Under the pieces are notes generated by a model. It had not been told where the DNA came from. It did not search any database and worked only from the letters and a program-made list of their open reading frames with translations. The position numbers and the translations under genes are program-made. 64,000 bases of DNA from Anthostomella pinea (taxonomy: Eukaryota > Ascomycota > Sordariomycetes > Xylariales > Xylariaceae): assembly GCA_963556695.1 (NCBI GenBank), contig CAUWAG010000008.1, forward strand, positions 744,001 through 808,000, given 5' to 3'. Positions 1-64,000 of the stretch are shown in pieces (the first letter of the stretch is position 1; every line of letters begins with the position of its first letter).

Positions 1-611
1 TGACCACGTACTGGCAGCAAACCATCAACCACCTCGAGTCCGACCAGCATGACTACAAGCTTCACCAGCTGCCGTTGGCCCGCATCAAGAAGGTCATGAA
101 GGCCGACCCGGAAGTCAAGATGATCTCCGCCGAAGCCCCTATCCTCTTCGCCAAGGGCTGCGACATCTTCATCACAGAGCTTACAATGCGAGCATGGATC
201 CACGCCGAAGAGAACAAGCGTCGCACCCTGCAGCGCTCAGACATCGCGTCTGCATTAGCCAAAAGCGACATGTTCGACTTTCTGATTGACATTGTTCCCC
301 GTGAAGAGTCCACCAAGCGTCCGAATCCAACCGGTCAATCGCAGTCTGGCCAAGGCGCACCGTCGGCAGCACCTGGCCAGCAAATGCCTGGTCAGCACGG
401 AATGCCTGGCGCTGCAAACCATATGGCACCTGCCGGTTACATGGGAGAGCACGCGATTGCGCCCGACCAGCAGTATCGTGAACCGCCGCCCATGTATGCC
501 AACCCAGTCCAGGCTGGACCAGGAGCGCCGTATGGCCAGCAGCCGCCACAAGCCATGTATGGTGACATGGAAGGTATGTACGGGTATCCGGGGATGCCTC
601 AGCAGCAGTAG
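1..611 (+). CDS. HAP5: CCAAT-binding factor subunit HAP5 / NF-YC (5' truncated)
   Basis: Subunit C of the heterotrimeric CCAAT-binding complex, which pairs with the HAP3 histone-fold partner in the nucleus and binds CCAAT promoter elements. The frame is open from base 3, so the gene begins before the window. The visible part starts in the conserved block leading to [11 protein letters not shown], followed by the NF-YC histone fold ([17 protein letters not shown], then ELTMRAW, then [13 protein letters not shown], then [12 protein letters not shown]). After the fold comes a low-complexity tail rich in Gln, Pro, Gly and Met, typical of fungal HAP5. No intron is visible in this part. The first TAG is at 609-611, within a CAG run, and the same frame stays open far beyond it (see next entry), so the annotated end is uncertain. 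It is convergent with SEC15. Family identity is seen directly and is very secure; the C-terminal limit is not. Confidence 0.95.
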
Positions 612-1025
612 AATGCTCAAGGCACGCCGGATAACCGTGGAAATCAGGGGGTACAGCAGCAGCAGGATGATGCTCAGGGCACGTTTGAGGAGGGGTTTGA
701 GAGAGTCGTGGGAAGTGTTCTACCTTCAGTCGAGCATGGTAAGGAGATGCAGACAGAAGAGGCACCAGTGCCCTCGGGTGCTCACATCTATGGGTCTCAG
801 AAAGCGGCTGAACGTGCAAATTCGTCGCGTGCTCACATCCATGGGTCTTAGGAGGCGGCTAAGCGTGCAGAGTCGGCACCTTTTCTTACTACGCCAAAGA
901 GTGAGGAAATGCGCCGAACGCTTGACGATTTCGACTTTCTCGACCTTCTCGACCCCGATTTCGACTTTCTTGGCCCTGCGTTGCGAAAGCCTGAGGGTGC
1001 GAATGGAGATGCGCGAAAACAGTAG
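612..1025 (+). other. In-frame C-terminal extension of HAP5 beyond TAG, with a second in-frame TAG
   Basis: The HAP5 frame continues without frameshift from 612 to the TAG at 1023-1025, broken only by one more TAG at 849-851. The conceptual sequence looks protein-like: a Gln stretch, an acidic FEEGFERVVGSVLPS segment, two imperfect copies of an AHI(Y/H)GS.(K/E)AA(E/K)RA motif, and an acidic/hydrophobic end (DDFDFLDLLDPDFDFL). In the first motif copy GS is followed by CAG; in the second the same place is TAG. The first TAG also follows three CAG codons. Both stops are therefore explained by a CAG to TAG change. Possible readings are RIP-like or random C to T nonsense mutations, stop-codon readthrough, or A-to-I editing of UAG to UGG as known in Sordariomycete sexual tissue. 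Alternatively it is simply 3' UTR. Confidence 0.5.
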
Positions 1026-1377
1026 GGGTCGCCCATGGTACAAAGGGGTCTTCGTGAATATCATCCAGGCGGCATAAGTCTCCTTTTCCTTGCTTTCCTT
1101 CATACTTAATTCGTTTCGGTATGGCGTAGGGGACTAGGGTTCAGGGGCAAAGAAATACTCCATCGATGAGCATCGTGTCTGCTACTGCTGCGAATTCGCA
1201 GTGCAAAGAATGCAAATTGATACTTTTACACATTATCCACCGGGCTTGACTAAATGCGTGAGATGATTGGCAGCTCATTTGGTACCAAACCGAGACGACA
1301 GGTTCGACGAGAAGTTGGCGAAACGTTGCGACGCTTGGCCAGGACTGGATATCTGGTTGGTGAGCCTGTGAGTTGTG
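1026..1377. other. Convergent intergenic region, HAP5 / SEC15
   Basis: Short region between the 3' ends of two convergent genes. It must hold both 3' UTRs and terminators. I see no gene or strong repeat in it. Confidence 0.6.
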
Positions 1378-4061
1378 TTAGCCGCCTGCTCCGCGCGAGT
1401 AATAATTCAAGATGATTGCAGATGGCATAACGTACTTTTCCAGCAGCAGCGGGCCGTTCATAGCATCCACTCGGCCGTACTTCTTGTTGCGCGTCGAGAC
1501 GTCGAAGAACTCGTCCGTGTTCTCTGACCGCAGCAGCTGAATAGTCTGCTCCAATTCGTCGAGATTCGAGCGCAGCATGAACCCGTTTTCGAGGCTGTCG
1601 ACGAAGTCTGTAAGGTGCTGAACATCCTTCGAGAGCGCCATCACGCCGTTCGGGTTGATCTTCTTGACGTCTGGAGAGAGGGGCAGGGCCTGATGTGCTA
1701 GGGGGTCAGCGTTGACGCATACTGGAGAGTGGTTGGATGGGAGAAGGGGGACACTGACGAGGATCTTATTGGCTGCGTGACTGAGGGCGTCGAAGTAGAT
1801 GAGCTCCTTGATCTCTCTCGGTAGTCCCAGCAGTGTCGAGTTCATGATATCGGAGAGATATACGGTCAGAGTCTGCATGTAGCTGCTTGGCTCCGAGGGC
1901 TGGTTGTATCCCGTCCAGTCGTACTCCGCTGTGTCCACAAGGTCATCGATCTTCGAATTGACCAACTCGAAGATGCGCTTCTCCGCCGTCTTCTTGTTCT
2001 CTCTGAACTGTTCAGTGGCCCCGAGGGTCAACGGCCCACCTGCGGATGCGGACGAGCGTGCCCGGATAAGAAGCTGCTCTAGCTCCTGGCACGCAGTCTC
2101 GAAGTGTTCCAAGTTGATCAAGATCTGTACTATTTGACCCAGATACTGCGAGCTCAGTCTTTCGACAAGAGACTGGCACACCTTTTCTGTGAGGAGCTCG
2201 TCAAGGGACTGTTCCGCGGTCAGAGAAATACCCTAGCAAGTGTTATTAGGGAGGGAGGCCTTACTTTGCGCAGAGTATCGTCAATCTTGTTCGGATGCTG
2301 GAAGTGATCGTCCGAGAAGAAATAGAACTGGTTGAGGAAATTCCTAATGTCGATACAACACAGTGGGTACATCTGCGAGAAGGGCAGAACACAGGGGAAC
2401 CTGTGATGGTTAGACGCGTTTCGTGATGGGCATCAGGGTAGTTCGCTTACGTCAACTCTTCGATCGGTTTGTCTTGATTAAACCAGCTAACATTGACGAC
2501 CTTATCGTACTCCTCTCTGGAGTTGATAGCCATTGGCATGTAGTCATCAGTTGACACGATCTTTGAGAGGTTAGCCTGGTTCCCGCAGCAGCAGAAAAAG
2601 ATGACCGCACCTCTTGAAAATCCTCGCTGAATCTTCTCTTGAGTAACTCTGCGTATTTGTCGAATAGTGTGACTAGAAAGTCGTCAAGTCTCACAACTGA
2701 GTAGCCCCATCCCTGTGCCTGCGAGTTAGCACTGCTTCACTCGGGAGAGTCAAGTCCCCTACCTCCATGGTCTGGATGAACAGAGCGATTACCCCCTTCA
2801 GCTTCAAGAGAACTTCGGCGTTACCGACGTCACCTAAGGCTTTCGAGGTCAACGATATTGCAGTAGAGCACATTGAATCCCACAATTCCTCAACCTGCGT
2901 GTGTTAGCGGCATACACGGAATAGTAACTGGAGATATGCATACATCGATGGCCGTACGAAGTTGCGGCGCCCTTCGCATCGTTGCTTTTTCAATAATGGC
3001 AAACCCGGCAATGCCCTCCAACAGACTACTTAGAGACTGCTCGTCGTCTGTTGTAAGGCTTACAGAGCTTGGTAGAAGTAGCTCTTTTTGTCGTCTTCTT
3101 GTAGCAGCGTACTCGGACCGAAACTTATCGCTTTGCCCAAGGGCCTCATGGATATGCAGAGCCTCGAAAAGGGGGGTGAAGTCGACCTGGCTGGAATTAG
3201 CCGCACCGTACCGTAAGGTTATGGAATTCAGAACGTCCTTACCTGCAACTCCTCGTTATCGAGCACGTCGAACTCCTCACTTTCGTCGAAAACTAGTTCA
3301 ATGGCCGAGTTTAGTTTGAAATTGTTCAAAAAATCGTCATTCTCGACTCGTTCTCGTTGGCGAGACCGACGCATCTCTGTATGGTAAAATGCAACCTCTC
3401 CAAGGAACTGCGAAGTCTCCCTTATACGATATAGCCATGTGTTGAGATCTGTCATGACTGCTTCGGAAATAGTCTTTTGCGAAGCTGGAATGGACTTTTG
3501 GATCAGATCGGCCAGCCGATGCTGAGTAGCATACTTGTTCTGTATGGTGGGAATAAGGAATTCGTTCTGGAGGTCGTCGAGAGACTTGAGCGCGCCATAG
3601 TATTTCTTCTTCCGGATCAATTCATGCGCGTTGTTGACAGCGTGCAGTATCTTCAGAGACTCCTTCAGCGCATCGGACACGTCGGATATATTCTCCCGGA
3701 CAGCGCGTGTGTTGACCAGCGCTTGCTTTTGCTCTGCCAACTTTTCGGTGCTAGCTTGTATGGACTGGTTCAGCTCGAGGATATCGGCCGTCAGAGTGAC
3801 GGTTCGTTCGCGAACGTTCTGGAGCTGATTGACAGAGCCGAGGAACTCTTCATGCTTCGTCAAGCCTATCCTCTCGATCTCGGATTCCCGGTCGTCGGCG
3901 TACTGCGAAAGGGTTTGGGTGAGGGCGCTCGAGCGGCTGGTGATGGTCGCATCTTTGAGGACGGGGATGAGCTGGTCGAGGAACTCGCCGTCAGAGGTAG
4001 ACAGTATGATCTGCTGGACGGCTGAGCCGTAGTCGTCGTAGTTCTGTACCCTTCGCACCAT
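1378..4061 (-). CDS. SEC15: Exocyst complex subunit Sec15
   Basis: Sec15 is the exocyst subunit that binds the Rab GTPase Sec4 and tethers secretory vesicles at the plasma membrane, needed for hyphal tip growth. The start is ATG at 4061 (MVRRVQNYDDYG). Seven exons join in phase: 4061-3243, 3186-2944, 2894-2763, 2712-2611, 2560-2451, 2400-2265 and 2232-1378, giving 798 residues, the usual size for fungal Sec15. Diagnostic blocks are the N-terminal helical region with NAHELIRKKKYYGALKSLDD, then the exon-5/6 block with SWFNQDKPIEELTFP and FPCVLPFSQMYPLCCIDIRNF, then the C-terminal helical domain to the TAA at 1378. All introns are 50-57 bp with GT...AG ends, except the 32-bp one at 2264-2233, which is very short. 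A longer open frame upstream of 4061 uses weaker starts and lacks similarity to the family. Confidence 0.95.
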
Positions 4062-6119
4062 ATTGACAGCCACTGCCGAGCAGCTGGTACAACAAGGGGG
4101 TGCGACTCCGGATCCGAATGAGAAGTACGTAGGGAGGGTATGGAATCTTATGGTTTGGGCCACAACAAATGGCTATTTGAGTATTGTGTCGTTAACCAGG
4201 ACCACATTCCGAAATGGCTGGGCGGCGGGATGGTTAGCAGAATCGCAGAGTCTTGTCGACACACAGAGCCGCTGAGTATGGATGTATTCGCCGTTCGGAT
4301 CCAGGTGCCCCGGTGTTTCTTAAGAACTTGCAGGTGCAGCAGGCAGGGATTCGGGAAGCTGGGGGAGCCGCATTGCCAGATGTTCCCCAGTCTTGAGAAC
4401 AAGTCCAGCCCCATACTGCCTGTGGCTGGTGCACATCTAAGACTGTGGCGCATAACTTCATCCCAAAACTACTACTAGAATCATCATATTCTGCGAACCA
4501 CGAGCATGAACGTGTGCCATCAGGCCTAGACACCAGATAGCAGCTCTTGCCGGAGACTCCGTCTGTATCCCTAATTTCAAATTTCGCCATCTAAACCGTG
4601 GTCTTCGCTTGACGCTGCTTTCTCCAGCTCACCCCAAATAATCTACTCCATCGTGGTTGGCGAACTGCCATTTCAGAACCCGGGAGGGAAATCCTGCAAC
4701 CCTGATTCGCTATGTGGGCTAGACCTGTACGTAAACAGAGTCCTACGCTTCCATGTACTGGAAGACTACACGTGGTCTATCAGACAAGCTACTCACTTGC
4801 AGCGCCCTTCTTTGATGATTGGCGCACGCCTCATGGTTGGTTGGGTTGATGACCTCCAGACAAATGATCCCATGCCGGGTCTTTATTCAGCTACGTGACA
4901 TGACTTCAGATGGTGTGATGCCTTTCTACATGTCTACCTAGCTTATCAATCTCACTTGTCTGATACGCGGCATCTGATCGATATTGCTCGGCTAAGGACA
5001 TTCCAAGACGGAAGTCTCCATGCTTCGACACAGCACAAAGAGGAGATGACTGTTCAGAGCCCAGGCGGCTTCAATATGCCGAAGCTTCGAGGTCGAGGGA
5101 AAAGACGAACAGAGTTCAGCCATGAGCCACCAAAAAAATCGGTAATTTACTCAAGGTTACAGCAGAGCCTGGATTGATTCCACATCATCGATACCGCCTC
5201 AATCTGCTGGGTTAGGAAGACGAAAGTCAATATGCCGAAGCACTCAATGGTTTCAACAACCGCCTCTGGGGAAGACGACAACCATCTACTCGCGTAGTTC
5301 TCCTAGGACTTCCCAGTGCATCAGGAGATTGAATGGCATGCAAGGACCTGGATCGAAATAAGGTGCTCAAGTCAGAAAGGGGCTAAGACTAGGCAAACCA
5401 CAGAGTTGCAAATGTCACCGGTGTAGGACCCCGGCTACCCACGTGTGCACTCGTGTCATTGCTGACAGTCAGATAGTGATCGGCCCTTGATCACGGCCCA
5501 GGTGGTTGTCACCTTTGAATCACCCTCTTGGTCTATTGGCTGATAAAGGTCCGATCAAAAATGGGCTTGTTTGCTAATGTGATCCCAAAATGGCGGAGAA
5601 GCAGAGAGGTTCAGCCGGAGTGGACACATCCGTGGATGGATCTGTTTGGTGCTTTTCATTGGGGTGTCGACAAGGAGAGAGAGATACATGTAGAGCATGA
5701 ATCAACCTGGCTGGCAAAACTGTAAGTGGTCCGCGCATTGCCTTTTTTTATCACACACTCGACGAGCCAGAAGGTATTGCAATTCAGCTGGAAATGCAAC
5801 GAATATTCAGTGCACGTCTACCTAAGAATGAACCATGTAACTTACCATACTCTGAATGCAGGAGTACCAATACCCAAATACATGGAGTCCAGAGTCCAAA
5901 AGACACAATCAATTCCACCTGCAACCTTAATCATTGATTGCGGAGCCATGCCCCTTCTGGGTAAGCTTGCTGCGTGTGAGTTGTAATGGAAGGCAGTTAC
6001 GCCATTTGCGTCTGAAACGAGTTCCTTCCCACCAGTAATGCCCAGTCTGTCTGGCTGGCGCCTTCCTCGCATTTACCAGCAGTCACTGAAATCTCTGACA
6101 CACATGATTTCAAGCTGAG
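4062..6119. other. Gene-poor intergenic stretch upstream of SEC15
   Basis: About 2 kb without a convincing coding region. Short open frames here lack splice-linked neighbours, domain motifs or coding-like composition. The part next to 4061 must hold the SEC15 promoter. A degenerate dispersed repeat lies at about 5060-5220 (separate entry). Confidence 0.6.
5060..5220 (+). repeat. Degenerate dispersed repeat, copy A
   Basis: This segment aligns with about 18800-18945 on the same strand. Shared blocks in order are GAGGGA.AAGA, the exact string AGCCATGAGCCACCAAA, then a divergent AT-rich spacer, TACTCAAGGTTACAGCAGAGCC (against TGCTCAAGGTTGCGGCAGAGCC), and CAATCTGCTGGGTT. By eye the core is roughly 70-75 percent identical over 100 bp, with many transition differences. 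It has no coding frame. It may be a non-autonomous element or a duplicated promoter fragment. Confidence 0.6.
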
Positions 6120-8601
6120 TCCCATGCCCATCCAGACTAACTGGAATCCTCTCCTTCACCCTCCTCCCTGTCTTCCTCTCAACACTCCAACTCTCTCACT
6201 CAGCCTCGAGTCATCTCTAGCACCTGTCATCCCTCCGCCCCTAGAACTTGGTATTGCCTTGGTACGGCTTTGAGTCCGCCCATTGTTGAATTGGTTCTTG
6301 ATCCATTCAGATATCCCCAAGGGCACCGCTTGGACCCGGGACTGCATCGACACCCACCTCAGCAATCCGTTGGCCTGTGCAGACAACATCCACGAGGACA
6401 CACGATCGTCAAGCATCCCCTCAGGACCCCGTGGCCACTCTCGCAGCACTTCCACTGCATGGACCACACTGCAAAGACCCTTTGGTGCTCCGTGATCGCA
6501 TAATACCTACCTGCCCATTCACAGCTTCCCATACAACCGCATTGTCAGTGGTATTCCATTGTCGCTGAACGATCTCGAGGTTCTGCCACACCCTTGGAAT
6601 CGGCGATTACTTAAACCCACATCGACGAACCAGATGAGCAGACTCCCGTCATCTTCCATACCGTTTCCCTGTAGGTTCAACGTTGTCGATGATCTTCTGT
6701 CCAATTGCTGACAAGTTGCTGTCATAGTCGAAGCAAAACCTTGACCAGATATTCACATCTCTGTTCGCCACACCTTCCTCAAGATACCGCACGGCTCTGA
6801 CGCCAAATCTCCACCCTAATCGACGCCACCTTTACAGACTATATCTTGATTCTCCTGGAGAACCGTCTCCACCCCTAGTCACCCCTACTGCCCAAGCTGC
6901 AACAGCAGAACAACCACCCAAAGCGTCAGTGACTTGGACCACACGTCCATATTCTCGTTCCAGTAAGTTGAAGCCTCGTACTGTCCCGGCTTTCGTCTCT
7001 CGATTTCCATCACCACCTTACCTTCATCTGAGTTTCGCAAGCACCTCTCCATCTCTTTACTCGCTATCCCCAAAGAGTAGCCCCACACCGTGGCTTGCAT
7101 CTCCTATCTGACTGCCCGTCTGCTCCCCACCTCCCGTACTTGACCCCCTACTACCACCCAAATCTTCAATAACCTCGACTTTTCCCAAACGGGTATTGCA
7201 CCTTGATCCTTCAAGCCTTCATACACAGTGTGACTGGGCAATACAACCCTTTGTAGTTGCTTCAATTTGGTGGCATCTCCAGAGCATCGTGATATTCCGC
7301 TCTCCAGATTGCACGACTTGACCAGAGATACAAGAACCTGAAGGACAACCCTCTGAACCGTCATTAGCATTTGCCTTCTTCAAACGATACCGCTACGGAG
7401 CTATAGCTAACTCTGACAGAATACAGTCGAGGCTTGATCCTGATCTTCTTCTCATACCATCAATCTATCTTGATCGTACTGCCACGTACCGCAGCCCGTG
7501 GAAGACAAAACACCAGGTCTATAACACTCGGCGACATCACAGCGCACGTAGCAAGGTTCGTATCTTGACCCCTTACCTGCGGTCGTCTGCTTCAATTATC
7601 CTCCCCGCGAAACCTTCCGCCACCCTGACACGGATAGCTCAACATATATGCTTCACCTTTCCATCCCACAAACCTCCGGTTCCGCACAATGCTTGCCTCC
7701 TTACTGACCACCTAGTATATCAGATTCCATACCTCGCTTTCTGCACTCGGACAGCGATTCTCAGGAGAGCAACAAGACGGCAACCTCTGTGCTGGATCCA
7801 ACCCCGCACCCTATCGTCCAAGACGTCGGATCACTTACAACAGCATACGCATACGCCGCGATTCCCAGTAGCACACCAGTCGTTCGTTATATTCACTTCT
7901 GTGAAATAGTTGGGTAGGCAATGTCCCGGCCCATTCACTTTTGCAGTTTTGACTGAACTCTTCACGTAGTGATCATTGATACCTTCTTTCCATTGATCTC
8001 TTCAGATAGATCAGACCATCTGAAGGATAGCGATCTACTCAGCCCCCAGCCAACCCATTGTCAGTGTCCATTTACCCACATCCGCGCTCCTGCCCAGCGC
8101 CGCATCCCCACCATCTACACCTACTTCCTCAGCCCATCATCTCTGGACCAGTTCCTTGATCATCCAACTGACCCTCCTGACAGAACCATCAGTCCCAACC
8201 ACCAGACCCTCCTGACAGAACCATCAGTTCCAACCAGCGAGACGTGAATTTCAATCGACCTCGATTCTCCGGACCGTCGATATTTTGCCATCCTGGTAAA
8301 AACCTGAGGCCATTTCCATCTTCTCCATTACCCCACGAGATCATAGCAAGGTACTTACATAGTCTTTTGCCCGATCTGAGGCACGCAATGTGAGTTTGAT
8401 CCGAACCCCTATCAATGGTCATCACTACCAAATCGGATCATGTGAATGCATTGCCCGACAGCGGATTTTGGGCCTTTTCATTCATGGACTTTGCTAACTT
8501 TACTTCCAACAGTACGGTACCAGTTCCAATTTTCAGTCCCAGGACTCATCTTCCCAACCTCCATAACCAGACGACTCCGATTCTCGCAAGATTTCCTCCG
8601 A
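6120..8601 (+). other. Pyrimidine-rich leader / promoter region of the Mei2-like gene
   Basis: About 2.5 kb in which the plus strand is rich in C and T and poor in long coding frames, leading up to the Mei2-like start. It looks like a long promoter plus 5' leader, possibly with untranslated introns (candidate donor near 8350, GTACTTACAT). Regulators of development in ascomycetes often have such long leaders, which is an analogy rather than proof. It contains a 35-bp tandem duplication (separate entry). Confidence 0.5.
8170..8239 (+). repeat. 35-bp tandem duplication (two copies)
   Basis: Two adjacent copies of a 35-bp unit starting GACCCTCCTGACAGAACCAT at 8170 and again at 8205. They differ at only a few positions, which suggests a recent duplication. 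It lies in the leader of the Mei2-like gene about 360 bases before its start codon. Confidence 0.85.
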
Positions 8602-11374
8602 ATGTATAGCATGCATCGATTCTCTGAGGTGCCTGCTAGTTCAGCAAGCAACATGAGCAACCTACCTCAGAATCGAGAGGCGCACTACAACCCTGCGTCG
8701 CCTCATTCGTCCAGTGGTGCAGCCGATTCTTTCAAAGGCACCCCGGACACGCGACTCACAGCCTTCTCTCCTGACGACGGCTCCTCCAAGTCCTCCCGGG
8801 CATTGCAGTCTCTGAACTTCGGCAACCGAGACAATGGTCCCATTCGTTTCGCGGTCTCCTCTCCGCGCTCGCGTGAGCTTCTGCGTTCGCGAGAGCTTCT
8901 GCGTTCGCGAGAGCTTCCGAGCTCATTCTACCGCAACAATCTGCAGCTCGAGAAGGACCCGTTCGTGTCGTCTTCGGCCACCGATGTAGCCAGATCGGCG
9001 CAGAAGCTATCGCCAACGGCGTCGGTTTTCTCACCTTTCCCCACGCCCACCATTACTCGCGGTTCAGCCTCAGAGCCGATCGGTGCCCCGAGACCGGGCT
9101 CGAGAGATCGTGGCCAGGTCCAAGTCCAGTCATCTACAGACAATGCCCAGCAGGTCAAGTTTGTCCACACCAGCCTGAGCACGGATCTCGGCATTTCGAG
9201 ATGCCTAGTTCTCTCCATTTCCGGAGATAGACTTGGTGCTGTCGAGGTCGGACACTATTTATCGGTAATACTCCCGCATTGACACTAATCTGTTTGCATG
9301 AGCTCACCAATGACAGGACCTAGATTCGACAGGTACTCAATTCGAGGGAGGCAGACAGATCTGTGACGGTGGAGACCGGGTGTTTGTTCGTTTCGCCAAT
9401 ATCCGCGATGCTTGCGCTGTGTTCTCAAACATCACCCTTGGATTCAACCGGAATTGGTCTGCCAATTACATTGCCCCGCGCGAATTCTCTCAGGTATTTG
9501 GTCACTTGTACAAGAAGCCAGGGCATGTCTAACAATGTGCATAGATCGTGGAGCCCGCATCCGGCCTTGTCACAGCTCACGAAGCACAGCTCTACCTGAA
9601 CGTCTTTGCCACCCCTGCATCCTTGCACGCGGACATGCAGCAATTGGAGGCCACCCTCAAGACCATCCTACAGGAAGAGGGTGATCTCTTTGCTTACAAG
9701 GCCCAGCCGACGTCCGGAGCAGAGGGCAGCATCTACAGTGCCGTTGCGGAGTACTGTGACAATGATGTGTCCCTCCGTGCCATCTCGAGATTCAACAATT
9801 TCATAGTCGAGGTGAGTTTGAGGTATCCATTATGGTATAGATACAAGTCATGGCTAATAGTTTACGCAGGGCGGATTCCAGGTCTGCATGGTGCTGTTCC
9901 GACCCGACATTCCTTCGTTCGTCAATGCAATGCAAGGCAGTATCGTCAGCCCTGCTCGAACTACAGCTGACGCATCGGACTTGGTGGGAGGCTTTACCCG
10001 GATGTCTATGTCTTCAGGGCCGCAGTCGGTCATGCAGTCCATGCGCAATACTCCATTCAACACTCCGGCTCGATCCCCTGGATTCCACTTCCAGCCATCT
10101 TACGGAATGGTACCCGTTGTGTACCAAGTTCCCGTCAGCCCACCCTACGTATTCGACCAGGTTCCCTCGCGTTGCCAGAGTGCTGCGATGTCGTCCAGCG
10201 GCTATCCCTTCCCAATGATGGCTCCAACTACTCCCTACACATCACATGAACTTATGACCCCGCGTCATTTGCAGCAGACATACGGTCGACGACAGAATGC
10301 CATGCGAGTGGCTAGATCCCCTTACTACCAGCAGTCCAATCACCATAACCATGTCGACGTCAACCGAATTCGGGAGGGCACCGATGTTCGCACAACTGTA
10401 AGTCGCCTTCCCACTGGAACATCGAACGTGAGCTCACCAAGGACAGATTATGTTGCGAAACATACCCAACAAGGTTGACCAGGCGATGTTGAAGAGAATC
10501 GTTGACGAGTCCAGCTGGGGAAAATACGACTTCATGTACCTTCGCATCGACTTCGCCAACGATTGCAAGTAAGCTATCTTCGGCTCCCCAGAATGGGACG
10601 TTATTGACATGATTATGCCAGTGTCGGTTACGCGTTCATCAACTTCGTGGATGTGAGTATTTCAAACACCCCAAGTATCTGTATTCGACTAACTTGCCTT
10701 TAGCCCTTGGACATCATCGATGTAAGTCCGCATATATATATACGATGGGTGTGGTCCCCTCTGACTCGTCCTCAGTTCGTGAATGCTCGAGGCAATCAAC
10801 GCTGGAATTGCTTCAAGAGTGACAAGGTCGCCGAGATCTCGTATGCCAGTAAGTCCATATAGGGAACTCCAAGCGTGTCGTGTGCGCGCGTAGGTTATCA
10901 CCTGCTGACACGAACAATAGCTATCCAAGGCAAAGACTGCCTTGTCCAGAAGTTCCGCAACAGCTCTGTCATGCTTGAAGCTCCCCATTATCGACCCAAG
11001 GTGAGTCTATTCACACGACGGCGGTTTCCAACCTGTAGCTAACCGTTCCAGCTCTACTACACCTTGAACGGCCCATGCCCCGAACTCTCTGGGAATGAGG
11101 AGGCCTTCCCCGAGCCAGACAATCAGTCAAAGATGAAGAGAAGCTGCGAGAACGCGGAGCACGTTGGTAAGTGATTCTAGCCTCTGTCATTTGGATTGTG
11201 ATTGGGGTTACTGACGGGTCCCGGACAGGTCTCTTTACACCCAACGCTGGACAGCACTTCCGGGATGAGCAACGTCGACGCCGCTCTCAGTTTGACCGTG
11301 GAACTCGACTAGCAGCACTCGAGGAATTCGACTATGATGCATCCTCGCATCAAAGTCGGTACTCCCCGCAGTAA
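8602..11374 (+). CDS. Mei2-like RNA-binding protein
   Basis: Mei2-type proteins bind RNA and control entry into meiosis or growth and differentiation; Schizosaccharomyces Mei2 is the reference. Start chosen at ATG 8602 (MYSMHRFSEVPASSAS). About ten short introns join the exons. Exon 1 is Ser/Pro-rich and holds a 3x SRELLR-type repeat. The middle carries degenerate RRM-like segments (FEGGRQICDGGDRVFVRFANIRDACAVF, interrupted here: FEGGRQICDG then DRVFVRFANIRDACAVF; later GGFQVCMVLFRPDIPSF). The last exons encode the diagnostic C-terminal Mei2 RRM: TTIMLRNIPNKVDQAML, then WGKYDFMYLRIDFAND, VGYAFINFVDPLDIIDF, ending with a QKFRNSSVML.APHYRPKLYY segment. Stop TAA at 11372-11374. The introns within the RRM part are dense, giving exons as short as 18 bases. 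Family assignment is strong; the exact function here is inferred. Confidence 0.92.
8866..8919 (+). repeat. 18-bp coding tandem repeat (x3)
   Basis: Three adjacent 18-bp units with consensus CGYTCGCGWGAGCTTCYG, read as SRELLR, SRELLR, SRELPS-like. The second and third copies are almost identical. The repeat keeps the reading frame of the Mei2-like N-terminal region and is a likely site of length variation between strains. Confidence 0.85.
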
Positions 11375-14300
11375 TTCCCTACGGGGAATTGGTGTTGAGG
11401 TAGATGATACCAGCCTGAAGGCAGCATGCCCGAGGGTTCCTCAACATACCACTTACACATGGTGTCTCTTTGTACATTATTCATTCCAGCGCATGCTTTA
11501 ACCTCCTCATACCTATCCTTTGTTGGGACATTCGGCGGGAGGACGAGCGACTATCACGATATGCGAGGGCTCCGCAGATCGGCCACGCCGGTGACAACGT
11601 TAACCTCGGAGCCGGCGGGCGTGATGCTCTCCCTGGCTACGATTCATTCCTATCCTCTACCTAACGAACTATTCGGCTGAAATCCAGCCATAACAACCAC
11701 TGGCGATGGGCACACCGTTCACCACCAGTGAGACAAACCAGCTCTTCTCATTCATATTTTCTGCTACGACTCGACGTCAAGCGACATGCCTCTCGGCAAC
11801 ACTGGAGTCCATTCATCATGGGACTGAACACGTTTGCGGTTGACGCGCACGCTATTTCGGCCGGTTGTCTTTGCGGGCGATATTCAGGCTTTGGTTTCGG
11901 TTCCGTCTGCTATCAATGACGTTCGACATTCCGTCGTCGTTCGACCAAAAACAACCACAAAACGAGTATCTGCTTCTCATTTTGGCCAGCCATCATTTGA
12001 CCATGAGAGATGATATTGACGGGGATTAGTCAACTTGACCCAGAGTCCTGAGTTCCTTTCTCGACAAGAAATCTGGAAGATCAGAAGCGCTTGAGGGTTG
12101 AACACCCCTATGTAATTAAACATTCATACTCCTGATATTCAGATCAGTTTCCGCACTCATTACAGTTCCATCTTGGAACTCAGTTCCGAGAGTGACGGTC
12201 AAGGATCTCTTACATGATCTGCTAGATGGTTTTAGTCTCTAGGATGAAGTGGCAGATCATCCTGCTGCACTTCGAGCGGCACACGCCGAGCATAACCTAG
12301 ATGAGTAGAGGGTGAGCGCCCAATACACTCACCACTATGGGGCATCAGGACACGTCGCGATGACTGTCTGCAGACTTTCTCGCACCGAACAAGAAAGATC
12401 TCTGTCGATGGTTCGGCCCCGTTCCTGGTAGTCCCATAGCCCGAGTAATCCGGTGCCAAGATCTGCAGACGAGCTTGCATAACAAGGGAGGAGACCGTTT
12501 AGTCCCCCAATCCTCTTCCATCATTTCAACTCGGATCCAAGTTAATTGCCCAGCTGGGGAAGAACCGGCTGGGGCAGACTCGTCGACGGCATGGGCCAGA
12601 CACACCCACCTGCCATCCACAACACCGTTATCTTCGTCGTTATGGGCATTCGGGTCCATCAAAGATGCAGTGAATTCGATATCAGACACACTAGATTCTA
12701 ACAGCATCCGGGTGACTTGTGACTCAATGGCTGTCTAGATACCCTAGCATTCGACATCGACTTCCCCGAATTGAGAACGATGAGGGTGGATACGCAGCCG
12801 ACCCTTCTTCTTGCTTGTAAGGTCACCTCCCCGAAGAGTATCTGCCCAACGGCACCGAGTCCACCGTTGGAAGCATAGGCAGGTATTGCGCCATCAATCT
12901 GCCATCTTCTCGCGGTCGCAAAGGCTGCTGCAGCGGACTCGATCACGCTGTCGGTGTCTGCCACCCGCAACAGACGCGTGTCTAGGGAGCTAGGTGACCA
13001 ACTTACCCTCGACCAGATAGCAGCCCGCAGCATACGTGGTGTTGACGCCGGCGCGACACCCTCCTGATCTTTCAGGTCCTTCGGTCAACAACCACATACA
13101 TCAACTGCCTCTCACCTTCGATGTGTTCGCAAAAGCTTCCTCCAGAGTAAACGCGGGAGGCGGTTGCAGCGTACCATATGGACATTAAGACTGCTGCCAG
13201 AATCCTCATCTTTCATCCGGCCCGTCACTGAGCAGACCCCAAAGCCGAGGTAGTCGAAGAGGGAACCGGTGTTACCAAAACCAGCCAGCGGAGTCGCAAA
13301 CAACGATACAAACATGAAGCTGATGTGGCTTGGTACAGAGCCTCAAGACGATGTCATCTTGAGGACGTTCATGAGCGCAAGTGCTCGTGTTTCCTGCTGA
13401 CTGGCGACGATGCTCAAGATGTCAAGTTGCCAGCAGCCATGTCGGGATAGGGTGCGAACAAGGCCGTCTATGGAGCTCTGGAGATATCGAGGACAGCTAC
13501 TGACGGTGCAATGCTGTGCTCATCCGCATAGGGTTGGTTCTTTTGGCCAATGACCGACTGGGGACAACACGGACGCAGCTCGATTCATGGGTCGACCGCT
13601 TGAAACTGATTCAACCTTTGCAAGACCTTCAATCTGGCCTTCTTCAAGGGGCCCGCCTTCTTACACGCCTTTTTCGACCAGCGCTGGCCAACCGTCAATA
13701 GGCGGTGTCTGCAACGCGGTAGTCGAACTCAGTTGGAAGATTGACTGGCATGGGCGTATCATTCGACATGATGTGCAAGGATCAAACCGATTGAGACGCG
13801 ATAGACTGGTGTCCTTTCATACTGGACTCATCCGCAGGCCGCTCGCACACGCGCATCCACTTTGGTATTCTGCTTCGGGGGCCTATGTGCCCCTGCCCAG
13901 CTTATCAGGTCTTCAGGAGACCTAAACAATAAAGGCCAACGAACCTCCAGATCAGGCAAGCAAATTACTTGTGATTCTCATGAATGCAGGGAGTCTCCAG
14001 TGAAGCTCCCAGAGTGTCGCCGATAGCCACGCACAATTCGTGAAGCCTCATGGCAACCATATCCTGAAGGTTTCAGTTGCAGGCTAGCGAGCCAACCCAG
14101 CTGCAGCCTCATTCTCTGCAACGATATGACAGTGGGACCCCCCTACGTCAGTATTACCGTAGCAACGAGCCTCTGTGTTGGGGAAGCGCAACTAACTGAC
14201 GGTGACGGCTAGTTTTGCCCTTCATCACGGCCCAATTCAGGTAAAGACAAACACAGCCTGGTTTATTCCCCACAGGACGGCCACCAGTGATCTCCAGGTG

Positions 14301-15031
14301 GTCGGTCAGGGGACAAAAGTGCTCAATAACTTTACAAGGCGCCCATTGAGCCATCGGAACCTGGTTTCACCACCCCCTTGTTCTTTACTTTTCTTATTTC
14401 TTTTTATTCTCGCGACTTTCATCTCAACCGTCTTCTCCTCAGGAGAGACCCTACCACCAGCCCGACCCGGACTCTCTCACGGCGAATTCGTCTATGCAGG
14501 TGAAAGACCTGCCAGAAAGGCTTAGTGTCAGGCTGACTGCGTACACACCACGGCAAGCCAAACGACGAAATTGGCTGCGGCTTGCTGGGTAAGGAACTGA
14601 CTGGAAGGGTATGGATGGAGGCAGGGTGTTGGATTACAGAGCATATTCCCGGGTTCTTAGGTAGACAATCATATCTCTGTGTAAAACATCTTCGCTGGCT
14701 TGGTTTTGTGTGACGTTGAAGGTGCAGAACTACCCGTTACATCAACCCGCAGCGGGACACCCGGCTGCTACGACGGCCACTGAAGAGGTTAAGTGGCAAG
14801 GAATACACTTCTACTTGAATTGCGTAAGGAAATAGGGGCTGGTGACAGTGTACTGCTTCAGGACAACCACCCATAGACAAACTAACCCTCCTCTAATGTG
14901 CGTTTACTGAGCTACAAGTTGCATTTGATCACACAGCAGCAAGTCCAACGATTCATCGTCTCATCATCATATTCATAAACTCGTATCTAGGAGGTATCTA
15001 AACTGAATCAATCAACCAACCAACCAGGCCA
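11375..15031. other. Long gene-poor region between the Mei2-like and SLP1-like genes
   Basis: About 3.7 kb between two convergent genes. The first few hundred bases are the Mei2-like 3' UTR. I find no intact gene. A run of coding-looking minus-strand fragments at 12.2-13.3 kb is listed separately as a possible relic. The remainder, 13.4-15.0 kb, shows nothing I can identify. Confidence 0.5.
12232..13315 (-). pseudogene. Possible degraded gene of unknown family (minus strand)
   Basis: Several minus-strand open segments lie in series: 13315-13112 (begins MFVSLFATPLAGFGNTGSLF), 13033-12698 (contains SAAAAFATARRWQIDGAIPA, then YASNGGLGAVGQILFGEVTL), 12707-12345 and 12480-12232 (contains ILAPDYSGYGTTRNGAEPST). 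Some borders resemble introns (GTAAG...CTAG near 13012-12985). Joining them into one frame fails because stops and frame changes remain. I do not recognise the family. It could be a decayed gene, or chance open frames in GC-balanced DNA. Confidence 0.2.
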
Positions 15032-17950
15032 TCAATCAGGATCCTCCGGTAGAGTAGGCAAGGGTTTTTGAGCCGGACCAGCATGCGGTATCATGGGCCT
15101 GCCAGATCGAGTTCCGTACTCGGCGATGTCAACCTCGGACGTGGGTGTCAGCTGCCTCTCCGACTGCCTCGCGAGCAGGTCTGGGTAGCTGGAAGAACCC
15201 CCTCCGGCAGGAGTGCCGTGCTCGCCATTTACGCTCCCTGCTGCTGAGAAGTAATCACCGTTGGGCGTCAGCGCTGGCTCTGAATCGTATCCTATATCGA
15301 CGCTAGCAGGCGTGGCTGGCTGAAAGTATTCCATGCACTGTGGATCGGTAAACGCTCTATTGGGCGATACGGGCCGCTGACTGGAGTGGAAACCTGTCCC
15401 GCGCGAGTTTGGTCTGCGCTGAATCTCAGGGGACTGGCTTGGGCTGCGGCTGCGGCTGTCCTCGAATCGCATGCCTGGTTGTGCCGAGTTGCGCAGGCTC
15501 CCGTTGCTCACTGGCGAGCCGTTAGTGGAGTGGGGCTCTACAGCAGTGAGATGACCAGCATTGTTAAGGCTGTTCTTGTGGTGCGGCACCTTGGGCGTGG
15601 ACGGGTATATGGGAGACGCGAGCCTGGAGGACGAGCCGATAAATTGGTTGGGATAATACGACTCGACGCTCGCTCCGGCCAAGCCGCCGCGCGAAAAGAT
15701 GACCAAGACGAGGCAGCCAAGCAGCAGCACGCTCTGTAGGATTGCCATCCGCTTCTGGAACACGACCTCGTCCGCCAGCATACCGAGGCGTGAGCTCAGA
15801 GCCACAATCTCACGCTGGGATTGTTCGCGTTGCGTCTCAAGCGCGATGACAGTTGACTGCCAGATCTGGTCATATTGGGTCCTGGCCTCTCGGAGCTCGC
15901 CCAAGACTGTCTTGTTGAGTGTGTCGAGGAACCGGTCTACTTTGGCGACTTGCCGCTTCTCCAGCCTGGCGAGCGCCTCTTGGAGGAACTTGGATTGAGA
16001 TTCGATATATTGCATGGACAAGGTTGTGTTGGACTCGAGGGTTTGCAGACGCTTGGTCAGCGCCTTGAAGAACGAGTCTTGGACGGTGGGAGTCGCCGCC
16101 CCTGAGGAGGTTGTAGTACTCGTCTTGTTGCGTGGTGTGGTCGGTGAGCTGGGAGTGGCCTTGACGGACGACCTTGAGGACGGTGGCCTTATAGAGGTCG
16201 GAGCAGTGGTTCTGTTCCTTGGACCACTCTGACCAGTCGATGTCTCGACAGACACTTGCGACGAAGCAGTGCTGGATGTAGAAGTCGAGATATTTGCCGC
16301 GCTGGGTTCAGCGGACGGCATTGACGTAGGCGCCACATCTGTGGTGTGCGTAGTCGAACTAGCTTGTTTTTCCGAGGAAGCAGAAGGTCGGTCATTAGAG
16401 ACCTCGCTTGATGGCTCAGTAGTTTGCGCCGTCGTGATCTCTGCGGAAGAGCTATTCGCCGTCACGGCGCTTGTCTGCTCAGCAGTACCTGCAGGTTGGG
16501 ACCTTGTTGGAGCAGCCTCTCGCTCTTCTTCTTCATGACTCTGTGATGTGGGATGTGCTGTAACTGATGCTGCACAAGTCATCTGAGGCGCGAAAGCGCG
16601 CTGGAAGTATGACTTATCCCAATACGGCATGCAGACACGCTGTTCTACCACCATCACGGTTTTATTCTCAACTTGAATAGGCTCGGCCACCGCCGTCTCT
16701 TCCGGAGGCTCTTCGACAACTTCGATTGTCTCCTCGATCAATTCAGACATGGCCTTGCTGCTCTCTTCTTCGCTGTCAAGATCAGCTGCATCAGCTAGTT
16801 TCCATGAGTCCAGCATGCGCATTCCGTGGACACGTAAGAGCGATACTGGGCAATAATATTCGTTGCCGTAGTGGCTAAGGATCTCGACGCGCAGATACCT
16901 AGCCCAATCCTGGGGGTTCTCGACCAGGAAAGCCTGTATGTCTCTCGAGTTGCGAGCTTCGAAGTTGCCGAGCTCCTTCCACTTCTCCAACTTGACGGGA
17001 TAGCGGTCGCTGATACTGACTCTGAAGTGGCGGACCATACTGGAGAAGAACTCGAAGTTGGCCAGAACGACCGTGTCGACCAGGATAACGTCGCTCAGTT
17101 CTACAATAAAGAACTTGTTCTCCATACCGCACTCCAGCAACATGTACGAGTCCTTGTTCTCAACCAGGATAGCCGTTGGGTTCTTAGCGGCCGGGCTCGC
17201 CTTCAGAACAGTGGCGCCGCCATCAAACGACGAGTATGAGAAGCGCTCCTTGCAGGTCTTGCCAGCATCCTTACTCCGGTAATGGGTCAGGCCTTCGTCA
17301 CCATGTGTCACCTTCTCGACCTGGTCTGCCCTCTCTTTCTCTCGTTCGGAAGGTTTCGTCGACGAGGTGATCTCTGAGATCTTGTCCGAGTAGGCTTCGA
17401 AGTCGAGGGAGATTTCGCCCTCGTCGCCAAGACTGTCAAAGCCTTCCCCGGTATAGGCGTCGCCACGGCCGTCTTTAGGCTTGCGCTGCTTTGGCTCGAG
17501 CACATCGGGGGATTTGGCGAGCATCATTGCCTTCCATTCCTCAAACGACATGAATGCGCCGGTACTGAGGTCATTTCCGTCGGCGTCTAGCTCTTCCTGG
17601 GCAGCCGTACTGCCGGCAGTACTAGCCTCGGGTGTAAATTCGACGCTGGTCGCTGTGGCAGCGGTGGGCGTGACCGTGACCGTGACGCTGACACTGACGG
17701 AGTTGGGCACGGGAGGCGACGGACTCGAGGTAAGGCATTGTTGCGGCAAGGTGTGGGTAATGTAGTTTACGGTTCTCGACTCGCACGTCGGTTCGGCGGT
17801 GAGTGTGTTCGAGGCGGGTCTCGAGGCATCGTGGGTAGCGGAGGTGTGCGAATCACCCTGTGTAGTCGTCGCATCGGCTGATAGCAATAGCAATAGTACG
17901 AGCGAGGCTAATGTGAATACTGGTGCACGTGTTGCCAGTGTGGGCCACAT
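15032..17950 (-). CDS. SUN-like (SUCO/Slp1-type) ER membrane protein
   Basis: Yeast Slp1 is a SUN-like ER membrane glycoprotein that works with Emp65 to protect folding luminal proteins; the class also touches the nuclear envelope. The start is ATG at 17950 in a good context (CACCATGTGG), giving a clean signal peptide (hydrophobic run TLASLVLLLLLSAD). Upstream in-frame codons to 18001 begin with TTG and were excluded. After a Ser/Thr-rich luminal stretch comes the MSFEEWKAMML motif, then the SUN-like domain (FSYSSFDGGATVL, NPTAILVENKDSYMLLEC, KFFIVELSDVILVDTVVLAN, FRVSISDRYPV, WARYLRVEILSHYGNEYYCP, VSLLRVHG). A long Ser/Thr linker and a coiled coil (LTKRLQTLESNTTLSMQYIE onward) precede one transmembrane helix (AILQSVLLLGCLVLVIFS, about 210-230 residues from the end) and a Ser/Pro-rich tail. 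Single exon, 972 residues. Slp1 type is secure; no symbol is given. Confidence 0.9.
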   Translation of the reverse strand: MWPTLATRAPVFTLASLVLLLLLSADATTTQGDSHTSATHDASRPASNTLTAEPTCESRTVNYITHTLPQQCLTSSPSPPVPNSVSVSVTVTVTPTAATATSVEFTPEASTAGSTAAQEELDADGNDLSTGAFMSFEEWKAMMLAKSPDVLEPKQRKPKDGRGDAYTGEGFDSLGDEGEISLDFEAYSDKISEITSSTKPSEREKERADQVEKVTHGDEGLTHYRSKDAGKTCKERFSYSSFDGGATVLKASPAAKNPTAILVENKDSYMLLECGMENKFFIVELSDVILVDTVVLANFEFFSSMVRHFRVSISDRYPVKLEKWKELGNFEARNSRDIQAFLVENPQDWARYLRVEILSHYGNEYYCPVSLLRVHGMRMLDSWKLADAADLDSEEESSKAMSELIEETIEVVEEPPEETAVAEPIQVENKTVMVVEQRVCMPYWDKSYFQRAFAPQMTCAASVTAHPTSQSHEEEEREAAPTRSQPAGTAEQTSAVTANSSSAEITTAQTTEPSSEVSNDRPSASSEKQASSTTHTTDVAPTSMPSAEPSAANISTSTSSTASSQVSVETSTGQSGPRNRTTAPTSIRPPSSRSSVKATPSSPTTPRNKTSTTTSSGAATPTVQDSFFKALTKRLQTLESNTTLSMQYIESQSKFLQEALARLEKRQVAKVDRFLDTLNKTVLGELREARTQYDQIWQSTVIALETQREQSQREIVALSSRLGMLADEVVFQKRMAILQSVLLLGCLVLVIFSRGGLAGASVESYYPNQFIGSSSRLASPIYPSTPKVPHHKNSLNNAGHLTAVEPHSTNGSPVSNGSLRNSAQPGMRFEDSRSRSPSQSPEIQRRPNSRGTGFHSSQRPVSPNRAFTDPQCMEYFQPATPASVDIGYDSEPALTPNGDYFSAAGSVNGEHGTPAGGGSSSYPDLLARQSERQLTPTSEVDIAEYGTRSGRPMIPHAGPAQKPLPTLPEDPD

Positions 17951-19027
17951 GGTGAGTGCGGTGAAGATGCCGGGCAACGAAGAAACGATCCATGTCCTCA
18001 AGGGCCCCTTTCCACCCCGTCAAGTTCGTTCAGCGTCTGACGGGTGTACGTTTCCTGTCACCAGAAGAGGAAGTGGAATTGGTAGATGGTATGGACACGA
18101 AAGTTGCCCTGGTTGTCGGATACCTACCTATGTATAATGGCGCCTGACGTAAGTCCGATAATCCACGGACCACGGTGAAGTTCTGGCCAGCTTTCGGGAC
18201 CTGCTTTTAGGCCCGCTTCTTAGCGCCTCCTACTACTTACCTATTAGCCTCTTGGCATGATGGCTGACACACGCTTAAACGCGCTTGGGGTGAGGATGGC
18301 CCAAGCTCCCTAAGTTCAGGGGTTTAGTTACATGCAGATAGGGGGGCGGTTTTACAGGACGCTAGGTAGTAGCTTTATTATGATGTAGATACTTATCACT
18401 GACACATTGAAACGCCACCTACACACCGGAAGCTTAAATGAATTAATACACAATTAACGCACAGAACGGTTGATCTGAGGGATGCATACCGTACGTACCC
18501 TTCCTATCGAACGACATTTCAGCCAACAGTCGCGTTCTTACGCCACCATGAGTAAGGACTGTAGAAGGATGTATGGACCTTCAAAATCTAATCATAACAT
18601 CGCAGACCGAGTATAAGTCTGTCACCTAAATATGGGGTTGAATAACCTGCATATGGCATGGGCTTGCGTACCTGGTTGTCCAAAAGTTGAGAGCGCAGTT
18701 CATCAACGTTCAACATAGCCATGGCTGACAGCAAAAGTCAGTAGACTAGGGATCCCGAAGCCTCACTTGTCTACATCTCCACCCTTTGAAACATGCTCCA
18801 TTCAACGACATGGTTGAGGGAGAAGATTGATAGGGTTCAGCCATGAGCCACCAAATTAATAATAATCGTCGATTTGCTCAAGGTTGCGGCAGAGCCTGAA
18901 TTGGTTTAAAGATTGATGTCATCTCCCAATCTGCTGGGTTGGGAACATGAAATTAACACGATGGCGAGTTGGTTACTGCCTCTTCCTACGCTCTTGGAAG
19001 AAATCATGTTGCCAACTCCTGCCCACC
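17951..19027. other. Divergent promoter region, SLP1-like / F-box gene
   Basis: About 1.1 kb shared by two divergently transcribed genes. It contains dispersed repeat copy B just before the F-box gene. No further coding region is evident. Confidence 0.55.
18800..18948 (+). repeat. Degenerate dispersed repeat, copy B
   Basis: Partner of the repeat at about 5060-5220. It shares AGCCATGAGCCACCAAA exactly, then TGCTCAAGGTTGCGGCAGAG (TACTCAAGGTTACAGCAGAG in copy A) and CCCAATCTGCTGGGTT. It ends about 80 bases before the chosen ATG of the F-box gene, so it may form part of that promoter, or have brought it. Confidence 0.6.
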
Positions 19028-20170
19028 ATGTCAGCAATACCCCTAAGACCCGCCGCAGCATCCATCTCATCGGTGCTGGGGAAAATACCCCAGGAGGCAA
19101 TACTTATCCTCGTGTCTTCTCACTTGGATTGGCGAGATTGTGTCGTGCTCACATTGACGTGCAAAGACTTACGCCAAAGCGTGCTGGACTACCACAAGCT
19201 CTACCTAAGCTATTGGCGTGATCTTCAGGAACGCAGAATTCTAATCTACTGGAAGTTCCTTTGGCAGTCGGCCAACCGCCTCCCAGGTTTTGTCTGCACG
19301 GCCTGTTGCAGATTCCACACACAGCAATCTATCGACGCCGCCGACCAGCTTGCCATCAACGCTGTCATGGTCAGAGATGGCGACCAAGCAGTCATGGGAG
19401 ATGTCGTAAATGACCCTTGCTCCGACTTCCAGCATGCAAAAGACCTCATACTCCACGGCTTCAAACAGTCGCCGCGTTCCCTCCCCATCGAAGACCTGAA
19501 TCGCTCGAGCAAGTGGGAATACACCGAGCTTGGACATGCCACCATGCCTTCCGTTCGCGTCCGCGCATACATCAAGTCAGACACCAACGCTGTCGTCGAC
19601 CTCGGACATCTTATCCTCCACAGGACGCGAAGGATGTGGGTTCCGCAGCACGCTGTTACGGACTCTTTTTCCAACGGCAGTCTCCGCTTCAGATTCAAGC
19701 ATCATTTCAGGCCATGTGCTCATGTTGCCGATTTATCAACCTTCTACTCGCGGCCTGCTCTGGAGTATCCATCCGAAACCACAGGAGTGTCTTCGGGACA
19801 GAGAGAAGGAAAGCACTGGGCGCAATTCGGCCACACGTGGTGGATTCAAGGCAAATGCCCTGAGTGCGCCACCAACTACGGCTTCACTATGCACAGTCAT
19901 GGGAAATCAGGAGTCGAGATTGTCTTCGATACCTACCAGGACCTCGGACGCCCCTCCGACCGAGCAGCTCACGGTGGGGTGGAATGCCGCCACAGATATC
20001 GCGGCACCGACTGGGTATATTGGTACTACAGAGTCCCCAGGAGATACGACGTACTCCCTTTGATACTTCACCGCTCGTTTCGGACTGACATGGGAGAGCC
20101 CGCCAACTGGCACCCATCAGCGCCAAAAGAGGATGACTTGCGGAGATTTGATCTCTGTGTCCAGCGGTAG
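19028..20170 (+). CDS. F-box domain protein
   Basis: F-box proteins are substrate adaptors of SCF ubiquitin ligases. ATG 19028 sits in a strong context (CCACCATGTC); an upstream in-frame ATG at 18947 adds 27 residues without domain character and lies at the edge of repeat copy B. The F-box is at about residues 12-60: LGKIPQEAILILVSSHLDWR, then DCVVLTLTCKDLRQSVLDYH. A Cys/His cluster (CTACCRFH) follows, and a second CxxC pair (KCPECATNYGF) near residue 285 with HxH neighbours. The two cysteine clusters suggest a metal-binding C-terminal domain, a common build in fungal F-box families. Single exon, 380 residues. The target is unknown. Confidence 0.85.
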   Translation: MSAIPLRPAAASISSVLGKIPQEAILILVSSHLDWRDCVVLTLTCKDLRQSVLDYHKLYLSYWRDLQERRILIYWKFLWQSANRLPGFVCTACCRFHTQQSIDAADQLAINAVMVRDGDQAVMGDVVNDPCSDFQHAKDLILHGFKQSPRSLPIEDLNRSSKWEYTELGHATMPSVRVRAYIKSDTNAVVDLGHLILHRTRRMWVPQHAVTDSFSNGSLRFRFKHHFRPCAHVADLSTFYSRPALEYPSETTGVSSGQREGKHWAQFGHTWWIQGKCPECATNYGFTMHSHGKSGVEIVFDTYQDLGRPSDRAAHGGVECRHRYRGTDWVYWYYRVPRRYDVLPLILHRSFRTDMGEPANWHPSAPKEDDLRRFDLCVQR

Positions 20171-20319
20171 CAGATGGCGCACGAGACCTGGCTAGAGTAT
20201 TTGTTGGATTGGGAGCGACCCCGGACTTCGGAGGAGACTATCATGTTCTGTGATCCACCGCGGAGGATCGAGAGGTTTACACTCGTACATTTGATAGTAA
20301 TATTACACCTCTTTGACGT

Positions 20320-20981
20320 CTAATAGCTCCGTGGTAACTGAAGCACCTTCTCACTGATGTAATTCATGACCATCTCCCGATACACCGGTGCGATCGAGGC
20401 ACAAGGCACTCCCTCAACTAGACGTTCGACTGCGCTTATGGTAACAGCCACCCCCATAGCGTCCTGCCAGATAGACTTGCCCTTTTTGCTACTATCATAG
20501 AGCCGGGCAGCACGGACAGTCACGGCGCAACCCCAACCGGTGACGTGAACGAAGAGAGGTTCGACTGGCACTGGGTTCGAATGGCTCTCTATGCACCACA
20601 GATATGGTTTTGCTGCGTCGCTTGGTTCTTCCTTCTGACCCCCCTTTATTGAGTTGTAGCTCCGGAGGGAGGGAGGCACTAGAAGACTGACCATGTTAGA
20701 TATATAGAGCTTTTCCAGTTTTCCTGCTAACCAATTGTCAGTGGTTTGGGATACAAGTAGACAACGACGCAACTATTCACGGTCCCACCGAAAATTGCGG
20801 CGTTCTTCTTCGTGCTGGCAATGGCTTTCCTGTCCATCCACATCAGAGCATGTGAATCTATCATGACATCGTGCTGTTTGATAGCGATTGCTGGATACGA
20901 TATGCTCCTAGCATCGAAGGATAACGCTGTCCGATAAGGTGGCGCACTCCTAGTAGCAGTAGGAGTGCCGACAGCTAACAT
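20320..20981 (-). CDS. Hypothetical protein, two exons
   Basis: I do not recognise this protein. ATG at 20981 (MLAVGTPTATRSAPPYR). Exon 1 20981-20789 joins exon 2 20723-20320 across a 65-bp GTGGGA...TTAGCAG intron in matching phase, giving 198 residues. Exon 1 has SISYPAIAIKQHDVMIDSH, and exon 2 has VEPLFVHVTGWGCAVTVRAA and a C-terminal helix-like EMVMNYISEKVLQL. No signal peptide or membrane helix is evident. The first coding exon could be further upstream, since the frame is open to 21002. It converges with the F-box gene and diverges from the membrane-protein gene at 21277. Either a genuine orphan or a fragment of a larger decayed gene. Confidence 0.4.
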
Positions 20982-21276
20982 GTGATCCCATAGGATGACC
21001 AACGTACTACTTACTCATAATACGCCACTGAGCACGTTTTTCGACACCAGTTCGATTGAATGGGAAGACCATCCAAGTGCCGGCATGTTATGAGTTGCAG
21101 TCGTCAGAGCCCAATACCTCAACGTGCCAGCCCCTCGACTTCTAATTACCTGTTCTGTTCTCCTTCCCCTCCAACAGCCTCCCCTCCATCTTGGAAGCGA
21201 CTTACAGAATCTCGACCATACATCCCCTGAGAACGACTCAAGAGCCACGACACATCGAACACCTACCCCACACACG

Positions 21277-22020
21277 ATGGCGCCCGACACCCAAAAACGC
21301 GAAATCCTCTCCTTCGCCGCATACCTCCTGGTCTCCAGCGGCGTCCTCCTCTACACGCTCCAGGGCCTCTACTCGGACCTGTATTCGCCCATGATCCGCG
21401 CCAGCCACCACCACGTCATCTTCGCCGCCCTGAACGTCGCGGCCCTGCACACGGCGCTGCTCGCCAGCGTGCCCTGCTGCATCGTGGTCGACCGCATGAA
21501 GCCGCGGCGGTCACTGCCGTTCCTCGGCGGCAGCGTCGCGTCGCTTGCGTACTTCGGTACGTATAGAAACATCCCCGTCCCAAGACCCTGAGCCTTGTGT
21601 TCAGGAACAAGCTTCGTTGTTCCCTTTCCGTCTTCATCTGAAATGGCAGTACGGGTCCAAAGACAAGATGTTAACATACACGCAGTACCTGTGGCATCCC
21701 GCGGCTTTCCGGATGGCAAAGATATTGTCATTGCGGCGCTGCCGTTCTTGGTGGGGTTTGTGCTGGAGTGTATGACTGGGAGGTTACATGTGATTGCGAA
21801 CCGCCTGGATGGAGTGCTACCTTATGTGCTGAAGTATGTGGCTGGGAGATTAAATGTGATCGCGGACCGCCTGGATGGGGGCACAGGGGCGGGGGGAGGG
21901 GGCATCAGGTGGATGGGGTGCTACCTTAGTAGCTTAATACTCATTTCGGCTTCCCAGGACGCAGGACGCAGGACGAGATTCCACGATCGCAGACTATCCA
22001 GCAGCTCGCCTTTCTGGTGA
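21277..22020 (+). CDS. Small multi-pass membrane protein containing an introner-like intron
   Basis: Unknown family. ATG 21277 (MAPDTQKREIL). Exon 1 21277-21556 and exon 2 21686-22020 join in phase 1 to give 204 residues. Three hydrophobic segments are visible: ILSFAAYLLVSSGVLLYTLQ, then HVIFAALNVAALHTALLASV, and after the splice DIVIAALPFLVGFVLE. The second exon contains a 22-codon in-frame tandem duplication (ECMTGRLHVIANRLDG / KYVAGRLNVIADRLDG). The last 40 residues look less protein-like (GGTGAGGGG, then Arg-rich), so the true 3' end may involve another intron or the gene may be decaying. Its only clear intron is one of three near-identical introns in this window. The splice is supported by the restored hydrophobic frame, not by transcripts. 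Confidence 0.6.
21557..21685 (+). mobile_element. Introner-like element, copy 1 (129-bp intron)
   Basis: An intron with donor GTACGTATAG and acceptor CACGCAG, located after the first base of a codon in the membrane-protein gene. It is homologous along its whole length to 63665-63794 (+) and to 58897-58734 (-). Shared landmarks are AAACATCCC, CAAGACCCTG, a hairpin here read GGAACAA-GCTTCG-TTGTTCC, a pyrimidine tract CCCTTTCCGTCTTCATC, GTACGGG, and GACAAGATGTTAACATACAC before the acceptor. TTAAC fits a branch site. It is about twice the length of ordinary introns here. Confidence 0.85.
21758..21880 (+). repeat. 66-bp coding tandem duplication
   Basis: A unit of 66 bp (22 codons) occurs twice: GTGCTGGAGTGTATGACTGG at 21760 and GTGCTGAAGTATGTGGCTGG at 21826, each followed by CCGCCTGGATGG. 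A partial third piece, GGATGGGGTGCTACCTTA, appears at about 21911. The frame is kept in the two main copies. Confidence 0.75.
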
Positions 22021-23643
22021 GCACGTCGTTCGGCACTGCTGTTACGAGGCCAGATTCCGTCGATACCGGAATTGGTCCGTCGTCTCCAAGAGCTAGTGCG
22101 GTATTATCACCTCTCTTTTCTGCCGACCAGCGGGCTCTACCTGGACCTGTTAGCTTGTCATTATCACAATATTCGACACCTGTAGCCAAGTCCCTGTACG
22201 AACAGAGTCAAGACTTTATTTTCTTTTCAACGCTTGTCAGTTGACGTCTCACCGGACTGGGCAGCGACAGTGGTATAGTGTGACGGCACAGAGATGGAGC
22301 ACTATACCACTACACTACAAAAGTAGAACGTTGTCAAGTCGAGCACTTGACCGTCTCCATCCACTTATATGTGCCACGGCAGATGGAACCGTGACATACA
22401 GATATCTTGTCGGCGTGACCCTCGAGCCCAGTACCTAAGACTCAGAGCATATCAGTCCCGTCTCATCGGTTCATGCGCATGTAATCGCTGCCACAGGCTG
22501 GTGGGATTGAAAAGCAACGACCTTCTGCGATTCGACAGCCGTTGGGTTGGTTGAAAGAGGGACGTTTTTGCCATCAGCAGTAGGAGACGCAGACGGGAAT
22601 AACCAGCCCACCCAGTGCCAGCTGCCAGCGCAGCGACTGAGCCCAGCCACAGTGGACTCCACTCGCACAATCAGCCCGCCCCAGCCACCGCCGCCCCACC
22701 AGCGCTGCACACATAAATTTGCGCGCACCTCGCGTTTCGCTTTGGACTTTTCTTTTTCCTTTCTTCTTCATCATCAGTTAGGAGTAAATCTACATCGTCA
22801 AATGTTCATTTATAACTTACCAATGGAGGCTCCGCTACGGCGGCTTGCTGAGGGTCATCCTTCTGTCTCGGCAGAATGATGGGTTTCCTTCCGTTCCCGG
22901 CCTCCTCCATCAAACCCCAAGAAGGCACCTTTCCATATCAGCCGCCGACGCCAGCTCCTCCTGGTTCGCGACTGTGGGGTGTCTCCTACATCACTAACAC
23001 CTGTTTGTATTCTTCCTGTAGTAGATTCAATCTTCATATCCCTCGTAGTTGGCATTGCAAGTGAACGCGGTCGACTGGGGACGCGGCTCGCTGAATGAGT
23101 GCTGCGTTTCCCTTCTCGTTACCAGTACCGTCATCGACGTGACGTGTGGCGCTCGCTCTGACAACAATGCGACTGGTAATTTCATGTACGAGATCTGCTA
23201 TTATGCTTTCAGGACTGGCAACCTGCGAGAACCGTCGTCGCGTACGCAGGTACGTCGCCATCGTCTACGGGATGGAACCAATTATGCGAAAAAATTTCAG
23301 CCTCGAAAGTAGCGTTCATTTGACCATGTGCTTTTTCTGAATATTGGTGCTCACTGCTTCACTTGTCCATGTGGGCTTTTGCGAGACCGAGGCAAATCCA
23401 TAGTAGCAGCCGTCGTGCACGATGTTTGGAATTCATATCTATTGTATATTGCACACGAGACTGATCGTTAACACATACTTCGGAGAATGAGCAGAACTTG
23501 TTCACGGGAGGTTCAGTGGAATTGACTATCTGGTTGCTGTGGCGTGCGATCTATCTGCCAACATCACCAGCTCTACATCCTCCAATGACCTGTGTGCAGC
23601 GTGACCTATGGGTGCGAGACTCGGGCAACCTGGAAGTACCCGT
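22021..23643. other. Intergenic region before the L10a gene
   Basis: About 1.6 kb with no convincing gene. An open frame at 22547-22879 is Pro/Gln-rich only because the DNA is CCA-rich, and others lack motifs. The 3' UTRs of the membrane-protein and L10a genes must lie at the two ends. Confidence 0.5.
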
Positions 23644-24487
23644 CTAGTAGAGGCGCTTGGGAGGGCTCATGGAAGCCTTGATGGTCAAGCTGCCAACGTT
23701 TTGCCAGCCCTTCTTCAGCAGCGAGACGAGGTAGTTGATGGCCAACATGATGTTACCAACAAGCTCCTCCGTGGTCATGCCGACGTTGCCAACAGCCTAG
23801 CAGTCCATGTTAGCAACCAGTGCTTCTGGCCAAGTCGGAGCTCGCCGTCACTCCCAAAAGCCAGAGCCGTAGAGACAAGACGCGACCCGCGGAAAGGGTA
23901 CGAGGGATACTTACAACACCCATGCAGAGAACCTTCTTCAGCTGGAACTTGATGGTGGACTTGACCTCGTTGAGTCTGCCAGTGAGGTCGTCGGCGTGGG
24001 AGACGGGCGTGGGGAACTTGCCGGCCTTGGACAGACCGGGACCGAGGAGACGAGGAATCTGCTTGATCAGAGTCTCGGAAGCGACGAAGGCGTCGTACTT
24101 GCGAGCAAGCTTCTTGATGAGCTTCTTGTTCTTGTTCAGCTTCTTCAAGTCGTCGACGGACATGGCATCGACGCCACCGTGCTTGGCTCGGTCGATATCG
24201 TGCTGGTCACCCAGAATGCAGACGCTCATGTTGGGGCGGGGAACCGAGGGGAGCTTGATGGTGCCCGAGAAACGCTTGTCACGCTGACTGTTAGGTACAT
24301 TGTCAGCATTTCTATCCGTGCCTCAGGGGAACGCGTGCAACGCAAGGCGGAAGCCATACGGGTCATAGTTCTTCAGGCCGATCTGGAGCTCGACGGTCTC
24401 GAGGAAGTTTCGCTTCTTAGTGTTGAGGGAGTAGTCGAGAAGCTCTCCGACGTTGTTACGCACTCCGGCGACCGTGATCTTCGACAT
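23644..24487 (-). CDS. RPL1: 60S ribosomal protein L10a (uL1)
   Basis: Large-subunit protein uL1, part of the mobile L1 stalk that helps deacylated tRNA leave the ribosome. ATG 24487 ([17 protein letters not shown]). Three exons, 24487-24360, 24287-23915 and 23796-23644, join in phase to give 217 residues, the exact family length. Family blocks are [88 protein letters not shown], and the C-terminal [20 protein letters not shown] ending in [11 protein letters not shown]. Introns lie early in the gene, as usual for ribosomal protein genes. Housekeeping gene of very high certainty. Confidence 0.98.
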
Positions 24488-26059
24488 GATGACAGTCTTC
24501 CAGTAGATAGCAATCTAATGGTGAGGATTCTTGCGTTTTTCGTTGCCGATGGGGGAGAAGAGAGGAAGAGGAGGGAGCGGATTTTGATGCGGTCAGATAA
24601 ACCAGGAGGGGCATTTTTGTGGCAATAACCGAGCAAAATTGTGGAGTGGGTCTACTGAGCCACGACACCTGCAACACCTACCTAGGTACCAGCCACATCT
24701 ATGGCTGAGTCATGGACACCAGCCACCTCCGAGTTCCGGATGATGAAACTCGTAGCTCCCGTCCAGATGCCACCTCACAGACGTCCTTGCAGTCACATCA
24801 TCCTCAGCCAGGCTGGCCCGCAGTCCCATCGTAAAGCCACGATTGGGGTTCTCGACTCTGGTATAGCCTCTACCTCAGATGCTGCAGCTCTGACGCAATC
24901 AATGAACAGCCAATCGCATCTTCACCAGGGAGACCGCCTCGAAACGCCGCCGTGACACCCGTCTAAGAACAAGCTCCGTGACCGGAATACTGACTGCCAC
25001 TTGCTTCTTTGAAAAGACTAAGCATTCCCTAATCACAGCACTCGTCGTACAGGTGGTCTGCCATCGCCCATGGGGTTACAGTCGTGTCATCGCCAATATG
25101 CCCGGAATGGTCTCCCACAATGTTACGACAGGTGTTGACAGCAATATGCCGACCAAATATGGGCTACTACAGCGTGATCACATGCATTCGAAGGGAATTT
25201 CTTTGTCCACACCGGCGATATCGAAGAGTACCGCGGAGCATGGCAAGGCCCTGGTCTCTGAAGCCCCCTATCGCCACTGGATCAAAGCGAAAGGAGTCTC
25301 TTACGGCCCTGACAAGATGCAGACCAGCTCAAGAGCCAGGAACCAGCTTCAGACACGGTGATGAGGATAGCGGCTGACTGGATGTAGCACCAAGCTTTCC
25401 AATCACTCGCTTGGGCCCTAGGACGTGGCCTGCTTCGCTCCATTGCATCTCCTACAAGTCTAGCGACCTTACCAAGCTGACATTTGCTCAGTGAGCTCTA
25501 TGTCATCATAGACACTCAGCCACATCCGTGACAGCCCAACAAACCAGTGGTCGAGGTGCCGGTATTCGCTGCTTGTGTTTCTGGGGTTTCATGTGCGTTC
25601 TTGATCTTCCCGGCAGTCTACCCGTGCAGATCGTCAGTCATCTCCGAGGAGCTTCCCCGTGTACCAAGCTTCGATACTAGGCCGGCATCTTATATCTCCT
25701 ACTCTGTCGCCATCCTTTGCGGGGATGCATAGTCTACCCAGCCTCAAACACACGCTTTATTCGCCGTCACATATTATTCCTGGGTTGCAAACCGTGTTCG
25801 AACCTGTCTAAATGAGGGAGATGCTGCTGTTGGGTATCCCACTTCGAAATCTCGCCACCGCTGCGGACGCCCAGGATGGTGGTTAAAAACCAAAAGAGGA
25901 CCTCATGTTCCCGGCTGTGCACCCTTTAAATCACGTCCCGTCATTATCTTCGATTGCTGTCTTCCTCGGGCGTGCTCTGGCCTCGCCTTCAAATTTCAAA
26001 CTCCTTGGTGACCTCTATATCTCGAGTTTCTCAACTTACGACAGCCGATCCGGCAAAGC
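24488..26059. other. Divergent promoter region, L10a / rhodopsin-domain gene
   Basis: About 1.6 kb between divergent genes. The open frame at 24978-25361 shows no motif and no splice partner. I see no RNA gene or clear repeat. Confidence 0.5.
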
Positions 26060-27612
26060 ATGCGTCTACCTCCGGCCGAAGTGCTCGCCACTTGGCCGAA
26101 GCCCAACTATACCGATCCAGTAACAAGAGGGCCGACGGGCAGAGTGATTGTATTGGTGCTGGCCACGATTGTCACGGCTATTCTAGTCATCCGGTTCTAC
26201 GCGCGAACACGGCTAACACGAGGGTTCGGGCTTGACGATACCCTCGTATCATTAGCTTATGTATGCTACCACCTACCAACCAAGAGCTTCCGCGTGCTAA
26301 TCAGGCCGACCAGGTTCCAGCCACCGCTTTTGCCATCACTGGCATCTTCGCGGAGGGTCAATTCCAATGGAACCGTCACATATGGGATGTGGAGTTCAAG
26401 TTCTTCAGCTCCAACTTACAAATAGGGTATGAGCATTCCACCACTTCTCTTCGCTGTGTGAACTTACTCATGAAAGCATAGGCTTGTGACTGCCATACTC
26501 TTCGACTTGGCGACGTGCTTGACCAAGCTATCCATGCTCGCTATGGTGTACCGCCTCGCGGCCGCCTCCAAGGATAAGAAGATGAAGAGGGCTGTTTCGA
26601 TAATTAGCTCCATCATTAGTATTAACAGCTTAGTCTTCATCGTCGTCGAGGTATTTCAATGCAGGTACGCACCACTCAGCCACCGCTCCAGGAGACCTAG
26701 GTTGATTATTTGCTAGGCCTGTGTCAGAATATTGGACAGCCTCGGCGGAACCACATTACTGTATTGATGAGGGTTCTCATATGGCCGTAGCCAACATCGT
26801 CAATACGTTGTCGGATTTTGTCGTGGTCTTGCTCCCAATGAAGATAGTCACAAACCTGGAGCTGCCAATCAAGCAACGCATCATTGTGATTGGTTTGTTT
26901 GGTATCGGGCTGGTCGCTAGCTGCGCAGGAATCGGCAGGACATTCTTCTGTTGGCACCTCTTTCACTCAGCCGATTACGACACGACCTGGGATACCTGGG
27001 TGGTATGGCTCACCAGCTCCATCGAGCTATACCTCGGCATAGTGAGTGCTCTGAAGAGCAGGCGATGATTTCGGTTCGAAGCAGGCCTGCTGGCTGACTA
27101 CGGTTTATTAGCTATGTTGCTCTATTCCGGCCACCAAGCCCTTCTTCACCTGCTTCCTGCCGGGCATTGTCGGTACCACGCTCAGATCGCGCAACTCGCT
27201 GGCCATGATCCCTTGGGATGACAAACCGCCGAACGAGCTTCCAATTCCCCGCAATACCTTCTCTATCCATGGCGAACCGGCATCAACCTCAAGCTCATCA
27301 TCGACTCGCCGACAGGAGATCGCGCATCTGGACAAGCCTCTGCCTCCGGCCAGGAAGCATTTCTCTTCGCTGACCGTTACATCCAGAGACTACGCAGCGG
27401 CGATGAGCATAGAAGAAGAGCCAAGATTCATCTGGAGCTATGCTGGAGATAGCCGGGCGTCTCGCCAGACCAGTCTCACCGGCGTTCGGTCCAATGATGC
27501 TCAGTCAAAGGGCCCTATGAGGCCAAGCGGATCTCTGCCGCCACCTTGCAACCGCACCACGACATTGTTCGTCAAGTACCAGCGAGATGACTCCAATTGC
27601 AGCACATTTTAG
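26060..27612 (+). CDS. Rhodopsin-domain (PTH11-like) integral membrane protein
   Basis: Member of the large fungal family of seven-helix 'rhodopsin domain' proteins related to the PTH11 receptor; roles in surface or nutrient sensing are known for a few only. ATG 26060 (MRLPPAEVLATWPKPNY). Five exons with four short introns (near 26262-26313, 26429-26481, 26665-26715, 27042-27110). Helices: VIVLVLATIVTAILVIRFYA, then the family motif RTRLTRGFGLDDTLV, VTAILFDLATCLTKLSMLAM with VYRLA, IISINSLVFIVVEVFQC, the CIDEG-type loop, ANIVNTLSDFVVVLLPMKIV, IIVIGLFGIGLVASCAGIGR, and a last helix around WLTSSIELYLGILCCSIPA and KPFF. The cytosolic tail of about 140 residues is Ser/Thr-rich. The first lumenal segment is short, without the CFEM domain of PTH11 itself. 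Length about 450 residues. Confidence 0.9.
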
Positions 27613-29598
27613 AGCAAGTTTCGGCGTGTGTTTCGTGGCGTGTTTGAATTCATTCTCTATATCACCACTTCGGCTTTCTTTTTACACTTCACGGCACACA
27701 GCCACATGGTCATTTAACAAACAGATTCCAGGGCATGAAAGGTGCAGGACTGTAGATAGAAGTCTTGAATCATACGTACACAGCCTGTCTTTCACGAACA
27801 TACCAGTGTATTTTCTCTAGGACCGTCTCCTATATTCGGGCTGTGTCACGAACCTGTTCTACCCTCCCTGCGATACCTCTTTCATTAGATACTCTATCAA
27901 TCAAATTCTCACTGTACATGTACAGCTTGTCGCCCTTACTCGCGCGCTCCTAGGGACCGGTATAAAGTGTGAACGCTGTCATCAAAGGGCATGGGTTTTG
28001 GCAGAATAGATACAACAGGTCCACCTGGCTGGTATATACAGGTCATACAGACGGACAAACAGCCAGCCAGCCGGCGCCGTGGAGCCAGCAGCTGAATTGC
28101 TTCGCAGGCTGGGCCATCAACTCAACTGATAAACCACAGGACCACATTGCAACGCAAAGAGGCGAATCCATGCCTTTGGATAGCGTCGGCGCATGCATCT
28201 TTAACTTGCGATTGATGGGAAACACATATATGCATATATCTATATTTATATATATATGAAGTGAATTACCAGCTATGTATCCTGACTTGCGTAGACGCAC
28301 GTATACGTAAGGTTGCTTGGTCCTTGTTCGTTGACCTAACGGTAGGTAACGGACTCATGGGCGATGCCTTCCAACCATCAAGTTCCTAGGCAGCCCGTTG
28401 GGATATCACGGTATCGAGTGAGCGGGAACTTACCGCATTGAATCACATGCATTTCGTCATGTATTGCCTGAGCAAGCTGGTACCGTCCGGCAATTTTCAA
28501 TCTCGTTTGGTACCTACTCATGCCGGGGACAAGAGCTTGATGAGGATATAAATGGCTTCTCCATGAAGTGTGGGCAGAGAAAACGCAGCATCACGAGCGA
28601 TGGCTGATGTTTAGTCCAAGCCGCAGCAACGGGGAGTGTGTGCGTTCCGTGTCCAGAATATGCGGATTACCGTCCCTGAGTATGAAGGATACACTACAGC
28701 ACGAGCGTAAAGCAGCCGGAGCTAAAAATGATCATCTTGACGGCTGTGCTCCGTGAGATGGGAAATGGCAGTCGAGTGTATGGGTGGCAATCCCATTACA
28801 AGCAGGTGGTAGACAAGGCAGTAGGTAAAGCGGCAGAGGCAGGGAGACAGGGAGGCAGGGAGGCAACAAGGGGGACGAAAAGATCGCGGCGTTCGCGCTC
28901 CGTGAAGCATTTAAACAAACTTCAAAACCCTAGCTATGCTAAAGTACCTAGATATCTGTTTCTTTCCTCTCAAATCCAAAATCTCAAAAGTGACAGCATA
29001 CGATAAAGCATCACATGATATATGCAGACTATAGTTCACCATAAGCACCGGCACCGACGACGACGTCGCCATGCGTAATCCTCCACACAAACACGCACGT
29101 CACAGTCACGGAGTCATCAACCGGCTGGCTGGCCGCTGGGGCACAGACAGGGCTGTGATACATTCGCCGCCTCAACATCTCGCGTCTTCCCCTGTGGCAC
29201 AGGACTGTGCCACGCGTATATCCATCTGGTCCTCGTCGTCGAGGGGCGGGAAGTCGCATACTGTAAGCTTCCTCGTCCCACATCGTTGGCATGGTCCGTA
29301 GGTTTCAAATCCGGGATGTTCTACATTGTAAACAACAGTTCCGGTGTTCCTGGGTCCAATGCCTGACTCGGCTCTGAGTATTGTGGGATTGTCTTCGACT
29401 TGTCCTCACGAAACCTGGCCGACACCTCCGACGCAGTCTCCTGACTGGCGGAAGTAGAAGTAGGTATGCACTTGCAAAATCCTGGGCCATTAGAAGTATC
29501 TTCCGGCTGCAGGTCTGGCTCTACTAAGCAAGTCGGAGTCAGTTGGGCTTCAAAAGGAGCAAGTTGCTTCATGGGGAGTTGTAACTCACGCTCTTCAT
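27613..29598. other. Intergenic region with AT microsatellite
   Basis: About 2 kb between convergent genes without a recognisable gene. It holds an AT-rich simple repeat (next entry) and a purine-rich stretch with GGCAGGGAG repeats near 28840-28865. Confidence 0.5.
28219..28258. repeat. AT-rich microsatellite
   Basis: Alternating (AT)n-like sequence with motifs CATATATGCATATATCTATA and TTTATATATATATG. Simple-sequence repeat in intergenic DNA. Confidence 0.75.
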
Positions 29599-32500
29599 TT
29601 AGCCAGAGTAATGTCGGTGCGAACGCCCATAAGCCTCCTGGGCAAGGGCTGGCTTCTTGGTCAGAAGCAGCTTCTTCGAGATCTTCCCCATGGCCTCCAT
29701 GTGATCCCTGGCCTCGGTCATGGTCTGGAGATAGTCAAAGGCGTCGGGGGTATTGTAGTCCTGGAGGTAGGACTGAAGCGCCTTTTGGTGTTGGTACCAT
29801 TCATCGATCATGGGCTGCTCTGCTGCCCTGGCAGCGGCAGCAGCGGCCTCAGCTGCCTGGGCAGACCGAGAAGCATGCTTGCGGGCGCTCGAGGAGCTGT
29901 CTGCGTCCTTGTTCTTCCGCTTTCGACCCTTGGTCGAGTGGGAAGATCCATGAGCGGATGGGGAGGATCCATGGAGAGAACTTCCATTGTCGTTGTGGAC
30001 ACGGCGCATATGATCCCTCAGGTTCCATTGTCGTGGGAATCCATTTCCCATGACGGCACGATCACATCCCTCGTAGGTGCAGAGGTATGGCTTGTCTCCG
30101 TGGCCGTGCATTGCATGGGCCTCCCGCTCGTGTCGGAGGAGGCAGGCAGTAGAGGAAAAGCGAGCATTCTCACAAGCCTCGGCCTTGCACCGGTATGGCT
30201 TCAGGTGCGAGTCCACAAATTTGCTGTGGTACGCTGGTTAGATGGAGACGACAGTGAAGACCTGCGTTTCACTTACTCGTAGTTGCACTTGAGCTTCTCG
30301 GGCTTGTGGTTGCAGCTGGAATCGCCCTCCCACGGGCAGTGGAACAACCCATCGGTCTTGGGATACGCGTTCTTGTACAGCGGGTGGTCCCGGGCAGTGG
30401 ACTCGTTGTCGCCACCGGGGCGTCGCGTGAAGGATGGAGGCAGGGCAAACATGTCATCTGAGAGGACGAGTCCGTTGTGGTCCTCTGCGCTCATCATTTC
30501 CATCTTGCGGCTGATAGGTTCGCCTACGTCAGAAGGAGGCTCGAGGATATGGCAGATTTCAGTCGTTACATACCTTGGTGACATCCCGTTCATGACTGGG
30601 GACGAGTCATTAGTGTGTGTAGGCGACGCATCCATGGGGACAGCAGCAAGCGACCATGCATCATCGTGGACGCCAGGAGACGACATCCTGGATTCAACCG
30701 GGCTGAGCGAGCCCCATGAGGTAGTGGGTGAATTACCTGCCATGTTCGCTTCGAAGCTTAGCTGCATTTGTGCAGGGTCAACATGCTGGTGCGTCATGCC
30801 TGGCGCAAGAACAGCGGGAGAGTATGAGATTCCGTCCGTGGGCAGTCCGACACTCATGGGGAGTGCGGGATAGTACATCTTAGATGACACGGAGTGGACA
30901 TCAGAAGAATCCGGAAGTAGATATGCGTCCATCTGTGGGTTACCTGCCATGTCAAAATGGGACATGTGAGAGCCCTGCGACACAGAAGGCATCATCCGAG
31001 GACGGCTCTTCTGTGACGAGGTCTTGACAGATCTGTTCCTGTGGCTTCCTGCAGAGCTTCGCGAGCTGGCGCGACGCATGGGCTCTGCCGCGGATGGCAG
31101 TCCATGCTCGGTGGCAATCCATTTGCTGGTCATCTCATCCATGGCATCATTCTGGTCCTGTCCTGTGGGTGTGATCTGGCCATAAGAAAAACCGAAGTCA
31201 TCCTCTCCATGGAAGTTCTGTGCACCTTCTGCTGATGTGTCCCATACTGAACCATTCAGGTCCGCATGTGCTGTTTGAGAATAAAGAAAAGGTCCGCTGG
31301 CATTGGCAATCATGTTTCCCTGGGAATATGTGCTGTATTCACTGGGGTTGAGGTTAGTGTACTGTTTTCCACTACCCAGTGGGTAAAAGTGATACGCCGA
31401 AGAAATCAGGTACAAAGGAAATCGCTCCAGTGTGGTACAACTTTGTTCCTATTGATCAAAAGTCTTGTTAGTCCACGGTTCATCTATCAGGTGTACGAGG
31501 GGGCTGATGAGCACAAACCGAACTGAAGCATATTTTGCGACACCCGTTGGAACATAGGTGTCCAAAAACAGTCCAACGAGACAGCATCCAAGCTGATCAA
31601 TGGACCGTATGACCACATGTACATCCCAGGGCTTGGGCCGAGTACGAGGACAAAGGAAATATCCTGGTGTAGAAGCCTGGGTCTGTCCAGGAAACCATGA
31701 CTGCGGGAGCCCTACATCGGTGGTCATCAGGCACCGAGCGAGAAAATAAACACCAAGGCGAATGATCTCGGTGTAAGCCGCGTGCGTTCTGAGGCCAAGA
31801 AACGCGATTGTCGTGAGCATATCTGGGTCAACTGAGAGGTCCGTCCATTGGGATGTAGCTAATTGATTCAGGGAGCAGTGAACAGAAACGCTTCGTCAGT
31901 TCCGAATGTCCAGAAAGTGTAAAGCAATGTCCACGGAAAAAAGCTGCTAGTCACTGACGATTTGTCGTCGTTCTTCCCAAGTGCGGACGCACGCAAGAGG
32001 TCTGGATCCTGTTGGTCTCACATGCTGAAGGGTTACCCCACAACAACCGTGAAAGCTATGCAAAAGCAAATACAGCGGCGAGGTGGGAAACACCACTCAT
32101 GGCATTCCGGAGGTGTTGATGTAGTGTAACGGGCTACTGCCTGTGACAAGAAAAATCCGCGCGTCGCTGAAATAAAGAAATCCGGTAGTCCATGTGAAGG
32201 TGCGATAGAAAGCAAATCCTAGGGCCCATGGCAAGCCGAGCTTGAAATCCGCGAAAGCAATTGTCCTCTGGAAATTCCTGGGTTCATTCCTCTCTCCTCG
32301 AGTTCTGTTGTCACGGTTTGTTGCGGGCGATACTCACCACATATTGCAAGGCGCAATTCTGAAATTTCATCTGTGAATCCATCTGAGGTGGGTTTGTCAA
32401 CAAGGCCGTGAAGCCGAGTCGCTCGCTACTAAGAGACGAGCCTCAGAAATTGAGCCGGGAAGAATTGAGTCCTTTGGATTGTCCTGATGTCATGATGTCC

Positions 32501-32799
32501 TGTCCATATGGGTATTTCCTGGGCTGCATATCCTGGTTTGTCCTGTTCATGTCCTGTGTCCTGAAAATGAAGTTCCGGATAAAAAAATGCGTTCAGAGCA
32601 AAGCAAACCGACCCATAGCACTTGCGAGGGTTCCTGGAAACAGAAAGAAAAGCATACATGACAGACGGCAACATGATTGTGGTGGTCGAAGCCCGAAAAG
32701 AACAAATCACTCAGAACTCCGGCGGGAAATAGGAATCAAAGCAAAATACCTCGCGGGTGTGTGGACGCCGTCCATATCTAGAGTGTTGAAAGCTGCCAT
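29599..32799 (-). CDS. C2H2 zinc-finger transcription factor
   Basis: Nuclear DNA-binding protein with two or three C2H2-type fingers near the C-terminus: a first Cys pair FHCPWEGDSSCNHKPEKL, then KPYRCKAEACENARFSSTAC with LLRHEREAH, then KPYLCTYEGCDRAVMGNGFP with LRDHMRRVH. A basic stretch KGRKRKNKD and an Ala-rich helix follow. The large middle exon (31341 to 30279) encodes a Ser/Pro/Met-rich activation-type region. An intron at about 30278-30215 joins KCNYD to KFVDSHLKPYRC. I propose a 50-base first exon, 32799-32750 (MAAFNTLDMDGVHTPA), spliced in phase 2 to 31341 (SEYSTYSQGN) over a 1.4-kb intron. The alternative is a start within the middle exon, such as MIANASGPF. The finger region is certain and the 5' structure is inferred. 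The large upstream region suggests complex regulation. Confidence 0.8.
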
Positions 32800-35021
32800 G
32801 TTGTCCTGGCGCGAAGCAACCATGGCAGTCATTGATCCTCTCCGTGGCACGGAGAATGGTCCTTGAGAATCCTTGGGCAATGCTTTCCTTGCGGAAGAGT
32901 GAGACTGGCTTCTCAATAGGTGATGGCAGACGCTGGTGAAGATCTTGTGGGCAAGATGGAAGATGGAAGATGAACTGTGGTCGACAAGGTGTAGTACAGT
33001 GGCGATCCTGGGAGCTGCAAGACACCTGTAGGGTATATGCTGGGGCGTGAGCTGCTGTGTAATTGTGTTGTGTGGTAGACAGAGGCAGAAAGCTGTGACT
33101 GAGACAGGCGACAGGCAGGCGGGTCAACGATCAACGATCAACCAAGAGGATTGTTGGGCAAGAATTGTGGTCTCGGGTTTGGGTTTGGGCTGAAAAGAAG
33201 GAGAGATGGAGCGCCGTTGGGCACGCAGAGGGGACGCTGGGGTTTTATTGCTGTGTTCCATCGGTTCCGGCTCGACGAACGGGGTTGGAGGTTGGGTTGA
33301 CGCGAAATGAAGAGACGTGTGACGGGCCTTCCCTGGCGCATGCTGCTGTCGTGGCCCTGCCTGTTGCCTGCGGCCTGCCTACCTGGGCCTTAGCCTGTAG
33401 CAGCCCAGTAAGGGACACCCTGGCGGCACCCTACAGTGCTGGCAGTGTGCTGCGTGCTGTCACTGACCCCGTATCGCAGCAGGCCTGTCCGCGCCCTGCC
33501 GGAGCCGTTGATTCGCTATCGCCGCCCCTCCTCCAAGCCCGCTACCAGCCCGTGCAGCCAATCGCAGCCAGCTTTCCCCTCTCCTTTCCATGTACCTAGG
33601 TATTATCGTGAGGTTATTCTCTCATCACCGCCCATCTTTGCTTCTGTTCCAAGCTTTTTCCCATCTCGCTGTCTGCGGTGAGCAAAGAGTGCGCTGGCCT
33701 TTCCCCTCTCCTGCATCGCGATGGGCCGATGCCCCCCATGATGGCCAGATGGCTGATCGAGTGCCTTGTTTCGAAGCAGCCCATGTGGGGGAGCTGAGCG
33801 TCGCCGCCAGCCTATCGAAGCCGGTCATGCAATGTGCCGCCATGTGACGAAGGGATCATGGAGCATGACTGCAGCGACAACGCACCACTTCATGCAGCTC
33901 CAAATAGCATGGACCTGGGCATCGACTTCTTCGAATTCGACCAGCCGTCCTGCCGTTCTTCCTCGCGGAACTCGCGGGAATTTCACTCTCGTTCTCTCTC
34001 AAAAGGCCAGATTTGCCAACCGTTTTTCGACCGGACTGCTTCGCGCGCTCTCTGGTTCTTCGTATGCAGCAAATCGCTTGAAGTGTCGGTGTACTGGCTC
34101 GCTGGCAGACCAAGTCTATCTGTCACTAGCCATCAACACCTGATTGCAATCGGTTGAGTCGGTGAGGATTTGGCAGACGTGGAAAGTCTCGGCGTGTCAG
34201 ATACGATGTGACAGTTGTCACCCCGTCTCGTCTGACGGCCGGAGGCTACCGTCCGCCAATGACGAGGACCGTCAAAAGAGGCCGAATCGTCGATTTACCC
34301 CCCTATCTATCACTATCACCTAGATATGTGCGCGTGTGTGCTGGAGTAGTGCTCGCTATACAGGCCGGGCGAGCTCCAACGCACTCCTGCATCAGAGTTG
34401 GCCGTGTGACACCCCACGCAGACGTCACAACAATTGATCCTCATCAGAGAGTATTGCCGTCCATACTGACAGCTGTCGTCCTGCTCGCTGCCTTGGAATA
34501 CATCACACAGACGTGCCACATCGGAAGCCGGAGGCTGGTCTGGTCTTCCCCTGTTTCATACTCCTTGTCTTGCCCATTGCAGTGTTGTGGCCGTAAACTC
34601 CTGAATGGAGATAGCTGGCAGCAGTTTCGATGCGGAAGAAGTTTCAACTGAATCTGGCTCTGCAACAATATTCTGCTACTCCTCCTCACTGCAGGAAGAT
34701 TCAGCAAGTCGAGTCACTCAATACACTTCAATTACAGAGAGAGACCAATCCATCGTCATTATGAGAAACTGTATTGCTTGAAGTACTGTATCCTAAAGCG
34801 CCTGAAGTCAGGTCGCCATTACTCTATGCTAGGGCGGTGATGCTTCTTGAAAGACGAGACGACTACCGTTTCTGCCGTCCCGAATCCGCAGGAACCGACG
34901 CCCAATACCGGGGCACACACAACTCCGTCCAGGATATCAATTCTGCCTGCTCATAATCAATATGTACATGTTACCACAGATCAGTCATAACACCGTAACC
35001 ACCACAGGTGAAGCATTACCA
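32800..35021. other. Promoter region of the C2H2 gene and intergenic DNA
   Basis: About 2.2 kb. The part next to 32799 shows minus-strand pyrimidine-rich leader character. Further on there is no convincing coding region; open frames at 33.2-34.7 kb lack motifs and overlap one another in several frames. The far end is the 3' flank of the Zn2Cys6 gene. Confidence 0.5.
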
Positions 35022-37128
35022 TTACCAGCACGCCTGAGCCATGCCCACTCCACCTATTATGTCCTGTCCCCCACGCGCGTGCACAGAGTCAAAGCACTGC
35101 GTCTTGGGGCGCTTGCCGTCGTCCTGCCACACGGCCTCCTCCCACAGCGCCTTGAGCTCCAGCTCGCCGTCAAAGTCGTCCTCCCACGCGAACAGGCGCA
35201 TCGCCCCCTTGGCGTCCTCCCACGTCTCGATGCGCAGCACCTGGCTGACGAGGTTGATCTTGTCCAAATAGATATCGTGCACGAGGCGCATCTGTTCGGC
35301 CTCCATGGCGGAGCCGGCGCGCGCGGCCGTGGTGACGCAGGCGCCGAACATGACGGTCCACAGCCATAGCGACTGGCTGTACTCGCCCCTATACATGAGC
35401 GGCTCGGTGTGGCACACGTCGGCCAGCAGCTGCTCGATGAACCAGTTGAGGATGAACGGATCGACCGTCGCCTCGCGCAGGATCACGTACAGGTAGAAGT
35501 AGCACGCGATGAACCCGACGCGGCTGCAGTCCACCGACCGCAGCGGCGCCAGCACGCCGTTGCTGTCGACGGCCTGCGAGGACGACGGGGTGTGCGCCGG
35601 CGGGGGCGTCTTCTGCGCCATGACCTCCGACAGCGGACCCGCCGAGTCGCCGTCCTCGCCGCTCAGGGTGAACACGCTGTAGATGGGCCGCAGCGCCACG
35701 CGGAGCAGCGATATGATCATCGATTGGTGCACGTCGTCGGTGCGGCTGATGTCCAGTATGTCCCACACGGGTCGGCTGGACACGCTGCGTGCCGCCCTGT
35801 CGCTCAGTAGATAACGTCAGTCGTGGTCATCCCAGTGTAGGAGCAGCAGGCGTACGTACATGAGTATCATCCGCTGGAGCAGGCCCATCTTCTTGGGCCG
35901 CCGCTCTTCGCCCTGTAGTTCTTTTATCCTCGCAAGACCCCGCAAATGTGACGACACGGCCTCGGTAGACCCCAGAGAATTCTGGAAAGTCGTTATTAGA
36001 ATGAGATTGCTTGCAGTGCGGCGTTGTGGGCGGCACGTAGTTACCTCGACGAGCGCCAGGCTCGCCACGGCGGCGATGGTGCCGTCGTTGACGGCCGTCT
36101 CGGGGTGCTTCAGCTGCTCGTTGACGAACCGGATCGCCTGCAGCTTGTGGTATAGGTAAGGCACTCTGAACTGCTCCACGTCGCCGGTGCACCATGCCCA
36201 GTGCAGGGTTGTCATCAACATGGCCGCGTGGAGGAACCCGGGGTGGGACAAGGCCTTGTGTACGCTGCGCGGCGGCACGGTCATTAGTACCAAGTGGCCA
36301 AGGTTGCTTTGCCTCACCCGCGAGCTCGGGGACCACCAGTAGTTCACTCACATAAAGGAGTCGCTGGTCCTTTCGACGCGCGTTGTGTATAATACTCGGG
36401 AATTCGTGACTGTACACCGGCATATACATGTCAGCGCCCGCCCGCCCCTCATCTGCCTGCAGTCGACATCTCATCATCGCCCGCCCGACAGGCATTCACT
36501 TACAGAGTTGGAAGAGAGACCGTGAGTTGTGCGGCATGTCAAACGACGTGCCGAGGAACGGATCGTTTGGCGTCGAGTCGAGCAGGCTCATCACGCTCTG
36601 TTCCGTCGCAGCGCCGGACTGCTCCTGGGGCTCTACCGACGTAGACACGGACCTGCGCTCGGTGTCGGTGGTGGTGGAGACGGCATCGCTGTTGTCCGGC
36701 GGGTAGCCGCACTCTCCGCCGTGTCGAAGGCAGTGTGTGCTGCAGATTCTCGTTAGCCCACCGTATGTAGTAGGTATGCCACGACGGGACCTAGCCTGCG
36801 CCGGGTGTACGGGTGGATGGACGGTGACGGCGTGGTCGACACACGGCCGGCGCCAGAATGCGGGGGGAGGGCTTGCGGGGACAGGGGCGCGACGCGTGTT
36901 GGTTGCTATGTTATGCGCGCCGCGGCCGGGTTGGGATTGGCAACTCGGGGACCTGATACCACGATGCTGGGGACTGGGTCTGGTAAGATGTTGGTCGACT
37001 TACCAGAGCGGCTTCCTCTCATCGCAGCGTATATGTTTCGTCTTGCAGGTCCCACAGCCGTTGCGCGACCTACGGTGGAACTTGCGCTGGCGCTGGCGCT
37101 GCATCAGGGTGAGCGCCTCGGTCGTCAT
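35022..37128 (-). CDS. Zn2Cys6 fungal-specific transcription factor
   Basis: GAL4-type zinc cluster regulator. ATG 37128 (MTTEALTLMQRQRQRKFH). Six exons join in phase: 37128-37004, 36739-36504, 36409-36352, 36264-36045, 35981-35860 and 35796-35022, giving 511 residues. The zinc cluster is split by the first intron (264 bp): NGCGTCKTKHIRCDERKPLC then THC and LRHGGEC, i.e. C-x2-C-x6-C-x6-C-x2-C-x6-C. The C-terminal part is the fungal-specific regulatory domain (SFIVHKALSHPGFLHAAMLM, HKLQAIRFVNEQL, IAAVASLALVE, LGSTEAVSSHLRGLARI, GFIACYFYLYVILREA). This is the Fungal_trans_2 layout, often regulators of metabolism or secondary pathways. No target is visible nearby. The exon-3 frame was fixed by requiring phase agreement with both neighbours. 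Confidence 0.88.
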
Positions 37129-37204
37129 ATTCGTTGTCCGTGACGGTCTCGACTCTCAGCTAGCTTGGGCATGGAAGAGATGGCAATACACGGGTCGGTG
37201 ATTC

Positions 37205-37250
37205 CTCTCTCTCTCTCTCTCTCTCTCTATTTCTCTCTCTCCATCTGCCT
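37205..37250 (+). repeat. (CT)n microsatellite
   Basis: About a dozen CT units, a short TATTT interruption, then five more CT units. It lies about 80 bases upstream of the Zn2Cys6 gene start (minus strand), so on the sense strand it is a GA-rich promoter tract that could affect transcription. Confidence 0.9.
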
Positions 37251-38347
37251 CCTCCATGATGCTACTCAACACGACTATATGACAAATGGCCTGTTGAATT
37301 AGGCAGACGAATTCTTTGGTCCCTCAGCCAAGCAGCTGAACTGGGGACCCTGTTCGGCCCATGCATTGAGGGTATGATTTCATCTGTACCAAGAGCTGAG
37401 AATGGATCCTGCGGTCCATGGGGCACAGCCGCTATACCTAGCTTGATAGCAGTGATCGCTGACCCAACGGCTTGCCACGAGATAGTTTAAACGGCTGCCT
37501 GGGTTGTGAGATGGGCCTCTTGCAGGCTTTTCAGTGGTAGGGCTCGTCTTGGATGAGCCTACCGATTAATGGAGTCATGGACCAGGGTCGGCCGCCATCG
37601 GACGCCAGCCGGACGTTTCTAGATTCGTTGATGATATCTGGTATCTTCAACGTACGCAATTGTGTTGCTGCGGTGCTGTATCATAGTGCGTACCGTAGTG
37701 CTTATGAAGTACCTACCTATACTATTGCTGTAAAATGACCATCTACTACTAAACTATGTACGATGGCTCATCCGTGCCCCCACTTTATCGCACTTGCTAC
37801 AGGAACAAGGGGGTTGTCGCCAGCAAATGGTTGTGTAATCCCAAGGACCGCAGAAACTGGGCTGGAGTAGGTAGAGGTGGAATCTTCGGGACCGATCTTG
37901 CTCATCAGTCCATCTTTCACTTCGTTTTGGGGGTAGCGGGGGTGGTAGCATTGAGCAAATAGGCAGACACTTTTGTCCCCTGTTATGGCCACAAATAGGG
38001 CTGGATGTGGTCATCGGCGGCGCACCCAAGAACCAGACTGCTTGGGGGTAAGGGGGTGGGCTGCTTATGTGTGCAATAAGGTACCAATACCGTGCATGGA
38101 ACACAAGGTGATATGCTGTGGAAAAGGGGGGGGGGGGGGAGGTACGCAGCATGACCTGTGTATGGTGAGTTCAGGGGCGAAGTTGCGCAGGGTGAAGAGA
38201 GTGGCTGACAGTTGTAACTGCGATTGACGACAGTGATTATCACGGTGATTAGGTACCTATGTTGATCACGAACCATGTGGTAGGTAAGGTAATAATGCTG
38301 TGCAATAGGGCTGAGGAGTTGCACAACCGTCACACCGTCAGGTAATC

Positions 38348-38406
38348 TGATCATTGATCAAGATCCCTCCAATCAAGATCCCTCCTACCTACCTAATCAA
38401 TGATCA
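38348..38406. repeat. 11-bp inverted repeat around a tandem duplication
   Basis: TGATCATTGAT at 38348-38358 and its exact reverse complement ATCAATGATCA at 38396-38406 flank two copies of the string AATCAAGATCCCTCC (one base changed in the first copy). The structure could form a hairpin or be the trace of a small element. Confidence 0.65.
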
Positions 38407-41017
38407 TAGGTTGGCAAACGGGGAGCTGGGAAACGCAATGTCGGGTACGGTCCTTGTCTGCCGCATCGTTAATAATAATCCCCTGGGGCCGTCGTACCGG
38501 CAGTCCAAACAGGTGTGAGGAACTTCGGAAGGCTCGCCAAAAGGGTCTCCAATGCTCATCTGTATAATCAATGAAAGTACCCTGCAGTCCGCTCGGGTCA
38601 TCCTGCGGACTTTGCGCACCTGCAGACCTTTGCGCGGAAAATGTTCCCTTGAATCTGCCCCAGCCCAGCCCACGGCAGAGCGTCCGATCAACTGAGCCTT
38701 GAAGTTCTGAACTTCTGAGTCTGCATGTGCCTCCAGTGTACCTTAGGCAGGGTTCACACCTCAGTCAGCGCCGTGCATGTCCTACCGCCTTTTGCCCACA
38801 CTTCCCGACGTTGTCGGGCGGCTTGAGGGCAGTTGTCGGAGGCGTTGGGAGCGGTGTCCTCGATATGCTGTGAAACCTTTAACGCAGAGCCGGACCTTTG
38901 GGATCTGCGCCTACATGTAGGTAGGGCTGACTGACGTTACCCTCTTCCCACTTCCAACACCCACGGTATGGTAAGGTAAGGTATGATATCTTGCAATCAC
39001 AATGGAAGGAGGAAACATCTGTTGATGCGAAGAGTGTGATAGATTCAATGTCCCGGGATCGTTGTGGCTACAGTAGGTATACTCCGAGTCGGACCTAGGT
39101 AGGTAGGTAGGTGCACCCAGCTATTGAGCACCACCACTCTTTCCGTACATCCAGAACTCGCAGAATGTCTGGTTGACTTCTACCTAGCCCAAAATGCTAT
39201 CCGGACAAGATGGAATCAACCACCACCATCTTCAAGCAGCGATGGTTGATGGTCGCGTGTATCGAACCATGAGTACACTCACGGGTCGGTTGCAACAAGC
39301 CGCCGAGTGGAGGTTGTGTTGCAATACCGCGAGAACCTGAAGACACCATTTCTCATCATCTTACTTGCTTTTACTTCTGCCCCGATGTTTTCCCGCCGGT
39401 GGGAAGCGACGTCGACCTGAATGAGGTTTCTTGCCCACAATGATGAGGCGACGCAGGATAAGATCAGGAGCTTATCGCACCGTCACGCGCGCTTTGGGCA
39501 ATGGGATCATTCCAACGTTCTTGCAAACCCGCCCTGCTCTTTCGAGACGAATGAAACCAATCAAAGCATCAGACACTGCGGAAATATCAGAAGCCCTAGA
39601 GTCTCGTCAGAGAGAGAGAGAGCGGGTTGGCTCACAGTAGCCGGACACGCCGGGGCTGCCTGGCACTGGCACTGGCACTGGGCAGCAACGCACACCGTTG
39701 GGCTTCTTCCTGCCGAATCCCGCCCATCCTGCCGTCACACTCGGCAGCGAAGCGACGCGACACCGCCATTCGTCCACCAGCCAGTTCCCTGCCAGTTCCT
39801 GCCAAGGCCGGACCAACCAGCAGAGCAGAGCCTTCGTCGTCGCTTGCCTTGACTTGCCTTGGACGACAGAAAGCGGGAGGGAATGTAAGCATTTCGGGTC
39901 CTGACTGCCCAATGGTGCCCTACCATGAAGCCGCGTCCAGAGCATCCAATTGCAACGCATCCAGCTCTCTCCGTACTTCCGGTTGAGGCATATCGCCATG
40001 ACTGCAGAGAGGATCGTTTCCAGTACAGGTCCGCATTCTCGCCAGGGATACCTTGCGAACAGTAAAACCTTCTCTGACTTGGCTGCTGTCCTGCGAGATC
40101 ATGCCCGGCCAGCGAGTTCTTCCTCGGTTGATCTTCACCTAATTTGAAGCAATCCAAGCCCGGAGACCCGTCCGTTCCCCCTTGCGAATAGCTGAGCGAC
40201 GCCCGAGCCGGCACCCGTACCCCTCCATACCGACATTTTCACATCGCCCTACCTCCTCGCGCACCACCTGGAAAACCACCTGGGAACATCACTGCCGCCC
40301 CAGACATCGAGAAGCGCTGGGGCGAGCACCCTCCAGGGAAGGTCCTTGTTGCTAAGAGGAGCCTCTTCAAATCTCGAACGCATCACGGTGGCAAATTCTC
40401 CATGGGAGACATCAGGACATAAAGTGACCCATCTCGGACCTGGTTCCTGGGATATGGGAGATGGCCAGAGCTACTACTCCCCAGTACCCAGCTCGGTCTC
40501 TTCCTGAATTGAGTGAAGAAGAAGAAACGTCCGTACCGGCGGGCCTCACACATCTTAGAGATGATATAACTATTTACATCCGGAGCTGCATCTGTTTTCC
40601 ACAGGTTGTTTGCCCAACGCACCGAGGCACCCTTCTCGTCTTCTTCCCAGGAAGCCGCTCGGCACACTTCATTCCCAACACTCCAAGGCGAGGCCAGTGC
40701 ACCACGGATAGGACCATTCGCGAACCGCGGGGATTAAGGAAACTGTCTAGTTTCCCGACTCGGAGCTTGTGGGATCCCGTATCGGAAAGCCAAGTGGGCA
40801 TCAGGACAACTCTACGCCGAGAGTTAGGACATCTTCCGTCCGATTACCATCTTCCAGCTTCATATCAGCGGATTCCTGTCTATCGGGAAGGATATGCCCC
40901 TGCAGGAACTTGTATACCGAACTTCCATCATGTCGAACGGACCTTGGAACTCGCGCAGGTGCGGCTCAACGCCAATTTGGTACCTGATAGTCGAGTAGGC
41001 TGACTTCCTTCAGTGTC

Positions 41018-42201
41018 ATGTACAATGACAACTCGTATCTAGGTGACGCGAACGACAGCAGCTACCACCGGTCAAGGTAAGGGTTGACTGCCAGAAACCC
41101 CCGTCTCTTGGATTATCAATAACACTGGCTTTCAAAGTGTGACATACTCGTCCGGGACCGCTGCATATGGCATGACGGCCACCGCGCCGCTGCTGGAGAC
41201 AAGTGGTCCAGTCGCGCGGCCCGATGTTTCCTACTCTGGCACGCCGGTATACTCTTCGAGACCGCCCTCCTTATCATATGGTACTTCAGGAGCCGCAGCT
41301 ACATATGGATCGCACAAGAGCACGGGCTCCCAAGGTTGGGAAGCCCATGGTAGATATTCGCCTTCGGATTCCCTGGATGATATCATTGCTTCTCCGAGCC
41401 TATCGGATTACGCCTTGGACAACGGTGCAGGCACCACGTCTTCTGGGAAATCCAAGAGCTCGAGCACAGGTCGTCCCCAGCGGCGGCCCTCCAATAGGGA
41501 TGAATTTGACGGGCCGCACCAGTTTCTGGCCAGACCACCCACGGAATATCAGGAGAGGGAGCTACCCCATCTCCCAACGAATCTCCTTGTGCAGGAACAG
41601 GATAGTGTCCTAAGCCGGGTGAACGATCGACTGTCACAGTGTGCCTTTGACTTTGTCGCAAAATACCAGTTCCCCATACCGCTCACGCAGGAGTACGTAT
41701 TCAGGATTCTCTTTCTTTCCCGTATCAGTCCCCATCCGGAGTCGGGGCACTCGACCTGGGCTTATTTTGGACCGAAGACCCCCGACACCAGACAGGTGGC
41801 TTTCATGTACTCGATTGAGATCCAGGTGAATCCATCACTAACCCTATGTTAACAGCATGCGGCCTGTTGAGCGGCCTCAGGATCGCGAATGGACAGAGTG
41901 GGTGTACTTACTGAAGCGCCTCGCGACCAAAAGGCGAATACCGGCACGGGTTCTCTACAACGGACAGATCAAGCAGTTCGTCACCATACTAGAGAATTCG
42001 CTCGAGATGCGACATGCAGCGAAGCATCAGTCGCGCCCCCTGAAGGATGATCGCAACATCTTGCAGCTCATCAGTGCTGGTATCCAAGTTGCGAAGATCC
42101 TCAAGGACGCCCAAGCTATGGATTATCTGGACAGATTATACGTTTCAACGGAACAGCGGATTCAGGACCGGACGGCCGCGGCGTCGGTGCGGTTCCGCTG
42201 A
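41018..42201 (+). CDS. Hypothetical protein, Ser/Gly/Tyr-rich N-terminus
   Basis: I do not recognise the family. ATG 41018 (MYNDNSYLGDANDSSYH). Exons 41018-41076, 41138-41825 and 41872-42201 join in phase to give 358 residues. The second intron has a good CTAAC branch site and ends GTTGAG. The N-terminal half is disordered (Ser, Gly, Tyr, Pro), including SPSDSLDDIIASPSLSDYAL and a basic TGRPQRRPSNRDEFD. The C-terminal half is compact and helical: NDRLSQCAFDFVAKYQFPIP, then REWTEWVYLLKRLATKRRIP, VLYNGQIKQFVTILENSLEM and LQLISAGIQVAKILKDAQAM. A structured C-terminal domain with well-placed introns makes this a real gene. No transmembrane segment or signal peptide. The role is unknown. Confidence 0.75.
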
Positions 42202-45200
42202 GTGATGCATACCATTGGGATACCCGATGACACCCACGTTTTTTCCCTTTTTGCTCGTTTCCTTCCGGACCGGGGTATGAGCAAGGCGGAGGTTTGCCCT
42301 GTCAGGGAGCAAACAATGAGCGATGCCTTACGCTCATCCAGCTAATTTCGGCTGACGAGGATGGTGTATGAGAGTGCTGCCACGCGGGGTTAGGAACGAT
42401 TTACGAGGTTCTTTATGTCTCGTACATTTTCCATACAAGACATGAAAGGCCAAGGGATGGAGAAGAAGAGTGCCTTCGGTGTTTTTGGGCGATAACATCT
42501 CTTCTTTTTTTTTCTGTTCATCCGTCAGGCGATATCCGGAGTTCATATGGTGGAGGCAAGCGAGTCCTCATTTTCAGCCCCAGGCCAGCGAAATGGCATT
42601 GATGTACTGTTACGTATTTCCTCAAGTGTTTATCTCGCTCCTTGTGCATAGGTAGCAACCAGTCACCTCGGACGTCATTTCTTCCGATCGGATGTCTGCT
42701 TGTCCGATCGGCTTAGATACGGAATTGGGCTCGACGGAGGTTGGGCATTGGGTTGGTTTCGTGATGGGCAGACATACCTCATGCAGAATTGGGCACACTG
42801 CTTACCTACTTAGGCATGTTGGGCACGAAATCGACCGGCCACTCTGACAGAAAGAGGCCGGTCGAGGCTTGGTGGACTAGATCTGTAATGTTGCTGCTGC
42901 ATGTGCGCACGTATGAGCTATCAGCTGCTTTCTCATCTGATGTATCATATACATACCTATGCCCTGCATATACCGGTAGCTATAGTGTACATATAGCCCG
43001 GACGGAACTCCCCTCTCCTATTACAACAGTCGGTCTACTTGCATATGATGCGTGCAGGGGCTTCTCGTGCTTCGTCTATTGCTTCCCATAGGTTGGCTCA
43101 TCTGGGGAAATTGTGAGGGCAGCAGCTTCCTGTGTCTGCCGGCGGCGTCCTTGGTGAGGTACGCGTACAGATGTCTGCTGCGTGGGCGTATACATGGGTG
43201 CTGTATGGGGTTGTGTGGTTGCGAGGGCCTTGGTTGAACGGGGCGGGTTTTGATTGTATGTCACTGGATGTCTAAGATCTACGTAAAGGTTAGAAGAGCG
43301 ATGCAAGCAAGGGCTCTAACTATACTTATTGTTGCTTTCAGCTCCTTTACCTTTGGTCGGAAGTGTAGGTAGAACAAGAGACCGGCGGCTCGCTGTGACA
43401 CGTCACTATAGCCTGTGGCGGGAGTGAGGGCGTCATGGAAGCCCTCATATGTGTGAGTACCTAGGTAGCGCCCGGCTCGGTCACATGGTGCCTCATGTCT
43501 TGCTCCATACCTTGGCTCGATGTGAGCAGCTAGTCTGTATGGACTTCCTCTAGAGGACAAGTTGCGATAGTAGACGATGTCCCGACTTGAGCTTGGTGGC
43601 TTTGCAGACATCGCTGTGTCAAGCTGGCCGGCCTTCGACGGGCATGGTTCGCCACGGTTCCTCCATCGTCTATAAGAACTCAACAACACCTATGTTTAGA
43701 TGACTTATGCAGTGCCCGTTGCTACCTGTGCCAGGCTTTCAAGTTTCCTCCCATTGCCTGAAACCCAGATCCCGTCTCTCGCGCTCGTCCTCAAGGGCTG
43801 TATGCCCGCCGACAGCCTCCCGTTGGGCTCCAGTGTCTGCTAGATTTCCGAAAACGCTCACGTCGCGTGGGATGGCCATTCGATACCTAGAGCCAGAACA
43901 TCTGACACCAAGAAGCACACAAGCAGACCCAGGGCTGGAGCCGCGAGATGTTCAAGCGGCCACAGGCCGAGCCTCGTCTCGGCAGATGATGCCATTGCCC
44001 CTTGACTACCGGTATAGTATCGGGCATACTATCACCATGGACAATGCCCCAGAGCGCGTCATGAGATTTAAGCAACCATTCTTCGGGACGCTGAGAAACG
44101 GGCATCTGATCGCGTGTCCAATGCATTCAGGGTCCCCGAGCCCCTCCAGCTTCAAATCGTCGCGGAACAGAATCCTTGGGGCCATGGTGGCGGGTCGGTA
44201 GTACGGAAGATGGGATAGAACCGCAACGCGAGCGATGTCTAGAAACACGTGAGTGTCCCAATCTCTACCGGCGTCCTACGATGCTTCGATCTGGAACTTG
44301 ACCTGGCTTTTGTCAGTGGGCGTCTGTGTATTTGTGTACCGAACGATGGATAGAAAAATGCGGGGATTAGGAGGCACGGGTCAGTACCTACTACCTAGGT
44401 ATGTACTGTGGGGGTGGCTGGGGTCTTATCTGTGACTCTGTGGCACGTGCCAAGTGGTTGCGGTTGTGGCGTCCCATCTCGCAATCATGACCTGTATGGA
44501 TCAATTCTGATGGACCAGAATGTAACCCTTGACATCATTGAGCAAAAATACCTACCTGCCTTAAGTACTGGCACTCGACAGTCATCATACGCCCAGGATA
44601 CTAGAACTTGAGATGTCTCCTTTGAAGACTGACGACATACATATGGCAACTCAACGATGGGCACTGATGGTGGCTGTCAGATGAGGCAGATGAGTGAGGG
44701 TGATTCGGTTGGGATACCAGAGCCGCCATGGCCCCTGAGACATCTACCGAATCCCGATCAGGGTCCAGAAAGCCCGACACTGGCACATGGCAGACTGGCT
44801 ATTCGATACACCTGGAATACCGTGTTCTTCGCGCCACCGCCTTCCTCTGCAGGCAGCAGATTGGAACATGGAACATGGAACATGGAAGGATTCCCACCCA
44901 CATCGCCCTGATCTGACAGAACTTCTGAAGGCGGCTGAAGGATCAACACCGACGCCTGAAGGGGTATAGCCCCTGTCGTACCCTTATCACTGCAGCCACT
45001 GTCGGTCATCCCATCGAGCGTAGCCCCTCCAGTGGCGGGGCTGCCAGGTCTGGGGATGCACCTTTTTGCCCTTTATAGCTACAAGATGGGGACCCTCAGA
45101 TCCCTTCTGACGATGAATAGCCTTGCTCCTGTTGGATCTCGTCGATGTCGCGCAGAATCTTCTCCGTTGTGATTAACGTCATTCTGTCAAGTTCTCGACG

Positions 45201-45415
45201 AGGCGAACCGTCGTTCAAATGACCTGGACACGACGGCCTGCCAGACTTCGCTACGACCCTGCGACACCCGCTGGATATAGCAGATAGCGTACCGTGGGAC
45301 GGAACTCAAGTGGAAAGCTCGATTTCCCTATTGACAGAGCACTCTTGCCTAATCCACCTCATATCTACATCTCTCATCTCATCTCAAGTCGTTGCTGCAC
45401 AAACCACCACCAGCC
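42202..45415. other. Long intergenic region
   Basis: About 3.2 kb with no gene I can support. It holds a 9-bp tandem repeat near 44863-44888 (units like GGAACATGGAACAT). The last few hundred bases serve as promoter of the next Zn2Cys6 gene. Confidence 0.5.
44863..44888 (+). repeat. 9-bp tandem repeat (x3)
   Basis: Three adjacent near-perfect units of GGAACATGG-type sequence. Short simple repeat in non-coding DNA. Confidence 0.7.
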
Positions 45416-47880
45416 ATGGCCTCGGTCGCGTCTGCTTCGCCTACATCAAGGCCCAGCTTTCACCGCTCAGAATCAGCCGATGACTCGGACTCCTGGCAGT
45501 ATGTAGAGTCAAATCCGTCATCTGTTGGCTTCGTTCCCAGCCCAGCCAGCTCAAGTATGAACAGCTGGGGGATCGTGGGCTACGCAAACCAGCTCCGCGG
45601 CTCTCCCACTGCCATGTCGCCGCTACACCTGGACCACGACCAGCACCATGGACTACCTCCTCCACCGACTTCGTACCCGGACCATACCAGCACCCCCATG
45701 ATGCCGAGCACTGGTGTTGACGGCCAACTGATGTCCCCCTTCCACGAGCAACGCCTCATGAGCAGCCAGGAAATGATGTTCGGGGACCCGCTCAACCGTA
45801 AGTCTGATCTACCTGCACTCGGCGTTATGCTAGCACAGCCGCTGATCAGAACCAGATGCTGTTGATATGTCGTCCTATTACTCTTCGTTCCCGGGCGACA
45901 TGGCGGACATGAGCGGATTAGAACCCCTTCACCTGGGAGACCTAGGCATTCCGCAGCAGTACCGCAACGATGGCGATGTTCCTCCGTGGGCGCCTCACGC
46001 GGAAAACGATGACATGACGCCCATCATGATGAACGACGTGAATGGCCACATGTCCCAGTCGCCCACACAGCTATCGCCGACACAGAGCTCCCACTACTCG
46101 AGCCCTACATCGCCTCATGTCAAGCTGGAGCCGAGCAAGAGTGGCAGCCCCATCAGGAAGGTCAGGGGTAGCGTTAAGGTCGAGAAGCGGAAATCGGAGT
46201 CGCCAAGCAAGTTTGTGATTATGACGCCAAACCTCATTAACCAGCAGTCGGGCAAGCCCAACCCCTTCGAGTGCTTCGAGGCCCTGCGGACAACACAGCG
46301 AGGGAGAAAGGGGCCGCTGGCAAATGAAATCAAAGAGAGTGCCTTGCAGGTCAGGAGGTTGGGAGCCTGTTTCTGTTGCCATAGGTTCGTTTCCCTGATC
46401 TCATCGCTTTAGCGGCCCTCATGTGACAGAGAGCTGACATCCATCGCCACAGTCGCAAGGTCAAATGCGACAAGGAGCGACCATGCAAGAACTGCAAGAA
46501 GCTCACCGCACAGATCCCACAAATCATGTGTTGGCAGTTCGGAGACTTCCTGCCGGCGTTGTTTCCCGACTTCATCCGCGGTCACTTCAAGAAGGACCAG
46601 GTCGCCAGCTTCATCGGCGAGAACGTCGAGAGCTTCGGCGTCGACGGCGTGGAGCAGGGCTTCCCGATCGAGCTGTTCTCGGGCATGCGGTTCAACTCAA
46701 CGCTCACCATCCCGGCGAGCTTCTTCACGCCCAAGACGGCCGAGATCCTGCAGCACTGGCACATGAACACGGGCGTCAACCAGATGGACCTGCAGTCGAG
46801 AGGTGCCGCGCCCATAGGCATCGATCCCAACAACTCGGGCCAGCGGGACGAGCTGAAGAGGAGGGCGCGGGAGTATATCCAGAACCTCACACACGAACCG
46901 CTTTACGCCGAGCAGGTCACCGACTCCGTCAGGTCAACACAATTGCCGCGCAAGGTCCTGACGATAGTGCAGAATTACGCACAGCGTACCGATGTGAGTA
47001 CGAGGCGCAAGGCCCGATGCTGGATTGCGAACGCTGACTCATGTAACGCAGTCGATGATGGTGAAGCGGGCACTATCCATCTACGTGATGCACTACGTGC
47101 TCACGCGTCAGCTCTGCCTCACCCACAATACCATCATCAGCCTGCAGCACACCAACATGGTACCTCAGAACAACCCGTGGGTTACGACGCGCGTGCTCAA
47201 CCGCCAGGTCAAGTCGATGCTCGACGAGATGCTGCTCAAGGAAATGCAGGCGCTCTTCGACACCTTCTCCAAGTCGCTCAAGCCCAAGTCGAAGCGCGAG
47301 TGGGCGCCATGCCTGGCCGCGTTCCTGGTCCTGTGCCTCTTCATGGAGGCCGTCGAGACCGCCGCCGACACCTTTGTCGTGTCGCAGAACGAGATCGCCA
47401 TCCGCAACCACTCGGCGCCCGAGTATAGCCGCGACTTCGCGCTGGGCCTGTGCCGTGAGATCGACAACATGCCCTTCAAGCAGTTCGCGTACCAGTTCCA
47501 CCAGATCTACCAGACGCACTCGCGCGACGCCGCCACGCGCCCCTTCAACCCCCTACTGGACGACAGCTTTGCGCTGCAGGGCGAGCTGGATGCGCCGGCC
47601 ATGGAGATGGTGCACGGGCTGAAGCAGCTGATGGATGGCGACGGCTGTGAGTTATCCTCGCCGCAGGTGACGCAGGCGCGTGCGTGTGTGTGTTTGGAGT
47701 ATGTTGCTAACGAGATCAACAGGGCACGAGCTGGAATTCCTTGTCGCAGACCCGATTCTGACGGCTCAGGAGACGCACCCGTACCCGCGGGATGTGACTA
47801 TGGATTACACCGGCCGTCTGCTGGCTCGGTTCCTACTCTCTTTTACCGATGAGAGATACCTCTTTGACGGGCAGTATTAG
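45416..47880 (+). CDS. Zn2Cys6 transcription factor with internal zinc cluster
   Basis: ATG 45416 (MASVASASPTSRPSFHRS). Exons 45416-45797, 45856-46384, 46453-46993, 47052-47646 and 47723-47880 join in phase to give 734 residues. About 290 disordered residues (Ser, Pro, Met, His) precede the zinc cluster, which spans an intron: GACFCCHSRKVKCDKERPCK then NC, followed by KKLTAQIPQIMC. The spacing is C-x2-C-x6-C-x5-C-x2-C-x11-C, with the last gap longer than the usual 6-8. Preceding it is a conserved-looking segment (KPNPFECFEALRTTQRGRKG). The remainder is a large helical domain (FGDFLPALFPDFIRGHFKKD, NPWVTTRVLNRQVKSMLDEM, WAPCLAAFLVLCLFMEAVET) ending TDERYLFDGQY. An internal rather than N-terminal cluster is unusual. 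It is a nuclear regulator; targets are unknown. Confidence 0.88.
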
Positions 47881-49074
47881 TGTATGCCATGTGTCGTATG
47901 TCATGTTTTAGATCTGTACGGATTTTCGCATTGCCTGCGTGGGGGGGAGGGATCTGGGTTGATGCGCGAGGGCATTCGTACAATAAGCAAGGGAGGCGGT
48001 GGGTCGGTTATGAGAGAAGTTGTATTACAAAAGCCGCATTGGGAGGCGTTCTCAAGACGGCGGCATGGTTTCTTTTGGGCAGGTAGCACGTTGAATATAG
48101 GTATTGGGCACCCTTCATGAACACACCAAAATCGGCGATGACAGGCCAGTGAAAGCTATGATGGCCCCTTTTATGATCCCCATCTGCCCACTCTCACGTC
48201 TTCTCGCCTTGCGAAGTGGTTTAATAGCCCTATATCCGTCTCCCGTTGCCATCCCACCGGAGTTAGCAGCCCGTCGCAATGTGATGAATAGCTGGATCAA
48301 GAGGACGTCAACGCATATTCCTGGGTGGAACAATGCCGCGTTCAATTGTCGATGAGGGTGAAAGGGATGATCAAGGAGAGGTGGTCCAAGCATCTCTCCA
48401 TCGCTAATACAATACAAACACACATCCGACCCAAACCCCTCGAAGTCCTCCAGGAGGAGACAAATGATGGTCTTAACCTGCTGCTGAGGTGGCGAAGGAC
48501 GGCAAGTGCGCACCATCGTACGCGACAACTAAGAAGGGTCTGCGGGTGGGCGTCCGTTGCGCATCAACTTTCGGTAGGAAATAGTGGTTCTTCGCCGTCG
48601 ACGCTGGCGATACGCTACCGGAGCTGGAGTGCGAAGTGAAAGTGAAAAGCGCCCATGCTAAACGAACGCGTGCCAGAAGCCATGTACCTACCTGCCCATG
48701 CATTGGTATGGACCCAAAGTCGATCCTCCCCCAACGGGATAGGTCATTCTGGTCCTTGCTGGGACTATCAAACGAATATCTGCTCCTGGTTAGCCATGAC
48801 TGCCTTCGTTCAGTTGGCGACTAGACCGGAGGGGAACTCGCTGGTTGGTCTTTTAGAGCGTAATATCGCCCTCCTTCCCATCACGCCTCCTTATTTTGGA
48901 GTGGGAGAGTCGTGGGGATTTTACCACTGGACGGCGTGGGTTTATACGTGCTGTCGCGGTTTTGAGGGTGATGGCCAATCCGAAGCGTCGGTTTCGTGGT
49001 GTTGTTCGCACCTAGTGGAGGCGGTGATCGCCCTGGTCGGCCTCGGCAGCCTGAAGATCCAAAAGGCGCTTCAC
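47881..49074. other. Convergent intergenic region
   Basis: About 1.2 kb between the 3' ends of the Zn2Cys6 gene and the F-box gene. No motif-bearing frame. A G-rich run lies at 47941-47950. Confidence 0.55.
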
Positions 49075-49983
49075 TCAGTCGCCATTGTGAAAGGTAAAAA
49101 GTCCACGGAGGGACAACAAAAAAATTGTGGTTGAGGAACCTCGCAGATTTGTGGCTGTAGCTGTGGTAAGCTGCGGCGACCAAGGATTAGCTTGGCCAGA
49201 CGAGTATGGATCAGATGGGAGGGAATACCTGATGCAACTGCCCCGGCGAGCTATTGGATTCTCGGTATCAGCTGCGGCTTCATCATGCCGAGGAAGTCCT
49301 CTCTGCTCATCACAAGGTCCTCTCTGGACTCGGTAAGAAGGCACCAGGTTTGAACAGCCAGCCAGAATCGCATGGTAATCGTCCAGAGTGACTGCAGCTC
49401 TTCTCTGCGCGGTGGTCCAACAGCCTGTAGCCCACGCGGTCGGATGGCAGTCGACGAGACCAGAATTCCTCAGCAAACGAATGGCTTGTTGGGCGTTGTG
49501 AATGATTATGGGCAGCAAGGTGTCACCCATCAGCCGGAACTGCGACACGCAAGGCACCCAATCGCCACCCCATTCGCTACCAGCTGCGAATTCGCTTTGA
49601 TGGTACGCGGTCGAGCGGTAGCGCCAACCGCGTGAGTGCCTGGGCTCCACCACCATACGGGCCGCCATAACCCTCATTGCCGCGTTAGCCAGGCCCAGGG
49701 AGGCGATTCCAGTGGTTTCTTCTGTGAGGCGGAGGGCGAGGGGCCCGTAGATAGCTTGGGGGTTGTCGTCGTGGATCTTCTTGAAGAGTCGGCAGCTCAG
49801 ACTCAGCGAGCGGATGGAGTAGGTCTCGTCGAGCTGCTTGAACACGTGGAGCCAAATCTCGTAGGGCGTTCGCTCGAGTGCTCGGGCAGCTGAAGGCTCG
49901 ATGGCATCAACGACAGCATCAGTGACATCAGCAACGGCGGGACCAGCGACGGCATCCTTGGCGGCATCACCGGCAGTCTCCAT
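49075..49983 (-). CDS. F-box-like protein
   Basis: ATG 49983 (METAGDAAKDAVAGP); codons upstream to 49998 begin with GTG. After an Ala/Asp-rich leader comes a degenerate F-box at about residues 33-75: RTPYEIWLHVFKQLDETYSI, then RSLSLSCRLFKKIHDDNPQA. The middle part (ALRLTEETTGIASLGLANAA, then QFRLMGDTLLPIIIHNAQQA) looks like a normal folded domain. The last 70 or so residues (from about VPSYRVQRG) are low in hydrophobic pattern, so the frame may run past a true splice site or a decayed end. Likely SCF adaptor; target unknown. It is next to another F-box gene in the same orientation but the two are not alike beyond the F-box. Confidence 0.6.
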   Translation of the reverse strand: METAGDAAKDAVAGPAVADVTDAVVDAIEPSAARALERTPYEIWLHVFKQLDETYSIRSLSLSCRLFKKIHDDNPQAIYGPLALRLTEETTGIASLGLANAAMRVMAARMVVEPRHSRGWRYRSTAYHQSEFAAGSEWGGDWVPCVSQFRLMGDTLLPIIIHNAQQAIRLLRNSGLVDCHPTAWATGCWTTAQRRAAVTLDDYHAILAGCSNLVPSYRVQRGPCDEQRGLPRHDEAAADTENPIARRGSCIRYSLPSDPYSSGQANPWSPQLTTATATNLRGSSTTIFLLSLRGLFTFHNGD

Positions 49984-50916
49984 GATCTTCGTAGTCACAA
50001 GCGATGCATTCCCAGGGTGTGGCGATGTCTCATTACCTTGGCGGTAGAAAGTGCGGACTTGTAGGATGGATGGCGTGCAAAATGGATCGCGACAAACCCT
50101 CAGAGCTTTCAGGTCAATGGTGCTGGTGAAAGATATGGATGCTGAGGCGGTGGTGCTTATTAAGAAGTACTGTTGCCATGAAACGACTATCTACTAGGTG
50201 ATGATGGCATTCGGGTGGCTCATACGATCGGGGCTCAGGATATCTTCTATCACCCACCGAACTTGAGCGGCTGTTGCCTCGTGACCCCTTTCCATCTCCA
50301 CGATAAATGGGAGGCACCTCAGGGTAGTAGGTCTATACCACGTATTGGTACGGCAGTACGCGTCCAGCCTTCACGTATCTATGTGTAGATGAAGTTTTAA
50401 GTCACATAACACGGCAAATATTGAACATAGGGTGTAGACACAAATCTAGTTTATATATCTATCTACCCACGTAGCGGCGCAGCAGGTCTATTCTTATGCA
50501 AGTGGGCTCGCAGATGAATAGAAGAAGGGAATCGACCAAAACCCAAAACGCTCCCAATGCAGTAGATGCTGAATCGCCATGTCTGATAACTCCTAAACCA
50601 GGCCATCGCCTGCTGCCCTGAGGAGGGTCTTCAAGTGCCGGAATATGCGATGGAATTGCAGATTAACCTTTGACCTGCCCTGTATCCTCTTTCCGCAGAT
50701 GGGCAAGAATTCACAGAAGAGCTCTCCCTCTACCTGTAGTCGAAGATGATCGTAGTCAAGGGAATTCGTCAGAGACCCGTGAGAGACCGGTTTGGTCTGT
50801 AAGTCGGGAATCCATGTTGTTATCGAAGACAGTCTGCCGGAAACTGAAACTCGACATTGTTCGCCGCCATTAGATATTATGCCCACCATATCATGGCACC
50901 CAGTGCTATGCCTAAC
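49984..50916. other. Short intergenic region
   Basis: About 0.9 kb holding the promoter of the F-box gene and the 3' flank of the WD40 gene. Nothing else is seen. Confidence 0.5.
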
Positions 50917-53114
50917 TTATATGAAGCCTGCCTCGCAAGCTACCTCGTACTTTCGAGCGCTCTCAAGCATTCCAATGTTGTTGACGTCGGCGCCGAAATC
51001 CAAGATGAGGATCTTGGGATCTTGCCCGGTGCTGATGATGCGTCTATAATCGCTCTTGGCACTGAGGACCCAGCTAGCGTGCCATCGAGGGAAGTCTAGT
51101 CGCTGCTCTCCCGTCTCCATGTCGAAGACCTTGATGTCAGTGTCGTAGCTGCCGCTGATAAGGCGTCCACTGACGCTATCGATATGTAAGCTGCGCACGA
51201 GCATGTCGTGAGCCTGAATCTCGCGAATGCACTCGCCCGTGTTGGCGTCCCAGATGCGAATCATCTTGTCGCTACCGGCAGATGCGATATATCGACCATC
51301 TTCGGAGAATTGGCTGCAGGCGAGACCCTTAGTATGACCTGCGAATTCGCGAATTGTCTTGCCGCTGTCGATGTTCCAGAGCTTCACTCGGAAGTCACCA
51401 GAGCAAGAGACGATGGTGTTTCCACGCAGCTGCACCGCGTTGACGGGCCCACTGTGGCCTCGCAGCTGCTTCAGAAGAGCGCCTGTTTCGCGATCCCAGA
51501 CGCAGATAGTGACATCTTTGGAGCACGTCACGATGTGCTTGCCATCGAACGCCAAATCCAGGACAGCTGCCGTGTGGTGCTGAAGGCGTCGAACGGGCCT
51601 GTACCCTGAGCGTACATTATACACAATGCAGGTTGAGTCCGAAGAGCCGGTCACGAGTATGTCGTCATCATACTGGAGACACAGGATGGAGGCCTTGTGG
51701 TGAGTCGGGAAGGAGACAGTGACGGGCACGGATGGATTGGTCCGCTCGTTGGTGGTGGACGACGCATAGTGTATGGGCTTGCCATTCGGGTCGAACAGGA
51801 TCGAGGTCTCGTTGACGACTTCGGGGGGCCCAATGACAAGGCGGCACTGCAAGGTACGCATGTCCCAAATTCGAATAGTCTTATCTCGAGAGCCAGTGAT
51901 GATCTTGTTTCTATGGTCCAGATTAGTAGCTGCCACGGAAGTACATCCAAGGGGTTATTGGCATACTCATCAAACTGCAAGCAGTAAATGCTGTCGAGAT
52001 GACCGTTCAAGTAGGTTGCACGCGCTTGCGGCCCAATCTGCCAGCGCCTGTCGAGCTCGTCACGTGCTTGATATATCTTCTGCCAGTCCATACCAGGTCG
52101 GATTGTGGGTACACCGCACCCCGTGCCCGGCTGGACAGGGAGGCTCGTGGCATACGTGCTGGTCTTCTCCCTCAGGAAAGATCGACGCCAGATGTGCTGG
52201 TCCTGTACAACCTGATACCATAGCCGAGATACCTGGCCTGCCGCCCTGAGCTGGGCGGCATCCAGATGTGCGAGAATCTGCACAGAAAGCTCCGAAGGTA
52301 GGTGGGCTATGAAATCTGTTCTGACGATGGAAGGGTCTTGCTCCTCCTGAAAGCCGCTTTGAGACTCGGTGGCCGTGAGGGCGATACCGATACCGCTCTC
52401 ACGATCATTCAACTCGTCGGTCGATAGCCACTCCTGCTGCTGCCGCGCAAAGGCGAAATATTCGTTCTGCATGGCGGCGGCAGCTTTGGCGGCACCGCCC
52501 GTGTGGTGGGGGATGATGGGAGGTGCCAGACCGTGGCCGGGCACAGGAAGATCGGGAAACTCGGACTCGTGGGGGGAGTAGATGGTTTCCAGGCCGCTGC
52601 GGTCTCCGTACGAGCTTCTCGAGTGTCGGAAACTGGTAGCCTGTCGCAATCTGTTCCATGCCGAATGGGCAGTGGTCGGTCGGTATTCGTGGTAGTCGAC
52701 GGCGGGCTCTGAGCTACGGCGATCACGGCCCACGATGCCTTTCATCAAACTCACGGAGGCGCGGCGGAACTTGCCCTTGAACGATGTGGACGGCCTAGGC
52801 TCATGATTGTTTACATCGTGGCTCTCTTCGATGGCCAGCTCGCCCAGGCCGTCAAGAATGTCGCCGTCGCCCAGGACGAGGGATTTCGGTCGGCGCTTCC
52901 ATGGTAGAGAGGTGCTCGCGCTGCGGTCTCGCCGGAATGGGTTTGCGGTTGTTGGTCTGGGGTGTTCGTGTTGGTGGTGTTGGTCACTGGCTTCCATGCC
53001 AGTGTCGTGCGAGTAGGAGCTAGCACTCGAGGTCGACGGCCCATGGTAAATGTCGGCTATGGGTATGGGTACGGGCAGGGTGCGCAGAGGCCCTTCAGCG
53101 GTTGAAGTGACCAT
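50917..53114 (-). CDS. F-box and WD40-repeat protein (SCF adaptor)
   Basis: Substrate receptor of an SCF ubiquitin ligase of the Cdc4/beta-TrCP architecture: the F-box binds Skp1 and the WD40 propeller binds phosphorylated substrates. ATG 53114 (MVTSTAEGPLRTLPVPI). Exon 1 53114-51967 and exon 2 51910-50917 join in phase 2 over a 56-bp intron to give 713 residues. The first 280 residues are disordered and basic. The F-box is IAHLPSELSVQILAHLDAAQ then LRAAGQVSRLWYQVV. Seven or so WD repeats follow, e.g. NGHLDSIYCLQFDENKIITG, SRDKTIRIWDMRT, SDSTCIVYNVRSG, SKDVTICVWDRET, SGDFRVKLWNIDS, GSDKMIRIWDANT and SYDTDIKVFDMET. Conserved in filamentous ascomycetes; I do not assign a symbol. Confidence 0.93.
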
Positions 53115-55605
53115 TGCAACGGCGTTCTGGGTTTGTTATGATATGGTTGGTTCCACGAAGGTTGGACTTGGCTGCGCGCGTGCGAGGTATTGTAATGGGC
53201 AATGGGCAATGTAGCAAGTAACGTAGCAAATGCGGAAGTGTTGGACACAGGGCAACGGCCTAGTAACGATGGCAACGGGACAACCTTTCCTTGTGCTCGT
53301 TATCGCATGCGAGCAGCGGGGCGACGGACAAAGAGCGCGCGAGAAGAAGGGAATGTTATAAAGTGCAGAATCAGAATCAGAATGCAGAATGCAGAATGTG
53401 TGATAGTGACTGGCAGGCAGTCAGTCAGTCAGTCAGTCAATCAGTCAGTCAGTCATAACCTTGAAGGTAGTGAAGGTATGGGGGCGTGTCAGCAGAGCCA
53501 GCCTCTCCCTGTCGTTCGAAAGTCAAAAAGGCGAGCACATATGACTTATTAAGGTATGCAGCGAGCGTGCCTTGCAGTCGGCAGCCTCGTTTCCTCCTGA
53601 CTTCCCGTCCTTGTTGACTTGCCTTGAGTCAGGCGGATATGGAGCAGAGCGGAGGAGAGGCGGAGGGAAAGTGGAAGGGATGGCCGAAACGAGGCTTCAG
53701 CTGGACGGTGGACGGTGCCAAACCAGGACGGTGTGAAACCAAGGACCAACCCTGGCAACCCAGAGCCACGGCCACAGTGGACCCTCCTACGTTAGCCTCA
53801 AGTGCTAACACTGCTAAAGCCTGACGTGGCACATGCAGCGTGGTCCCCTAAAAGAACCCCCCTTTTTGCTGTTCGGTCTATTCACGATGAGGCTTTGTCC
53901 AATGACTCGTGCGCCCCGACTGGCAAGATTAGGGGTCGAAGGGACCTCGAGCCAGCCACATTCAATTTTAGAGGCTTGGCTTCAATGCTGGCTGGCTTAC
54001 ATACACATACATACATGCAGTGGTAGCTGGAGATCGGGCATCCCCGTACTTCGGGACTCATACCCTGTGTGTCCCAGCCGTACAATAATGCAATTCGTCT
54101 GACTTGCAGGAAGCACCAGCATCGACGAGACAGGGCCACAGGCGCTTGTTGCAAGTTGCGAGCCAGAATAGAGTCTGACTACCTATATTGTCTCATCAGT
54201 GGAAAGATCGGTGTCTCTGATACAGTGACATTTAACATTGACGGGCTGCACAGAAAAGACCCCGAGATGGCTGCTCTGCTAGTTTAAGTTCGCCATCTAG
54301 ACTCTGCCAGTCTAGTTCACCCGCAGGACTGTCACACTAAAATAATGCAGGCCCTTGCCAGCGAGATCATCCCGATGATGGATGGCAGAATGGGTCCGCA
54401 TCTCTCAACCGAGGTCCGCATCCGGACAGTCGGTTGTCCGTTCGGTTTATCAAAGTAGTCCACAGTTCACAAACAAGGATACCGTTGGATGCTGCTATTC
54501 ATGGTTCCCTACCCTACTGTATACTATGTCAGTGCCACTCCAGACCCAGCCAGCCAGCATAGGGACAGTAGTATGCGCACTCCAAGTTTGGATTTCAGCT
54601 TCCGAAGTGGCCTCCCATGCCTCCCTCTTGTCACCGACCAATGACTCGCGTCGGAAGTACGGCTGCCTGCACCAGGTTCACGTCTCGGGGTCACGGCGAC
54701 TGTCGAATCCCGAGCCTTGTCGATACTGTTGAAAGTTGACACGGGCCGGCGAGGGAGGATTATCCCAGTTCATCTTGTCTCTTCGCTTGCTTCCGAATTA
54801 GAACGCACACCCTGCACGACATAGTTATTGCGACAGCCATCCCACTGATCCCATTTTCGACGATGCGGATCGTCAGGAATCACGAGCTCACCCTCACCGT
54901 AAGTTCCCGTCCCGTCCCATCGCCAGCACTTGAGGCAGAGTGCATTCCAATCTGCCTCACATCATCACGTTGTTCACTTCCATTGAGGCACTTCATCCAA
55001 ATCGTAGCGTCATTTCATCTATCTGTCAGCATCGCCTTTACCAAATGGAGATGGAGTTGAGCCGTGTCGAATTGCCAGATCACGGGATGCCAATGCCAAT
55101 GGTACCTATCTTGGACGGCAACCCAGCCATGGTCTCACTATCTTCACCCCATACGCAACAAAGGACTAGCCGGGCGTGACAGCGACGAGGATGCTGCGTG
55201 CTCTTTGGAGGCTGCCATTACGCAGGGCAGGAGGCACCGAATTGATTGGGCAGGTTTTCTACTGGGGCCCTGTGGTTGAGCGAGCTCGCCTAAGATGGTA
55301 GTCGACGAGGCTACGCAGTGAGACAAAAGGGGAAGACCAATTCAAAGTGAGACTTCCTGAGGAAGATTCTGTCGATAGCCTCGAAGGCATGTTCCTATTT
55401 GTGCATTCGACGATGACTCCCTTGCGCCACTGCCTCTCCTCCACACTTGACTCCTGTCCGAGATGTCGCACAGCGTCATCAGACGCCCCTCGTCCTATTC
55501 GAGCATCTGGATGGTACGGCTCCAGCGTGCTGATACTGTCGGGTTCGTCGTCCCAGTCTGGCTTGCTAATGGCCGAGTGATTGGCTAGTACTAGCCGCAG
55601 GAACC
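53115..55605. other. Intergenic region upstream of the F-box/WD40 gene
   Basis: About 2.5 kb, including the WD40 gene promoter, a CAGT microsatellite and no supported gene. An open frame at 55259-55657 runs into the inverted-repeat element and is rejected. Confidence 0.5.
53417..53455 (+). repeat. (CAGT)n microsatellite
   Basis: About nine AGTC/CAGT tetranucleotide units with one CAAT interruption, in the promoter region of the F-box/WD40 gene. Confidence 0.9.
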
Positions 55606-55675
55606 TACTGCCGTTCTCAATCAGAGTGTCAGTGGCCCACCTTGAATCGCTGTGCACACCACAGACTTTTGAAAC

Positions 55676-56285
55676 GGGCTTTTTAAGATAACAAGCCGTA
55701 TTATAGCCATTTTAAGAGATATAAAAAGTTAATATATATAAAACAAATGATTTTCAAAAAAGACTTCGGTAAAAATAACATAATAAATTATATAAGTATT
55801 GTAACTAGGTTATTAAATATATATTGTCAAATGTTGGATCCCAGATATGGTGCCCTTAGGTGCAGTACCCACTAGGGGCTGTCAAGGGAACAGTGGATCC
55901 ATCCTGGCATAGTGCAGTATGGTATTTAGCTGTAGATTAGCCCTGCCGAGTATACTTAAGAATGACAACAACACTTGCAGCGACCGCTTACACCCTCAAG
56001 GCTTGTGACCCTTCTAAAATCTCATATATATATATATATGTTTTTATAATCTTATTTTAAAACTACAATAGCTTAAACTAAGTATAAAATTATTTTTTAT
56101 TTTTATTTTTAACCCGTTTCAACAACCGGACTTATCTCATATTCTAATTTACGAACATGGCCTATATTGGCTAATTTATTAATTCTTATTCTTATTGCGG
56201 TAATTTTACCCCTTTATTACCGCTTTATTACCTTCTTACCTCGGCATTTAAATTTAATCCGATAAAAATACGGTATTTAAAGTTG
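55676..56285. other. AT-rich (RIP-like) island
   Basis: Base composition drops sharply to AT-rich with many TA dinucleotides, unlike the rest of the window, with a GC-normal inset at about 55835-55990. This is the usual look of repeat DNA mutated by RIP in Pezizomycotina. Confidence 0.7.
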
Positions 56286-56623
56286 CAACTACCATCCCAA
56301 CGTTGTGGATCCCAGCCACTGGATCTGCTGGATTAAAGGTACGCCTAGAGGGCACCTTAACAGTTAGACAACGGAACCTAGTTGTTCCGTCCCGATCCAG
56401 CCCCCTCTGGCAAAAAGCTGCCACAGTCGCACAGGGACACTTCAAGGACACAGAATACACACATACACTTCAACCTCACGATTGGCTCAAATCTAACAGG
56501 ATCCAGCCACCAGTACCTTATCGGATCTCCTGTCATCCAGGGCGTTCTACGATAAGGTTACCTGGGATGGCTGCCCCAGGTGACAGGAACCAACCCACTG
56601 TAATTTAGGTATTTATATACTTC

Positions 56624-56648
56624 TCGGATGGGATCCCTTCCCATCCGA
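56624..56648. repeat. Perfect 10-bp palindrome
   Basis: TCGGATGGGA and TCCCATCCGA flank a 5-base centre. It lies inside the degraded element and could be an internal hairpin of it. Confidence 0.8.
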
Positions 56649-56736
56649 ACGTAACCAAGCACCAACCAGAATACAGATCATCCCAACCGAAACTTGTGAT
56701 AGATCTATGTTCTGGTTCCGCTACTACAAAGGCACA

Positions 56737-56821
56737 ACGTCGTGCATATCATTCCATACCATCTTTAAATAGCTAAAAGCTAAGGCTATATAGAGATGGT
56801 ATGAAATAACATGTGCGACGT
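56737..56821. repeat. Imperfect 36-bp inverted repeat (hairpin)
   Basis: The left arm ACGTCGTGCATATCATTCCA plus TACCATCTTTAAATAGC pairs with the right arm ending GATGGTATGAAATAACATGT plus GCGACGT. Most mismatches are C/T or A/G transitions. It lies near the right end of the inverted-repeat element and may be a nested MITE. Confidence 0.65.
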
Positions 56822-56943
56822 AAGAATAGAAGCGCGACCGTAGAAAACGTACTTTTGTCGCCTTCGTCAACCAAGTCAAAAAGTCTATGGAGTACACAGC
56901 GATTCAAGGTGGGCCACTGACACTCTGATTGAGAACGGCAGTA

Positions 56944-57531
56944 CCACAAGTCAGTCCCCTGAATGAGTGCCAAAGTCCCCGTTATGTAAGTCCGAAAAAC
57001 TGAAGGGAAACTATGAACTTGCCATCCATAGCTCCCACCGCTCCACAAGCCTACCTCGCCCTGTCTAGTAGCGTCGCATACTCGTCGACATCTTGCTCCG
57101 AGACAGTATAGCCGATCGCCCGGCGACATGGAACAGGTCGTCTTTCGTGACACCCCATGCTGAGGTGCTCTGTTTCCCTTGGGTAATGTGTCAGCAGAAG
57201 ACCTTTCTGTCGCTTCCAGATCTTGGGGATTTCTATCTAGGTCGTTATTGAGGTAGACGAACCTACGAGCTCGGTTGTTTGGATCATATGACGACGAGTA
57301 TATAGCAACGGCGCCGGTGGCAGGAGTGGTCGAGGCACGAGGTTCGCGGTCCGCCTTTGTGATCGGCGTCCTCCGGCCCCTCGGCCTGCTTCCGACGGCA
57401 GCCATATCAGCTTTCCGATCTCGCCGTGGCCTAGACTCCCGAGTTCTCTCACTCGCTCGGTCGCAAAGCTTTGATCTGGGAAACTTCACGTTGGTACTTT
57501 GTCGACTGTGTTTCGTCAAAGCTTCAAGCAT
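56944..57531 (-). CDS. Possible hypothetical protein truncated by the transposon relic
   Basis: An ATG at 57531 (MLEALTKHSRQSTNVKFP) opens a minus-strand frame of 252 codons that runs into the right inverted repeat of the element, so its last 57 codons are element sequence. The N-terminal part is basic (SERTRESRPRRDRK, RPRGRRTPITKADREPR) and then less biased (YDPNNRARRFVYLNNDLDRN). There is no known domain. It may be a gene whose 3' part was displaced by insertion, or a chance frame. Confidence 0.25.
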
Positions 57532-57680
57532 CAGACTGTATCAAGCTCATCCTTGTGGGTTGGATCTTAGTTATATGATTTCGATTATGCTTTCCTCAGT
57601 GAGGGGAGATTGTCTCATTACATCGTCCAACTGATACTACATTATTTCTTACAGCCGTTGACCGTGAGTCGGCTGCCCAG

Positions 57681-59272
57681 TCACCCAATTACACAACTTG
57701 ACCGTGAAGATGGTTTGGCGTGTGCAGCTTCCATAGGGTGCAAGAACATTGCCTTCTCTGGTTTAGCTTCCTCGTCCAGCTTGTCCTGATTATGGGACTC
57801 GAAGACCTGGCTCACTGCACGCTGAACACCGAGGACGTCCAAGAGCTTATATACAGCAGTTGGCCCCCCGTGGTCCACACAGTTCGCGACTTTGCCTAAA
57901 AGGTCATGAAACTCGTCCGCGTCGAAATCGACACACACCTCGGTGATCCTTGCCGTGACGTGAATCCAAGCGGCGACGAGCTCTGGCTCGAGCGACCCTT
58001 GCATATGCCGGAATTCGACTGTGTTGAGCTGGCTCTTGCGAACCTTTCCCCAAAACTCTGATTGCGGCGGCAAATGCTCCGTCACAGCGATGGCCGCCTT
58101 GCGCGACCGGTCGCTCTCACCCACGAGCTTGGCAAGGTCCTCGACTGTCTCTGCGCGCCAGAGCCATGGCACCTTCGCTTTGCCGTTGTGAAGAGCCTGT
58201 GAAACGAATGGCGGCACATTGCGCTCCATTTCGTCCCTCCATGGCGCTGCGTGGGCGTCATCCTCGTCGACCCAACTTGGTAGCATGTCTGTCTTGTCCA
58301 TTGCCATGTTTGTGCGCTTCTGCAGTGGCGCTGCGTACTTGATAGCTTCCTGCTTCCATGTTGCATGGAGATCGAGAAGCTTCGCCTCTGCCACCCACAG
58401 CAGCGTGAGCAGGCGCTTGAGATTGTGCAGTGGCAGAGGCAGCCCGCGGATCCCCCAATAGATGTGGACAGAGCACCGGCTGGAGTCCTTGACGGAGGTA
58501 ATCCCCGTGTTAACGCTAAGCCTATAATTGGCACGGAGAACGCGGCAGGTACGTTCGAGATGCGCCTCGGCGCGTTGTCTTTCTTGCCACAGGTAGGCTT
58601 TGCTGACTACCTCGAAGCCGAGCCAGAAATAACCCTCCTGTGCTGCTGGTCGAACCAACATACGACGTCCGTCGACCAGAGGATCTGTCCAGATCATTGT
58701 CTCCTCTGGGATGACTGTCGTGTTTTCGTATGCCTGCGTGTACGTTAACATCGTGTAGGTTGACATCGTGTAGGTTGACATCGTGTTCTTAACCCTGTAC
58801 AGACAATCTCTATATGAAGGAGGAAAGGGAACAACAAAGCTTGTTCTCGAATACAAGGCCTGGCCAGGGTCTTGGGATGGGATGTTTATATACGTACCGT
58901 ATAGCGATAACCCCGGAAGGGGCCTAGCTTGACGTCGTCGGCCGGCTGGCCTTCCACCTCGTCGGCGCTTGGGTGGCCCTTCTCGCGGTACTCTGCATAC
59001 ATCCCGGCTTCGGTCAGCTTCTGGGCAATGATGCCACCGAAGTGGTGCAGTCTCCTCATATGGAGTTCGTGATCCGACCCGGTCTTGTTTATGTCTGGGG
59101 GCTCTTCGAGGATTGGCTGCGTACATTGAGTGCCGTCTCCTCCCTCCCAGGGGGTCTTGGTGCCGAATTCCTTGAAGAGAGCAAGGAATTCGAGCTCAAA
59201 CCCGAAGGTTGCCTTGCCGCGAAAGGACTCTTTAGGCGCTTGGTCCACAGCGTCTGATTGTCCAATTGCCAT
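57681..59272 (-). CDS. Putative amidoligase-family protein with introner-like intron
   Basis: Resembles the amidoligase (ATP-grasp/COOH-NH2 ligase related) proteins found sporadically in fungi, proposed to form amide bonds on peptides or other small molecules; no biochemical role is known for the fungal members. ATG 59272 (MAIGQSDAVDQAPKES). Exon 1 59272-58898 and exon 2 58733-57681 join in phase 0 to give 475 residues. Family-like features are the opening strand TFGFELEFLALF, an HHFGGIIAQKL helix, a central NTGITSVKDSSRCSVHIYWG block with conserved His, the helix LKRLLTLLWVAEAKLLDLHA, and the late NTVEFRHMQGSLEPELVAAW motif with Glu, Arg and His as likely catalytic or ligand residues. The first exon's last codons GYRYT join AYENTTVIPEE. 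Its sole intron is introner-like copy 2. Family call is by motif memory, not by search. Confidence 0.75.
58734..58897 (-). mobile_element. Introner-like element, copy 2 (164-bp intron with triplicated 15-mer)
   Basis: On the minus strand it starts GTACGTATATAAACATCCCA and ends ACACGCAG, matching the introns at 21557-21685 and 63665-63794 along their whole length, including CCAAGACCCTG, TTCGAGAACAAGCTTTGTTG, the CCCTTTCC tract and CTGTACAGGG. It is longer because the unit ACACGATGTCAACCT (15 bp) near the 3' end occurs three times (last copy ACACGATGTTAACGT), multiplying the putative branch-site sequence. Phase 0 insertion in the amidoligase gene. Confidence 0.88.
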
Positions 59273-61643
59273 ATTGATAAGAAATGTACGAAATGTCAAG
59301 AGCAGGTCGTCAGTTTGTGTTGCTGCGTGTTGTTCTAGGAGAGATACCCGGCTCCAGAGCCAGGCTCGCCATCGCATTTAAATCAAATAGTCCCTTGTAG
59401 GCCGCCCGACGAATACGACCAACATCCTCGGCCAGATATCCAAGTGAATGCATCTAACCGTGGCGGGAGCTGCGTTTGCCGCAGTCGTGGGATTGAGATC
59501 GGTCAAGAAGAGCGGCCGGGAGGCCCTGCAAATGCCAGTAAGTAGTCTCCAGACTGATGGCCGACGTCCAGCTAGTATAGGTAGCGCATTGGCGGCTTTG
59601 TGAGAACAGGTAGTGGTGGGTATGTGGCTGGCACCCCTGGAGAAGAGCAGATACCATCAAGAGTCGACCTTTCCATAGCAGACCGACATTTGCACAATTC
59701 GTCATCATACGGCACAGCCGATGCACGCGTGGTCATCTTAAGGCGAACCACATTGTGACTCTGGCTGGCTGTTGGTGGTCAGACAACTGGGGACGGCGAA
59801 TTACACGACCTATGCGGCCCAACATCGTAGCACATGTTGGAAAGTAGTTGGGTGAGGCTCAAGACCTGTCCGGCCTATCAGAGCCTCCGGAACGTCTGCA
59901 ACATATAGGCCGGTTTCGAATAGTTCGACGCCATGCGCAGTTCAGCCGCGAAGTTTGTTCGTACCTACGTCCAGTGTGGTGACGGCCAGGGGCTGGATGG
60001 CCGAGAAGAAATTGTTAACAATGCGAGAAGGAGACCTCAGCCAACACCTCGACAAAGGAACTCGGGCTTTGCCAGTCTTGCAGAGTAGCGTGCTGCGGTA
60101 AGCCGACTCGGATCCTTGATCGGCGCGCACGATCCTTCACAGATTCCCGGACCGTGTGGCGCTTCCTCATGGTGTTCTCGTAATTAACTCATATTTCACG
60201 GTCAACGGTGCAACAGGAAGCTTCGCCCATCACATGGCATGCACCGTGCAGATGTCAGATACCAGCCCTTGGACCCTGTAAAATTAGGAGTACTCGAAGC
60301 GATATCAACTGCCCCCGAGGCTTCAACAAACACGGTACCCATGCAAATTGCTATACCCAACCTGCAGTAAGCCACGAGATACGGCAGCTGGGGATCGCAG
60401 CCTTCGAATCCCTGTGGAAGGAGTCTGGAGCGAGCCAATTGCGTAGCTGACGCCGACCGCGACGCGCAGGGCTCGAGCATATTGACTGACTGGCTGTCTC
60501 ATTGGATCTGAACAACGGACGCGCGACAACTGATCGAATCTGATTGTCAAGGAAAACTCGAGGCACCTCCTGGTAATGTAGTATCAACCGGCTGCGTCCG
60601 CGCCATGGCACCATAGCGACCGCCCGGTTGCTTGCCGGTTGGTATAGAGAGGCCCAACGGCGCGAACCTGTTTCTCGGTAGGTACACAGTAGGTAGTTGG
60701 TAGACACTGACGTGAGACGGGATTGGGGCGGAAGCGAGCTGCTCGTCCAACACCCGTGTTGGCTGCAACAGACGCAAGGTCATCAATGGTCGATCTCGCA
60801 ACGCAACCCCCGATGGAGATGATGTCTGCCAGGAGAGGGAAAGCCGGCTCAAGGCCGTCAGGATGAACACCCCTCGACTCTGTAGGCGGCTCTCGTGGCC
60901 GTGTGGGAAAAGTGTCGTATGACCGACCCCAGGGATCGCCAATGAGCCAAGCCAGCCTGTCAATCGGTCGGGAAGGTTCAAGGGATTCCTGCCAACGACT
61001 CAACCGGCCGGGAAGGGATTCCTGCCTGCCGGTTATGATCCATGACCATTGACTCCAAATGGAGGAACAGCTCAAAGTAGCTGATGTAGGCGACAACAAA
61101 AGTCGGGATGCTACAGAACCATTCCAGAATGGCTGCGGCAGTGATCCAGTCACAGTCTCGACAAACGGCGGCTGGCCATGCATGTGGTGGCGAGCCCCAG
61201 ACACACCATGTCACACATGTCTGCATCAATCAATGCATGCGCAATATCGCGCGCGCGTTTGCCGGATCGCTCGGGTCGGGTCTGGACTGTCGTGGAATAT
61301 GCCTTTCCCAATGGTGGGAGCCCGGGCCGTTGCCCTGGAACCGTGGAAACACCGCTGAGGGAGGGAACAAGGTTATTCCAAGCCCCGATGCAGGTGGTCG
61401 TTGCCCGTAAGGTTGCCCGTTGACCGGTTTCCATTCCGCGTGCAGGTTGGGTGCACCCGTGACAATGACCAATTGACAATCCCTGGCCGACCTGATCGAG
61501 GCTCACCTTCCTCTCGAACAACACCCGCCGCAGCTTCCGTTGCAGCTTCCATTGCAGCTTCCGTCGCAGCGCAAGGACTGAACCTGAAATCACGGAAACG
61601 ATCGGAGACAGTCCCGTCGGAGAGACTCGGAGACACCTGCACG
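59273..61643. other. Divergent intergenic region
   Basis: About 2.4 kb between the amidoligase gene and the four-helix membrane-protein gene. Overlapping open frames at 60.5-61.6 kb on both strands have no motif or splice logic. A short direct duplication with GGGAAGGGATTCCTGCC-like sequence lies near 60975-61025. A GCAGCTTCCRTT repeat lies at about 61531-61568. Confidence 0.5.
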
Positions 61644-62123
61644 ATGGCCCCGCGGCAGACCGTCCTCCCGCTCGCCTACCGGCTCTTCTTCCTCATCATC
61701 GAGCCCATCTCGGCCCTCGTCGGCGCCTACTACGCCCACTTCCAGCAAGATGCGTACCTGAGCATGACCACACACGCCGCGGCAGTCGTCCCATCGCCGG
61801 CCACCTCAATCATCATGTCCCAGTTGGCGAATCTGTACCTGCTCTTCGCGCTGAACGAAGCCTTGGTTCTGCGCTGCACCGGCGACCTCACGATCTGGAA
61901 GACTGTACTTTTCGGGCTGCTCATCGCTGACGTCGGACACGTGTATTCGGTCAGCAGCCTCGGTGCCTGGGTCTACTACGACGCCACGCGATGGAATGCC
62001 ATCGATTGGGGCAATGTGCCGTTCGTGTATCTGGGCGCCTCGATGAGGATCGCCTTCCTCTGTGGAGTTGGCCTGGGAGGACAAGGACAGGCTAATAATA
62101 CCAAGACGCGGAAGGCGGCTTGA
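61644..62123 (+). CDS. Four-helix membrane protein, DUF7704-like
   Basis: Small integral membrane protein of a widespread fungal family of unknown function. ATG 61644 (MAPRQTVLPLAYRLFFLI), no intron, 159 residues. Helices: LAYRLFFLIIEPISALVGAY, IMSQLANLYLLFALNEALVL, KTVLFGLLIADVGHVYSVSS and VPFVYLGASMRIAFLCGVGL. The motifs YRLFF.IEP..A..GAYYA, LNEA and AD.GH are typical as I remember the family. The tail is short and basic (KTRKAA). The frame is open upstream through an Ala-rich repeat but the ATG at 61644 begins the conserved part. Confidence 0.8.
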   Translation: MAPRQTVLPLAYRLFFLIIEPISALVGAYYAHFQQDAYLSMTTHAAAVVPSPATSIIMSQLANLYLLFALNEALVLRCTGDLTIWKTVLFGLLIADVGHVYSVSSLGAWVYYDATRWNAIDWGNVPFVYLGASMRIAFLCGVGLGGQGQANNTKTRKAA

Positions 62124-63083
62124 TCAACCCGTACAACCCGTGGTAGCACGCAGGTTACCGTAGCTCCCGGATACCGTGCGTCAAGATCTATAACTGCCGG
62201 TCAGCCGGTGGTCACGACTCACCGGGTGGCCTATGAAGCTTTCACTAGGGAGGCCGCTCACAGCTTGAGATCCCATCAGCGATGCTTCTACCAAGGCACG
62301 GCGACATATGGGCCGAAGAGACGAGACAAGCTCCACCGCAAGGTAATTAGTGAGCCGATGCGACAGCACACGTTCTAGGAGGCTTGGCGCCGGCGCAAGT
62401 GATATAAGAAGCATAGGAGGATGATGGGATGAAATACGAAGCGTTTGTAGGTGGCTAGCACGAAGGAACCGAAGCATACGTATAGCATGTTCAAGGCACT
62501 CGCAAATGCATATCAGCTTCTAGCAATCCCATGAGCGACACAAGCCGAGCCCAATCCGAGCTCAATCCTTTGATTGGGAACATTGGCATGACCATGTCGG
62601 CGTCTCCTGCCCAAGCCGCTACTTGACTGGTGGAATTTTCGGCGCGGCCCATCGGATAACCACGACTCACTCCGCTATCCTGACCAATGTCGGGCCCTCG
62701 CATAAGCCGAACATTCCTCGCTACGTTGCGGCGACGGTGGGACCGATCATCTACGGCACGGTGACGTGAGGATCTCGCCGGTGGCGGGCGCTCGCCTGAT
62801 TCGCCTTGTTGACGCCCTAAGGATAAAATCGTGAGAATTAGGAACAGCGCAACCCCTCCAAGCGGCAGGATTCTGCAGCGGGCGAGGTGGGGGGTAAAGG
62901 TAGGAGAGGTAGGGGTTTGTATGACGGGTTGCGATGCGATGACTACCTCGGTATATTATCTGCCTAGCCCCTCCATGGCCTTCGGATGACACGAAGCTCG
63001 TACCCGTGTCACTGTTTCCTTCCTCATTTCATCGGAATCGTATCTGTCACTTCGATACGCTCCCCAAGACAATCCCGCCCAAG
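62124..63083. other. Intergenic region / promoter of the alcohol dehydrogenase gene
   Basis: About 1 kb with no supported gene. The last 80 bases are the C/T-rich leader before the ATG at 63084. Confidence 0.55.
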
Positions 63084-64000
63084 ATGTCCAAATACGACCA
63101 ATACGAAGGCTTCCAGGTCGAGTCGCCCGAGACCTGGACCGAGTTCCACAAGAACAAGTTTGACGTGAAGCCGTTTGGCGATCACGACGTCGAGATCAAA
63201 ATCGAGTGCTGCGGCGTCTGCTCGAGCGACATCCACACCATCAACGGCGGCTGGGGCGAGCAGAAATTCCCGCTGGCCGTCGGCCACGAGATCGTCGGCA
63301 AGGCGCTGCGCGTCGGGCCCAAGGTCACCCTTGTCAAGGAAGGCGAGCGCGTCGGCCTCGGCGCCCAGTGCTGGTCCTGCCTCGAGTGCCGCCAGTGCAA
63401 GAACGACAACGAGACGTACTGCACCCAGCAGGTCGACACCTACGGCCAGGCGTGGCCCGATACGGGCATCGTGACGCAGGGCGGCTACTCCTCGCACGTG
63501 AGGGCCCACGAGCACTGGTGAGCATCATAGCCTTCACCATGAGCAATTGGAACCCATCGTGACTGACTGGGCCCTACAGGGTCTTCCCCATCCCTGACGC
63601 AATACCGAGTCATCTCGCAGCACCAATGCTATGTGCTGGCATTACAAGCTACAGCCCACTGGTGGTACGTATAGAAACATCCCGTCACAAGACCCTGGGC
63701 CTTGGATTCGAGAACAAGCTTTGTTCTTCCCTTTCCTTCTTCATCTAGAAGCTGGCTGTACGGGTTTAAAGACAAGATGTTAACATACAAGCAGAGAAAC
63801 GGTGCCGGCCCGGGGAAGAAGGTCGGCATCGTCGGTCTGGGCGGCCTCGGCCATTTCGGCGTGCTGTTCGCCAAGGCGCTGGGGGCCGAGACGTGGGTGA
63901 TCTCGCGCTCGCACAGCAAGGAGGCCGACGCCAGGAAGATGGGCGCGGACGGGTACCTGGCATCGCAGGACCCGGACTGGAACAAGGAGCACGCCATGAC
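63084..64000 (+). CDS. NADP-dependent zinc alcohol dehydrogenase (3' truncated)
   Basis: Medium-chain dehydrogenase of the ADH6/cinnamyl-alcohol type, reducing aldehydes with NADPH in the cytosol. ATG 63084 (MSKYDQYEGFQVESPET). Exons 63084-63517 and 63580-63664, then 63795 to the window edge, join in phase. Seen are the catalytic zinc site CCGVCSSDIHT with GHEIVG, the structural zinc lobe CWSCLECRQCKNDNETYC (four Cys), the MLCAGITSYSPL motif leading into the NAD(P) domain, and the Rossmann glycines VGIVGLGGLGHFGVLFAKAL followed by VISRSHSK, where Ser-Arg-Ser after the second strand suits NADP preference. The second intron is introner-like copy 3. The C-terminal third lies outside the window. 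Confidence 0.95.
63665..63794 (+). mobile_element. Introner-like element, copy 3 (130-bp intron)
   Basis: Phase-0 intron in the alcohol dehydrogenase gene, between SPLV and RNGAGPG. It begins GTACGTATAGAAACATCCCG and ends GATGTTAACATACAAGCAG. Along its length it matches the introns at 21557-21685 and 58897-58734. The hairpin reads AGAACAA-GCT-TTGTTCT, perfectly paired despite sequence change relative to copy 1. The gene's other intron (63518-63579) is ordinary and unrelated. Confidence 0.88.

Follow-up and report, generated by a model that had tools for sequence, protein, structure and literature searches.

A family of canonical introner-like introns with a biased insertion site in Anthostomella pinea, with 5'-half homology to sister stwintrons

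Introduction

Stwintron-related introners have already been described in the Xylariales, in Hypoxylaceae and Xylariaceae, and capture of introns at random double-strand breaks was proposed for Hypoxylon (Fekete et al. 2021, PMC8469720; 2022, PMC9024468; 2025, PMC12403724). In these reports, the complementary 5'/3'-NTIRE-10 pair is found in part of the published stwintrons only. A second ascomycete system consists of the introner-like elements of the Dothideomycetes Fulvia fulva, Dothistroma septosporum, and Zymoseptoria tritici (Collemare et al. 2015, PMC4457414). For most non-ascomycete introners, a transposon-type mechanism has been proposed (Gozashti et al. 2022, PMC9860276). Ascomycete introners are the exception to this model and bear on the origin of new spliceosomal introns.

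Here, we describe a family of ∼130 nt canonical introns in Anthostomella pinea, a member of the Xylariaceae and not a Dothideomycete. It is most likely a known kind of element, of which the family and the target preference are new. Among the closest known systems are those of Fekete et al.: the fungal order is the same, the A. pinea genome contains 20 predicted [D1,2] stwintrons with the same architecture, and both systems have the 5'-NTIRE-10 GUAUAAAAAC, the palindrome-like TCTAGAAA, canonical derivatives, and no target-site duplication. However, the published canonical sister introns are 93 nt long and number 10, whereas the A. pinea family exceeds 100 copies, differs in its 3' half, where the full 3'-NTIRE-10 is absent, and is strongly biased toward RYG in the preceding exon, while Fekete et al. 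report no exon bias. The family resembles the Dothideomycete elements in being made of near-identical canonical introns in unrelated genes, with seamless insertion, a predicted fold, and decay with age, and is set apart from them by fungal class. A passage in PMC8469720 attributes an AG/GY preference to those elements, as opposed to RYG in A. pinea. With transposon-type introners the family shares the enrichment of repeated introns in genes, but it has neither a target-site duplication nor a borrowed splice site.

Results

The window, a stretch of 64,000 nt of A. pinea DNA, contains three similar introns (I1 to I3, Table 1), whose coordinates and borders are those claimed in an earlier note on this DNA. 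All three have the borders GTACGTATA...GCAG. A blastn comparison within the window gave identities of 87% for I1/I3 (E 9e-39), 83% for I2/I3 (E 7e-34), and 78% for I1/I2 (E 5e-23), where the earlier note had estimated ∼80 to 85%, and other matches within the window were of 15 to 23 nt only. The extra length of I2 stems from a 4-nt insertion and from 15-nt units repeated in tandem at the 3' end. The conserved TTAAC of I1 and I3 is presumably the branch-point element. No Rfam family reached its gathering score in the window.

Table 1. Introner copies and associated features in the 64,000-nt window.
Feature	Position	Strand	Description
Introner copy I1	21557..21685	+	129 nt, phase 1; host gene encodes a small predicted membrane protein
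Exon trinucleotide preceding I1	21554..21556	+	TCG, not RYG
Putative branch-point element of I1	21671..21675	+	TTAAC, conserved in family alignment
Introner copy I2	58734..58897	-	164 nt, phase 0; amidoligase-like host gene
Exon trinucleotide preceding I2	58898..58900	-	ACG, RYG-conforming
Tandem units of I2	58739..58783	-	3 x 15 nt, CGATGTCAACCTACA type; 3' end of I2
Introner copy I3	63665..63794	+	130 nt, phase 0; zinc alcohol dehydrogenase (ADH6-like) host gene
Exon trinucleotide preceding I3	63662..63664	+	GTG, RYG-conforming
Putative branch-point element of I3	63780..63784	+	TTAAC, conserved in family alignment

That removal of the introns restores the host frames, as had been claimed, is confirmed by deposited proteins for I1 and I2 and by gap-free homologue alignments for I2 and I3. 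The depositors' gene models are joined at exactly the same intron borders in two of the three window genes, those of I1 and I2. Without I1, the translation is identical to the depositors' protein P0154 through the junction; a homologue search with this protein returned one match and none beyond P0154. Removal of I2 reproduces the deposited protein P0001, with identity over all 475 aa, and the junction lies without a gap when 11 Xylariales proteins are aligned. PF12224 is present in several homologues of this protein. Removal of I3 yields an alcohol dehydrogenase whose alignment with yeast 1piw (E 9.5e-63) runs over the junction without a gap, and the junction is gap-free in 119 of 119 junction-covering homologues (120 compared, the best 120 of 861). 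A. pinea proteins were absent among the homologues listed for the I3 host.

The genome search proposed in the earlier note recovered many further copies, with phases tabulated, and thereby a genome-wide introner-like family in unrelated genes. With I3 as query, all 40 scored matches (of 91 candidates) were 84 to 100% identical, which excludes chance. At least 115 places in the genome show one or more of the three signatures of the family, and at least 83 show two or more; these counts are lower bounds, as 100 of 143 places were listed. Stwintron places, 21 in number, were taken out, and pattern controls of 5, 1, and 0 indicate that about six matches are probably due to chance. The family suspected from three copies is thus real, while its number, somewhat above 100 as a lower bound, falls below the suggested "hundreds". 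From 82 family matches, 75 copies were analyzed in full. Four were left out as stwintrons (L088, L089, L096, L061) and three for an internal deletion (L118), divergence (L120), or an acceptor that was not found (L099). In 11 copies (L009, L016, L019, L030, L031, L079, L093, L095, L097, L112, L116), the end was placed manually, at an acceptor close by.

The borders of the family are constant, with GTACGT at the start of 69 of the 75 copies and CAG at the end of 71, and the element itself contains both splice sites. Similarity covers the full intron length and ends at the borders; the 75 introns are all distinct, as are their 75 upstream flanks. By eye, the consensus lacks an internal acceptor followed by a donor, and a stwintron layout was rejected for these copies. 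Mean pairwise identity is 81% and the best pair reaches 96%, values that do not bear out the suggestion of an active or recently active family. Ordinary introns had been put at 46 to 70 bp; 14 predicted ordinary introns from the window and the loci span 51 to 80 nt.

Once the intron is taken out, the reading frames predicted independently for its two flanks match in 63 of 69 copies (23 expected) and disagree in six, where the 69 exclude six of the 75 copies with less than 100 nt of flank. The antisense coding score equaled or exceeded the sense score in 12 of the 69, including I1 and others in recognizable genes, which shows this score to be a weak one. Unspliced read-through is possible in only 2 of 60 phased copies. 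Of the 50 copies with long flanks, the first 20 were compared with Pfam; a domain extends across the junction in 12, and 10 of these exceed the curated cut-off. The host proteins belong to different families; judged from motifs, the host of L092 would be glutathione peroxidase and that of L093 ATP synthase beta. From the splice signals and the continuity of the frames, the copies are predicted to be removed by the spliceosome.

An analysis of the exon flanks revealed RYG directly upstream of 38 of the 75 copies. Local composition does not account for this bias (5.8 expected, p 1e-22), nor does phase, as the bias is present in all phases (15/29, 8/16, and 8/15 of the 60 phased copies). The strongest single-position bias is G at -1 (58/75). 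At -2, A is rare (7/75 versus 15.2 expected) and Y is enriched (62/75 versus 37.9). Predicted ordinary introns follow RYG in only 2 of 14 cases (p 0.017, a small sample); this control had 0, 11, and 14 members in three settings, with 1 and 0 decoys in the 14-member setting, and the comparison with 11 members gave p 0.056. RYG is found in 16 of the 25 copies nearest the consensus and in 22 of the other 50, a difference that is not significant (p 0.14). No target-site duplication of 3 to 6 nt was found in the 75 copies at offsets from -8 to +8 as compared to re-paired flanks; the largest 3-mer excess was 6/75 versus 2.0 expected, among 289 offset pairs.

Close to its two ends, the consensus has inverted repeats that are imperfect, GTACGT and AACATCC versus GGATGTT and ACGTAC, which start at the 5' end and stop 6 nt short of the 3' end. 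All six terminal pairs are complete in only 43 of the 75 copies. A conserved RNA structure was not found in a folding test that left out L100 (RNAalifold -0.84 versus -0.19, sd 0.55, for column-shuffled controls), the terminal helix has no compensatory changes, and folding energy did not correlate with identity to the consensus.

The earlier note overlooked both this insertion-site motif and a set of related stwintrons. All 20 candidates in the same genome had the layout of [D1,2] sister stwintrons, with a mean identity of 90%, some pairs at 97 to 99%, and a best pair at 99.3%. The 130-nt family is the older of the two sets, and the claim of activity is better supported for the stwintrons. Based on their layout and on the frames of 18 of the 20, these relatives are predicted to carry an internal intron within the donor of an external one. 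The frames favor two-step removal in these 18, where 14 of the 20 have only 36 to 70 nt of flank; the frames of L090, and marginally also of L134, favor retaining an extra G. The stwintrons, too, show an exon bias: T precedes the intron in 14 of 20, and a purine follows it in 18 of 20. Comparison of the introner and stwintron consensus sequences gave a 5'-half score reached by 0 of 1000 shuffles, whereas the 3' halves showed no significant match (115 of 1000). The 5'-NTIRE-10 lies at nt 5 to 14 of the 130-nt family, and in place of the full 3'-NTIRE-10 there is a counterpart, GTTAACRTAC, that pairs partly. Judged from these sequence comparisons, the 130-nt family is related to the stwintrons through its 5' half and is probably an older, canonical derivative of the stwintron lineage, which would make that lineage the source. 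L096, a divergent stwintron-like copy, had no relative at the sensitivity of the search.

Discussion

Taken together, we consider it likely that the copies form one family of RNA-propagated spliceosomal introners, of canonical U2 type, ∼130 nt long, and related to sister stwintrons. The starting form would be a spliced-out intron RNA with ends able to fold together. This RNA would re-enter transcribed genes in their coding strand, with a preference for sites that follow RYG, either through reverse splicing or through capture while a break is repaired, and would then be copied into DNA. As a new intron would be spliced from the start, the host protein would be unaltered, and the family could multiply across coding exons in the form of whole introns. 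The route through RNA is our inference.

The first alternative is that an intron RNA or a DNA copy was captured at random double-strand breaks, with RYG arising from later selection for splicing. Seamless insertion without duplication is what such capture would leave. A G preceding the donor aids pairing with U1, and the dominance of G at -1 fits. However, U1 pairing prefers A at -2 and C or A at -3, and the copies show the contrary at -2. Ordinary introns seldom follow RYG, and RYG is, if anything, commoner in the copies nearest the consensus, although the former sample is small and the latter difference not significant. We regard random capture as unlikely. A preference acting at insertion seems to us the better account of the bias; if true, it would count against random-break capture and would make insertion assayable in the laboratory. 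In either case, a measurable target preference is a definite feature for any insertion mechanism to explain.

We give less credence to a non-autonomous DNA transposon inserting with a target-site duplication from which one splice site is borrowed. The imperfect inverted repeats near the consensus ends and the sequence-biased insertion, as is often seen for transposase targets, would suit such an element, but no duplication was detected at any tested offset and both splice sites are internal. Moreover, random insertion should leave many intergenic copies, as the coding share is ∼41% of the genome (14,734 genes, each taken to have 1.5 kb of coding sequence), whereas the frames are continuous across most junctions. 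That ordinary introns became alike through gene duplication or convergence has a negligible probability, as the hosts are of different families, introns and flanks are all distinct, the likeness spans the whole intron and stops at its borders, and no supporting point was found.

Returning to RNA-propagated introners, RYG comprises exactly the trinucleotides able to pair, wobble included, with the CGU that is near-invariant at donor positions 4 to 6 of the family. Target choice could thus be intron-exon pairing at insertion. Group II introns use exon-binding sites for targeting, and by analogy a spliceosomal intron lineage might choose its targets by sequence, possibly via such pairing, a speculation that we put forward with great reserve. 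This idea gained no support from a test for covariation between the -2 base and the R in another CRU element close to the 3' end of the intron: copies with A in this element (CRT) have 6 C and 6 T at -2, and those with G have 17 C and 21 T.

The A. pinea family offers a workable system in which to study the origin of new introns. In this genome, a young set of 20 stwintrons stands beside an older, approximately five-fold larger canonical set that has the 5' half in common with it.

Three introns and the proteins they interrupt

The earlier note had described three near-identical introns in unrelated genes (I1, I2 and I3), and their positions and borders were located in the sequence exactly as described. 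A blastn comparison within the 64-kb window gave pairwise identities of 87, 83, and 78% (E values 9e-39 to 5e-23) and revealed no fourth full-length copy there. The accompanying claim that excision restores three different proteins was borne out for each gene. For I3, the product after removal, an alcohol dehydrogenase, aligned ungapped across the junction with the structure 1piw, and the junction was seamless in all 119 junction-covering homologues of the 120 compared (the best 120 of 861); no Anthostomella pinea protein was among the matches listed. Removal of I2 yielded exactly a deposited 475-aa protein of this species, with the junction gap-free in an alignment of 11 proteins. For I1, the deposited protein, the sole match in the homologue search, is identical through the junction, and its model diverges from the reconstructed one further downstream. 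Exon 2 of this gene contains a 54-nt unit that recurs after 66 nt (85% alike), and the two models part right at this repeat. The deposited models are probably predictions rather than RNA evidence, since the genome paper describes annotation in GenSAS using Augustus, GeneMark, and homology, and neither "RNA-seq" nor "intron" turned up in its main text.

Coordinates of the introns and other features (window positions unless a locus is named)
Feature	Position	Strand	Description
I1	21557-21685	+	129 nt; predicted small membrane protein gene
I2	58734-58897	-	164 nt; amidoligase-like gene
I3	63665-63794	+	130 nt; zinc alcohol dehydrogenase gene
Exon 2 repeat	21759-21878		54-nt unit in I1 gene
Dispersed repeat	56496-56736		~241 bp; at least 39 other genome copies, 92-98% identical (40 scored of 559 candidates)
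Inverted repeats	55606-55670 / 56879-56943		65 nt; 95% complementary, 1.2 kb apart
tRNA-Asn, anticodon ATT	17048-17139	-	ARAGORN call
Two repeat pairs	5091-5225 / 18812-18952		49 and 26 nt (82%, 88% alike); equal 13.7 kb spacing
Stwintron-like intron	L096:180-349 (contig C2:4357479-4357648)		lone copy

Size and anatomy of the introner family

Genome searches with I3 matched all 40 scored candidates (of 91), and the I2 query gave 40 of 81 candidates. Pattern searches allowing up to three mismatches, run alongside control patterns, matched the 5' end at 143 sites genome-wide (5 with the control), the 3' end at 90 (1 with the control), and an internal 25-mer at 65 (none with the control). Once places occupied by stwintrons (an internal intron inside the donor of an external one) were removed, the listed matches define at least 115 distinct places, at least 83 of which bear two or more signatures; the 115 is a lower bound that draws on 100 of the 143 5' matches, and about six of the matches are probably due to chance. 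The window, with three copies in 64 kb, therefore shows a local excess over the genome density of about one per 470 kb.

Of the 82 family matches in the retrieved loci, 75 were kept as canonical copies, no two of them identical in sequence. Exactly 130 nt in length in 43 copies, they start with GTACGT in 69 and end in CAG in 71 (TAG in two, AAG in two). Mean pairwise identity is 81% (top pair, 96%), and median identity to the consensus is 89%. The consensus is predicted to fold end to end through terminal helices of 6 and 7 bp, leaving a 6-nt 3' tail unpaired, with a z score against base shuffles of -2.2 (-3.7, -2.0, and -3.4 for three individual copies). The terminal helix is complete in 43/75 copies and shows no compensatory changes, and an alignment-based fold was no better than controls. 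The fold may be a property of the mobile form only, or a by-product.

Reading frames and exon bias at the insertion sites

Flanks were long enough for frame calling in 69 copies; the best upstream and downstream coding frames, determined separately, match once the intron is removed in 63 (23 expected). The coding score is higher in sense than in antisense in 57; the remaining 12 include I1 and other copies whose genes can be recognised, which makes the score a weak guide there. The sense frame through the junction scores positively in 47 of 50 long-flank copies (negative at L003, L016, and L034). Among the first 20 of these 50, a Pfam domain crosses the junction in 12; ten of the 12, L003 among them, exceed the curated cut-off. 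One further copy has a match not spanning the junction, and seven have none. Unspliced read-through is possible in only 2 of 60 phased copies, whose phases 0/1/2 number 29/16/15.

The exon bases preceding the introners are strongly biased: a purine at -3 in 60/75, a pyrimidine at -2 in 62/75, and G at -1 in 58/75, with A at -1 in none of the 75. The full RYG trinucleotide precedes 38 copies, where the same flanks predict 5.8 (p 1e-22), and is found at about half of the sites in every phase. I2 (ACG) and I3 (GTG) fit this pattern, whereas I1 (TCG) does not.

Stwintron relatives

Four pattern matches have the layout of 154-nt [D1,2] stwintrons, and in a genome search with one of them all 20 candidates matched, at 83-100% identity. 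Pairwise identity within this set averages 90%, rising to 97.4-99.3% in the six closest pairs. Frame scoring favours two-step removal in 18 of the 20. Six have long flanks, and the preference is decisive in five of these; in the sixth, L090, retention of the G is clearly preferred, as it is marginally in L134. The stwintron 5' element, GTATAAAAAC, is the published 5'-NTIRE-10. Between the introner and stwintron consensuses, the 5' half gives a score unreached by any of 1000 shuffles, whereas 115 of 1000 score as well as the 3' half. Sequence comparison supports kinship at the 5' end. Canonical introners could plausibly have descended from stwintrons via loss of the internal splice sites, or the descent may have run the other way. 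A lone stwintron-like intron at locus L096 shares only its 5' end with the family; no relatives were found in a genome search, and it perhaps represents an old lineage.

The A. pinea stwintrons differ from its introners in exon bias, with T before the intron in 14/20 (4.1 expected) and a purine after it in 18/20 (10.3 expected). According to Fekete et al., insertion sites are without exon bias in Hypoxylon and across 288 stwintrons from 14 taxa (PMC12403724); A. pinea is not named in the part of the 14-taxon table examined. The contrast with the biases in A. pinea could reflect a species difference or a pooling effect. No paper on Anthostomella introns, judged by title or abstract, was found in the open-licence literature.

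Proposed route of insertion

No target-site duplication of 3 to 6 nt was seen at the borders of the 75 copies. This absence, the constant borders, and the sense coding location favour a process in which an intron, as RNA or as a copy of that RNA, would insert into transcribed coding DNA. Counting against this reading are the lack of significant 3' homology to the stwintrons and an RNA fold that found no support. Reverse splicing and break-repair capture are each compatible with it as the route; the RYG bias argues against random breaks as the sites of capture. That bias may owe something to selection for splicing; however, the depleted A and enriched pyrimidine at -2 differ from what U1 pairing would favour.

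Other features of the window

The dispersed repeat of ~241 bp is probably a mobile element. The 65-nt inverted repeats flank a stretch containing it, and their arms had no other genome match in the same search. The tRNA-Asn call is probably spurious, because this anticodon is unusual in eukaryotes and scanning the window with Rfam gave no match there. The equal spacing of the two repeat pairs suggests a diverged duplicated stretch.
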